NCBI GenBank assembly: GCA_902775895.1
Contig: CACYNO010000011.1
Location: forward strand, 1 to 40,688
Direction: 5' to 3'
Length of the DNA stretch: 40,688 nucleotides
Source: an uncultured Lachnospiraceae bacterium
GTDB taxonomy: Bacteria > Bacillota > Clostridia > Lachnospirales > Lachnospiraceae
Under the pieces are notes generated by a model, which was not told where the DNA came from, searched no databases, and was given only the letters and a program-made list of their open reading frames with translations. The position numbers were made by a program, and so were the translations under genes. Shown here one piece after another: positions 1 to 40,688 of the stretch. Position 1 is the stretch's first letter. Every line of letters begins with the position of its first letter.

Positions 1-91
1 GTATCGGTGTACATACCGATGAGGGCAGGTGCTGAGTGGCGCTTGAGGTATGGTCAGCCGAAGAAATATGAAATCTGAACTCGTCACTTGA

Positions 92-553
92 CAATGTTGT
101 AGTGATCTTCCTGTATGCTTTGAGGAGTTGTATCATTATCTTACCGGACGGGGGATTCCTTGTTCAGATGCTTTTGAGATATCGGACACTGCGGGAAATG
201 GACGCAGACTTTATCCTGCGCAGGTTGAAAAACTCAGAAAATACGGCGTATCTGATGAGTATATAAATGCCTTCAATGATACGGTTTATTTATTCTCCAG
301 AGGGAGTTGCGCGGAAAATGTGACGATAGCGTGGATGATGGCGTTCTATAAGATGTATTATCCGGAAAGTTTTTATAAGGTGGCGTGTAAATACGGAAGA
401 GAGTATGAGGATCACAACCGGGTGGCGGATGCCGTCAGGAGGAATCCGGATTGTTTAAAAAAGGCTGTATATTTAACGGATTTTTCGGAGTTGCTTTCGG
501 AGGCGGAGATGAGAGGAGTCAGACCGGAAGAGCTGATCGGGTTGTTGATTTGA
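92..553 (+). pseudogene. PolC-type DNA polymerase III alpha subunit, C-terminal fragment (remnant)
   Basis: The frame is open from base 92, just after a TGA at 89-91, to TGA 551-553. The encoded residues resemble the C-terminal part of Gram-positive replicative polymerase PolC: an EELYHYLTGRGI segment, then GVSDEYINAF, then a V/IAWMMAFYKMYYPESFY segment. These correspond to the PolC stretch just after the catalytic palm, where the family has a WYIESCKK..Y.FP..HA..Y pattern followed by A.(R/Y)...VHHP..YY. The family's catalytic aspartates would lie upstream and are absent. The end is also about 60 residues shorter than usual. The first possible start, TTG 128, has GAGGAG directly abutting it, too close for a normal ribosome site. 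I read it as a truncated remnant rather than a working polymerase. A short accessory protein derived from PolC cannot be excluded. Confidence 0.5.
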
Positions 554-690
554 AAAACAACTGCTATATCTTAATGAGCCGAATGCTACATGACCTCTTG
601 TCTATGTCATTAAAAATGTAAAAAATGACACTATTACGTCCTTTAAAATGTTGATTAGTTACTTTTTATAGTGTAATTTATTTATAAAAA

Positions 691-758
691 TGAGGCTTCA
701 TCAGTTTGTGTGTGTAAGTAGCCAAGGCTACTTACACACACAAACTGATGAAGCCTCA
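691..758. repeat. Perfect 33-bp inverted repeat with 2-nt loop
   Basis: Arms 691-723 and 726-758 are exact reverse complements, separated only by AA at 724-725. On the minus strand the hairpin is followed by TTTTTATAAA (rc of 681-690), so it could act as an intrinsic terminator for the minus-strand gene ending at 889. The stem is far longer than a normal terminator and lies about 130 nt past the stop codon. The flanks differ (A-rich on both sides of the plus strand), so the palindrome ends sharply. The rest of 554-888 shows no gene or recognisable signal. Confidence 0.85.
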
Positions 759-888
759 AAAAATTTGAAAGATTTCCCGAGGGGCAAGGATATCTATGTC
801 TGACTATCGGATACAGGATTGGATGACAAATTATCCCCTTTATGGTTTTATTGGCTTGATGAAATGAAACAGACTGGTACAATTATAA

Positions 889-2037
889 TTATGCTGCCTG
901 CTGGGTTTCAGCAGGTTTTATCCTCTCAAGTGAGGCAGGATCCACATGTATCCGTTCAAGGATATTGGTTTTTGTAACCTTTTCCTTTGTCTCATCACTC
1001 AGTCTGTCTATAAGAGGGTAATACTTAAGGATCTCATCCTCATATCCTTTCCAATGACCTACCTTATCACTTCCTATCATAAAGCGGTCAGGATATTTTT
1101 CTATAAGGGCAGCCCACTCGTCAAGGCTTTCATTACTGATATTTATGTAGTCGTCAAAGACTAACCAGGAAATGTCATAATACAGGTTCGGATTATCCTT
1201 TAGCATTTCATCTGTGATCTGTGTATGCTTTGAATCTTCAACACGACGCGATATACCTGTGTGTGCCCATATGATGACCGCGTTGCGGTTATGGGCAAGT
1301 GCGTTTTTCATTTCCTGAAGATATATGGGATCATCAGTATAAGACGGACCTATATTGTGATGTATGATAACGGGTATATCATATTCTGCCGCCAGATCAT
1401 AAACCTCAAGAAAAGCAGGATGATCCGCATGAGGAGGTTCACCGTAAGTGAGTGCGGTCAGATCATCGTGGCGGCTCATAACCTCTCCGATCCCGTAAAT
1501 ATCGTCAGGATACGTTTCAAGAAGCCTTCTGAGATTTGAAGCAGCGTTTTTGTCGTTAGGATTTATGCCGCATATAAACGGGAAAAATCTTTCCTTAACC
1601 TCATCCGGCTGTGCCATATAATCTGCCATCATGATGTAGTCGGTCGCACTGTAATAATAACATCTTGAATCATTGCTCATGTAATAGGTGGGTTCATTGG
1701 GCGCATTCTCATCCCACTGTTTTGCCATCGCCATGCCGAAAATGACGGCGTAAGGAACATTTACCTCATCCATTTTTTTTGCAAGGGCTTCAAAGCCATC
1801 AGTCTTTTGTAAAAAATCAAGGTAATGCAAATGCGAGTCTATGATGCTGTATCCGCCGTCAGGCGTCGTACTTTTTGCAGTCTGTCCATCAGGAACGACG
1901 GATAGCTGTCGCTGGGTTGTTTCCTGAACAGTTGTATTTTGCTTTGCATCGGCTGACTCCGTCGGAGCGGTGGCAGAAGAGCAGCCGGCAAGGGTGAGTA
2001 AAAGGCCTGCCAGTAATAGTGCTGTAATCTTTTTCAT
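889..2037 (-). CDS. Amidohydrolase-family (Amidohydro_2) lipoprotein
   Basis: Encodes 382 residues. The N-terminus is a lipoprotein signal: a short basic start, a leucine-rich core and a lipobox LAGC with Cys at residue 19, followed by a Ser/Thr/Gln-rich linker. The body has TIM-barrel metal hydrolase features: IDSHLHYLD (HxH metal motif, about residues 66-74), EYDIPVIIHHNIGP (metal His), IIWAHTG (His) and MIGSDKVGHW (catalytic or metal Asp near residue 324). This matches the amidohydrolase 2 / TatD-like group of hydrolases and decarboxylases; the substrate is unknown. It would sit lipid-anchored on the outer face of the membrane, which is unusual for this family. AAGGAGG (rc of 2044-2050) is 6 nt before the ATG. 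It stands alone on the minus strand, with the 33-bp palindrome downstream as possible terminator. Family call is firm, function unknown. Confidence 0.85.
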   Translation of the reverse strand: MKKITALLLAGLLLTLAGCSSATAPTESADAKQNTTVQETTQRQLSVVPDGQTAKSTTPDGGYSIIDSHLHYLDFLQKTDGFEALAKKMDEVNVPYAVIFGMAMAKQWDENAPNEPTYYMSNDSRCYYYSATDYIMMADYMAQPDEVKERFFPFICGINPNDKNAASNLRRLLETYPDDIYGIGEVMSRHDDLTALTYGEPPHADHPAFLEVYDLAAEYDIPVIIHHNIGPSYTDDPIYLQEMKNALAHNRNAVIIWAHTGISRRVEDSKHTQITDEMLKDNPNLYYDISWLVFDDYINISNESLDEWAALIEKYPDRFMIGSDKVGHWKGYEDEILKYYPLIDRLSDETKEKVTKTNILERIHVDPASLERIKPAETQQAA

Positions 2038-2306
2038 AACAAACCTCCTTGTGTTATGTGCCTATACTATAGATATACATGGTTCGGGCGTTTAATGTTT
2101 ACTTTAAATATATAGTGTGATTGTACCATTTTTTTATACACATTTCAGCAGAGATATTCAGAAAGAGCCTGATAGGGTTTCCGATTATTATGAGAGTACC
2201 AAGCAGAGAGGCAAGGGGGACTAAGCGGGAAGTCTACGCTTTTGGAGGCGATTGTGGCGGCTTTTGGATGCGGATGAGCGGCCGGAGGAATGCTGACAAA
2301 ATGAAA
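2038..2306. other. Gene-poor spacer, no clear feature
   Basis: Between the divergent amidohydrolase and HTH genes. A minus-strand TATAGT (rc of 2066-2071) could be a -10 for the amidohydrolase, but I find no convincing -35. Bases 2110-2306 show no ribosome site followed by a plausible frame. Confidence 0.4.
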
Positions 2307-2335
2307 TTGACAAAGCGAAATCGCATACCTATAAT
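2307..2335 (+). promoter_or_regulatory. Perfect sigma-A consensus promoter
   Basis: TTGACA at 2307-2312 and TATAAT at 2330-2335 are separated by exactly 17 bp. Both hexamers match the vegetative consensus in full. It lies 33 bp upstream of the HTH gene at 2369 and should give a leader of about 25 nt containing the GGAGG site. Confidence 0.85.
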
Positions 2336-2368
2336 AATGACATAATGAAAATGACAGTGGGAGGATGA

Positions 2369-2644
2369 ATGAAAAATATAACCACTTTAGATGCTGCTTT
2401 AAAACGGATAGAAGAATTGGAAAAAAAGAATGCGGAGCTTCGGGAAGAACTGGATTACTGGAAAAAAAGAAAGGCCAGCGGAAGGCAGAAGCATAATGCC
2501 AAGTGGATGAATGTATATAATGATTTTGTTGCCTGCTATGAAAAGGGAATGAGCGTTATGGAGATTGCTGAAAGAAATGGGATCAGTGAACGGAGTATGT
2601 ATCGTTATAAGGCTTATTATGAGCAGATGAAAAGAGGAATATAA
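2369..2644 (+). CDS. Small coiled-coil / helix-turn-helix protein
   Basis: Encodes 91 residues behind GGAGGATGA and the consensus promoter at 2307. Residues about 8-32 are heptad-rich (RIEELEKKNAELREELDYW), predicting a coiled-coil dimeriser. Residues about 61-80 (MSVMEIAERNGISERSMYRY) look like a resolvase-type or Hin-type helix-turn-helix, where a short helix, a Gly turn and a recognition helix are visible. The highly basic middle (KKRKASGRQKHNAK) suits nucleic-acid contact. It resembles DNA-binding accessory proteins of mobile elements but lacks a resolvase catalytic domain. The next frame downstream is a DUF1016 nuclease remnant, so the gene may be a leftover of an element or defence module. 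DNA binding is inference. It could be a small regulator or the surviving N-terminus of something larger. Confidence 0.65.
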   Translation: MKNITTLDAALKRIEELEKKNAELREELDYWKKRKASGRQKHNAKWMNVYNDFVACYEKGMSVMEIAERNGISERSMYRYKAYYEQMKRGI

Positions 2645-2657
2645 GGGAAATGAAAAA

Positions 2658-2804
2658 GTGTCAACACTGCTGACACAATTGAGTTGGACGAATCATCTGC
2701 TGATCATGTCCGGCTGTAAGTCTCAGGAAGAACGCGAATTCTATATGTTTCTGGCAATAAAGGAACGCTACAGTTCCAGAGAACTTGAAACACTGATAAT
2801 GTAG
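2658..2804 (+). pseudogene. DUF1016 / YhcG-type PDDEXK nuclease, N-terminal-domain remnant
   Basis: A 48-codon frame runs from GTG 2658 to TAG 2802-2804. It reads LLTQLSWTNHLLIMSGCKSQ, then EEREFYMFLAIKERYSSREL. This is the hallmark of the DUF1016 N-terminal domain (LS(W)SH...L......R.FY...A....WS.R.L). A full family member is about 330-370 residues with a C-terminal PDDEXK nuclease domain, and none of that remains here. It has no ribosome site of its own. An imperfect inverted repeat (GTGTCA..TGACAC, 2658-2676) overlaps its beginning. I regard it as the internal remnant of a decayed gene, consistent with the other broken genes in this stretch. Too short for functional claims. Confidence 0.6.
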
Positions 2805-2819
2805 GAAGGGTACGAGAAG

Positions 2820-3134
2820 ATGGCTTCAAGCAAAGAATATCTGGAATTTGTCCTGGAACAGCTTTCCGGGCTGGATGGGGTCAGCTACAGGGCGATGATG
2901 GGGGAGTACATCATTTATTACAGAGGTAAGATTGTCGGCGGGATATATGATGACCGGTTTCTGGTGAAACCGGTGCCGGCGGCGGTGGATATGATGCCGG
3001 AGGCGGAGCGGGAGTTGCCGTATGAGGGGGCTAAGGAAATGCTGCTGGTGGAGGACGTTGAGGACAGGGGATTTTTGGAGGAGCTGTTGGAGAGGATGTA
3101 TGAGGAACTGCCGGTGGCAGGGAAAAAGAAGTAA
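2820..3134 (+). CDS. TfoX/Sxy N-terminal-domain protein
   Basis: Encodes 104 residues after GGAAGGGTACGAGAAG. The sequence has the TfoX_N pattern: an N-terminal helix EYLEFVLEQLS, then YRAMMGEYIIYYRGKIVGGIYDDRFLVKPV (beta strands of the fold), then a PYEGAKEMLLVEDVED segment and a C-terminal helix with a Lys-rich tail. TfoX_N-only proteins are common in Firmicutes. Sxy/TfoX of gammaproteobacteria controls competence, but that role needs CRP partners and should not be transferred here. It lies downstream of the HTH gene and the DUF1016 remnant on the same strand, with no promoter visible in the short gap. Family call is good, function unknown. Confidence 0.8.
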   Translation: MASSKEYLEFVLEQLSGLDGVSYRAMMGEYIIYYRGKIVGGIYDDRFLVKPVPAAVDMMPEAERELPYEGAKEMLLVEDVEDRGFLEELLERMYEELPVAGKKK

Positions 3135-3177
3135 AACATGGATCAAGTAAAAAACGTTTATATTTTTATACTACCGG

Positions 3178-3183
3178 TATAAT
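3178..3183 (+). promoter_or_regulatory. Candidate -10 box (TATAAT)
   Basis: A perfect TATAAT at 3178-3183 sits 88 bp upstream of the small ORF at 3272. The region 17 bp upstream (CGTTTA) is a poor -35, so only the -10 can be supported. Confidence 0.35.
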
Positions 3184-3271
3184 GACATATCAGGATTAAA
3201 GTGGTATTATTCGCAGAAGAGTAATAAAGAGCAAAATCGGAAACAGCAGATTTTCCGGAAAGGAGAGAGAC

Positions 3272-3424
3272 ATGAGAACAATATATTGCACTTACAGTAC
3301 AAAAAATAAACGACATGATTCTTCGCTTACCATTCATTTAGAGCGAGGATCAGATTTCATGCCCTCTTTTAAGGCCGAGAATTTGCATAGAAAAAATATC
3401 ATTACGGGTTTCCGACATTATTAA
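3272..3424 (+). CDS. Unrecognised 50-residue ORF
   Basis: ATG 3272 to TAA 3422-3424. The case for translation is a good ribosome site (AAAGGAGAGAGAC), a TATAAT 90 bp upstream and an intrinsic terminator 33 bp downstream, which together make a self-contained transcription unit. The product is short, basic and hydrophilic (starts MRTIYCTYSTKNKRHDSS, ends ITGFRHY). It has no signal peptide, membrane segment or motif that I recognise. It could be a small protein, a leader, or the end of a degraded gene. Confidence 0.4.
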   Translation: MRTIYCTYSTKNKRHDSSLTIHLERGSDFMPSFKAENLHRKNIITGFRHY

Positions 3425-3456
3425 GACCGAAACACAGATTTTTTTTACGCATTTAG

Positions 3457-3490
3457 ACCGTTTGCCTTAAACAGGGCGGACGGTTTTTTT
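3457..3490 (+). terminator. Intrinsic terminator
   Basis: Arms ACCGTTTGCC (3457-3466) and GGGCGGACGGT (3474-3484) pair over about 10 bp with two G-U pairs, followed by a run of seven T (3484-3490). It ends the unit containing the 50-residue ORF, 30 bp before the metallophosphoesterase start. Confidence 0.8.
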
Positions 3491-3519
3491 ATGTTTATTT
3501 CAGGAAGGAGATGAAAAAA

Positions 3520-4233
3520 ATGAAAGTAGTTGTTATACCGGATGTGCATTTGAAAGGCTGGCTTTTTGACCGTGCGGAGGATATTTTAAGATCAGGCAGG
3601 GCGGACAGGGCTGTCTGTCTGATGGACATCCCGGACGACTGGGATATGGAGTTTCAGGTTGAGTTATACAGGGAAACCTATGACCGGGCTATAGCATTTG
3701 CAAAAAGTTTTCCGGATACGCTTTGGTGTTACGGAAATCATGATATCAGTTATCCGTGGGGCAGATTAGAGTCGGGTTATTCTATATGTGCAGAGGCAAC
3801 GGTGATATCCAAACTTGAAGATTTTAAAAATGCACTTCAGGATAAGTCACTATTGGCATTTGTCCACAGGATAGACAATGTTTTGTTTATGCATGGAGGG
3901 CTCACCAAAAGCTTTGTGCGCGGACTTGATAAAAAGTTGTTGGATGCGGACATAGATGATGTGATCGCGGCAGTCAATTCAGCACCTCAGGAGTTTATCT
4001 GGAATGATGATTCACCGCTTTGGTTCAGACCACAGTATATAAAAAAAGAAATGTTCAGAAATGATAAGTTCACACAGGTAGTGGGTCATACGCCGGTTGA
4101 TGAAATATATGAAAAAAGCGGTGTTATTTCTACGGATGTGTTTTCTACATTTCCTGACGGGCAGCAGATTGGTGAGTCGGCCATGGCGGTGATAGATACG
4201 GATAGCAGAGAGTGTGAAAAGGTGGAGGTGTAA
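3520..4233 (+). CDS. Calcineurin-like metallophosphoesterase
   Basis: Encodes about 237 residues. I choose ATG 3520 rather than ATG 3511 because the GGAAGGAG site ends at 3510, directly abutting the earlier codon. The binuclear-metal phosphoesterase motifs are in order: DVH (residues 8-10), CYGNHD (about 70-75), MHGG (about 124-127) and GHTP (189-192). The usual second motif GDxxD is altered to MDIPDD near residues 35-40, so one metal ligand context departs from the family. The overall arrangement resembles bacterial Ser/Thr-phosphatase-like or ApaH-like cytosolic enzymes. Its natural substrate cannot be told. An intrinsic terminator precedes it, and the CBM9-like lipoprotein gene follows after 128 bp. 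Confidence 0.85.
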   Translation: MKVVVIPDVHLKGWLFDRAEDILRSGRADRAVCLMDIPDDWDMEFQVELYRETYDRAIAFAKSFPDTLWCYGNHDISYPWGRLESGYSICAEATVISKLEDFKNALQDKSLLAFVHRIDNVLFMHGGLTKSFVRGLDKKLLDADIDDVIAAVNSAPQEFIWNDDSPLWFRPQYIKKEMFRNDKFTQVVGHTPVDEIYEKSGVISTDVFSTFPDGQQIGESAMAVIDTDSRECEKVEV

Positions 4234-4361
4234 TCTCTGCTTGTGGAATATAAAGAAAAAGTTCGACCTATCATTGGGAGTTGTAGAATGTTTGCCGGTG
4301 ATATAAACTGAAGAAAGAGAATACAATTTATCAAAAAGTTTAAGTTATCGGAGAATACAAT

Positions 4362-5072
4362 ATGCAGAGACGAAATGTAAATTTTATTATAATCCTCCTT
4401 GTTGCTATAACAGCCGCATTTTCCATCGCGGCATGTAAGCCGGCATCCGGAGATCAAAAGGATACGAATGCCGGATCGGATTACACGATCACAAAAGTAC
4501 ATGGCGATATACACTGGGAGGATATTCCCGCTTTTGATATAGATCAGGTTTTATGGACAGATGACTACGGGATAAGAGCGAAGGGGCAGCTTTGCTATGA
4601 CAAAGATGATCTTTATGTACATTTGTCCGCGGTTGAAAAGGATATCCGCGCTGAAAACACGGAGCCTCTTTCCCCGGTATATGAAGACAGCTGCCTGGAA
4701 TTTTTCTTCATGCTTGATGGAGAGGAGAAATACTTTAATTTCGAGATAAATCCCAACGGTGTTTTAAATATTCAGGTCGGACCCACAAAAACTGACCGCA
4801 TCTCTCTGGTAAGGGAGGATGATAAAGAATATTTCGATATCCGTACAGACAGAACTGCGGATGGCTGGGAAGCGTATTATAAGATACCTCTTGAGTTTAT
4901 GAGAGTGTTCTATCCGGATTATGAATTTAAGGGTGTATTACTTGCGAATGCATATAAATGCGGAAACAAGACGGTCAATAAACACTATATTGCCTGGAAG
5001 CCCGTAAACAGTGAAAAACCAAACTTTCATGTAACTTCGAGTTTCGGAAAGATGAATTTTGAGGATAGGTAA
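4362..5072 (+). CDS. CBM9-like carbohydrate-binding lipoprotein
   Basis: Encodes 236 residues after a GGAG site 9 nt upstream. The N-terminus is a lipoprotein signal with lipobox SIAAC (Cys near residue 25). The mature part begins with HWEDIPAFDIDQVLWTDD and contains DSCLEFFF, YFNFEINPNGVLN and WEAYYKIPLEFM. This is the diagnostic pattern of the carbohydrate-binding-module-9-like family, which includes DOMON-like beta sandwiches found alone or attached to glycoside hydrolases. It probably binds a sugar or aromatic ligand at the cell surface. No catalytic residues are evident. Neighbours (phosphoesterase upstream, secreted protease downstream) give no clear pathway. Single-domain stand-alone copies of this kind remain uncharacterised. 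Confidence 0.75.
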   Translation: MQRRNVNFIIILLVAITAAFSIAACKPASGDQKDTNAGSDYTITKVHGDIHWEDIPAFDIDQVLWTDDYGIRAKGQLCYDKDDLYVHLSAVEKDIRAENTEPLSPVYEDSCLEFFFMLDGEEKYFNFEINPNGVLNIQVGPTKTDRISLVREDDKEYFDIRTDRTADGWEAYYKIPLEFMRVFYPDYEFKGVLLANAYKCGNKTVNKHYIAWKPVNSEKPNFHVTSSFGKMNFEDR

Positions 5073-5163
5073 CAACAATACATAAATATGATCAGATGTG
5101 TGGATAGATTTTTAATAATGAAATTCGAGTATAATTACAAAATATAAACGTGAGGTGCGTGGG

Positions 5164-7023
5164 TTGAAAAAAGTTTTTAAGAAAACCGGTGCGGTAACAG
5201 GTGCGGCAGTCCTTGGTGCATCTCTTTTTGTTGTACCGTTTTTTAACGTATACGGAGAGGTTACAGGAGATACGGAGGACACTTATATCATCGAATGTGA
5301 CAGCGATAAGATAAATGAAGTGTCTTCGGTTCTTGAAGAAGAAGATGTTGCTGTCGGGGATGTGCTTGAGATAGAGGATACATCATTTATACAGGTTTCA
5401 TTGACCGAAAATGAGAAAGAAAAGATAGAAGATGATAAAAACGTTGAATCCGTCGGTGAGGACCATAAACTGTACCTTATGGGAAACACCGCTTCTTCGT
5501 TAAATGACACATATAAAAACGATATATGGCACTTTGACAACATAAATACCGGGGGCGCCTGGGACGTGCTGGGCAAGACCTCCGGCAGAAAAAAGGTGAG
5601 AGTTGCTGTGATCGACTCGGGCGTGGAGAGATCCCACAGTGACCTGAAAGGTGTTGTAAAGACTAATAAATGCATGATTTATGGGGATGATAATTATGAG
5701 AAAAATGAGTCATCCGCGGTGTCACTGCACGGCACCCATATTGCAGGGATCATTGGTGCCACATCCAACAATAAAAACGGAATTGCGGGAGTTGCTTCAT
5801 ATAACAATGATACCGTTGAGATCTACAGCTACAGGGTGTTTGATAAAAACATTTCTTTAGACGGAAAAGTAAGTGTTTCTGCCGGTGAGATGAATGTGGC
5901 AAATGCCATAATTTATGCGGTTGAAAAAGATGGATGCAAGGTCATAAATCTTAGTCTGGGAAGTGATACGGAAGTCCCCATTGTAAAGGCAGCATGTGAA
6001 TACGCCGTAAAAAAAGGCTGTACGGTGATCGCAGCGGGAGGAAACGAAGGAAAAAATTCCAGGATCTATCCCGGGGATTATGACAGTGCCATAAGTGTTA
6101 TAGCTGCCACTTACGGAAAAGACCCTTCTAAACCATCCCAAAATAGAAGAGCATATTTTTCATCCTATGGAGGAAAGGACATAAGTGCCCCGGGAAAAAG
6201 TATTTACAGCACGGAATTTAACAACGGATACAGGGAATCCGACGGATCATCCCAGGCAGCAGGAATGGTAACGGCGGTTGTGGCAATGATCTGTTCTGTA
6301 AGACCTGATCTTAAGCAGGATGACATTAAGAGTATAATCACATCCACAGCGACAGATATCGGAAGCAAAGGTTATGATGCGGAGACGGCATGGGGGAATA
6401 TCAACGCCGGAAAAGCCTTGGAAAAAGCTAAAACATACAAGGCGAGTGCCGCAAAAAAGACCGGATGGGTAAACGAAAACGGACGATATAAGTATTACGG
6501 TTCAGATGGCAAGGCGTATACGGGATGGCATTGGATGACATCCCAAGAAGGTGAAAAAACAGATCACTGGTCATATTTTGGTCCTGACGGATGCCTGAGG
6601 ACCGGCTGGCAGAAAATGGGGACATCGTCTAATCCTGACGGGAAGGCAAAAGTACACTGGTCCTATTTCGGCCCCAACGGATGGCTGAGGACAGGATGGC
6701 AAAAGATGGGAACGTCCGCTAATCCGGACGGTAATGCCAAAGTACACTGGTCCTATTTCGGTCCTAACGGTTGGCTGAGGACTGACTGGCAGCAGATGGG
6801 AACCTCATCCAATCCGGACGGTAATGCCAAAGTACACTGGTCCTACTTCGGCCCCAACGGATGGTTGAGGACCGGTTGGCAGACCATGGGAACTGCGGCC
6901 AACCCGGACGGAAAGAATAAAGTCCATAAGTCATACTTCGGAGACAACGGATGGCTGCGTACGGGAAAAGTATATATAGGCGGTAAGGCTTATACGTTTG
7001 ATAACAGAGGCTGGTTAAAATAA
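5164..7023 (+). CDS. Secreted subtilisin-like (S8) protease with cell-wall-binding repeats
   Basis: I choose TTG 5164 (619 residues) over GTG 5155 because GAGGTG at 5152-5157 fits it. Order: signal peptide (about 1-32); I9-like inhibitor prodomain (about 38-105); subtilase domain with Asp151 (VAVIDSG), His189 (LHGTHIAG), oxyanion Asn in AAGGNEG and Ser363 in DGSSQAAG, where the family usually has GTSMA; then a C-terminal module from about residue 440. That module starts GWVNENGRYKYY and continues as 30-residue repeats with an exact 90-nt period (HWSYFGPNGWLRTGWQKMG type). These are aromatic choline/glucan-binding-type repeats that hold proteins on the wall. A TATAAT at 5130-5135 may be the -10. 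The same module recurs in the LRR protein at 37.2 kb. Target proteins are unknown. Confidence 0.9.
   Translation: MKKVFKKTGAVTGAAVLGASLFVVPFFNVYGEVTGDTEDTYIIECDSDKINEVSSVLEEEDVAVGDVLEIEDTSFIQVSLTENEKEKIEDDKNVESVGEDHKLYLMGNTASSLNDTYKNDIWHFDNINTGGAWDVLGKTSGRKKVRVAVIDSGVERSHSDLKGVVKTNKCMIYGDDNYEKNESSAVSLHGTHIAGIIGATSNNKNGIAGVASYNNDTVEIYSYRVFDKNISLDGKVSVSAGEMNVANAIIYAVEKDGCKVINLSLGSDTEVPIVKAACEYAVKKGCTVIAAGGNEGKNSRIYPGDYDSAISVIAATYGKDPSKPSQNRRAYFSSYGGKDISAPGKSIYSTEFNNGYRESDGSSQAAGMVTAVVAMICSVRPDLKQDDIKSIITSTATDIGSKGYDAETAWGNINAGKALEKAKTYKASAAKKTGWVNENGRYKYYGSDGKAYTGWHWMTSQEGEKTDHWSYFGPDGCLRTGWQKMGTSSNPDGKAKVHWSYFGPNGWLRTGWQKMGTSANPDGNAKVHWSYFGPNGWLRTDWQQMGTSSNPDGNAKVHWSYFGPNGWLRTGWQTMGTAANPDGKNKVHKSYFGDNGWLRTGKVYIGGKAYTFDNRGWLK
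6565..6960 (+). repeat. 90-bp coding tandem repeats (wall-binding repeats)
   Basis: The CACTGG (HW) landmark recurs at 6565, 6655, 6745 and 6835, with a diverged CATAAG copy at 6925: an exact 90-bp period encoding 30 residues. The central units are nearly identical at DNA level, which suggests recent duplication or unequal crossing-over. Confidence 0.85.
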
Positions 7024-7032
7024 AGATTTGAT

Positions 7033-7078
7033 AAGGGATTGTTCTTCAAAAAACTGACTAAAGGACCGTCCCTTTTTT
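7033..7078 (+). terminator. Intrinsic terminator of the protease gene
   Basis: Arms AAGGGATTGTTC (7033-7044) and GGACCGTCCCTT (7063-7074) pair with one mismatch and two wobble pairs, followed by a T-run to 7078. Confidence 0.75.
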
Positions 7079-7115
7079 ATTCTTTGCCGTGTCACACCCG
7101 GATAAAATCGTCACC

Positions 7116-7144
7116 GTGACAAGCCCTATACAATTTGTTAAAAT
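7116..7144 (+). promoter_or_regulatory. Promoter of the nitroreductase-suf operon
   Basis: GTGACA (7116-7121), a 17-bp spacer and TAAAAT (7139-7144): five of six matches in each hexamer. It lies about 39 bp before the nitroreductase start and is the only good promoter before sufU. Confidence 0.6.
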
Positions 7145-7182
7145 TATACGATAACAAAAAGAAGAAAGGGGGAAAGAATAAG

Positions 7183-8046
7183 ATGAATTATTCTTTAGTG
7201 ATAGAGGACAGAAAGTCCACCCGGGAATATAAGAAAAAGGCAGTGGGAGCAGATGTCGGGGATGCCATAAGAGCATATCACGACAACGGCTGTATGAGAC
7301 TTTTCCCTGAAATAAATACGGAAATATTCATAACAGGTTCGGAAGATAAGGAAAAACTGGAAGGTGCTGCGGGATACAAAGAGTTTATCGCCGGTTCCCC
7401 CAGCTATATGTTACTTCTTACGGAACCCCATGAATATTCCGGGATCAATGCGGGATATATGGCGGAGGACATATCCCTGATGCTCATTGATAAGGGATAC
7501 GGTGTCTGTTTTGTGACATTTTCAGACAGCGATGCGGTAAAGAGAGTTATCGGGATAGAATCCGAAAAGGAAGTGGCTGCGATCCTTGCCTTCGGGAATC
7601 CGGAACGCGCAAGAAAAAAGATGCATGTGAACCTGCTTACAATGGCAGGGATATCATTTAGGGAAAAGCAGCAGTATTTTGCACCCAAGAAAGGTGCGCT
7701 GGACCTGGCGTATGTTGACAGATTCGGCAACAAAGACGATGTGGATGAGCAGATAGATTTTTACGGAGATCTTTTATGGGAGTCGCTTCTTGCTGCTTCC
7801 AATTCTCCCAGTTACATGAACCGCCAGCCTTATGCGTTTATAATAAAGGAACACAGGCTTATCCTTGTGAGTGTTCCGGATAAGTGGACGGATGATATAG
7901 ACAAAGACCTGAATCTGGGTGTGGTTATGCAGCATGTGGCAGCGGTGGCGCTTCCTTACAACGGAAGTGCAAAGTGGACCATGGGCGGACAGGATGTGGA
8001 AGGACTGCCTGAAGGCGGTAAGGTCATTGCGGAGTTTGAGATTTAA
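7183..8046 (+). CDS. Nitroreductase-like flavoprotein (TM1586-type)
   Basis: Encodes 287 residues from ATG 7183, chosen because AAAGGGGG (7165-7172) lies at the right distance; earlier in-frame codons lack a site. The start MNYSLVIEDRKSTREYKKK is the classic nitroreductase opening, where the R-S/T-R-Y cluster contacts FMN phosphate. SINAGYMAEDISLMLIDKGYGVCF-like residues at about 88-112 match the helix of the family. The second half (LLAASNSPSYMNRQPYAFII) repeats the active-site SPSxxNxQPw pattern, so the chain is a duplicated fold in one polypeptide. It is the first gene of the suf operon, 15 bp before sufC. A redox role in Fe-S assembly is a tempting inference, but nothing in the sequence proves it. 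Confidence 0.8.
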   Translation: MNYSLVIEDRKSTREYKKKAVGADVGDAIRAYHDNGCMRLFPEINTEIFITGSEDKEKLEGAAGYKEFIAGSPSYMLLLTEPHEYSGINAGYMAEDISLMLIDKGYGVCFVTFSDSDAVKRVIGIESEKEVAAILAFGNPERARKKMHVNLLTMAGISFREKQQYFAPKKGALDLAYVDRFGNKDDVDEQIDFYGDLLWESLLAASNSPSYMNRQPYAFIIKEHRLILVSVPDKWTDDIDKDLNLGVVMQHVAAVALPYNGSAKWTMGGQDVEGLPEGGKVIAEFEI

Positions 8047-8061
8047 TTTTTGGAGGTAGAG

Positions 8062-8808
8062 ATGGCAGATTGCTTATTAAAGGTAGAAGACCTGTCAGTC
8101 AGCGTTGAAGATAAGGAGATATTAAAGGGGATAAACCTTGAGGTGAAATCCGGTGAGACACATGTGATAATGGGACCAAACGGTGCCGGCAAATCTACTC
8201 TCGGACTTGCTATCATGGGGAATCCCAAGTATGCGGTAACAAAGGGGAAGATCAGCCTTGAAGGTGAGGATATCACGGAAGAGCCAGCAAATGAGCGTGC
8301 AAAAAAGGGACTTTTTCTTTCGTTCCAGGCTCCTATTGAGGTTCCGGGTATCACACTAAGTGAGTTTTTAAGAAATGCTCTTCAGCAGAGAAGCGAAAAG
8401 AGGGTTAAGTTCTGGGATTTTAAAAAGGAAGTCGAAGAGAACATGAACCTACTTAATATGGATGAAAAATATCTCCAGAGAGACTTAAATGTAGGCTTTT
8501 CCGGCGGTGAGAAGAAAAAGGCAGAGGTTCTCCAACTTCTCACACTTAAGCCAAAGCTTGCCATACTCGACGAGACCGACTCCGGTCTTGACGTGGACGC
8601 CGTAAAGACGGTTTCCAAGGGAATAAGTGAGTATATGAAAAAGCACGGCGGATCCCTTATTATAATTACCCACAACACAAGTATCCTTGAGTCCCTTTCG
8701 GTTGATAAGACCCACGTTCTGGTAAAGGGAAAGATCGAAGCAGACGGAGACGGAACGCTTGTGAAAGAGATACTTGAGAGCGGCTTTTCAAGGTTTGATG
8801 AAAACTGA
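8062..8808 (+). CDS. sufC: Fe-S cluster assembly ATPase SufC
   Basis: Encodes 248 residues from ATG 8062 with GGAGGT 4 nt before. ABC-type ATPase of the SUF system: Walker A GPNGAGKST from residue 38, Q-loop in LSFQAP, signature FSGGEKKKAEVLQ, Walker B LAILDETDSGLDVDAV and H-loop IITHN. The signature is FSGGEKK rather than LSGGQ, as is typical of SufC. It powers the SufBC2D scaffold in the cytosol. Operon order C-B-D-S-U is the usual Firmicutes one. Assignment is secure. Confidence 0.97.
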   Translation: MADCLLKVEDLSVSVEDKEILKGINLEVKSGETHVIMGPNGAGKSTLGLAIMGNPKYAVTKGKISLEGEDITEEPANERAKKGLFLSFQAPIEVPGITLSEFLRNALQQRSEKRVKFWDFKKEVEENMNLLNMDEKYLQRDLNVGFSGGEKKKAEVLQLLTLKPKLAILDETDSGLDVDAVKTVSKGISEYMKKHGGSLIIITHNTSILESLSVDKTHVLVKGKIEADGDGTLVKEILESGFSRFDEN

Positions 8809-8828
8809 TTTATAAAGGTGGTTTCCAC

Positions 8829-10268
8829 ATGAAAGAAAACAATGAAAAGAATCAGGAACTGAGCAGGGAGAAGACTCAGGTTTCAGATATAGACAGAAAT
8901 ATATATGATATAAAGGACGAGGAAAAGGACGTATACCGCATCGAAGAGGGTCTTACAAAGCAGATCGTGGAAAAACTTTCTAAAGAGAAAAATGACCCTG
9001 ACTGGATGAGAGAGTTCCGCCTGAAGTCCCTTGATATTTACAATGAGCTTGAAGTACCGGAATGGGGACCGTCCATCGAAGGACTGAACATGGACGAGAT
9101 CGTTACCTATGTGCGTCCCAACACCAAGATGAGCGCAAAATGGTCAGAGGTTCCCGACGACATCAAGAATACATTTGACAGACTGGGTATCCCTGAGGCA
9201 GAGAGACAGTCTCTTGCAGGAGTTGGCGCCCAGTATGATTCAGAGCTTGTATATCATAATGTAAAAAAAGAAGTAGAGGAGCAGGGTGTTATCTATACCG
9301 ATATGGAAAGCGCCCTTACCGGTCCTTACGCCGATATGGTAAAGGAACATTTCATGAAGCTTGTGCCTCCCACGGATCATAAGTTTGCGGCTCTTCACGG
9401 TGCAGTATGGTCGGGTGGATCATTTGTATATGTGCCTCCCGGAGTGTCGGTGGAGATACCGCTCCAGTCATATTTCAGACTGAATGCACCCGGGGCCGGT
9501 CAGTTCGAGCACACTCTTATAATAGTTGACGAGGGCGCTGACCTGCACTTTATCGAAGGCTGCTCCGCACCGAAATATAACGTGGCAAACCTACATGCAG
9601 GCTGCGTTGAGCTTTTTGTGGGCAAAAACGCGAAGCTTCGTTATTCCACTATTGAGAACTGGTCTAAAAACATGTACAACTTAAACACCAAACGTGCAAA
9701 GGTTGAAGAGGGCGGACGCATAGAGTGGGTTTCCGGTTCATTCGGATCTCACGTTTCCTACCTGTATCCCATGAGTGTACTGAGCGGCAAGGGTGCCCGT
9801 GCGGAGTTTACGGGAGTTACCTTTGCGGGAAATGACCAGAACCTGGATACGGGAACAAAGGTCATTCATAACGCCGAGGATACATCTTCCTATGTAAATA
9901 CCCGTTCCATATCAAAGGATGGTGGAACAAGCACGTTCAGAAGTGCGGTGGTCATTACGGAAAAAGCAAAGAATTCAAAATCCGCCGTTTCATGCGAATC
10001 CCTTATGGTTGACAACATTTCCCGCTCGGATACCATACCGGCAATGGATATAAGGACACGTTACGCAGACGTGGGACATGAGGCGAAGATAGGAAAGATC
10101 AGTGACGACGCTGTATTTTACCTTATGAGCAGAGGGCTTTCGGAAGATGAGGCAAAGGCGCTTATCGTCAGCGGTTTTGCGGATAATGTATCCAAGGAAC
10201 TTCCGGTAGAGTATGCAGTGGAGATGAACAATCTTATAAGGCTTGAGATGAAAGGCAGTATAGGGTGA
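8829..10268 (+). CDS. sufB: Fe-S cluster scaffold protein SufB
   Basis: Encodes 479 residues, ATG 8829 after AAAGGTGG. After an acidic N-terminal extension of about 40 residues it carries the SufB core: DWMREFRLKSLDIY, GVGAQYDSELVYHN, PPGVSVEIPLQSYFR, and then the right-handed beta-helix with EHTLIIVDEGADLHFIEGC (conserved Cys) and SCESLMVDNISRSDTIP. It forms the SufBC2D complex on which clusters are built. The 3' end overlaps the start region of sufD. Secure. Confidence 0.97.
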   Translation: MKENNEKNQELSREKTQVSDIDRNIYDIKDEEKDVYRIEEGLTKQIVEKLSKEKNDPDWMREFRLKSLDIYNELEVPEWGPSIEGLNMDEIVTYVRPNTKMSAKWSEVPDDIKNTFDRLGIPEAERQSLAGVGAQYDSELVYHNVKKEVEEQGVIYTDMESALTGPYADMVKEHFMKLVPPTDHKFAALHGAVWSGGSFVYVPPGVSVEIPLQSYFRLNAPGAGQFEHTLIIVDEGADLHFIEGCSAPKYNVANLHAGCVELFVGKNAKLRYSTIENWSKNMYNLNTKRAKVEEGGRIEWVSGSFGSHVSYLYPMSVLSGKGARAEFTGVTFAGNDQNLDTGTKVIHNAEDTSSYVNTRSISKDGGTSTFRSAVVITEKAKNSKSAVSCESLMVDNISRSDTIPAMDIRTRYADVGHEAKIGKISDDAVFYLMSRGLSEDEAKALIVSGFADNVSKELPVEYAVEMNNLIRLEMKGSIG

Positions 10269-10273
10269 TGTAT

Positions 10274-11332
10274 ATGGGAGATAATACGTTAAAGATAAAT
10301 AAGATACCCGCTCTGACGTGGAACTGGCTGAAGATGAATGATGCGGCCGTTATGGTACCGGCAGAGACTACCGGAAAAAAAGAACCTGTTATCGTTACTC
10401 CGGATGAGATCACGGTCATGAAGGAAGCTTCCGATCACGCGTCCCATATCCCCGGAGGAATGGGTGATGAGTTTGAAAAAGATCTGCATAAAAAAGCAGA
10501 TGGTACCCTTGTATTTTCTTCGGAAGAAGGGAAATGTATCTCAAAGCCCGTAGTAGTATCCTGCGAGTATGAAGAAGGCGCGGTGACGGCAGACAGATAT
10601 ATGGTAAGGGCCGGGAAGGGAAGCAGGATTTCCATGCTTATCGACTTTTCTTCAGACAGGAATGCGGGCGGATTTGCCATGGCCCAGACAGTAGTGGAGG
10701 CCGAGGCAGACTCTATAGTTAAGATAGTTCAGATAAACCGTCTGGGAAATGAGTTTACTTTACTGAATGATGTGGCGGCAGTTGCACATGAAGGAGCGAC
10801 CATAGAGATAGTAAATGTTTTTCTCGGAGGCAAAGAGACCTATCAGGGATGTCGTATTGACCTGTCCGGAACAGGTTCCGGGGTTAAAAAGGATATCGGC
10901 TATTTTCTTAAGGGCTCACAGAAGCTTGATATGAACTACGTTGTGGATCATAAAGGCAAAAAGAGCAACTCGGATATAAAGGTGTCCGGTGTTATGGAAG
11001 GGGAAAGTGAGAAACTTTTCAGAGGGACCATCGACTTTAAGAATGGCTGTGCAGGCGCTAAAGGTGCTGAGATAGAAGAAGTAATACTTCGTGATGACGG
11101 AGTGGTGAACAAGACCATACCGGTTATACTTTGTGCGGAAGAAGATGTGGAAGGAAGCCACGGTGCCACCATCGGGCGTCTGGATGAGGACCTGATCTTC
11201 TACATGCAGACCAGGGGATTTGAAGAGGAAGAGATATACAGACTCATTTCCAGGAGTAAGCTGGTTTCTTTCTGCGATAAGATCTTAGATGAGGATATAC
11301 GAAACAAGACAATGACATTTTTGTCGGAGTAA
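10274..11332 (+). CDS. sufD: Fe-S cluster assembly protein SufD
   Basis: About 352-355 residues. Possible starts are GTG 10265, ATG 10268 (overlapping the sufB TGA) and ATG 10274. I prefer 10274 because AGGG at 10262-10265 is then spaced 8 nt, but 10268 is also possible. The core matches the SufB/SufD beta-helix family: GSRISMLIDFSSD, FAMAQTVVEAEADS, HKGKKSNSDIKVSGV, FRGTIDFKNGCAGAKGAE, SHGATIGRLDEDLIFYMQTRG. The EEVILRDD..VN..P.ILCAEEDVEGSHGA segment is the conserved SufD C-terminus with the metal-ligand His. The N-terminal part is diverged, as is common for SufD. It is the partner of SufB and SufC in the scaffold. Confidence 0.95.
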   Translation: MGDNTLKINKIPALTWNWLKMNDAAVMVPAETTGKKEPVIVTPDEITVMKEASDHASHIPGGMGDEFEKDLHKKADGTLVFSSEEGKCISKPVVVSCEYEEGAVTADRYMVRAGKGSRISMLIDFSSDRNAGGFAMAQTVVEAEADSIVKIVQINRLGNEFTLLNDVAAVAHEGATIEIVNVFLGGKETYQGCRIDLSGTGSGVKKDIGYFLKGSQKLDMNYVVDHKGKKSNSDIKVSGVMEGESEKLFRGTIDFKNGCAGAKGAEIEEVILRDDGVVNKTIPVILCAEEDVEGSHGATIGRLDEDLIFYMQTRGFEEEEIYRLISRSKLVSFCDKILDEDIRNKTMTFLSE

Positions 11333-11347
11333 GTTCAGGAGAATTTT

Positions 11348-12613
11348 ATGGCTGAATATGAATTTTCAAAAGAGGAAGATAAAAAGATAAGAGATGACTT
11401 CCCCTTGTTAAATAACAGGGACATAGTCTACATGGACAACGCTGCCACCACCCAGAAGCCGGTGGAGGTTATTGATTCATGGAAAAGGTATTATGAGAAC
11501 TATAATGCCAATCCCTTCCGCGGTGTATACGGCTTAAGCGTTGACGCCACGGAGGTTTATGAGGATGCAAGAAAGGCTGTTGCCGGCTTTATCGGTGCGG
11601 ATTCCTACTGTGAGATCGTCTTTACCAGAAATGCTTCCGAAAGTATAAATCTTTTATCAACAAGCCTTTGCGAATACATTCTTCAGCCCGGAGATGAGAT
11701 AATAGTCAGCATCGCCGAGCATCACAGCAATTTTCTTCCCTGGCAGCAGGCAGCCAAAAGATACGGTGCAAAGGTGGTATTTTTTGAGTGCGAGGAAGAC
11801 GGGGAATTTAAAAAAGAAAAGCTGGAAGAGCTTATTACCGGAAGGACCAGGATACTTGCTATCACCCATCTGTCAAATGTTCTTGGAAGGATAAACGATG
11901 TAAAGACATTTGCTGAGATCTGTCACAAAAACCATGTGCTGATCTCGGTAGACGGTGCCCAGTCAGTGCCCCATATCCCGGTAAATGTAAAGGAACTGGA
12001 TGTGGATTTCTTACAGTTCTCGGGACATAAGATGCTGGCTCCCATGGGTATCGGAGTCTTATACGGAAAAGAGGAACTGCTTAATGCAATGCCGCCTTAT
12101 ATGTACGGCGGTGAGATGATAGAGACGGTTACAAGAGATGGCGCAACTTACGCCGAGCTTCCCCACAAGTTTGAGGCAGGTACGGTAAATGTGGGAGGTG
12201 CCGCAGCCCTGGCTGAGGCCATCCGTTACTACGAAAAGATAGGTTTTGAAAAGATAATGGCCCGTGAGAGAGCTCTTACAAAAGCAGCTATTGAGAAAAT
12301 GGGTGAGATTGAAGGCATAGAGATCATCGGTTCAAAGGATCCGACGCAGCATGAGGGGATAATTACTTTCCTTGTGGACGGAGTGCATCCCCACGACGTG
12401 GCAGCCATCATGGACGCTGAAGGGGTATGCGTAAGAGCGGGGCATCACTGTGCCCAGCCGTTGCTTCAGTATCTTTACGATATCAGGGAGAAGAAGAATA
12501 CAGGCGGGATATCTACCACCAGGGTAAGTATGGCGTTTTATAATACCCCGGAGGAGGTTGACCGGATGGCGGAGGCGCTGGCAAAGATCAGACCCGAGAT
12601 GGGGCTAACATAA
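11348..12613 (+). CDS. sufS: Cysteine desulfurase SufS
   Basis: Encodes 421 residues, ATG 11348 after AGGAG. PLP-dependent group II cysteine desulfurase. Opening DFPLLNNRDIVYMDNAATTQKP; PLP-phosphate and ring contacts in AEHHSNFLPWQ; internal aldimine Lys228 in FSGHKMLAPMGIG; catalytic Cys368 in VRAGHHCAQPL, followed by the SufS-type T/S-R-V/S-MAFYNTPEEVD ending. It takes sulfur from cysteine and hands it as persulfide to SufU, encoded directly downstream. Full length and intact. Confidence 0.97.
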   Translation: MAEYEFSKEEDKKIRDDFPLLNNRDIVYMDNAATTQKPVEVIDSWKRYYENYNANPFRGVYGLSVDATEVYEDARKAVAGFIGADSYCEIVFTRNASESINLLSTSLCEYILQPGDEIIVSIAEHHSNFLPWQQAAKRYGAKVVFFECEEDGEFKKEKLEELITGRTRILAITHLSNVLGRINDVKTFAEICHKNHVLISVDGAQSVPHIPVNVKELDVDFLQFSGHKMLAPMGIGVLYGKEELLNAMPPYMYGGEMIETVTRDGATYAELPHKFEAGTVNVGGAAALAEAIRYYEKIGFEKIMARERALTKAAIEKMGEIEGIEIIGSKDPTQHEGIITFLVDGVHPHDVAAIMDAEGVCVRAGHHCAQPLLQYLYDIREKKNTGGISTTRVSMAFYNTPEEVDRMAEALAKIRPEMGLT

Positions 12614-12667
12614 AACATCTAAAGCTGTTTTACGTTTGTGATATGTCTGAAAGGTAAGGAGGTAACA

Positions 12668-13093
12668 ATGGCGGAGAGGACGTTTTATAACGAAGTGCTT
12701 ACGGATCACAATCTGCATCCGGATAATAAATATCATTTAAAAGACCCGAATCTTGTAAAAGAGGGTGTTAACCCCAGTTGCGGTGATGATATCGTGCTGC
12801 AGCTGAAATATAAGGACGGGGTCATTGAGGACGCCTCCTTTGTGGGTGAGGGATGTGCCATATCCCAGGCGTCTGCGGATATCATGATAAATCTTATACT
12901 GGGGAAGACCAAAGAAGAAGCGGAGCATCTTTCTGACATTTTTCTCAGGATGATCCAGGGAGAGGCTTCCGATGAGGAGATAGAAGAACTTGAGGAAGGC
13001 TCTGCACTTCAGGATATCTCACATATGCCGGCGCGGGTGAAGTGTGCCGTGCTTGGGTGGCGGACACTGAATGAGATGCTTAAAGATGCGTGA
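12668..13093 (+). CDS. sufU: Sulfur-transfer / Fe-S assembly protein SufU
   Basis: Encodes 141 residues from ATG 12668, chosen because AAGGAGG sits 5-6 nt before it. SufU-type zinc protein: NPSCGDDI (Cys and Asp ligands), GEGCAISQASADIM (second Cys) and ARVKCAVLGWRTL (third Cys), plus the SufU-specific insert DEEIEELEEGSALQDISHMP absent from IscU. It accepts sulfur from SufS. It is the last gene of the operon. Its 3' end overlaps the convergent GNAT gene by 14 bp, and the operon terminator lies inside that gene. Confidence 0.95.
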   Translation: MAERTFYNEVLTDHNLHPDNKYHLKDPNLVKEGVNPSCGDDIVLQLKYKDGVIEDASFVGEGCAISQASADIMINLILGKTKEEAEHLSDIFLRMIQGEASDEEIEELEEGSALQDISHMPARVKCAVLGWRTLNEMLKDA

Positions 13094-13934
13094 GGGGTAG
13101 TTTGTAATATTTACATGAATCGGCTTCGGTGAAGCCGATTTTTTTGTACAGATTTAGGGCGGGGGTGTTTGTGTCGCGCACATTTAAAATGACTGGGATA
13201 TCGTCGTTTAAGAAATACGAAACCCCGTATTCTGCAAGCATCTGCCCAAGGCCGCACCCTCTGAATTCCGGGAGAACGTAGAGACCATGCAGACAGGCGA
13301 TGTTTTCGTCACGGATAAAGTGAACTTCGGCTATGAGAGGAAGACCGGGGGAGGTTTCAGTGTCCGGCTTTTGGCAGGACACCGAACTGATTCCTGTATG
13401 TCCGGGAATTTTCGCTGTCATCAGCTTAAGACAAATATCATCTTCCTGTCTGGTGGTAACAATCTCCAAGCCTTCCTCTGACAATCGCTCTGTAATACGC
13501 TCAATTGGTGAGATATTACCTGAATCGCAGGGTGTGATCTGCATGAGTATCTCGCTAAAAGCCGGATACCGGGCAAAAGAGGAATCAAGAAGTGCTTTCG
13601 GGAGAGTGTAGACTACAAGTACTCCCGGGAAATTTTCATCCATATATTCTTTGATATTGCGGGCAAGTTCTTTTGCTAAACCCCGCTTTCTGTACTTTGG
13701 ATGTACGAAGAGGGTAAGTTCCGCCTCAAGAGAAGAATCGTCGCCGGAACCGGGAATAGCAGCGTTTTTCGGAAGTATGAGGAGAGTGGCAAGTGCAGCA
13801 GGAACTCCGTCCTCGTAAGCCGCAAAAGCCGGAGGCGCATCAAACAACTCATACCCGTTGAAGTCGGGCATGAGCCTTTGGTAAACACTGTTAAATTCCT
13901 TCGTATCATCGTGATCAAAAAATCTTATCTTCAT
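13080..13934 (-). CDS. Tandem GNAT-domain acetyltransferase
   Basis: About 284 residues from ATG 13934; a TTG at 13973 would add 13 residues but neither has a clear ribosome site. A minus-strand TTGAAA (rc of 13968-13973) could be a -35 with TATCAT 17 bp on, which would leave an almost leaderless message starting near 13934. The chain has two GNAT units. The N-terminal one has FVHPKYRKRGLAKELARNI (acetyl-CoA-binding motif A, about residues 80-98). The C-terminal one has YVLPEFRGCGLGQMLAEYG followed by VRDTNTPALNLYKKIGF (motifs A and B). Tandem GNAT proteins often acetylate small molecules or aminoacyl groups; the substrate here is unknown. Confidence 0.8.
   Translation of the reverse strand: MKIRFFDHDDTKEFNSVYQRLMPDFNGYELFDAPPAFAAYEDGVPAALATLLILPKNAAIPGSGDDSSLEAELTLFVHPKYRKRGLAKELARNIKEYMDENFPGVLVVYTLPKALLDSSFARYPAFSEILMQITPCDSGNISPIERITERLSEEGLEIVTTRQEDDICLKLMTAKIPGHTGISSVSCQKPDTETSPGLPLIAEVHFIRDENIACLHGLYVLPEFRGCGLGQMLAEYGVSYFLNDDIPVILNVRDTNTPALNLYKKIGFTEADSCKYYKLPLTHL
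13118..13145 (+). terminator. Intrinsic terminator of the suf operon
   Basis: Arms AATCGGCTTC (13118-13127) and GAAGCCGATT (13131-13140) form a perfect 10-bp stem with a GGT loop and a T-run to 13145. It is embedded in the last codons of the convergent GNAT gene, so the same bases are both terminator and coding sequence. Confidence 0.85.
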
Positions 13935-14030
13935 ACCGGCAACGATGATAATATAAAAATCAGTATTTTTCAACGCAGTGTTTTTATGTTAAAATACACA
14001 GAAGTATAATTAAAAATGCAGAGGTGAAAA

Positions 14031-14912
14031 ATGAAAAACGTAGCGATCCTTACGGATACAAACAGCGGACTGATGCCGGAAGTCGCAAAGGAGCTTGGTG
14101 TACATCTTATCCTTATGCCATTTATCATAAACGGCAACCAGTACTTTGAAGGAAAAGACATAAGCTACAAGCAGTTTTTTGAGTTTTTGGAGAAGGGGGC
14201 AGATGTTTCCACTTCCCAGCCCTCCATGGGAGATATGAAAAATGCTTTTGATAACCTCTTAAAGGAATACGACGAGGTTGTGTTTATCCCCATGTCAAGC
14301 GGGCTTTCGGGCACATGCCAGACGGCGTCAATGCTTGCGGAAGATTATGACGGAAGAGTTCAGGTGGTGAATAACCAGAGGATATCCGTGACCATGAGAC
14401 AGTCTGTGGAAGATGCAAAAGCGCTGGCAGACAAGGGCTATGACGCAGCTCAGATAAAAGAGATCCTTGAGCGTGAGAAGTTCAGCTCTTCTATATATAT
14501 CACCGTGCAGACTCTTAAATATCTGAAAAAAGGCGGTCGTATAACCCCTGCGGCAGCAGCTATAGGAACTCTGTTAAAGATAAAACCTGTACTCCAGATC
14601 CAGGGGGATAAGCTGGATTCTTTCGCAAAGGTAAGGGGTATGTCCCAGGCGAAGCAAACCATGTTAAAGGCTGTAAAAAATGACATCGAGAACAGATTCG
14701 CTGATTTTCACAAAGACGGAAAGATCAGAGTCCACGCGTCTCACACGCTCTTTGATGATGATCCGGCACGTGACGAGTGGCTGAGCCAGGTAAAAGAGGC
14801 TTTTCCTGAGTATTACAGCGGTCAGGATCCGCTTTCCATGAGTATTGCCTGCCATATCGGTTACGGCTCGGTTGCGGTGACCGCCACAGGGTATATACCG
14901 GAACTGGGATAA
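14031..14912 (+). CDS. DegV family fatty-acid-binding protein
   Basis: Encodes 293 residues. ATG 14031 follows AGAGGTG, and a TATAAT at 14005-14010 may be the -10. Typical DegV: start VAILTDTNSGLMPE, TSQPSMGDM, FIPMSSGLSGTCQTA (fatty-acid head-group Ser), then LKYLKKGGRITPAAAAIGTLLKIKPVL, the family's strongest motif, and a C-terminal HTLFDDDPARDEW...IGYGSVAVTA segment. DegV/FakB-like proteins carry fatty acids, in some species delivering them to FakA kinase; no FakA is seen here. A second, diverged DegV lies at 16.5 kb on the other strand. Confidence 0.92.
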   Translation: MKNVAILTDTNSGLMPEVAKELGVHLILMPFIINGNQYFEGKDISYKQFFEFLEKGADVSTSQPSMGDMKNAFDNLLKEYDEVVFIPMSSGLSGTCQTASMLAEDYDGRVQVVNNQRISVTMRQSVEDAKALADKGYDAAQIKEILEREKFSSSIYITVQTLKYLKKGGRITPAAAAIGTLLKIKPVLQIQGDKLDSFAKVRGMSQAKQTMLKAVKNDIENRFADFHKDGKIRVHASHTLFDDDPARDEWLSQVKEAFPEYYSGQDPLSMSIACHIGYGSVAVTATGYIPELG

Positions 14913-15034
14913 ATACCGGAGATGTAAACAGGGATCTGGTCTTAAATATAGGCATATTAGGAAATGTAAAAAGAGTTCTTTTTGACGATAATAAATGACC
15001 GGTCTTTTTTTCAGACAGACATTAGAAGGCAACA

Positions 15035-15083
15035 AAAAAAGAGTGACTAAATTGTATTTAAACGGATTTAGTCACTCTTTTTT
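15035..15083. terminator. Bidirectional intrinsic terminator
   Basis: An 18-bp perfect stem, AAAAAAGAGTGACTAAAT (15035-15052) and its reverse complement (15066-15083), with a 13-nt loop. A-run on one side and T-run on the other let it serve both convergent genes (DegV, plus; CHAP protein, minus). Confidence 0.9.
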
Positions 15084-15149
15084 AGGGGGGATTCTACAAT
15101 ACGCAAAGGAAGATCGGGCACTGATATCAATCAAAAGGACACTGCTACA

Positions 15150-16382
15150 TCACTGTATCGGTGTTCCGTTTGGCCATACCCATCCGATATAACCCACATG
15201 CCCCTGACAAACAGCGGACACGTTTCCGAAACTCTGTATGGTCTCTACCTTGCAGTAGCCTAAGTTGCTGGCAACTACGCCTCCGCCCAGATAGATACCG
15301 ATATGTCCGTATGTGGGATCCCCGGAACTGATAACACATGCTCCGATAGGGATGTTATCCATACGGGTGGAACCGGATGATTTCCACTTGTTCCAGTAAT
15401 CAATGGCATCTCCGTGAGGTGGAGTGATACCACCGGTGTAGGAATATACTCCGGAAACCCATGCTGCGCACCATCCGTAGGTAGCAGGATAAGTGGAGCG
15501 GCCGTGACCTGCGTTCTGAGCTACCTCTACCTGCTTGGGAGTAGCTTTTCCCTCTTTAAGAGCCTCCTCCTGAGCTTTTGCGGCTATCTCAAGGAGTGCC
15601 TCTGATGCAACCGAGGTCGAAGCAAGAGAGCCTGCATTATAGAGCCTCATAACGTTGGCTGAAATGCCTTCATTGATGAGCTTCAGGTCCTCTTCTTTGT
15701 CTTTAACCAGTTCAGTGACCTTTTTCTTCTCGTCCTCCATCTCTTTCTTGTTCTTCTCGGTATCTTCGAGAGCCTTGTCAAGGGAGGCTTTAAGGTCTTC
15801 GATCTTCTTTACGTTATCATCAAGCTCAATGAGCTTCTCACGGTCATATGAATAAATGTCCTGGTAATACCCTGCGGCATTAAGGATATCGTCCATGGAT
15901 GAATCATCGGATAAAGCCACGTCAGCATTGCTGATACGGTTTTCGTACATGAACTTTATGCGAAGCTTCATCTCCTCGTACTGATTCTCGCGAAGCTTAG
16001 TCTTTACCTCAAGCTCAGCAGAAGTCACGGTGATCTGGGCATTCAGCTCAGATGCACGGCGGTCAAGCTCCCCGATCTTTGTGATGATCTGGGAAAGTTC
16101 TTTTTCCAAGGACTTAAGTTCCTCTTCTTTTGCCTTTTTTTCCTCCTGAAGTTGTTCAAGAGCAGCGTTGTCCACCTGAGTGTTCGCCTGAGTCCCGCCG
16201 TTGTTTGCGGCGGAAGTAGTTGTAGCTGTAGTAGTAGCAGCAGGTGTTGTTGCAGTAGTAGTCGCAGCGGCAGATGTAGTCGTCGCGGCGGTCGTATCTT
16301 TTGCAGGTTCATCGGCATAAGCCACGGTAGACAAGCATGTAACAGCAAGTCCGGCTGCCAGAAACCCTGTTAATTTCTTCAA
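15150..16382 (-). CDS. Secreted PcsB-like coiled-coil CHAP peptidoglycan hydrolase
   Basis: About 410 residues from TTG 16382, chosen because AGAGGGA (rc of about 16389-16395) precedes it; TTG 16400 lacks a site. A signal peptide ends at VAYA. A Thr/Ala-rich linker follows (about residues 25-65), then a long coiled coil (about 70-260: EEKKAKEEELKSLEKELS type). The C-terminal domain, about 285-410, has a CHAP/NlpC-P60 layout: TYGWCAAWVSG (nucleophile Cys), IPIGACVIS and YGHIGIYLGGG (His). This matches PcsB/CwlO-type division hydrolases, whose coiled coil is usually controlled by FtsEX. It is flanked by two DegV genes. The bidirectional terminator follows it, and a TATAGT (rc of 16409-16414) may be its -10. 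Confidence 0.85.
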   Translation of the reverse strand: MKKLTGFLAAGLAVTCLSTVAYADEPAKDTTAATTTSAAATTTATTPAATTTATTTSAANNGGTQANTQVDNAALEQLQEEKKAKEEELKSLEKELSQIITKIGELDRRASELNAQITVTSAELEVKTKLRENQYEEMKLRIKFMYENRISNADVALSDDSSMDDILNAAGYYQDIYSYDREKLIELDDNVKKIEDLKASLDKALEDTEKNKKEMEDEKKKVTELVKDKEEDLKLINEGISANVMRLYNAGSLASTSVASEALLEIAAKAQEEALKEGKATPKQVEVAQNAGHGRSTYPATYGWCAAWVSGVYSYTGGITPPHGDAIDYWNKWKSSGSTRMDNIPIGACVISSGDPTYGHIGIYLGGGVVASNLGYCKVETIQSFGNVSAVCQGHVGYIGWVWPNGTPIQ

Positions 16383-16479
16383 TGTAGATCCCTCTTTCAA
16401 ATCTTAAAACTATACACTTTTTTATTTTCTTTTTCCTATGATAACACAGTACCCGTTGGTAAAATATAAACTATTTATG

Positions 16480-16506
16480 AAAAAAGTCAAACCTTTTTTG
16501 TCTGAC
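16480..16506 (-). terminator. Intrinsic terminator of the second degV gene
   Basis: On the minus strand GTCAGAC and GTTTGAC (rc of 16500-16506 and 16486-16492) form a 7-bp stem with one wobble and a 7-nt A-rich loop, followed by six T. It starts directly after the stop codon. Confidence 0.65.
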
Positions 16507-16507
16507 A

Positions 16508-17383
16508 TCAAAAATAACGTCCGGTTCCGAAATAAAAAATCCCGATAAATCCCGGTCCCACATGAGCGCCGATGGTTGGCCCAAGCATAAGGGTCTCGAT
16601 ATTTCCCAGTGCCGGATAGGCTTTTTTCATATCTTCCGCCATCTTCAAAGCTTCGTCTTCGCAATCGCCGTGGGTTATGAAGATCTCCTTGCCTTCGGGA
16701 TCTCCAAGGTCTTTTTCCATGCCCTTTATCATGTTTCCGAGACAGGTCTTTCGTCCCCGGACCTTGGAGGAGGCCACAAGGGAGCCGTCGTCTGCCACAT
16801 AAAGCATGGGTTTTATATTAAGAAGAGTACCTATGACTGCGGATGCGTTGGAAAGGCGTCCCCCTTTTCTGAGCCATTTCAGGTCATCCACGGTAAAATG
16901 GTGGATGACGGAAAGCTTAACATCCTCAACGTAATTTACACACTCCTCAAAAGATGCTCCTGCTTCTTTTTTCCGGACAACATTTGTCACAAGAAATGCA
17001 AGACCTCCGGTTATACATCCGGTATCTGCTATATGAAACTTAAGACCAGGATACTTTTCCCTCACACGGGCTCCGGCGGCCAGTGCATTGTTGTAGGAAT
17101 TGGATATGGCACGGGACATATCAAGATATAAAACATCCCTGCCTTTATCAAGCAGAGAGCAGAAAAATGCGTAGTATTCCTCCTGGGTGATCTGCGCAGT
17201 TCCCGGCATATGGCCTTTGCGCATAGCGTCAAACATTTTTTTTCTTGTGTCATACCTGCAGTCGTCGTAGTGGTTCTCTCCTTCGATAAGGTATGAGTAG
17301 CTGATAAAGGGAATACCGTGGGAATCCAGATACTCACGGTCAAGATCTGCTGTGGATGCAGTTGCTATACAAAAATCAGACAT
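16508..17383 (-). CDS. DegV family protein (second paralogue)
   Basis: Encodes 291 residues from ATG 17383. DegV layout with MSDFCIATASTADL at the start, GTAQITQEEYYAFF where the family has T-S-Q/A-P, LDMSRAISNSYNNA replacing the usual MSSGLSGT, then LKWLRKGGRLSNASAVIGTLLNIKPML and a C-terminal LGPTIGAHVGPGFIGIFYFG. The strong core motif keeps it in the family, but the head-group loop differs clearly from the paralogue at 14.0 kb (Ser-Arg-Ala in place of Ser-Ser-Gly). That suggests a different lipid preference, which is an inference. It lies upstream of the PcsB-like gene but has its own terminator. Confidence 0.9.
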   Translation of the reverse strand: MSDFCIATASTADLDREYLDSHGIPFISYSYLIEGENHYDDCRYDTRKKMFDAMRKGHMPGTAQITQEEYYAFFCSLLDKGRDVLYLDMSRAISNSYNNALAAGARVREKYPGLKFHIADTGCITGGLAFLVTNVVRKKEAGASFEECVNYVEDVKLSVIHHFTVDDLKWLRKGGRLSNASAVIGTLLNIKPMLYVADDGSLVASSKVRGRKTCLGNMIKGMEKDLGDPEGKEIFITHGDCEDEALKMAEDMKKAYPALGNIETLMLGPTIGAHVGPGFIGIFYFGTGRYF

Positions 17384-17547
17384 TATTTCAACCCCGAATT
17401 ATTTAGTGTTCCGTTCAAAAAACTTTGAATACTATATTATATTTTTTTAATTTTATCAAGCAATTTACCCTGTTTAATGCTATTATGGTATATAATGTTT
17501 TCATTATATACAGCGAAATTTTTCATTGACCTTTCAGGAGGAAGATT

Positions 17548-18954
17548 ATGTATGCTTGTCCCTCTTGCGGAGGCGGATTAAGGTTTGACATACCGTCGCA
17601 GAAGCTCAAGTGTGACCATTGTGAGACACTTACCGATCCCTACTCCCTTGAAGAAAGAAAGGATGCCGGCATGGACAACACCTTTGGTGTCACCGTGTTC
17701 ACCTGTCCCCAGTGCGGCGGAGAGGTAATGACAACCGATGAGTCCATAACAGGCTTCTGTATGTTCTGCGGGGCGTCAACTGTGCTTGATGCCCGTATGG
17801 AGAACCATAAGAGACCCCAAAAGATAATTACCTTTAAGAAGACTAAGGAAGACTGCAAGAATATCTACAGGCGTCTTGTGGGCGGTGCGATATTTGCACC
17901 CAAGGAGCTTAAGGACCCGGACTATCTGGAAAAGTTCAGAGGTATATATATACCCTACTGGATGTATACCATTACTTATGACGGTCCTTATTCCATATCC
18001 GGTACCACCACAGAGGCGTCCGTGGGTTATATAAATACCAACCACTACAAGATACACTGTGACATGGACGTGGAGTATACGGGTATATCATATGATGCAT
18101 CCGCATCCTTTGATGACCATGTAAGTGAAGCTATATCGCCTTTCATGTCCGCCCATGCCCAGGATTTTACCCCGCCGATGCTCAGCGGTTTTTATGCGGA
18201 TACGGCGGACGTTGACAGTTCAGTCTACAGAGAAGATGCATTAAAGGCCGCACAAAACAACCTGATAGCGGGGATCCGATCCAATAACACATTGAACAAA
18301 TATACCATGACAGATCTTGACAGCAGCTTCAACAGCATGGGTAAGGTGGAGTGTGAGAATGCAGAGGCCGGACTGGGGCTTTTCCCCGTTTGGTTCCTTA
18401 CCTACAGAAGCTCAAAGAACAGAGTGGCTTACGCAGTGGTAAACGCTGAAAGCGGGGAGATATCTGCGGATCTTCCGGTATCTATTCCCAAATATATCAT
18501 AAGCTCCATGGCGGTGGCAGCGGCCATATTTGCCCTTCTGTTCTTCCTGTTTACGCCGACTCCGGGGATCGCCCTGTTTGCGGCGGCGGCATTTGCCGTT
18601 ATATCACTTATCGTTTACGGAGCGGAAATACATGCCATAAAGCGAAGGCACGGAAAGTATGATGACAAAGGTTTTTATGCGAAATACGGTGCTCTTGAGA
18701 ACCAGGACGATATCAGGCGGTACTGTACGGCATCGGGAGCCGTGGGAAGCATACTTGCCATAATAGCTGCCATAGCCATAGCCATCTGGCAGCCTGTTGA
18801 CGACTGGATATACTACGCGGGGGCGATCGGCGCCATAATAGGCGTATGTATCACTATGAGCGCTATTATCAGAAGGGTCAATATATTAAATACCAGACCT
18901 TTGCCTGAGTTTCATTTCAGAAAGGGGGGTGATGACAGTGCGAAAGATCTTTAA
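17548..18954 (+). CDS. Zinc-ribbon membrane protein
   Basis: Encodes 468 residues after TCAGGAGGAAG; a TATAAT at 17491-17496 may be its -10. The N-terminus has two zinc ribbons: CPSCGG..CDHC (residues 4-25) and CPQCGG..CMFC (about 53-74). A soluble region of about 200 residues follows (GIYIPYWMYTITYDG, GLGLFPVWFLTYR). Then come transmembrane pairs near residues 310-365 and 395-450 (IISSMAVAAAIFALLFFLF; VGSILAIIAAIAIAIW). Proteins of this build are widespread in clostridia and sit with TPM-domain genes, as here. No enzyme motif is seen. It overlaps the next gene, so the two are probably translated together. Confidence 0.75.
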   Translation: MYACPSCGGGLRFDIPSQKLKCDHCETLTDPYSLEERKDAGMDNTFGVTVFTCPQCGGEVMTTDESITGFCMFCGASTVLDARMENHKRPQKIITFKKTKEDCKNIYRRLVGGAIFAPKELKDPDYLEKFRGIYIPYWMYTITYDGPYSISGTTTEASVGYINTNHYKIHCDMDVEYTGISYDASASFDDHVSEAISPFMSAHAQDFTPPMLSGFYADTADVDSSVYREDALKAAQNNLIAGIRSNNTLNKYTMTDLDSSFNSMGKVECENAEAGLGLFPVWFLTYRSSKNRVAYAVVNAESGEISADLPVSIPKYIISSMAVAAAIFALLFFLFTPTPGIALFAAAAFAVISLIVYGAEIHAIKRRHGKYDDKGFYAKYGALENQDDIRRYCTASGAVGSILAIIAAIAIAIWQPVDDWIYYAGAIGAIIGVCITMSAIIRRVNILNTRPLPEFHFRKGGDDSAKDL

Positions 18955-19852
18955 GAAGGTTTCTGCGGCTGTTATTGCCGCTCTGATGGTACTTGCGTTA
19001 ACTGCAGCTTTTGTGCCGGACAGGGCTTCGGCCAACTCCCTGAATCTTGTCACCCAGGGGTCGGGTGAGGCTTCGACGCAGGAGTCTTCGGAACAGGCTT
19101 CATCAGAAGCAAAGGAATCAGCTGATTCGGTATATATCAATCAGGATACATCTTATCAGGTGTTCATAGAAGATAAGGCGGATCTCCTTACCGACGAAGA
19201 GGAAAAGAATCTTGCAGCGAGGATGAAAGAACTGACGGATCACGGTGGCGTGGCTTTCGTGTCCGCGACGGATACGGGAGGACTTGCAAGTAAAGAATAC
19301 GCAAGGCAAAAGTGCTATGAGTTCTTCGGAAGCGACAGCGGAAGCGTTTTCCTTATCGACATGCAGAACAGGATCATCTACATCTTCAGCAACGGAAAGA
19401 TATACGAGACTGTAACGAATGAAAAGGCCACGATAATCACAGACAACATTTACAAGCATGCTAAAAACGGTGATTATTATAAATGTGCGGTAAGCGCCTT
19501 TGAGCAGGAACTTACCCTTCTCGGAGGAGGACGCATCGCCCGTCCCATGAAATATATAAGCAATGCCCTGATAGCCATAGTAGCCGGGCTGCTGATCAAT
19601 TATTTCATAGTAAGGGCTGCAAGAAAATCAAATGCCAAATCCAATGCGGCGCTTCTGGGCGCAGTAAGGGACAGATTTGAGATAAACAATATCAATCCCG
19701 AATTGATAAAGACCACAAAGACACCTATCATTACGAGCGGTGGATTTTCCGGCGGCAGCGGCGGAGGTTTCTCCGGCGGAGGCGGTGGATTTTCCGGCGG
19801 CGGGGGAGGCGGCTTCTCCGGTGGCGGAGGTGGCGGCGGCCACTCTTTCTAA
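18938..19852 (+). CDS. TPM-domain membrane protein with Gly/Ser-rich tail
   Basis: Three in-frame starts compete: GTG 18929, ATG 18932 and GTG 18938. AAAGGGGGG ends at 18929, so GTG 18938 has the best spacing (about 304 residues). A signal peptide ends near RASA. A Ser/Glu-rich linker follows, then the TPM domain (about residues 70-195): FIEDKADLLTDEEEKNLAARM, VAFVSATDTGG, SGSVFLIDMQNRIIYIFSNGKI. Next is a transmembrane helix (SNALIAIVAGLLINYFIV), a basic stretch, and a C-terminal tail of GGGFSGGGG units ending HSF. TPM proteins have been linked to photosystem repair and acid-phosphatase activity in plants and to membrane quality control in bacteria. Which applies here is unknown. It overlaps the zinc-ribbon gene. 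Confidence 0.82.
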   Translation: MRKIFKKVSAAVIAALMVLALTAAFVPDRASANSLNLVTQGSGEASTQESSEQASSEAKESADSVYINQDTSYQVFIEDKADLLTDEEEKNLAARMKELTDHGGVAFVSATDTGGLASKEYARQKCYEFFGSDSGSVFLIDMQNRIIYIFSNGKIYETVTNEKATIITDNIYKHAKNGDYYKCAVSAFEQELTLLGGGRIARPMKYISNALIAIVAGLLINYFIVRAARKSNAKSNAALLGAVRDRFEINNINPELIKTTKTPIITSGGFSGGSGGGFSGGGGGFSGGGGGGFSGGGGGGGHSF

Positions 19853-19916
19853 TTTTTACATTTCGTTTTATAATGTTTCAGATTGAACAAATACAGACTT
19901 TCATATGGAGGTTATC

Positions 19917-22376
19917 ATGGAGAGAAGAAGACCAAGAGGACGTGACACATCAGGTATGGGTCAGTCATTTAACGGCAGCACGGGAAGAAGAGGAAACGGA
20001 CTGGGAACAGGTCCCGTAGGTTCCACGGGAGGCAGTTCCGGAGGAGGTCCTTCAGGTGGCGGTTCCGCAGGAGGAGACAAAGGACTGCTCAGCAATCTTG
20101 CAGGGCAGGTCCTGGGAGGCGGCAACAGCTCATCCTCATCATCCACTTTGGGATCCCTTCTGGGGAATATGACATCGGGAACTTCAACCGGGAATACCAC
20201 TACGACAGGAAGCGGCTTCAAAGGCGGCAAGCTTATAATGATACTTGCAATCTGCGGAGTAATAGCGGCTCTCGGAGCATCATGTGCAGGTATCAATTCA
20301 TCATCCGGACTGGGGAACCTGCTCAGCAGTGCAACAGGCGGTGATACCACTTTGTTCGGAGGGAACTCTTCAACGAGTACCGGATGGACTGATAATGCTT
20401 CAAATGTCTACAACCTCAACACATCGGTTGCAGACGGATCAAGAAGCAAATATACAAATATCATCGGCAACGGGCAGGATAAAGTTACCATAATGGTCTA
20501 TATGTGCGGATCTGACTTAGAGACGAACTCCGCTATGGCTACAAAAGACCTCCAGGAGATGGCAGCAGCCAATATAGGTGAAAATGTAAATGTTATAGTT
20601 TATACAGGCGGTGCCAACAAATGGAACAACAACGTTATAAGCAACAAGGTAAACCAGGTCTACAGGGTAACGGACGGCGGACTTGAGAGACTTGTGGAGG
20701 ATGCGGGTACGGGCGGATTGAACGATCCTGCAACCCTCAGCGCATTTATCAAGTGGACTAAGGAGAAGTATCCTGCAAACCGTAACCAGCTTATTCTCTG
20801 GGATCACGGCGGCGGTTCCCTTTCGGGATTCGGCTATGACGAGAAGAACGCAGGCAGGGGATATATGTCTCTTGTAGAGATAAATAATGCTCTTGCGGAT
20901 GCAGGCGTGAAGTTTGACTTTATCGGATTTGACGCATGCCTTATGGCGACTACGGAAAATGCGCTTATGCTCGATAAGTATGCAGACTACCTCATTGCAT
21001 CAGAAGAGACGGAGCCGGGTATCGGCTGGTACTACACCAACTGGCTGAACAAGATATCAGAGGATACGTCCCTTCCCACCACAAGTCTTGGTAAGATCAT
21101 AATCGATGACTTTACCGCAGAGTGTGCCTCAAGGACACCGGGTCAGAAGACCACCCTTTCTCTTGTAGACCTTGCAGAACTTTCAAATACCGTTCCTTCA
21201 AAGTTATCATCATTTTCTAAAGATATATGCGACAAGATTGCCAAGGCTCATTACAGTGAAATATCATCGGCAAGGAATAACACAAGGGAATTTGCAAGAT
21301 CCACACGAATAGATCAGATTGATTTTGTAAACCTTGCCCAGAATATTAATACGGAAGAAGGAAAAGAACTTGCCGAAGCCATCAAGGGAGCGGTTAAATA
21401 TAACAGGACATCTGCCAATATGACTGATGCATACGGTCTTTCCGTATACTTCCCGTACTCAAGCGTGGGCAAGGTTACTACTGCGATCAAGACTTACAAT
21501 GCCATCGGCATGGATGCTGACTACACTAAGTGCATCCAGGAGTTTGCCGGAGTGGAGGCTTCAGGTCAGACATCGCCTCTCGGTAGCTCAAACTCCCTGA
21601 ATTCACTCTTTGATATACTCAGCGGCGGAAGCAGCTACAACAGTTCATATGATTCTGCGTCACAGGGACTTTCATCATCACTTCTGAACGGTCTCTTCGG
21701 AGGAAGGGGAAAAGAAGCTGCAGATACATATGTATCCGAGAATACATTTGACGCATCCAAGCTCGTATGGCACAAGGATAAAGACGGCAACAACCTTATC
21801 AAGCTTTCAGACGAGCAGTGGGAGCTTGTGAACAGTCTTGACATGAATATGTTCCTTGATGACGGTGAAGGTTATATAGATCTTGGTCTGGACAATATTT
21901 ACGAATACAACGAAGACGATGATATGATCGCCGACACTAACAAAAAATGGATAGGAGTGAACGGGCAGACTGTTGCTTACTATCATGAAAGCACCGTAAA
22001 CAACGGAGCAGGTGACGTGACCAACGGCTACATCCCGGCACTGTTAAACGGCAGAAGGGTTAATCTTCTCGTAACCTTTGACAGTGTAAACGCCGGCGGA
22101 TACATATCCGGTGTTGAATATGTTTACGCAAGTGATGCGCCTCTCGGAAAGATCGAGGGTGAGGTGAATAAGGGGGATAAGATTGACTTCCTTTGTGACT
22201 ACTATACATATGATAAGAAGTACAGTGACAGCTATAAGTTAGGAAAACAGCTTGTAGTCGGCGAGGAAGGACTCTCCATAACATTACAGGATATGAGCGG
22301 GGAGAGGATCGTGGAGAGTTATCTGTTTACTGATATCTACGACAACTGCTACTGGACACCGACACTGACGTTGTGA
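19917..22376 (+). CDS. Membrane-anchored clostripain-family (C11) cysteine peptidase
   Basis: About 819 residues from ATG 19917, where GGAGG lies just before; the earlier ATG 19905 contains that site and is unlikely. The N-terminal 100 residues are Gly/Ser/Thr-rich and disordered, followed by a transmembrane helix (LIMILAICGVIAALGASCAG). The C11 catalytic domain then shows TIMVYMCGSDLETNSAMAT, His297 in LWDHGGGSLSG and Cys341 in GFDACLMATTENA, the caspase-like dyad of clostripain. These enzymes cut after Arg/Lys and usually self-activate. The C-terminal third (about residues 560-819) has no motif I know. A TATAAT at 19869-19874 gives it a possible own promoter, though it also follows the TPM gene by 64 bp. 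Its stop codon lies inside the left end of element A copy 1. Confidence 0.9.
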   Translation: MERRRPRGRDTSGMGQSFNGSTGRRGNGLGTGPVGSTGGSSGGGPSGGGSAGGDKGLLSNLAGQVLGGGNSSSSSSTLGSLLGNMTSGTSTGNTTTTGSGFKGGKLIMILAICGVIAALGASCAGINSSSGLGNLLSSATGGDTTLFGGNSSTSTGWTDNASNVYNLNTSVADGSRSKYTNIIGNGQDKVTIMVYMCGSDLETNSAMATKDLQEMAAANIGENVNVIVYTGGANKWNNNVISNKVNQVYRVTDGGLERLVEDAGTGGLNDPATLSAFIKWTKEKYPANRNQLILWDHGGGSLSGFGYDEKNAGRGYMSLVEINNALADAGVKFDFIGFDACLMATTENALMLDKYADYLIASEETEPGIGWYYTNWLNKISEDTSLPTTSLGKIIIDDFTAECASRTPGQKTTLSLVDLAELSNTVPSKLSSFSKDICDKIAKAHYSEISSARNNTREFARSTRIDQIDFVNLAQNINTEEGKELAEAIKGAVKYNRTSANMTDAYGLSVYFPYSSVGKVTTAIKTYNAIGMDADYTKCIQEFAGVEASGQTSPLGSSNSLNSLFDILSGGSSYNSSYDSASQGLSSSLLNGLFGGRGKEAADTYVSENTFDASKLVWHKDKDGNNLIKLSDEQWELVNSLDMNMFLDDGEGYIDLGLDNIYEYNEDDDMIADTNKKWIGVNGQTVAYYHESTVNNGAGDVTNGYIPALLNGRRVNLLVTFDSVNAGGYISGVEYVYASDAPLGKIEGEVNKGDKIDFLCDYYTYDKKYSDSYKLGKQLVVGEEGLSITLQDMSGERIVESYLFTDIYDNCYWTPTLTL

Positions 22377-22678
22377 TCTGACAGATCATTTTTTAGCTGA
22401 TATAAAAAACAGCTCCCGTGTTCTGTCTTTCCAAACTGTAGAATCCGATCGTGAAAAATTTACAGAGCAATGATCCGGTGTAAGCACGAATAAAAGGCAT
22501 AAACTCAAAAGCTGCGACAGGAATTACCCTGTCGCAGCTTTTTCAAACAATATGCTTTTTATTCGTACACCGGATCACTGCTCTTAATTTTTCGGATCGT
22601 CTTCTGATGTTAGGAAAGATAGACAGGGAGCTGATCATTTTTAATATCGGTCGTTGATGCCATGCTGATCACAACATC
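22367..22678 (+). repeat. Element A, copy A1: 312-nt nested imperfect palindrome
   Basis: Ends are GACGTTGTGATC (22367-22378) and GATCACAACATC (22667-22678), inverted with 11/12 match. Moving inward, AGCTCCC..TCTGTCTTTCC (22411-22432) pairs with GGAAAGATAGACAGGGAGCT (22613-22632). AATCCGATCGTGAAAAATT (22442-22460) pairs with 22584-22598. GATCCGGTGT (22472-22481) pairs with ACACCGGATC (22567-22576). ACGAATAAAAGGCAT (22486-22500) pairs with 22552-22566. The centre is a perfect 15-bp hairpin. The outer right arm is followed by TGATCATTTTTAATATC. The left end contains the C11 peptidase stop codon. It shares a 20-mer, CTTTCCAAACTGTAGAATCC (22427-22446), with copy A3. Confidence 0.8.
22507..22543 (+). 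terminator. Inner perfect hairpin of A1, intrinsic terminator
   Basis: AAAAGCTGCGACAGG (22507-22521) and CCTGTCGCAGCTTTT (22528-22542) form a perfect 15-bp stem with a 6-nt loop ending in a T-run. It would stop transcription from the C11 peptidase gene inside element A1. Confidence 0.8.
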
Positions 22679-22752
22679 GATGACGGTGCCGGATATATAT
22701 TATTTGTGAATCAACGCATCCAATGCCGGAATGTATTTTTGGCAAAAAAAAG

Positions 22753-22825
<73 letters not shown>

Positions 22826-22838
22826 AAACACAAGATGT

Positions 22839-22867
22839 ATAATACATTAACAGAGCGGAATTGTCAA
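22839..22867 (-). promoter_or_regulatory. tRNA-Gly promoter
   Basis: On the minus strand TTGACA (rc of 22862-22867), a 17-bp spacer and TATTAT (rc of 22839-22844), 13 bp before the tRNA 5' end. A near-perfect strong vegetative promoter. Confidence 0.85.
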
Positions 22868-22960
22868 GGATTTCTGACAGGATTTCTATTTTATCCGGAC
22901 ATATAAATATGCCTGTAAACCATTTAATACAACCTTGAAATTAAGACGGACTACGGAGCT

Positions 22961-23167
22961 GACGTTGTGATCCGGTACAGCGGCAGTGGCTGATATTAAA
23001 AAAGATCAGCTCCCTGCCGCAGCTTTTGAGTTTATGCTTTTTATTCGTGCTTACGCCGGATCATTGCTCTGTAAATTTTTCAGGATCGGATTCTACGGTT
23101 TGGAAAGGCAGAGCATGGGAGCTGACTTTTAATATCAGCCACAAACGATCTGTCAGATCACAACACC
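22961..23167 (-). repeat. Element A, copy A2: internally deleted, inverted relative to A1
   Basis: Ends GACGTTGTGATC (22961-22972) and GATCACAACACC (23156-23167). Read on the minus strand, it begins 15 bp after the pncB stop codon. Bases 23019-23124 match the reverse complement of A1 22410-22515 with 7 differences in 106 by hand alignment. The other half of the palindrome is missing. The outer stem is retained: GGCTGATATTAAAA..CAGCTCCC on one side, GGGAGCTGATCTTTTTTAATATCAGCC (rc of 22988-23014) on the other, the latter giving a T-run on the pncB transcript. A further 10-bp inverted pair ATTAAGACGG/CCGTCTTAAT (22940-22949, 23178-23187) encloses it. Confidence 0.8.
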
Positions 23168-23182
23168 ATCTACGGGCCCGTC

Positions 23183-24637
23183 TTAATGAAGAAACTCCTT
23201 TTTACTGTGGTTTTTCAGCAGCTCCTGTTTCAGGTCGTAAAGCTCTTGCGATAGGTCCACATGAACCTCGTGGGGATTAAGAAGTCGCTTCGACTCCTCC
23301 CATATGGAGTCAAGCTCCTTTTCCCTCAGACTCCTGATCTCGTCTACACCCGGTGATTCATAGACGCACTCCCCGTCCTTAAACACTGTCACAAGCAAAG
23401 GCTTGATACGGAAATGCCCCGGTTCAAGCACAGTACGCTTCCATGGCTCGTTGGGATCAAAAAGTTCCAGGGGAGTGTCTTCGTCATACTTTTCGTGAGC
23501 CAGTGCGATAAGATCCGCAAATATCTTGCCGGAATCATCATATATCCTGTATATGACCTTATCACCGGGATCGGAGATCTTTGCAACATTTTCGGAGATC
23601 TTTATTGTGGGGATCATTTCTCCTTTTTCATTCTGGATGGCTGCAAGCTTATATACGCCTCCGAAAGCAGGATTATCTTTAGCGGTGATCATATTGGTGC
23701 CCACACCCCAGGAATCTATACGTGCGCCCTGGGAAATAAGAGAAGCTATCAGGTGCTCGTCAAGGTCACTGGATGCGGAAATTATGGCATCCTCAAAGCC
23801 GGCTGCGTCAAGCATCTCTCTTGCCTTTTTTGAAAGGTAGGCAAGGTCACCGGAATCAAGTCTTATACCGTAGAGTTTGGGCTTTATCCCGGCATCACGC
23901 ATCTCCGTAAACACCTTTATGGCGTTCGGAACACCGGAGAGGAGAGTGTCATAGGTGTCTGCAAGAAGAATGCAGTTGTCCGGATATATCTCGGAATAAG
24001 CTTTGAATGCCTCATATTCACTCCCAAAGCTCATGATCCAGCTGTGGGCATGTGTGCCCAGAGGAAGCATGTCAAACATCTTTGCCGCAAGGACATTACT
24101 TGTACCCATGCATCCTGCGATGACGGCGGCTCTTGCGCCGTAGATGCCTGCATCCGGTCCCTGGGCGCGTCTGAGACCGAACTCCATAACATTGTTCTTT
24201 CCAGCGGTCTCTACCACGCGGGAAGCCTTTGTGGCTATGAGGCACTGGTGATTAACAATGTTAAGGAGAGCTGACTCCATAAGCTGCGCCTGGTCTATAG
24301 GTGCGATTATCTTCATCATGGGCTCTCTGGGAAAGATCACGCTTCCTTCCGGGATAGCGTAGATATCACCGGTGAATCTGAAGCCTTCAAGATATGTAAG
24401 AAAGTCGTCATCGAATTTGCCGGTGGATCTTAAATATTCAATGTCGTCTTTTTCAAACCTTAAGTTTCTGACATACTCTATAGCCTGCTCCAGACCGCAG
24501 CAGATGGCGTATCCGCCGCCGAAAGGATTCCTGCGGTAGAACATGTCAAATATAACTTTCTTGTTATTATTCTTTTTGAAATGTCCCTGCATCATAGTAA
24601 GTTCGTACAGGTCAGTAAGTAAGGTAAGATTTCTCAT
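23183..24637 (-). CDS. pncB: Nicotinate phosphoribosyltransferase
   Basis: Encodes 484 residues from ATG 24637. Opening LTDLYELTMMQGHFK, then DMFYRRNPFGGGYAICCGLEQ, VNHQCLIATKASRVVETAG, EFGLRRAQGPDAG (active-site His/Arg region), HAHSWIMSFGSEYEAF and RLDSGDLAYLSKKAREMLDAAGF with the PRPP-binding site. It makes nicotinate mononucleotide from nicotinate and PRPP in NAD salvage. It starts 6 bp after the small membrane-protein gene, so the two are co-transcribed. The ribosome site is weak, which suggests coupling. Its 3' end abuts element A2. Assignment is secure. Confidence 0.95.
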   Translation of the reverse strand: MRNLTLLTDLYELTMMQGHFKKNNNKKVIFDMFYRRNPFGGGYAICCGLEQAIEYVRNLRFEKDDIEYLRSTGKFDDDFLTYLEGFRFTGDIYAIPEGSVIFPREPMMKIIAPIDQAQLMESALLNIVNHQCLIATKASRVVETAGKNNVMEFGLRRAQGPDAGIYGARAAVIAGCMGTSNVLAAKMFDMLPLGTHAHSWIMSFGSEYEAFKAYSEIYPDNCILLADTYDTLLSGVPNAIKVFTEMRDAGIKPKLYGIRLDSGDLAYLSKKAREMLDAAGFEDAIISASSDLDEHLIASLISQGARIDSWGVGTNMITAKDNPAFGGVYKLAAIQNEKGEMIPTIKISENVAKISDPGDKVIYRIYDDSGKIFADLIALAHEKYDEDTPLELFDPNEPWKRTVLEPGHFRIKPLLVTVFKDGECVYESPGVDEIRSLREKELDSIWEESKRLLNPHEVHVDLSQELYDLKQELLKNHSKKEFLH

Positions 24638-24643
24638 ATAATA

Positions 24644-25084
24644 TTAAAAGAACTTTAATCCTTTCTTCTTTTGCGGCACGGTGTCTGCAGTCTTGGAAGC
24701 TTTGATGGGAACAAAGCCCGTTATATAGATACCGCTGACACTGGCTTTTACGTTGGTCTTTAAAGGTATCGTCTTAAATACATCCTTTTCCGCAACAAAG
24801 GTCATGATCCTGGGACCTACCTTTGCCTTAACTATGGGCATCATTCTTCTCAAATAACGCTTGGGCGCTTCCGCCACAACCATCTTGGGAAGTCCCGCGT
24901 CTCTTAAACGCATTTTCTTCTTGTCTATGATGAGCATGGTGATGGTCTCTTTCGTCTCATCGATCATCTGCTGCTGTTCGTCGGCTCTTCTTTCAAACTT
25001 CTTCTTAAGAGTGAAGTTGAAAATGATAAAAGCGGCAACAACAGCTAAGCCGATAATGATTATTATCATTAACCAGATTGGCAT
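24644..25084 (-). CDS. Single-pass membrane protein, function unknown
   Basis: Encodes 146 residues, ATG 25084 after GGAGGGG. One N-terminal transmembrane helix (residues about 4-26, IMIIIIIGLAVVAAFIIFNF) is followed by a short basic coiled-coil stretch (KKKFERRADEQQQMIDETKE), a DKKKMRLRDAGLPKM segment and a beta-rich C-terminus ending in a Lys-rich KKKGLKFF. Orientation is probably N-out with a basic cytosolic tail. I recognise no domain. It sits 6 bp before pncB and has its own promoter, so it leads a two-gene unit. A link to NAD salvage is only contextual. Confidence 0.7.
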   Translation of the reverse strand: MPIWLMIIIIIGLAVVAAFIIFNFTLKKKFERRADEQQQMIDETKETITMLIIDKKKMRLRDAGLPKMVVAEAPKRYLRRMMPIVKAKVGPRIMTFVAEKDVFKTIPLKTNVKASVSGIYITGFVPIKASKTADTVPQKKKGLKFF

Positions 25085-25119
25085 AATTTCCCCTCCATAA
25101 TAAAATAAAACTTCGATAG

Positions 25120-25147
25120 ATTATAGCATAATGACCTGAAAAAACAA
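25120..25147 (-). promoter_or_regulatory. Candidate promoter of the membrane protein-pncB unit
   Basis: On the minus strand TTGTTT (rc of 25142-25147), a 16-bp spacer and TATAAT (rc of 25120-25125), 35 bp before the start at 25084. Confidence 0.45.
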
Positions 25148-25168
25148 AGCCGGATCGGGCAGGGGATA

Positions 25169-25906
25169 TTACCTTCCTTTACCCGGTTCCAGATAAGCCT
25201 TTAGTATAAGTTCCCGTGTATATGCCGGGAGACTCTTTTGTTCCTCCTTTGAAAGCCCGGAGGTCTCGATCGGAGGCAGGAATTCCAGGGTGGTCTTTTG
25301 GGCGTGAAGCCACGGGAAATGTTTTTCAAATATTTCCCGTGTGCGGGTCTGAACCACGGGAACTATGGCGGCTCCCGTCTTTGTGGCAAGCTTAAAACTT
25401 CCGGCATGGAATTCCAAAACCCCTTCACCCTTATTTCTTTTTCCTTCTGGAAAGATCAGCATGGACGTACCGTTTTTTATAAGCTCTATTCCGTCAAGGA
25501 TGGCCTGCATGTTCTGGCGCATGTTACCCGCTTCAAGAAAGATACAGTTTATACGCTTCATCCATGAACTGATGGCGGGAGCTTTTTTCAGACCGATCTT
25601 TGAATAGATAGCCGTAGGACATGGCATGTACGTGTAGGAAATAATAAGGTCATAGTAACTTCTGTGATTGCCCATAAAGACTACGGGTCTGTCCTTAGGG
25701 ATATTTTCAAGGCCGTAAACCTTTGGCGCGGAGCCGCTCAGGAAGATCAGAGCCCTGAATCCTATGGTGATGACCTTGTAGCTGAACTCCACAGCCTTCA
25801 CCGGATTTTTCTTTCGTATGAAAAACTCCACCGGCAGGAGTATAAGGCTTGCCAGCATAAATAAACCCACATATATAAGACTTATTATCGTTCTTATAAA
25901 AGGCAT
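25169..25906 (-). CDS. plsC: 1-acyl-glycerol-3-phosphate acyltransferase (PlsC family)
   Basis: Encodes 245 residues, ATG 25906, with AAGGAGG supplied by the last codons of apbE. An N-terminal hydrophobic segment (residues 5-27) anchors it. Acyltransferase motifs: MGNHRSYYDLII (HX4D catalytic pair, His near residue 81), MKRINCIFLEAGN, LIFPEGKRNKGEG (FPEGxR, glycerol-phosphate binding) and FKLATKTGAAIVPV. It acylates lysophosphatidic acid in phospholipid synthesis at the cytosolic face. The gene begins 2 bp after apbE ends, so the pair is translationally linked. The exact acceptor is not certain from sequence. Confidence 0.88.
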   Translation of the reverse strand: MPFIRTIISLIYVGLFMLASLILLPVEFFIRKKNPVKAVEFSYKVITIGFRALIFLSGSAPKVYGLENIPKDRPVVFMGNHRSYYDLIISYTYMPCPTAIYSKIGLKKAPAISSWMKRINCIFLEAGNMRQNMQAILDGIELIKNGTSMLIFPEGKRNKGEGVLEFHAGSFKLATKTGAAIVPVVQTRTREIFEKHFPWLHAQKTTLEFLPPIETSGLSKEEQKSLPAYTRELILKAYLEPGKGR

Positions 25907-25908
25907 GT

Positions 25909-26910
25909 TTACCTCCTTAAATATTTTTCGGCCCCTGAAGAGTAATGCAGGGCTCCGTCGCTTGTGATAAAAAGAGCTTCCGTATCTGGGGTGTCTTCAA
26001 TGAGTTCCAGTCCTTCATCAAGCCCCAGGGCAAAGCAAAGGGTACTCAGGCAGTCCCCGTCAACAGGATCCTTTGTGATAACGGATACCTGATAAAGCCC
26101 GTTGTCATAAGGGTAGCCCGTGGAAGGGTCAAGGATGTGATGGTAGATCCTTCCGTCATCGCCCTTGAAATATCTCTCCGACACGCCGGAAGTTATAAGG
26201 GACATATCATTTAATTCAAAGACTGCCACGGTATCTGACGCTTCTCCGAAGGGCTTTCGCACACCTATATTAAAGGGAGAGCCGTTCTTATCACCCAGGC
26301 AGCAGACGTTTCCTCCTAAGTTTATCACTGCGCTTTCGCATCCCTTTGATATAAGGAATTCTTTAAGTTTACCCGAGATATATCCTTTAGCCACGGCACC
26401 AAGGTCGATGATGGTTTCCGAAGGCTTGGTCACCTTCCGGCCTGATCCTTCTTTTGAAACGGAAATCTTTGAATCATCAGTGTACTGCAAAGCCTCTTTC
26501 AGGGCACTATCTTCGGGAACAATGTGGGTTCCGCTCCTGAAGTCCCAAAGTCCTGATACGCTTCCTATGGATATCTGAAAACTGCCATTTGATAACCCAT
26601 ACATCTGAAGTCCTTTATCTATGGCATTTCCCAAATCTTCAGAGACAATGCTGGTTTCGTTATGGTTCAGGCGCCAGAGCTCGGAAGCCTTATCATGCAT
26701 TGAAAAGATCTTCTCGTATTCGTCGCACATCCGAAGAGCCTCGTCGAGCACGGACTTATCGGTATCATCGTAAGCCGTGATGGTGACAAATGTATCAAGT
26801 TTAAATCCGTTCACCTCTGCGGGTGTGTTCCCCGTGCCAAAGCTACATCCGGCAAGCAATAAAGAAGCACATATGCCTGACACTGCGGGAATCTTGTAAA
26901 ATGATATCAT
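25909..26910 (-). CDS. apbE: FAD:protein FMN transferase (ApbE family) lipoprotein
   Basis: About 333 residues from ATG 26910. Upstream in-frame ATGs at 26931 and 26949 exist, but the TATAAT -10 overlaps 26949, and 26910 gives a clean lipoprotein signal ending LLLAGC. Core motifs: GFKLDTFVTITAY, FSMHDKASELWRLNHN, ISIGSVSGLWDF, IDLGAVAKGYISGKL (FAD/Mg site), AVINLGGNVCCLGDK and YHHILDPSTGYPYDNGL. ApbE attaches FMN to Thr residues of exported flavoproteins (RnfG/NqrC-like or extracellular reductases). No such acceptor gene lies in the window. It heads the apbE-plsC pair. Confidence 0.92.
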   Translation of the reverse strand: MISFYKIPAVSGICASLLLAGCSFGTGNTPAEVNGFKLDTFVTITAYDDTDKSVLDEALRMCDEYEKIFSMHDKASELWRLNHNETSIVSEDLGNAIDKGLQMYGLSNGSFQISIGSVSGLWDFRSGTHIVPEDSALKEALQYTDDSKISVSKEGSGRKVTKPSETIIDLGAVAKGYISGKLKEFLISKGCESAVINLGGNVCCLGDKNGSPFNIGVRKPFGEASDTVAVFELNDMSLITSGVSERYFKGDDGRIYHHILDPSTGYPYDNGLYQVSVITKDPVDGDCLSTLCFALGLDEGLELIEDTPDTEALFITSDGALHYSSGAEKYLRR

Positions 26911-26947
26911 GGTTAAAAAATTTCCCGTCATTAATAGTATTCGAAAC

Positions 26948-26977
26948 ATTATAACAAATAAAAGAAATTTTTGTGAA
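26948..26977 (-). promoter_or_regulatory. apbE promoter
   Basis: On the minus strand TTCACA (rc of 26972-26977), an 18-bp spacer and TATAAT (rc of 26948-26953). It overlaps the furthest-upstream possible apbE start codon, supporting the downstream start. Confidence 0.5.
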
Positions 26978-27075
26978 GATTGTAATGTAAATATTTAATT
27001 TTTCCTGTATATGTGTTATAAGTATTAACATGTTACTATTTTTAATAATGTTTGCTTAGGAAGGTGAAGGAGATT

Positions 27076-28362
27076 ATGAAAAAGATTAAGACAGTTATCA
27101 GTATTGCGGCAGCTGCAATGGCAGCACTTTCTTTAGCAGCCTGCGGAGGGGCTTCCGAGTTCGGTGACTCTACGAAAAATACGGAAGTTGCAGCTAAGGA
27201 TTACCAGGCTTTTTATGAAAACACGGCAAGAGTTTACAGAAACTATGTGACCGTTGGTGATTATAAAGGTCTTGAGGTGACAAAGGTTGACAGATCCAAT
27301 GAGGAGATCAGTGACGAAACCGTTGAGAGCACACTCAAGAGCCTTGCTGAAGAGTACAGAAATGAAGAGGATGTTACGGAAGGCGGTACTACACAGAGCG
27401 GTGATGAGATAGTTCTTGACTTTACGGGAAGCATTGACGGTAAAGAGTTCGAAGGCGGTTCTTCTACCGATTACAGCTATACAATAGGATCAAGACAATT
27501 TACCCCTGATCTTGATACGGGGCTTGAAGGAAAAGAAGCAAACAAGGATTATGATATCAATGTTAAATTCCCGGATGACTACGGAAAAGAGGAATTAAAC
27601 GGCAAAAATGCTGTGTTTAAGGTTAAGATTACGAAGATCGTAAGACCTACAATTCCTGAGTTAAATGACGAATTTGCAGCAGCTCATACCGATACATGGG
27701 AGCTTAAGGGTTACGGCAGCGGTATCAAGACCCTTGACGCTTTAAAGGAAGGCATTAAGAAAAACCTTGCCGAGGTCCAGAAAAATACAAATGACAAGAC
27801 TCTTTACGGAGAAGCACTTCAGAAGATCATCGAAAATTCCCAGTTTAAAGATGAACTTCCCCAGGATGAGCTTAATTATCTTTCAGAGACAATGAAGAGC
27901 AATGTGAAGAGCCAGTTTGAAAGCTATGGCTCATCCATGGGTATTGAATCATTTGATGACTACATTAAGCAGTACTACGGATATGAGTCCGAAGATCAGT
28001 TTAATGAATATGTTCAGACTCAGGCTACGGATTATCTTAAGTCAAAGATGGTTACCACCATTATCGGAGCAGATAACGGTGTTAAGGTCAGTGCAGAGGA
28101 CATCACAAAAGAGGGTAATTCCATGGCTCTCTACTACGGTTATGACAGTTATCAGAAATTAGTGGAGACCTACGGACAGATACTTAACGCAGAGACAGGC
28201 TACCAGGTTCTTTACAAGAAAGTATCAAATATCGTTGCAGGTGAGGTAAAAGAGGTTGAAGAGACCACATCAGCTACTGAAGCAGCTACCCAGGCGGGCG
28301 GCGAGACTGAAAAGTCAGGAACAGGTTCAAATGAGGAAGCTGAGACAACCAATGCCCAGTGA
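27076..28362 (+). CDS. Extracytoplasmic trigger-factor-like PPIase lipoprotein
   Basis: 428 residues from ATG 27076 (GGAG 6 nt before). A lipoprotein signal ends SLAACGG. Domain order: short linker; a region like the trigger-factor approach to the PPIase (YKGLEVTKVDRSNEEISDETVESTLKSL, about residues 62-90); an FKBP-type PPIase domain (GDEIVLDFTGSIDGKEFEGG, YSYTIGSRQFTPDLDTGLEGKE, about 112-190); then the helical trigger-factor C-terminal chaperone region (about 200-390) and a Thr/Glu-rich tail. The ribosome-binding N-terminal domain of cytosolic trigger factor is replaced by the lipoprotein anchor. It probably folds exported proteins at the membrane surface, like PrsA. Single gene followed by the hairpin cluster. 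Confidence 0.85.
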   Translation: MKKIKTVISIAAAAMAALSLAACGGASEFGDSTKNTEVAAKDYQAFYENTARVYRNYVTVGDYKGLEVTKVDRSNEEISDETVESTLKSLAEEYRNEEDVTEGGTTQSGDEIVLDFTGSIDGKEFEGGSSTDYSYTIGSRQFTPDLDTGLEGKEANKDYDINVKFPDDYGKEELNGKNAVFKVKITKIVRPTIPELNDEFAAAHTDTWELKGYGSGIKTLDALKEGIKKNLAEVQKNTNDKTLYGEALQKIIENSQFKDELPQDELNYLSETMKSNVKSQFESYGSSMGIESFDDYIKQYYGYESEDQFNEYVQTQATDYLKSKMVTTIIGADNGVKVSAEDITKEGNSMALYYGYDSYQKLVETYGQILNAETGYQVLYKKVSNIVAGEVKEVEETTSATEAATQAGGETEKSGTGSNEEAETTNAQ

Positions 28363-28388
28363 TAAAAAACAGATATAAAGGCAAAAAG

Positions 28389-28541
28389 ACGCCGCGGTGC
28401 TTAAGGAGAGTAGAAAGCACCGCGGCGTTCGCCCATTGCGGAAAGGATCCGCAATTCTTAAGTGAGGCTTTGGGGTTAACCTCACTTAGGAGGGAAAAAT
28501 ATGAAAAAAATTTGTTAGCGGAAAGGTTATCTCGTCCGCTA
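28389..28541. ncRNA. Cluster of four hairpins, candidate structured RNA
   Basis: Four perfect stems in 153 nt. H1: 14 bp, arms 28389-28402 and 28415-28428. H2: 8 bp, 28435-28442 and 28448-28455. H3: 9 bp, 28459-28467 and 28480-28488. H4: 7 bp, 28516-28522 and 28535-28541. H1 and H2 loops contain AGGA, H4 repeats the GCGGAAAGG of H2, and AGGAGGG lies between H3 and H4. On the minus strand H1 is followed by CTTTTTGCC, so it could be a terminator there. Strand, promoter and identity are unknown. The region lies between the foldase gene and the metK promoter. Confidence 0.4.
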
Positions 28542-28652
28542 TGGTTACTATAACATAATTGCCTGATAAGTGCTGTGAAAATATTGTGAAAAACAAATAA
28601 GCGTGAGTAAACGGAATTTAAAAACTGTTTCAACCCGGGTGGTCCGTTCTGC

Positions 28653-28681
28653 TTGACGATAAATGTTTTTTCAGATACCAT
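28653..28681 (+). promoter_or_regulatory. Candidate metK promoter
   Basis: TTGACG (28653-28658), a 17-bp spacer and TACCAT (28676-28681), 40 bp before metK. The leader would be about 34 nt, too short for a SAM riboswitch. I see no S-box or other SAM riboswitch motif upstream. Confidence 0.45.
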
Positions 28682-28721
28682 GTTATGAAGTTGTATCGAT
28701 TTGAAAGGAAGAGGTATATAA

Positions 28722-29900
28722 ATGGAAAAAAGATTATTTACTTCAGAATCAGTAACTGAAGGGCATCCTGATAAGATATGCGATCAGGTTTCGGATTCCA
28801 TCCTTGATGCTATTTTTGCACAGGATCCGTATGCCAGAGTAGCCTGTGAGACTCTTACAAACACTGGCTTTATCATTGTTATGGGAGAGGTTACCACCAC
28901 GGCTCAGGTGGATATCCCCACGGTCGTAAGAAAGACCGTTACCGAGATAGGATATGATTCATCCGAGAAAGGATTTGACGGAAATACCTGTGCGGTTATG
29001 GTTGCGCTTGACAAGCAGTCACCGGATATTGCCCAGGGTGTGGATAATGCCATCGAGACAAGAGACGGAGACGGTTCTGACCTTGACACCGGTGCCGGTG
29101 ACCAGGGAATGATGTTCGGATATGCCACCAACGAGACTGAGGAGTACATGCCTTATTCCGCAGCTCTTGCACAGAAGCTTTCACGTCAGCTTGCAAAGGT
29201 AAGAAAAGACGGAACTCTCGGTTACCTCAGACCGGACGGAAAGACCCAGGTAACGGTGGAATATGATGAGAACAACAAGCCTGTAAGGCTTGATGCCATA
29301 GTTGTATCCACACAGCATGCGCCGGATGTGGAGCAGGAGCAGATCCATAAGGATATCAAGAGATTTGTCATCGATGCCATTGTTGATTCCAGCATGGTCG
29401 ATGATGACACTAAGATATACATCAATCCCACAGGCCGCTTCGTTATCGGCGGACCTAACGGAGACAGCGGTCTTACGGGACGTAAGATCATAGTTGACAC
29501 CTACGGCGGTGCAGCAAGACACGGCGGCGGTGCATTTTCCGGAAAAGACTGTACCAAGGTTGACCGATCGGCAGCTTATGCTGCAAGATATGTGGCAAAG
29601 AATCTGGTGGCTGCAGGTATAGCCGACAGGATCGAGATTCAGGTGTCTTACGCCATCGGTGTTGCAACCCCCACATCTATCATGGTTGATACATTCGGTA
29701 CGGGAAAGCTTGATGATGATAAGATCGTGGAGATCATCAGAAAAGAGTTTGATCTTCGTCCGGCCGGTATCATCAAGATGCTTGATTTAAGAAGACCGAT
29801 CTACGGACAGACGGCAGCGTACGGACACTTCGGACGTACGGATGTCGAGCTTCCGTGGGAGCAGCTCGATAAGGTGGAGGCTTTGAAAGCGTACATCTGA
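28722..29900 (+). CDS. metK: S-adenosylmethionine synthetase
   Basis: Encodes 392 residues, ATG 28722 after GAAAGGAAGAGG. Motifs in order: [20 protein letters not shown] (ATP and metal site), GADQGMMF-type [61 protein letters not shown] (P-loop-like) and [12 protein letters not shown]. Makes SAM from methionine and ATP in the cytosol. Full length. It is a single gene with a promoter upstream and palindrome B1 acting as terminator 14 bp after the stop. Confidence 0.97.
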
Positions 29901-29913
29901 GTTTGATATATAT

Positions 29914-30001
29914 CCCCCGGTGACTGCCTTTTTGCTCCCGGAGGAATTCTTGCGAATTCCTCCAACGTCGCAAAAAAGCAACACCGGGGGATTATTTTTT
30001 T
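29914..30001 (+). terminator. Element B, copy B1: compound palindrome and terminator of metK
   Basis: A 77-nt imperfect palindrome (29914-29990) followed by a T-run to 30001. Outer stem CCCCCGGTG..TGCCTTTTTGC against GCAAAAAAGCA..CACCGGGGG. The inner hairpin GGAGGAATTC-TTGC-GAATTCCTCC is a perfect 10-bp stem. The sequence is a near copy, inverted, of B2 at 30194-30273. Confidence 0.8.
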
Positions 30002-30193
30002 CCCCTGTACGCTTTCATATATTTTAAATATTTTAATTGGAAACCGGAAAATTTCATTAAGCGTTAAAAGGATTAGTTATATTATCATGATATTTTTTTG
30101 TGGTCAGGAGAGATAATTGCAGAATATCTTTTCTGTCTTGTTTGAAAAGTCATGCAGGGGTTTATTGAAACATACAGAGTACCAACAACATAC

Positions 30194-30273
30194 CTTCCCG
30201 GCATTGCTTTTTTGCGACATTGGAGGAATTCGCAAGAATTACTCCGGGAGCAAAAAGGCAATTGCCGGGGAAG
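30194..30273 (-). repeat. Element B, copy B2: palindrome inverted relative to B1
   Basis: CTTCCCGGC at 30194-30202 pairs with GCCGGGGAAG at 30264-30273. The inner arms around GGAGGAATTCGCAAGAATT match the reverse complement of B1 with only a few changes. It lies upstream of the mreB-like start at 30363. Here the inner hairpin carries a mismatch (ATTACTCC), and no T-run follows on the minus strand, so it is less terminator-like than B1. Confidence 0.75.
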
Positions 30274-30362
30274 AATTTTATAGTTTTATTATTTTTTATA
30301 CCTTGATATCATGTCGTTTTACGTTTAAAATAAGTACCGGTTTACAATTGAAAGGGGACATC

Positions 30363-31361
30363 ATGTTATCTGCTGACATAGGAATAGATCTTGGTACAGC
30401 GAGCATTCTTGTATATATAAAAGGTAAAGGCGTAGTTTTAAAAGAGCCTTCCGTAGTAGCATTTGATCAGGAACAAAACAAAATAAAGGCAATAGGAGAA
30501 GAAGCCCGTCTTATGCTGGGTCGTACGCCGGAGAATATCGTGGCGGTAAGACCTTTAAGACAGGGCGTTATTTCCGATTACAAAGTAACGGAAAAGATGC
30601 TGAAGTATTTCATAGACAAGGCTGTAGGCCGGCATCTTTTCAGAAAGCCCCGCATCAGCGTGTGTGTGCCTTCGGGGGTTACCGAAGTTGAGAGACGTGC
30701 CGTTGAGGATGCGGCTATCCAGGCGGGAGCAAGGGAAGTAGCTATTATCGAGGAGCCCATTGCTGCGGCTATCGGAGCGGGTATAGACATCTCAAAGCCA
30801 TGTGGGAATATGATCGTGGATATCGGTGGAGGTACCACAGACATCGCAGTTATTTCCCTGGGTGCGACGGTTGTCAGCACGTCCATAAAGATAGCGGGAG
30901 ACGACTTTGACGAGTCCATCGTGCGTTACATGAGAAAAAAGCACAACCTTCTCATAGGAGAGAGGACTGCAGAGGAGATAAAGATACAGGTGGGATGCGC
31001 TTATCCGCTGCCTGAAGTAAGGACCATGACCGTAAAGGGAAGAAACCTTGTTACGGGGCTTCCAAAGTCGGTGGAGATAGATTCAGATGAGATGGAAGAA
31101 GCGCTCCGGGAAGATACGGGACAGATCGTGGAGGCGGTAAAGAGCGTTCTTGAGAGGACTCCGCCTGAGCTTTCTGCTGATATCGCAGAGAGAGGTATCG
31201 TGCTTACGGGAGGCGGAAGCCTTCTTACGGGGCTTGAAGAACTCCTTGAAGCAAAGACAGGAATACATACGGTCACTGCTAAAGATCCCATGACCGCAGT
31301 AGCTATAGGAACCGGGAAATTTGTGGAATTTATGGCCGGAAAGCGGGATTTTCAGGATTGA
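30363..31361 (+). CDS. MreB/Mbl-family rod-shape actin homologue
   Basis: Encodes 332 residues from ATG 30363, chosen for AAAGGGGAC just before it. The frame stays open to TTG 30117, but that extension runs through palindrome B2. Actin-fold motifs: ADIGIDLGTASILVYIKGKG (phosphate 1), RPLRQGVISDYKVTEKMLKYF, VCVPSGVTEVERRAVEDAA, EEPIAAAIGAG, VDIGGGTTDIAVISLG (phosphate 2) and GIVLTGGGSLLTGLEELL (adenosine site). It polymerises under the membrane and guides wall synthesis. No mreC or mreD follows, which fits a stand-alone Mbl/MreB-like copy. Its downstream neighbours include ddl and murF. Whether it is Mbl, MreB or MreBH is not decided. Confidence 0.92.
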   Translation: MLSADIGIDLGTASILVYIKGKGVVLKEPSVVAFDQEQNKIKAIGEEARLMLGRTPENIVAVRPLRQGVISDYKVTEKMLKYFIDKAVGRHLFRKPRISVCVPSGVTEVERRAVEDAAIQAGAREVAIIEEPIAAAIGAGIDISKPCGNMIVDIGGGTTDIAVISLGATVVSTSIKIAGDDFDESIVRYMRKKHNLLIGERTAEEIKIQVGCAYPLPEVRTMTVKGRNLVTGLPKSVEIDSDEMEEALREDTGQIVEAVKSVLERTPPELSADIAERGIVLTGGGSLLTGLEELLEAKTGIHTVTAKDPMTAVAIGTGKFVEFMAGKRDFQD

Positions 31362-31363
31362 TC

Positions 31364-33613
31364 ATGGGAGATATTTCAGATAACAGCATAGAGGGTTATG
31401 TTGAATCCGTTATATTTCAGAATGAGGAAAACGGCTACTGCGTTATCACCATGTCGGTAAATCTTGCTGAGCTTACCTGCGTTGGTACGCTTCCGGGGAT
31501 CTCACAGGGGATGTACATATCCTGTAAGGGAAAGTATGTGCAGCACCCGGTGTATGGTGAGCAGTTTTCGGTTGAATCATTTACGGTAAAAGAGCCTCAC
31601 AGCCGTGAGGCTTTTCTTCGTTTTGTCTCAAGCGGTATCATTCCCGGCATCAGGAAAAAGAACGGACAAAAGATCGCCGACAGGTTCGGGGATGATTCCT
31701 ACCGCATCATGCTTGAAGAGCCCGAGACTCTTGCAAAGGAGATAAAGGGCATTTCTTTAAATCAGGCATATGGATTCCAAAAATCCCTTATCGATAACAG
31801 ACAGATAAACGATGCCCTTATTTTTTTGCAGGGCATGGGTATAGGGAATGTGCTGGCAAAGAAGATTTACGCTTTTTATGGCGAGGACATGTACACGGTC
31901 TTAAAAGAGAACCCCTACAGACTCACAGAGGATATAGAAAATGTAGGCTTTAAGACTGCTGATGAATACGTGAGAAGATCCGGGCTAAAGGTAAGTCTTG
32001 AGAACCGGGTACGCGCCGCCTGCCTGTATGCCCTTGAAAGAGGAGTGGCAGACGGACACTGCTATCTGCCGGCGGATGTATTAAAGGAACGTACGGAAGA
32101 GTTTATCGGAAGCAGTTTAAACGAATTTGACAGTATATTGGCGGACCTGTCCGTAGAGTCCAGGCTTACGGCACGTTTATCGGAAGACGGGGAAATAAGG
32201 GTTTATCTTCCCGCCTATTTCAACATGGAGCAAAACGTCGCCGTAAGGCTCGGGGAGATCGACAGGGCACGTAAACCGGAGCCCGCTGGTCTAAAAGGGC
32301 TGGATGAAAAGATAAGGTGTGTTGAAGAAGAGACCGGCATAGAACTTGACGCAAAGCAAAAGGAAGCGGTAATAAATGCCATGGAAGGCGGCGTGCTGGT
32401 TATAACCGGAGGTCCCGGTACGGGAAAGACTACGGTGATAAATTCCATAATCAGGGTGTTTTCCGACATGGGACTTGATATAAAGCTTGCAGCGCCTACA
32501 GGCAGGGCGTCCAAAAGGATGAGCGAGGCCTGCGGAATGGAAGCCTGTACCATACACAGACTTTTAGGTTACAGTCCTTATGGTGCAGGAGAGGACGAGC
32601 CTGCATATATGAAATTCGAGTACAACGATGATAACAGGCTTGAAGGCGATGTGGTGATAATAGACGAGATGTCCATGGTGGATCTGTGGCTTATGAACGC
32701 ACTGATGAACGCGTTAAACACCGGCACCCGTCTTATCCTTGTGGGAGACAGCAACCAGCTGCCCAGTGTGGGAGCCGGCAATGTACTTGGGGACATCCTG
32801 GATTCAGGATGCTTTAAATCGGTGTGTTTGGAAAAGATCTTCAGACAGGCACAGAGCAGCGATATAGTTGTGAATGCACATAAGATAAATAAAGGCGAGA
32901 AGGTTGATCTTGATGCTGAAAGCAAAGATTTTCTCTTTATTAAAAGAGATGAGCCGGACAAGATCATCTCGGCCATGTACACCCTTGTTATGGAAAAGCT
33001 TCCGGATTATGTAGGGGCATCCGTAAATGACATACAGGTCCTTACCCCGTCCAGGACTTCAAAGACCGGAGTGGAGAGATTAAACCGCATACTTCAGGAG
33101 CTCATAAACCCGCCCGGTGCTGACAAAAGAGAGCGTCAGGTAAGAGATAACATTTTCAGGGTGGGGGATAAAGTCATGCAGATAAAAAATGACTATGACC
33201 TTGAATGGGTGCGTATATTTGAAGACGGCATGCGTGAGCGGGGAACAGGTGTGTACAACGGTGATATAGGCGTGATCACTGGGATCAACGAATTTGCCGA
33301 GACCCTGAAAGTTATTTTTGATGACCAAAGGGAAGTTGAATATGACTTTGACATATTGGAAGAACTGGAGCTGGCTTATGCCATAACCATTCACAAGGCC
33401 CAGGGAAGCGAGTACCCGGCAGTGGTGATCCCCATGTATCCTGCACCTAAGATGCTTATGAACCGTAAGCTCTTATATACCGCCGTGACCAGAGCGAGAA
33501 AATGCGTGTGCATGGTGGGGATAAAAGATTGTTTTGAACAAATGGAGGAAAATATATTTGAATCGCAGAGATATTCGGCATTATCTGAAGCTATCAGGCA
33601 AAATAATACTTGA
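31364..33613 (+). CDS. recD2: RecD2-like ATP-dependent DNA helicase
   Basis: 749 residues from ATG 31364, 2 bp after the mreB-like stop (TTG 31358 is an alternative). N-terminal OB-like region (EGYVESVIFQNEENGYCVI), then helix-hairpin-helix segments (FLQGMGIGNVLAKKIYAFYG; ENVGFKTADEYVRRSG). Superfamily 1 helicase motifs: Walker A TGGPGTGKTT (from about residue 349), APTGRASKRM, IIDEMSMVD (Walker B), VGDSNQLPSVGAGNVL (motif III), EKIFRQ, LTPSR and the C-terminal AITIHKAQGSEYPAVVIP with YTAVTRAR. RecD2 unwinds DNA 5' to 3' in repair without RecBC. Intact. Confidence 0.95.
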   Translation: MGDISDNSIEGYVESVIFQNEENGYCVITMSVNLAELTCVGTLPGISQGMYISCKGKYVQHPVYGEQFSVESFTVKEPHSREAFLRFVSSGIIPGIRKKNGQKIADRFGDDSYRIMLEEPETLAKEIKGISLNQAYGFQKSLIDNRQINDALIFLQGMGIGNVLAKKIYAFYGEDMYTVLKENPYRLTEDIENVGFKTADEYVRRSGLKVSLENRVRAACLYALERGVADGHCYLPADVLKERTEEFIGSSLNEFDSILADLSVESRLTARLSEDGEIRVYLPAYFNMEQNVAVRLGEIDRARKPEPAGLKGLDEKIRCVEEETGIELDAKQKEAVINAMEGGVLVITGGPGTGKTTVINSIIRVFSDMGLDIKLAAPTGRASKRMSEACGMEACTIHRLLGYSPYGAGEDEPAYMKFEYNDDNRLEGDVVIIDEMSMVDLWLMNALMNALNTGTRLILVGDSNQLPSVGAGNVLGDILDSGCFKSVCLEKIFRQAQSSDIVVNAHKINKGEKVDLDAESKDFLFIKRDEPDKIISAMYTLVMEKLPDYVGASVNDIQVLTPSRTSKTGVERLNRILQELINPPGADKRERQVRDNIFRVGDKVMQIKNDYDLEWVRIFEDGMRERGTGVYNGDIGVITGINEFAETLKVIFDDQREVEYDFDILEELELAYAITIHKAQGSEYPAVVIPMYPAPKMLMNRKLLYTAVTRARKCVCMVGIKDCFEQMEENIFESQRYSALSEAIRQNNT

Positions 33614-34307
33614 CGGAATATACCCAAGAGGCTGCGTGGTATGTGGAAGCCCCTTGGAGTTTGATAAAAGGGATCATCCGGAGAGGACACATGAGGAATG
33701 CATGGAATTTTTAAAACCTGTGGACGGTCCCGTGTGCTGTAAATGCGGAAAGAAGATAAACGCGGATGAGACAAGGTGCTCAGACTGTAAGGGTACTGAG
33801 AGGATATTTGACGGAGCTGTCTCCGTATTTGAATACAATAATGCGATCAAGGAAAGCATCTACAGATTTAAGTACAAGAACAAAAGAGAGTATGCCTCTG
33901 CTTTTGCATATATGATCGCAAAAAATCAAAAGCGTATCATCGAGCACTGGCAGCCGGATGTGGTGATACCCGTGCCCATGCATCCTGACAAAAAGAAGGT
34001 GAGAGGTTACGATCAGGCAGAGATACTTGCCAAGGAAACGGCTGATATCTTCCGCATAAGGATGGACGGTGATACCCTTGTACGAAAGAAGCAGACCGTG
34101 CCCCAGAAGGAGCTGAGCACAAAAAAAAGATACATGAACCTTGAGGGCGCCTTTGAGGCAAGGAAAAGCTTAAAAGGCAAAAAGGTGCTTTTGATAGATG
34201 ATATCTATACCACAGGCGCCACCTTTGATTCCTGTGCCCATGTATTAAAAAGGGCCGGAGCGGAAAAAGTGTACGGTGCTTCCCTTTGTATCGGACGCGT
34301 TATGTGA
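33558..34307 (+). CDS. comF: ComF family phosphoribosyltransferase-like protein
   Basis: About 249 residues from TTG 33558, chosen because GGAGG at 33544-33548 is 9 nt upstream; TTG 33534 has no site. It overlaps the end of recD2 by 56 bp. The N-terminal zinc finger has CVVCGSP and CCKCGKKI..CSDCKG. It is followed by FDGAVSVFEYNNAIKESIYRFKYKNKREYA and the PRTase-like domain: VVIPVPMHPDKKKVRGYDQA, RKKQTVPQKELSTKKRYMNL and the PRPP loop VLLIDDIYTTGATFDSC. ComF is needed for late DNA uptake in competent bacteria but is widely kept in species with no known competence. Pairing with RecD2 fits a DNA-processing role. Confidence 0.92.
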   Translation: MNRRDIRHYLKLSGKIILDGIYPRGCVVCGSPLEFDKRDHPERTHEECMEFLKPVDGPVCCKCGKKINADETRCSDCKGTERIFDGAVSVFEYNNAIKESIYRFKYKNKREYASAFAYMIAKNQKRIIEHWQPDVVIPVPMHPDKKKVRGYDQAEILAKETADIFRIRMDGDTLVRKKQTVPQKELSTKKRYMNLEGAFEARKSLKGKKVLLIDDIYTTGATFDSCAHVLKRAGAEKVYGASLCIGRVM

Positions 34308-34342
34308 TAAAATTTATAAAAATATTTTTGGAGGCTTCATAT

Positions 34343-35398
34343 ATGAAAGTAACGGTTCTTGCAGGCGGAACAAGTACGGAGCGTGACGTTTCCCTTGTTA
34401 CTTCGGTAAAGGTTTGTACGGCTTTAAGAAAACTGGGTCATAAAGCAAATGTTGTGGATGTGTTTTTCGGCTCTGATGTTTATGCAGACGGGGATGCATT
34501 TTTTGCAGATGATAACGACCTTGAAAAACTGGGAAAAGAATTAAAAGAAAAAACCCCGGAAGTAAAAGACGAGATAAAAAGACGCAAGCAGACAAAGGGC
34601 GAATTTTTCGGACCTAAGGTACTGGAATTCTGCAGGGAAGCAGACATTGTATTTATGGGATTACACGGTGAAAACGGTGAGAACGGAAAAGTCCAGGCAG
34701 TTCTCGATCTTTCCGGGATAAAGTATACCGGACCGGGGAGCCTGAGCAGTGCCTTATGCATGGATAAGGATATTACAAAAAAGATCCTGATTCCTGAGGG
34801 TATCCCAATGCCCAAAGGTGTGACACTGCTTCGTTTTGAAAATACCGTAAGCGAAGAAGAACTTCCTCTTCCCTGTGTGGTAAAGCCTGCCTGCGGAGGA
34901 TCCAGCGTAGGTGTTACCATAGCAAAGACGGCAGATGAAAGAGCGGAAGCCATAAAAGAAGCCTTCAGACTTGAGGAAAAAGTTCTTGTGGAAGAGTACA
35001 TAAGCGGAAGGGAATTTTCCGTGGGTGTATGTGACGGTGAGGCGCTGCCGGTGATCGAGATCATTCCCGATGGCGGTGTTTATGATTATGAGCATAAGTA
35101 TGATCCCAATGGAGCAAAGGAGATATGCCCTGCGGAACTTCCCGAGGAGACATCAAGAAGGATGCAGTACTGGGCCGAGAGAGCATGTGAGGCGGCAGGA
35201 ATCGATACATATTCCAGAGTGGATGAGTTGTTAGATGAAGATGGTGAGATCTACTGTCTTGAGATAAATACCCTGCCCGGTATGACTCCTACATCACTTC
35301 TGCCCCAGGAGGCTGCAGCCATAGGGCTTTCCTATGAGGAGCTTGTACAAAAGCTTATTGACGTTTCTTTAGATAAACGTAACGATGATACTTTTTAA
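34343..35398 (+). CDS. ddl: D-alanine-D-alanine ligase
   Basis: Encodes 351 residues from ATG 34343 (GGAGG 8 nt before). ATP-grasp ligase: start VTVLAGGTSTERDVSL, IVFMGLHGENGENGKVQ, KYTGPGSLSSALCMDK, VVKPACGGSSVGVT (ATP-binding loop), VEEYISGREFSVGV and EINTLPGMTPTSLLPQ. It joins two D-Ala for the peptidoglycan stem peptide. It contains an insert of about 35 residues (DNDLEKLGKELKEKTPEVKD) between the first strand region and LEFC. The next gene is murF, whose product uses its dipeptide. Assignment secure. Confidence 0.95.
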   Translation: MKVTVLAGGTSTERDVSLVTSVKVCTALRKLGHKANVVDVFFGSDVYADGDAFFADDNDLEKLGKELKEKTPEVKDEIKRRKQTKGEFFGPKVLEFCREADIVFMGLHGENGENGKVQAVLDLSGIKYTGPGSLSSALCMDKDITKKILIPEGIPMPKGVTLLRFENTVSEEELPLPCVVKPACGGSSVGVTIAKTADERAEAIKEAFRLEEKVLVEEYISGREFSVGVCDGEALPVIEIIPDGGVYDYEHKYDPNGAKEICPAELPEETSRRMQYWAERACEAAGIDTYSRVDELLDEDGEIYCLEINTLPGMTPTSLLPQEAAAIGLSYEELVQKLIDVSLDKRNDDTF

Positions 35399-35427
35399 AT
35401 CCCGTTTTTTAAAAGGAGAAAAATGTC

Positions 35428-36801
35428 TTGGATAAGATGACCGTGGAACAGGCGGTAAATGCCTGTGCAGGAGAATTCAAAGGAGACAGAGGATTTTTTG
35501 ACAGGGAGATAACTTCCCTTGTGACCGATTCAAGAAAGGTCATACCCGGAGGTGTGTACGGTGCCATAAAGGGTGAGCGTGTGGACGGGCATGGCTTTAT
35601 CGGATCAGCATTTGATGCCGGGGCATTCCTTGTGGTGGGTGAAAAAGATTTTGACCCGGAGGGTAAAGGCGTATATGTAAAGGTACCCTCAACAGTGGAA
35701 GCTGTAGGCCGTGTTGCGAGGGAATATATGAAGATACTGGATATTCCCGTTGTGGGGATAACGGGAAGCGTGGGAAAGACCAGCACAAAAGAAGTGATAG
35801 CTGCCGTGCTTGCGCAGGAATATGTCACCGGAAAGACTCTGGGGAACCACAACAACGAGATAGGGCTTCCCCTTACCTGTTGTGAGATGGATTCCGAAAC
35901 CGAGGTAGCAGTTCTTGAGATGGGCATATCTGCGCCGGAGGAGATGGACTATCTTACCGGGATCGTACAGCCTGAAGTGGCAGTGATCACAAATATCGGC
36001 GTAACGCATATGGAGATACTTGGAAGCAGGGAAGGTATCTTTGAAGAAAAAAGCAAGATATATAAGAATATACCAAAGGAAGGTCTGGTTATCTTAAACG
36101 GTGACAACGACATACTCAGTCAGGTAAAGGATACACCTGCGGGAAAGCCGCTGTTTGTCGGACTGGAAGATAAGAACGATATTTATGCAGAGGATATCAG
36201 AGAAGAGGGACTTTCCGGATCATCCTTTATCATCAAAGGATTAAACTGTGGTGATCTCGAAGTGCATATTCCCATTCCCGGGAGGCACATGGTGACCAAT
36301 GCCCTTGCTGCGGCAGCAGTGGGAGAATATTTCGGGCTTTCCGCCGGGAGCATACAGAAAGGTATCGCATCTGTTGAGACCGTTTCCGGAAGGACGAACA
36401 TAAGGCAGGTAAATGGCATAACAGTCATTGATGACAGCTACAACGCATCTCCCGTATCCATGATGTCTGCAATTGATACCCTTTGTCTTGCCGATGGCAG
36501 AAAGATATGTGTTCTTGGAAACATGTATGAGCTGGGTGACGACTCCCTGAAGATGCACAGGCAGGTGGGGGAATACGCTGCGTCGAAAAATGTGGATGTT
36601 CTTTTTACCTGCGGGGATATGGCAAAAGAGATCGCGGAAGGCGCGAAAGGCCGTGTAGGAGATATACGATGCTTTGATGATAATGAGGCGCTTGTCAAGG
36701 AACTGGAAGCTGTGCTGCGTGAAGGTGATGCGGTTATGATCAAGGCGTCCAACAGTATGAAGTTCGGGGATGTTGCAAAGGCGTTGATGGGAGATGGATG
36801 A
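35428..36801 (+). CDS. murF: UDP-MurNAc-tripeptide:D-Ala-D-Ala ligase
   Basis: Encodes 457 residues from TTG 35428, 9 nt after AAAGGAG; ATG 35437 is an alternative. Mur ligase domains: N-terminal DSRKVIPGGVYGAIKGERVDGH (UDP-substrate domain); central ATPase with GITGSVGKTSTKEVIAAVL (P-loop), TLGNHNNEIGLPLT (MurF signature), EMGISAPEEMDYLTGIVQP and TNIGVTHMEILGS; C-terminal VIDDSYNASPVSMMSAID and LGNMYELGDDSLKMH. It adds D-Ala-D-Ala to the muropeptide, the last cytosolic peptide step. It lies 29 bp after ddl. Element A3 begins 6 bp after its stop. Confidence 0.96.
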   Translation: MDKMTVEQAVNACAGEFKGDRGFFDREITSLVTDSRKVIPGGVYGAIKGERVDGHGFIGSAFDAGAFLVVGEKDFDPEGKGVYVKVPSTVEAVGRVAREYMKILDIPVVGITGSVGKTSTKEVIAAVLAQEYVTGKTLGNHNNEIGLPLTCCEMDSETEVAVLEMGISAPEEMDYLTGIVQPEVAVITNIGVTHMEILGSREGIFEEKSKIYKNIPKEGLVILNGDNDILSQVKDTPAGKPLFVGLEDKNDIYAEDIREEGLSGSSFIIKGLNCGDLEVHIPIPGRHMVTNALAAAAVGEYFGLSAGSIQKGIASVETVSGRTNIRQVNGITVIDDSYNASPVSMMSAIDTLCLADGRKICVLGNMYELGDDSLKMHRQVGEYAASKNVDVLFTCGDMAKEIAEGAKGRVGDIRCFDDNEALVKELEAVLREGDAVMIKASNSMKFGDVAKALMGDG

Positions 36802-36807
36802 TTTCAG

Positions 36808-37092
36808 GCGCAGAGGACAGGGTGGATGATCTTAAAAACAGCTCCCCGTGATCTGCCTTTCCAAACTGTAGAATCCAACCCTGAAAAATTAAAAGAGCGG
36901 CCAAATCGTTTGGACACAAAAGCCGTGCATAATGCTGCATAAAAACTTTATCTATGGAAAGTGATATAGCAGCTATGCACGGCATTTGTAAACGATTTAG
37001 CCGCTCTTAATTTTTCGGCTTGGCTTCTAATGTTCGGAAAGACAGACACGGGAGCTTTTTTTTTAATGATCATCCACCACCATCCTCTGTGC
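36808..37092 (+). repeat. Element A, copy A3: 285-nt nested imperfect palindrome
   Basis: Outermost arms 36808-36831 and 37068-37092 pair (GCGCAGAGG..TGGATGATC with GATCATCCA..CCTCTGTGC). Inward, GCTCCCCGTGATCTGCCTTTCC pairs with GGAAAGACAGACACGGGAGC (37036-37055). Then GAAAAATTAAAAGAGC pairs with GCTCTTAATTTTTCGG (37003-37018). The innermost stem is GCCGTGCATA (36922-36931) with TATGCACGGC (36974-36983). The right outer arm runs straight into nine T. The 20-mer at 36857-36876 is identical to A1 22427-22446, and 37003-37018 is identical to A1 22580-22595. Terminal and inner sequences differ from A1 yet still pair. Confidence 0.8.
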
Positions 37093-37219
37093 TGAATATA
37101 AATTATTTAGTGTTTATCCAAAATTCGTATTATTAAAATATAAAAAAGTGTGATAATATATGAACAGTGGTATAAAAACTATGTTTAATTTTTTCCATTT
37201 GGCGGAAAGGAGAAGTATC

Positions 37220-38920
37220 ATGAAGAAGAGCAGGAAAATGTTGGGACTTATCGCGGCCGGTCTTATCGGTGCGGGAAGTGTGTTTTCGGGAGTTGCAGTC
37301 ACGGGAGTTATTCAGGAGGCAGAGGTTTTTGCGGCAACAGATGTGGCTATAAATGCAACAAATTTCCCGGATGCGAATTTCAGAAAATATGTATCTGAGA
37401 ATATAGATGCTAATGGTGACAGTAAACTAAGTGAAAGTGAGATAGCAATATGTAAAGAAATAAATTGTGGAGAGATAGCGATTTCAAGCCTTAAGGGTAT
37501 TGAATATTTTACAGCGCTGACACATTTGGATTGCCATAGTAATGGACTGAATAGTCTGGATGTAAGCAGGAACACGGCGCTGACGCATTTGTCTTGCTAT
37601 AGTAATAACCTGGGAAGTCTGGATGTAAGAAAGAATACGGCGCTGACATATTTAGAGTGCGGTGGTAACAACCTAAGCAGTTTGGATGTAAGCAAGAACA
37701 GGTTGCTAACAAGTTTGTCTTGCTACAGTAATAACCTGAGAAGTCTGGATGTAAGCAAGAATACAGCGCTGACAGATTTGTATTGCGATTTTAATAACCT
37801 GAGTAGTCTGGATATAAGCAAGAATACGGCGTTGACATATTTGTCTTGCGGTGAAGATAATCTGAGAAGTCTGAATGTAAGCAATAATACGGCACTGACA
37901 GATTTGTCTTGCGATGGAAACAATTTGAACAGTCTGGATGTAAGCAAGAATCCGGCACTTAAATTATTGACGTGCTCAGATAATAATCTAAACAGTCTGG
38001 ATGTAAGCAAGAACCCGGTGCTTACACATTTGTCTTGCGATCATAATAACCTGAGAAGTCTGGATGTAAGCAAGAATATGGGACTTGATTGGTTGTGGTG
38101 TAATAATAATGAGTTGAGCAGTCTGGATATAAGCAAGAACACAAAGCTAACGGGTGTTAATGTTTATTATCAGGAGAGAGATGTGATAGCCTCAAACGGT
38201 GAGATACTGATTTCGGCTTTATCTCCCAGCATAGTATCGTCAAAAATAACAAACCTTCAAGGTGCAACGTTGTTCGGAAATAAGTTAGTTAAAATAACGG
38301 GAAATACTATCACTTATGATTACAAAACCGGATATAAAAACGAGAAAATGAATGTTACATTGAATGTAACTCACAAAAAAAACGGCTGGGTCAACGAAAA
38401 CGGTGGCTGGAAATACTACAAAGACGGAAAGGCCTACACCGGCTGGCACAAGATGGGTAAAGCCGAGGGAGAGAAGACAGAGCACTGGTCATATTTCGGA
38501 AAGGACGGCAAACTATACACCGGCTGGAGAAATATGGGCAAGAACGAAGGTGAAAAGACCGCACACTGGTCATACTTCGGGGACAACGGCTGGCTTCGAA
38601 CAGGATGGCAGCAGATGGGTAAAGGTACAAAAAACCCTGACGGCAACGCAAAGAAGCACTGGAGTTACTTTGGAAGCAACGGCTGGCTCCGTACAGGCTG
38701 GCAATGGATGGATAAGTCCCAGGGTGAGAAAACTCCCCACTGGTCATACTTTGGCGGTAACGGATGGCTCCGCACAGGTATGGTGACACTGGGCAAGGCG
38801 GACGGAGAGAAGGTGACACACAAGTCATACTTTGGCGGCAACGGCTGGCTTGTGACAAACAAGAGATTCAGCGTGGCCGGAAAGACATATACGGCTGACG
38901 GCAGAGGATGGATAAAGTAA
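37220..38920 (+). CDS. Secreted leucine-rich-repeat protein with cell-wall-binding repeats
   Basis: 566 residues from ATG 37220, behind GGAAAGGAG. A signal peptide ends at VFAA. An EF-hand or dockerin-like segment follows (FPDANFRKYVSENIDANGDS, KLSESEI). About ten 21-residue leucine-rich repeats (63-nt period, about 37517-38146) have the pattern LThLxCxxNNLxSLDVSkNTA. A short beta segment comes next, then the C-terminal module from about 38375: GWVNENGGWKYYKDGKAYTG and HWSYFG..GWLRTGW repeats ending YTADGRGWIK. This is the same module as in the S8 protease at 5.2 kb. The protein is probably wall-bound and used for binding rather than catalysis. Terminator at 38944. Ligand unknown. Confidence 0.88.
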   Translation: MKKSRKMLGLIAAGLIGAGSVFSGVAVTGVIQEAEVFAATDVAINATNFPDANFRKYVSENIDANGDSKLSESEIAICKEINCGEIAISSLKGIEYFTALTHLDCHSNGLNSLDVSRNTALTHLSCYSNNLGSLDVRKNTALTYLECGGNNLSSLDVSKNRLLTSLSCYSNNLRSLDVSKNTALTDLYCDFNNLSSLDISKNTALTYLSCGEDNLRSLNVSNNTALTDLSCDGNNLNSLDVSKNPALKLLTCSDNNLNSLDVSKNPVLTHLSCDHNNLRSLDVSKNMGLDWLWCNNNELSSLDISKNTKLTGVNVYYQERDVIASNGEILISALSPSIVSSKITNLQGATLFGNKLVKITGNTITYDYKTGYKNEKMNVTLNVTHKKNGWVNENGGWKYYKDGKAYTGWHKMGKAEGEKTEHWSYFGKDGKLYTGWRNMGKNEGEKTAHWSYFGDNGWLRTGWQQMGKGTKNPDGNAKKHWSYFGSNGWLRTGWQWMDKSQGEKTPHWSYFGGNGWLRTGMVTLGKADGEKVTHKSYFGGNGWLVTNKRFSVAGKTYTADGRGWIK

Positions 38921-38943
38921 ATTAAGTATTTGAATATCAAAGT

Positions 38944-38976
38944 ACCCCCGAACACGCTAAAGTGGACGGGGGTTTT
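38944..38976 (+). terminator. Intrinsic terminator of the LRR gene
   Basis: ACCCCCG (38944-38950) and CGGGGGT (38967-38973), with an inner CAC/GTG pair, then TTTT to 38976. Confidence 0.8.
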
Positions 38977-39058
38977 GATTCTTATGGCTTGTGCATGATC
39001 ATAAAGAAAGACGAGAAAGCCATTAGGTTGTAAATGCGTGATCCGGAAGTGGTAAAAA

Positions 39059-40417
39059 TTACAAACAAGGTACCATGTATGGAGGAATGCACAATATATC
39101 TTCTTTGTAACTAAGATTTTTAGGGTGTACGATAAAACATTCCCCGATACGATCTTTATATTTTTCCTTAAAACGCATAAGGGAAACAACAGAGTAATTC
39201 CTTCCGGATTTTACTTCTATAGGAAATATTTTATATTTTACTTTGCTATTGTTTGATATGATGAAATCTATTTCGATATCATTTCTGTGTTTTTCAGCAT
39301 TATACTGTGTATAAAAATACAGTTTATGCCCGTTTGCCGTAAGCATTTGAGCTATTATATTTTCATAGAGCATACCTTTATTCAGCGAAAGCTTATCGCC
39401 AAGGATCTGCTTGTAAACTTCATTTTCAAGCAGTTCGTTTTCATCGAATGCATGACTTACTAAAAGTCCGGTATCGCCCAAATAGCATTTGATAAAAGAT
39501 TCAGATTCATTTAACGAAAGCCCTATATTCGGATCATCAGTTTTTCTGCATTCGTTTGTTATCATGGAATCTGAAAGCCAGAAAAATGTATCTTCGTATT
39601 GTTCAGCATAAGATCCTTCTGCTATCTTACCAAAGACAACCCGCTTTTCGTGCTTCGAAAGCAGGCCGGGGATCTGGTCGAACAACGCTGATACCTTTGC
39701 TCTGTAATTTGCCTTGATCTTCTTTATGTCCTCCCGGTAGAGTTCCAGGATATCCCGCTTTTCAATGTCGGTTTTTTCGAAATCTTTTCTGCTCTCTATG
39801 TAAGCCAGGACACTTTGGGGCATACCGCCGACCAGCATATACTCTTTGAAAAGCAGCATGGCCTTATTGTGCAGCCCCCTTTCCAAAGGCTCCCTTTTTT
39901 CAAAACAGTTTTTGATGTATCCGGTGATCTGTTCTTCCCCCAAGGCGTCACAAAATTCCTCAAAATCCATGGGATACATTTTTATCTTTCGCTCTTCTGA
40001 CGGGATAAGGATATCCTTAACATTTTCTTTTATGGAAATAAGAGATCCTGTTTCAATGTAGTCGTACCGTCCGTCCGCAACCAGATATTTTATGCTTTCT
40101 CTTGCCTTTGGGAAAAGCTGTACTTCGTCAAAAATTATCAGACTTTTCCGTTCATGCAGCTTTACGCCGTATGCAGTAGATAAGAGCATAAAAAAAGTAT
40201 CAAGATCATTCAGATGCAGGTTGAAATATGATCTTACTTCTTCCGGAGCTTTTGCAAAATCTATTAAGAGATAGCTTTCGTATTCTTTTTTTGCAAATGT
40301 TTCAACAACCGTTGATTTTCCGATACGCCTTGCGCCTTCTATCAGAATTGCCTTTTTTCCGGCAGACTCCGTCTTCCATGTAAGCAGCCGATTATATATT
40401 TTTCTGTTAAAAACCAT
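39059..40417 (-). CDS. AAA-14 / DUF4143 ATPase
   Basis: Encodes 452 residues, ATG 40417 after GGAGGTG. N-terminal P-loop ATPase (AAA_14): Walker A ILIEGARRIGKSTVVETFA (about residues 24-42), Walker B SLIIFDEVQLFP (about 91-102), sensor-like YIETGSLIS. The C-terminal DUF4143 half has GLLVSHAFDENE, NKGMLYENIIAQMLTANGHKLYFYT, RNDIEIDFIISN and FPIEVKSGRNYS, the last two resembling a PD-(D/E)XK-like nuclease fold (D..ID(F)...EVKSG). Such proteins are very common, often mobile, in anaerobes; their cellular role is unknown. It has its own promoter with spaced repeats and stands alone. Confidence 0.85.
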   Translation of the reverse strand: MVFNRKIYNRLLTWKTESAGKKAILIEGARRIGKSTVVETFAKKEYESYLLIDFAKAPEEVRSYFNLHLNDLDTFFMLLSTAYGVKLHERKSLIIFDEVQLFPKARESIKYLVADGRYDYIETGSLISIKENVKDILIPSEERKIKMYPMDFEEFCDALGEEQITGYIKNCFEKREPLERGLHNKAMLLFKEYMLVGGMPQSVLAYIESRKDFEKTDIEKRDILELYREDIKKIKANYRAKVSALFDQIPGLLSKHEKRVVFGKIAEGSYAEQYEDTFFWLSDSMITNECRKTDDPNIGLSLNESESFIKCYLGDTGLLVSHAFDENELLENEVYKQILGDKLSLNKGMLYENIIAQMLTANGHKLYFYTQYNAEKHRNDIEIDFIISNNSKVKYKIFPIEVKSGRNYSVVSLMRFKEKYKDRIGECFIVHPKNLSYKEDILCIPPYMVPCL

Positions 40418-40443
40418 GAAAAAACACCTCCGATATGTTTACT

Positions 40444-40510
40444 ATTATACCGTGCTCGTTAATAATACGCAATATTTATTAGAGGGCAATATTTGATATT
40501 ACGCAATATT
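40444..40510 (-). promoter_or_regulatory. ATPase promoter with three 17-bp-spaced GCAATATT repeats
   Basis: On the minus strand a TATAAT (rc of 40444-40449) lies 17 bp from a weak -35 TTGCGT (rc of 40467-40472). On the plus strand GCAATATT occurs at 40469-40476, 40486-40493 and 40503-40510, with an exact 17-bp period. The first copy overlaps the -35. This looks like an operator or iteron array for a repressor. Confidence 0.5.
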
Positions 40511-40643
40511 AAAACAATGGTTAATTCTGATGTTACGAAATTTTATTAAATATATAAATAATATTTTAAAAGACATGAGATTAATAGAGTGTAGCAGTCA
40601 AGAAAAGTAGACACGAAAAATGTTTTTTTTTGTTTTATTTTTC

Positions 40644-40668
40644 AAAAGTGGACATGGGCCACTTTTTT
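40644..40668 (+). terminator. Hairpin with T-run at window end
   Basis: AAAAGTGG (40644-40651) and CCACTTTT (40659-40666), then TT. No gene precedes it on the plus strand in the window. The nearby AAGTAGACAC and AAAGTGGACA motifs resemble ends of some IS21/IS3-type insertion sequences, but no transposase is visible. The rest of 40511-40643 is AT-rich with nothing else recognised. Confidence 0.4.
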
Positions 40669-40688
40669 AAGCATTTTGTTTTTTCAAA

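What the first reader, a model, noticed from the sequence alone, without database searches (positions are those of the whole stretch)
22367..37092. Element A: a dispersed family of giant hairpins fixed at gene 3' ends
Three copies (22367-22678, 22961-23167, 36808-37092) share blocks on both arms: the 20-mer CTTTCCAAACTGTAGAATCC (one mismatch in A2) and a GGGAGCT-type right arm next to a T-run. A1 and A3 also share GCTCTTAATTTTTCGG. Each abuts the stop codon of an unrelated gene (C11 peptidase, pncB, murF). All have the same orientation relative to that gene, even though pncB is on the other strand. Such orientation bias argues for a function in the transcript, such as a giant intrinsic terminator or structured 3'-UTR, rather than random insertion. 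I know of no described family with this sequence, but could not search.
Basis: partly seen in the sequence, partly recalled or inferred. Interest (0 to 1): 0.88.

Follow-up and report, generated by a model that had tools for sequence, protein, structure and literature searches.

The report
Giant hairpin repeats at gene ends
A bacterium carries dozens of copies of an unnamed DNA repeat that folds into a very long hairpin, mostly just after genes; its two arms stay matched although its sequence drifts, and in a related species such hairpins sit nested inside one another.

Summary
A1 and A3 are intact hairpins of about 290-340 nt; A2 has lost most of its right core arm; a degraded fourth copy lies near 15000. 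I count 41 copies in the genome (38 by covariance model, 3 partial by BLAST). A sense gene or tRNA lies upstream of 35, within 108 nt in 30. But 22 lie between convergent genes, where orientation says little; 18 tandem cases split 13 sense to 5 antisense. The family was found in 3 of 11 genus genomes, and only in the own genome of 299 drawn from the family; no Rfam match. Pairs covary strongly, mostly by two-sided changes. T-tracts follow the core base on the gene strand. Outer arms are locus-specific yet complementary, sometimes copying the coding end; a sister species has a nested two-unit hairpin. Best reading: palindromic repeats serving as terminators, kept paired and enlarged by DNA template switching. 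Against a simple mRNA role, the antisense strand folds better in 29 of 31 copies. No target-site duplication over the set; no Y1 transposase or RVT_1 reverse transcriptase match in the genome.

The parts
22353..22691 (+). Copy A1: giant hairpin after the C11 peptidase gene; outer arms overlap the stop codon
   Evidence: fold -158 kcal/mol, z -16.3; extent
22427..22446 (+). A1 left core motif CTTTCCAAACTGTAGAATCC
22508..22544 (+). A1 inner terminator-like hairpin (A-tract, GC stem, T-tract) at the tip of the giant hairpin
   Evidence: sequence, fold
22599..22618 (+). A1 right core motif (TTCTGATGTTAGGAAAG)
22752..22825 (-). tRNA-Gly between A1 and A2
22940..23190 (-). Copy A2 after pncB: left core arm and outer arms kept; of the right core arm only the base GGGAGCTG with its T-run
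36803..37096 (+). Copy A3: giant hairpin after murF
   Evidence: fold -157 kcal/mol, z -14.9; extent
36857..36876 (+). A3 left core motif
37022..37041 (+). A3 right core motif
37056..37064 (+). A3 run of nine T directly after the GGGAGC core base
   Evidence: sequence; 8 of 8 T
14990..15120 (-). Copy A4: degraded mini copy (TGTAGAATCC ... TTCTAATGTCTG around a terminator-like hairpin)
   Evidence: model R1 hit 15002-15114, E 1.7e-4; sequence and fold

Best explanation
A family of palindromic repeats, found so far in one bacterial genus, that has spread to the 3' ends of unrelated genes. Each full copy is a layered hairpin: a conserved core with fixed internal loops, a variable tip that is often itself a terminator-like hairpin, a GC clamp at the core base followed in most copies by a T-rich stretch, and, in about half the copies, clearly complementary outer arms specific to the locus. 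Shown: family, position, pairing, T-rich stretches, locus-specific complementary outer arms, a nested two-unit hairpin in a sister species. Inferred: (1) the copies work as intrinsic terminators, often serving both genes of a convergent pair, and cap the mRNA 3' end; (2) the arms are kept complementary mainly at the DNA level, by replication template switching from one arm to the other, which also extends the palindrome outward, at times into the coding end, and can nest units. How the core first moved between loci is not shown.
For: 41 copies, 38 by model and 3 partial by BLAST; sense feature upstream in 35 of 41 and within 108 nt in 30 of 41; 22 of 41 between convergent genes against 16 of 144 neighbouring pairs in stretches of the same genome without copies. 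At least 6 T in 8 after the core base in 14 of 31 copies on the gene-sense side (8 of 31 on the other; 11.6% of random 26-mers from the same loci). Covariation: 34 of 60 pairs with two-sided change, 96.9% of cells paired against 84.3% shuffled, 0 of 500 shuffles for four of the five measures, 19 of 500 for the fifth. Two-sided changes in 182 cells against 15 one-sided, 10 of those in one pair, as single-event template switching predicts (PMC8794818, abstract and passages). Outer arms: 14 of 29 score 12 or more against 5 of 812 mismatched flank pairs; their mismatches show no clear strand preference (G-T 16, A-C 21, transversions 58). Coding-end inverted copies: 6 of 30 at score 11 or more against 18 of 870 controls; the mecA end copied is shared in part with relatives. 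Nested symmetric units in G001.
Against: The antisense strand of the core is the more stable in 29 of 31 copies, by 14 kcal/mol on average, which a sense-strand terminator does not explain. Internal loops kept in all or nearly all of 24 aligned copies would be erased by unchecked arm correction, so some selection on them is needed. In one of the two common core types the tip hairpin has its own T-tract, so transcription might end before the right arm is made. 8 of 31 copies have fewer than 5 T in 8 around the core base. Covariation counts are of sequences, not independent events. 15 of 29 outer-arm pairs do not reach score 12. Of the six coding-end matches one is a trivial tRNA-tRNA match and one is equalled by a control; the window copy A1 scores 10, equalled by 1 of 29 controls. 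No RNA data exist here.
Confidence: 0.5

Rival explanations
1. Non-autonomous mobile palindrome of YPAL type that inserts into existing palindromic terminators: the locus-specific outer arms are the two halves of the old terminator.
For: Spread to unrelated genes; orthologous gene ends in genus relatives mostly lack it and carry other hairpins (judged by eye); one copy lies in the place of another's tip (C2:154317-154616) with a possible 14-bp flanking direct repeat; outer-arm strength is within the range of ordinary gene-end hairpins here, and T-tracts after outer stems are about as frequent as after ordinary stems by the same measure, 4 of 15 against 5 of 19; YPAL targets span or adjoin dyad symmetry (PMC2229807, section 11).
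Against: No target-site duplication over the set: 2 of 29 own flank pairs against 35 of 812 controls. If the last four stem bases are counted, 11 of 19 ordinary stems have a T-tract; the outer stems were not scored that way. Some arms run into coding sequence. No transposase was identified, but only Y1 transposases were sought.
Confidence: 0.25
2. Structured antisense RNA: the element is a non-coding RNA read from the strand opposite to the upstream gene.
For: Antisense strand more stable in 29 of 31 copies; alifold -83 against -56 kcal/mol on 27 of 31 cores; median longest uninterrupted helix 15 against 11 bp; seen in G001 too (-377 against -335).
Against: 13 of 41 copies have no gene reading in on that strand; T-tracts are weaker on that side, 8 of 31 against 14 of 31; no promoter was sought or shown; wobble columns are partly shared by descent.
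Confidence: 0.1
3. Strand-selective folded single-stranded DNA substrate of a recombinase, working like an integron attC site: one strand folds better, with conserved bulges, fixed to the 3' side of genes.
For: Strand asymmetry of the core but not of the outer arms, conserved loops and bulges, 3' position and orientation bias; attC sites pick their strand by such features (PMC2727003, abstract and passages). The genome has tyrosine recombinases; one passes the cut-off of an NCBIfam model described as 'site-specific tyrosine recombinase/integron integrase' (NF040815).
Against: Core boxes do not fit the attC consensus as recalled; no match over the cut-off of the integron-integrase model TIGR02249 (none of the 14 control genomes passes it either); host genes look like core genes, not cassettes.
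Confidence: 0.1

Closest known systems
YPAL/RU-2 of Yersinia (about 168 bp)
   Same: Large intergenic palindrome, many copies, no TA termini, targets at or near dyad symmetry, may affect upstream transcript (PMC2229807, section 11)
   Different: Other host; YPAL makes target duplications of 3-26 bp, none found over the set here; locus-specific outer arms and nesting are not mentioned in the section read; sequences were not compared
bcr1-bcr18 repeats of the Bacillus cereus group
   Same: Dispersed intergenic repeats, some with conserved secondary structure, some in UTRs (PMC3446304, passages)
   Different: bcr1-3 are described as MITE-like; sequences were not compared; nesting not mentioned in the passages seen
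REP/BIME and GTAG or CGTC palindromes
   Same: Palindromic, extragenic, many copies
   Different: Stems of 5-13 bp, GTAG type linked to RAYT transposases (PMC3733652, passages); here the arms exceed 100 bp and no Y1 transposase match was found in the genome
Integron attC sites
   Same: Imperfect palindrome 3' of genes, one strand folds better, unpaired central parts and extrahelical bases (PMC2727003, abstract and passages)
   Different: No integron-integrase match over cut-off, no cassettes, core boxes differ (consensus recalled)
Ordinary intrinsic terminators
   Same: A-tract, GC clamp, T-tract
   Different: Far longer stem, shared core sequence, strand asymmetry reversed

Membership tests
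Stem-loop repeat (SLS/palindromic repeat) family | Many dispersed copies sharing sequence and a common stem-loop | tested here: met
   41 copies, 34 of 60 pairs covary in 24 cores
MITE / YPAL | Target-site duplication | tested here: not met
   2 of 29 flank pairs against 35 of 812 controls; one copy placed inside another has a possible 14-bp repeat
MITE | Parent transposon sharing the terminal repeats | not tested
   only Y1 transposase (no match) and RVT_1 reverse transcriptase (no match) were sought in the genome
REP with RAYT | Short stem tagged by GTAG at one end, linked Y1 transposase | tested here: not met
   PF01797: 0 matches in the genome, 95% complete; stem far longer
attC | RYYYAAC and GTTRRRY core boxes | tested here: not met
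   most cores read TCCAAAC and GTTCGGA at the comparable places; consensus recalled
attC | Integron integrase in the genome | tested here: inconclusive
   TIGR02249: 7 matches, 0 over cut-off. Of two recombinases scanned, one passes NF040815 (XerA type, described as recombinase/integron integrase), the other passes no cut-off and is nearest XerC/XerD; further loci were not scanned
attC | One strand folds better, with conserved unpaired features | tested here: met
   antisense better in 29 of 31; conserved loops
Intrinsic terminator | GC stem followed by T-tract | tested here: met
   14 of 31 with at least 6 T in 8, 22 of 31 with at least 5 (random 26-mers 11.6% and 30.6%); not every copy
Intrinsic terminator | Transcription ends there | not testable with these tools
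   no RNA data
Any Rfam family | Match over gathering score | tested here: not met
   only tRNA in the window and in six loci; in five loci at E up to 5 only tRNA passes gathering; a few sub-threshold matches overlap the hairpins

The most novel reading that the evidence does not exclude
Gene-end palindromes that grow and nest: a repeat whose conserved core acts as a strand-selective folded single strand, bound by an unknown protein, and whose arms are corrected and extended outward by template switching, so that copies build an inverted copy of their own host gene's end and can stack units into hairpins of 600 nt or more.
Probability: 0.2. Interest if true: 0.82.

Novelty: new variant of a known kind. 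Interest (0 to 1): 0.58.

Why it matters
Template switching has been proposed to create and maintain RNA hairpins (PMC8794818, abstract and passages). This family offers dozens of loci in one genome where matched two-sided changes, locus-specific arms and nested units can be read directly, and where the proposal can be tested in strains. It also shows very long palindromes, generally held to be unstable (recalled), persisting beside housekeeping genes, and it gives a case where a terminator-like hairpin carries its wobble pairs mainly on the strand opposite to the gene.

Tried and rejected
RAYT/REP: no Y1 transposase match in the genome (the control search rings in 5 of 14 genomes). Reverse-transcriptase mobility: no RVT_1 match (control 3 of 14). 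Other transposase families were not sought. Integron: no integrase over cut-off (no control genome passes it), recombinases Xer-like or XerA-type; kept as a weak rival. Known RNA: Rfam. General abundance of long palindromes: 1 inverted repeat of score 18 or more in 193 kb of this genome without copies. Target duplications: none over the set. Insertion into terminators judged by orthologues: undecided, the flanks are too diverged.

Literature: papers were searched; no paper describing this family was seen in those listings. Only abstracts, passages or one section were read. De Gregorio 2006 (YPAL) was not read.
Full report
What is there. A1 and A3 fold as single, nearly unbranched hairpins of -158 and -157 kcal/mol, z -16 and -15, with 0 of 100 shuffles as good for each. 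A2 keeps the left core arm and the outer arms, but of the right core arm only the base GGGAGCTG with its T-run is left; it folds to -98 kcal/mol, z -8.7. A1 and A2 lie in one convergent region, on either side of a tRNA-Gly gene, and share part of their outer arms (I1 and I13). The neighbours are a C11 peptidase, a nicotinate phosphoribosyltransferase and a Mur ligase. A degraded fourth copy lies at about 14990-15120, minus strand.

The family in the genome. The window is contig C11 of a 1.65-Mb, 14-contig assembly, 95% complete. BLAST with A3 and A1 gave 49 and 51 hits, both strands and half copies counted. A covariance model from 24 cores found 38 distinct places at E up to 0.001, by my count of the rows; with 3 partial copies seen by BLAST only (A2, C5:41221, C2:146897) I count 41. 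Contig C2 holds 16 of 41 (14% of the genome, p 8e-5) and C1 holds 5 of 41 (37% of the genome, p 6e-4); I cannot explain this. Host genes named by Pfam are rplT, manC, murF, pncB and the C11 peptidase; purC, mecA, trkA, serA and thiE are names I recalled from their sequences.

Position and orientation. With a simple codon-usage gene finder and ARAGORN, a gene or tRNA reads toward the element from its left side in 35 of 41 copies; in 30 of 41 its end is within 108 nt of the model start. Contexts: 22 convergent, 13 tandem sense, 5 tandem antisense, 1 divergent. In C1:100-300 kb (193 kb taken, without copies) 16 of 144 neighbouring gene pairs are convergent, so the family prefers convergent gaps (p 3e-11). 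Between convergent genes the upstream gene is sense in either orientation, so orientation must be judged on the 18 tandem cases: 13 to 5, one-sided p 0.048. Of 10 copies placed in relative G006, 8 have a sense feature upstream and 2 do not. The bias is present but modest.

Structure. On the 24-core alignment 60 pairs are predicted, 34 with two-sided changes. With that structure 96.9% of cells pair, against 84.3% in shuffles, and the covariation score is 0.348 against 0.122; 0 of 500 shuffles reach four of the five measures, 19 of 500 the fifth (further pair types); sliding the partner by one column drops pairing to 43-46%. Internal loops (TG opposite AT beside TAGAA/TTCTA; the AAC-type bulge opposite nothing) are kept in all or nearly all copies. 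Of changed cells 182 are two-sided and 15 one-sided, 10 of these in one pair. Counts are of sequences, not events. The rarity of intermediates fits copying of one arm onto the other in one event, as proposed for template switching (PMC8794818, abstract and passages), better than stepwise RNA selection.

Terminator features. Around the base of the core (GGGAGCTG then T) 14 of 31 copies have at least 6 T in 8 on the gene-sense strand and 8 of 31 on the other; random 26-mers from the same loci reach this in 11.6% (p 3e-6 and 0.02). After outer stems of score 12 or more a T-tract is present in 4 of 15, much as after ordinary gene-end stems by the same measure (5 of 19; 11 of 19 if the last stem bases are counted). 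In many copies the tip is also a terminator-like hairpin; in copies with a short core it is the main inner feature (L073, L081, window 15035-15083). So the anatomy is that of nested intrinsic terminators, often usable from both sides. Termination itself is inferred.

Outer arms. Beyond the core the flanks are largely specific to each locus, yet the two sides of one copy match each other: mean score 18.4 for 31 copies (29 here, 2 from G006) against 5.5 for 930 mismatched pairs, highest control 19.8 (includes shared base sequence). For the locus-specific part alone 14 of 29 reach 12 against 5 of 812; 19 of 144 ordinary gene ends here also have a hairpin that strong. Mismatches in these arms show no clear strand preference (G-T 16, A-C 21, transversions 58). 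In some loci the arm enters the coding end: 6 of 30 score 11 or more against 18 of 870 controls; one of the six is a trivial tRNA-tRNA match and one is equalled by a control. The clearest is mecA, where 21 of 23 positions of a piece of the coding end recur inverted downstream of the element; that protein end (NAVEALL) is shared with G006 and G001 by my reading, so copying went from gene to flank. The prs-type gene in G001 and element B in the window look alike in this by eye.

Relatives. BLAST found the family in 3 of 41 genomes (own and 40 relatives), all in the genus; the model found it in 3 of 11 genus genomes and, with stricter filters, only in the own genome of 299 drawn from the family, which included one other genus member. 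In G001 the element is stacked: downstream of a ribose-phosphate pyrophosphokinase gene the left arm has two units spaced about 150 bp, then a terminator-like tip, then two matching units in the right arm, in one hairpin of about 640 nt. Nine other G001 contigs end inside such units, so true array sizes are unknown. At six gene ends compared in the genus (32 orthologues, one without usable flank), most show no copy and other hairpins; serA in G006, manC in G001 and a fragment after murF in G001 look related (judged by eye).

A result against the simple reading. The core is more stable when read antisense to the upstream gene, in 29 of 31 copies, by 14 kcal/mol on average; G-U pairs are 149 of 2588 against 34 of 2494. 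The consensus energy of 27 cores is -83 against -56, and the median longest unbroken helix is 15 against 11 bp. A1 of the window is one of the two exceptions (-128 sense, -124 antisense). Ordinary gene-end hairpins show no such bias in this genome (antisense 16, sense 19, of 37) or in G009 (14 and 14 of 31), and a sense bias in G008 (24 and 50 of 80). Part of this comes from a few fixed columns shared by descent; in the sense-derived structure A-C columns still outnumber G-T columns, 15 to 11. Possible readings: the antisense RNA matters; the antisense single strand of DNA is recognised; or mismatches are wanted in the sense RNA, for instance to limit RNase III cutting. None is shown.

Comparison with known kinds. 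By general features it belongs with the stem-loop repeat families of bacteria. YPAL of Yersinia is nearest in size, position and relation to dyad symmetry (PMC2229807, section 11), but YPAL makes target duplications and none are seen over the set here (2 of 29 against 35 of 812). It does not fit a REP/RAYT system or a Rfam family, and it lacks the attC boxes as recalled; an integrase-like recombinase cannot be excluded, since one XerA-type protein is present. I call it a new variant of a known kind: the matched locus-specific arms, the nesting and the strand asymmetry go beyond what I saw described, within the searches listed under Tried and rejected.

Verdict. A real, unnamed family, found so far in one genus. 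Most likely it provides terminators at gene ends and owes its arm matching and growth to template switching (0.5); insertion into existing terminators is the main rival (0.25).

Noticed in passing
window 29884-30017 and 30195-30271: A second, unrelated pair of hairpins in inverted orientation (element B), the first directly after a reading frame ending at 29900; the coding end GAAAGCGTACA recurs inverted downstream, as in family A.
   Followed up: partly
window 691-758: A perfect palindrome with 33-bp arms and a 2-nt spacer between two convergent reading frames; copy number not searched.
   Followed up: no
L374-L376 (genus relative G002): Eight long inverted repeats in 60 kb, at least seven of one other family (GTGTGTCA..GGGGACAGTCCCTTTGTGTCA type), so different species of the genus carry different palindromic repeats.
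   Followed up: no
G000 contig C2 against C1: Copies are strongly clustered: 16 of 41 on C2 (235 kb) and 5 of 41 on C1 (613 kb). Cause unknown.
   Followed up: partly
L069 (G000:C2:154317-154616): A full copy sits where the tip of a second, half copy would be, with a possible 14-bp direct repeat at its ends.
   Followed up: partly
L339 (G000:C7, about 1500-3200): A Xer-like recombinase gene beside a gene that looks like a TIR-domain protein (TIR label recalled, no call).
   Followed up: no
window 6547-6890 and 38420-38850: Choline/cell-wall-binding-type repeats in two large genes (label recalled; repeats), and 63-bp repeats at 37447-38204.
   Followed up: no
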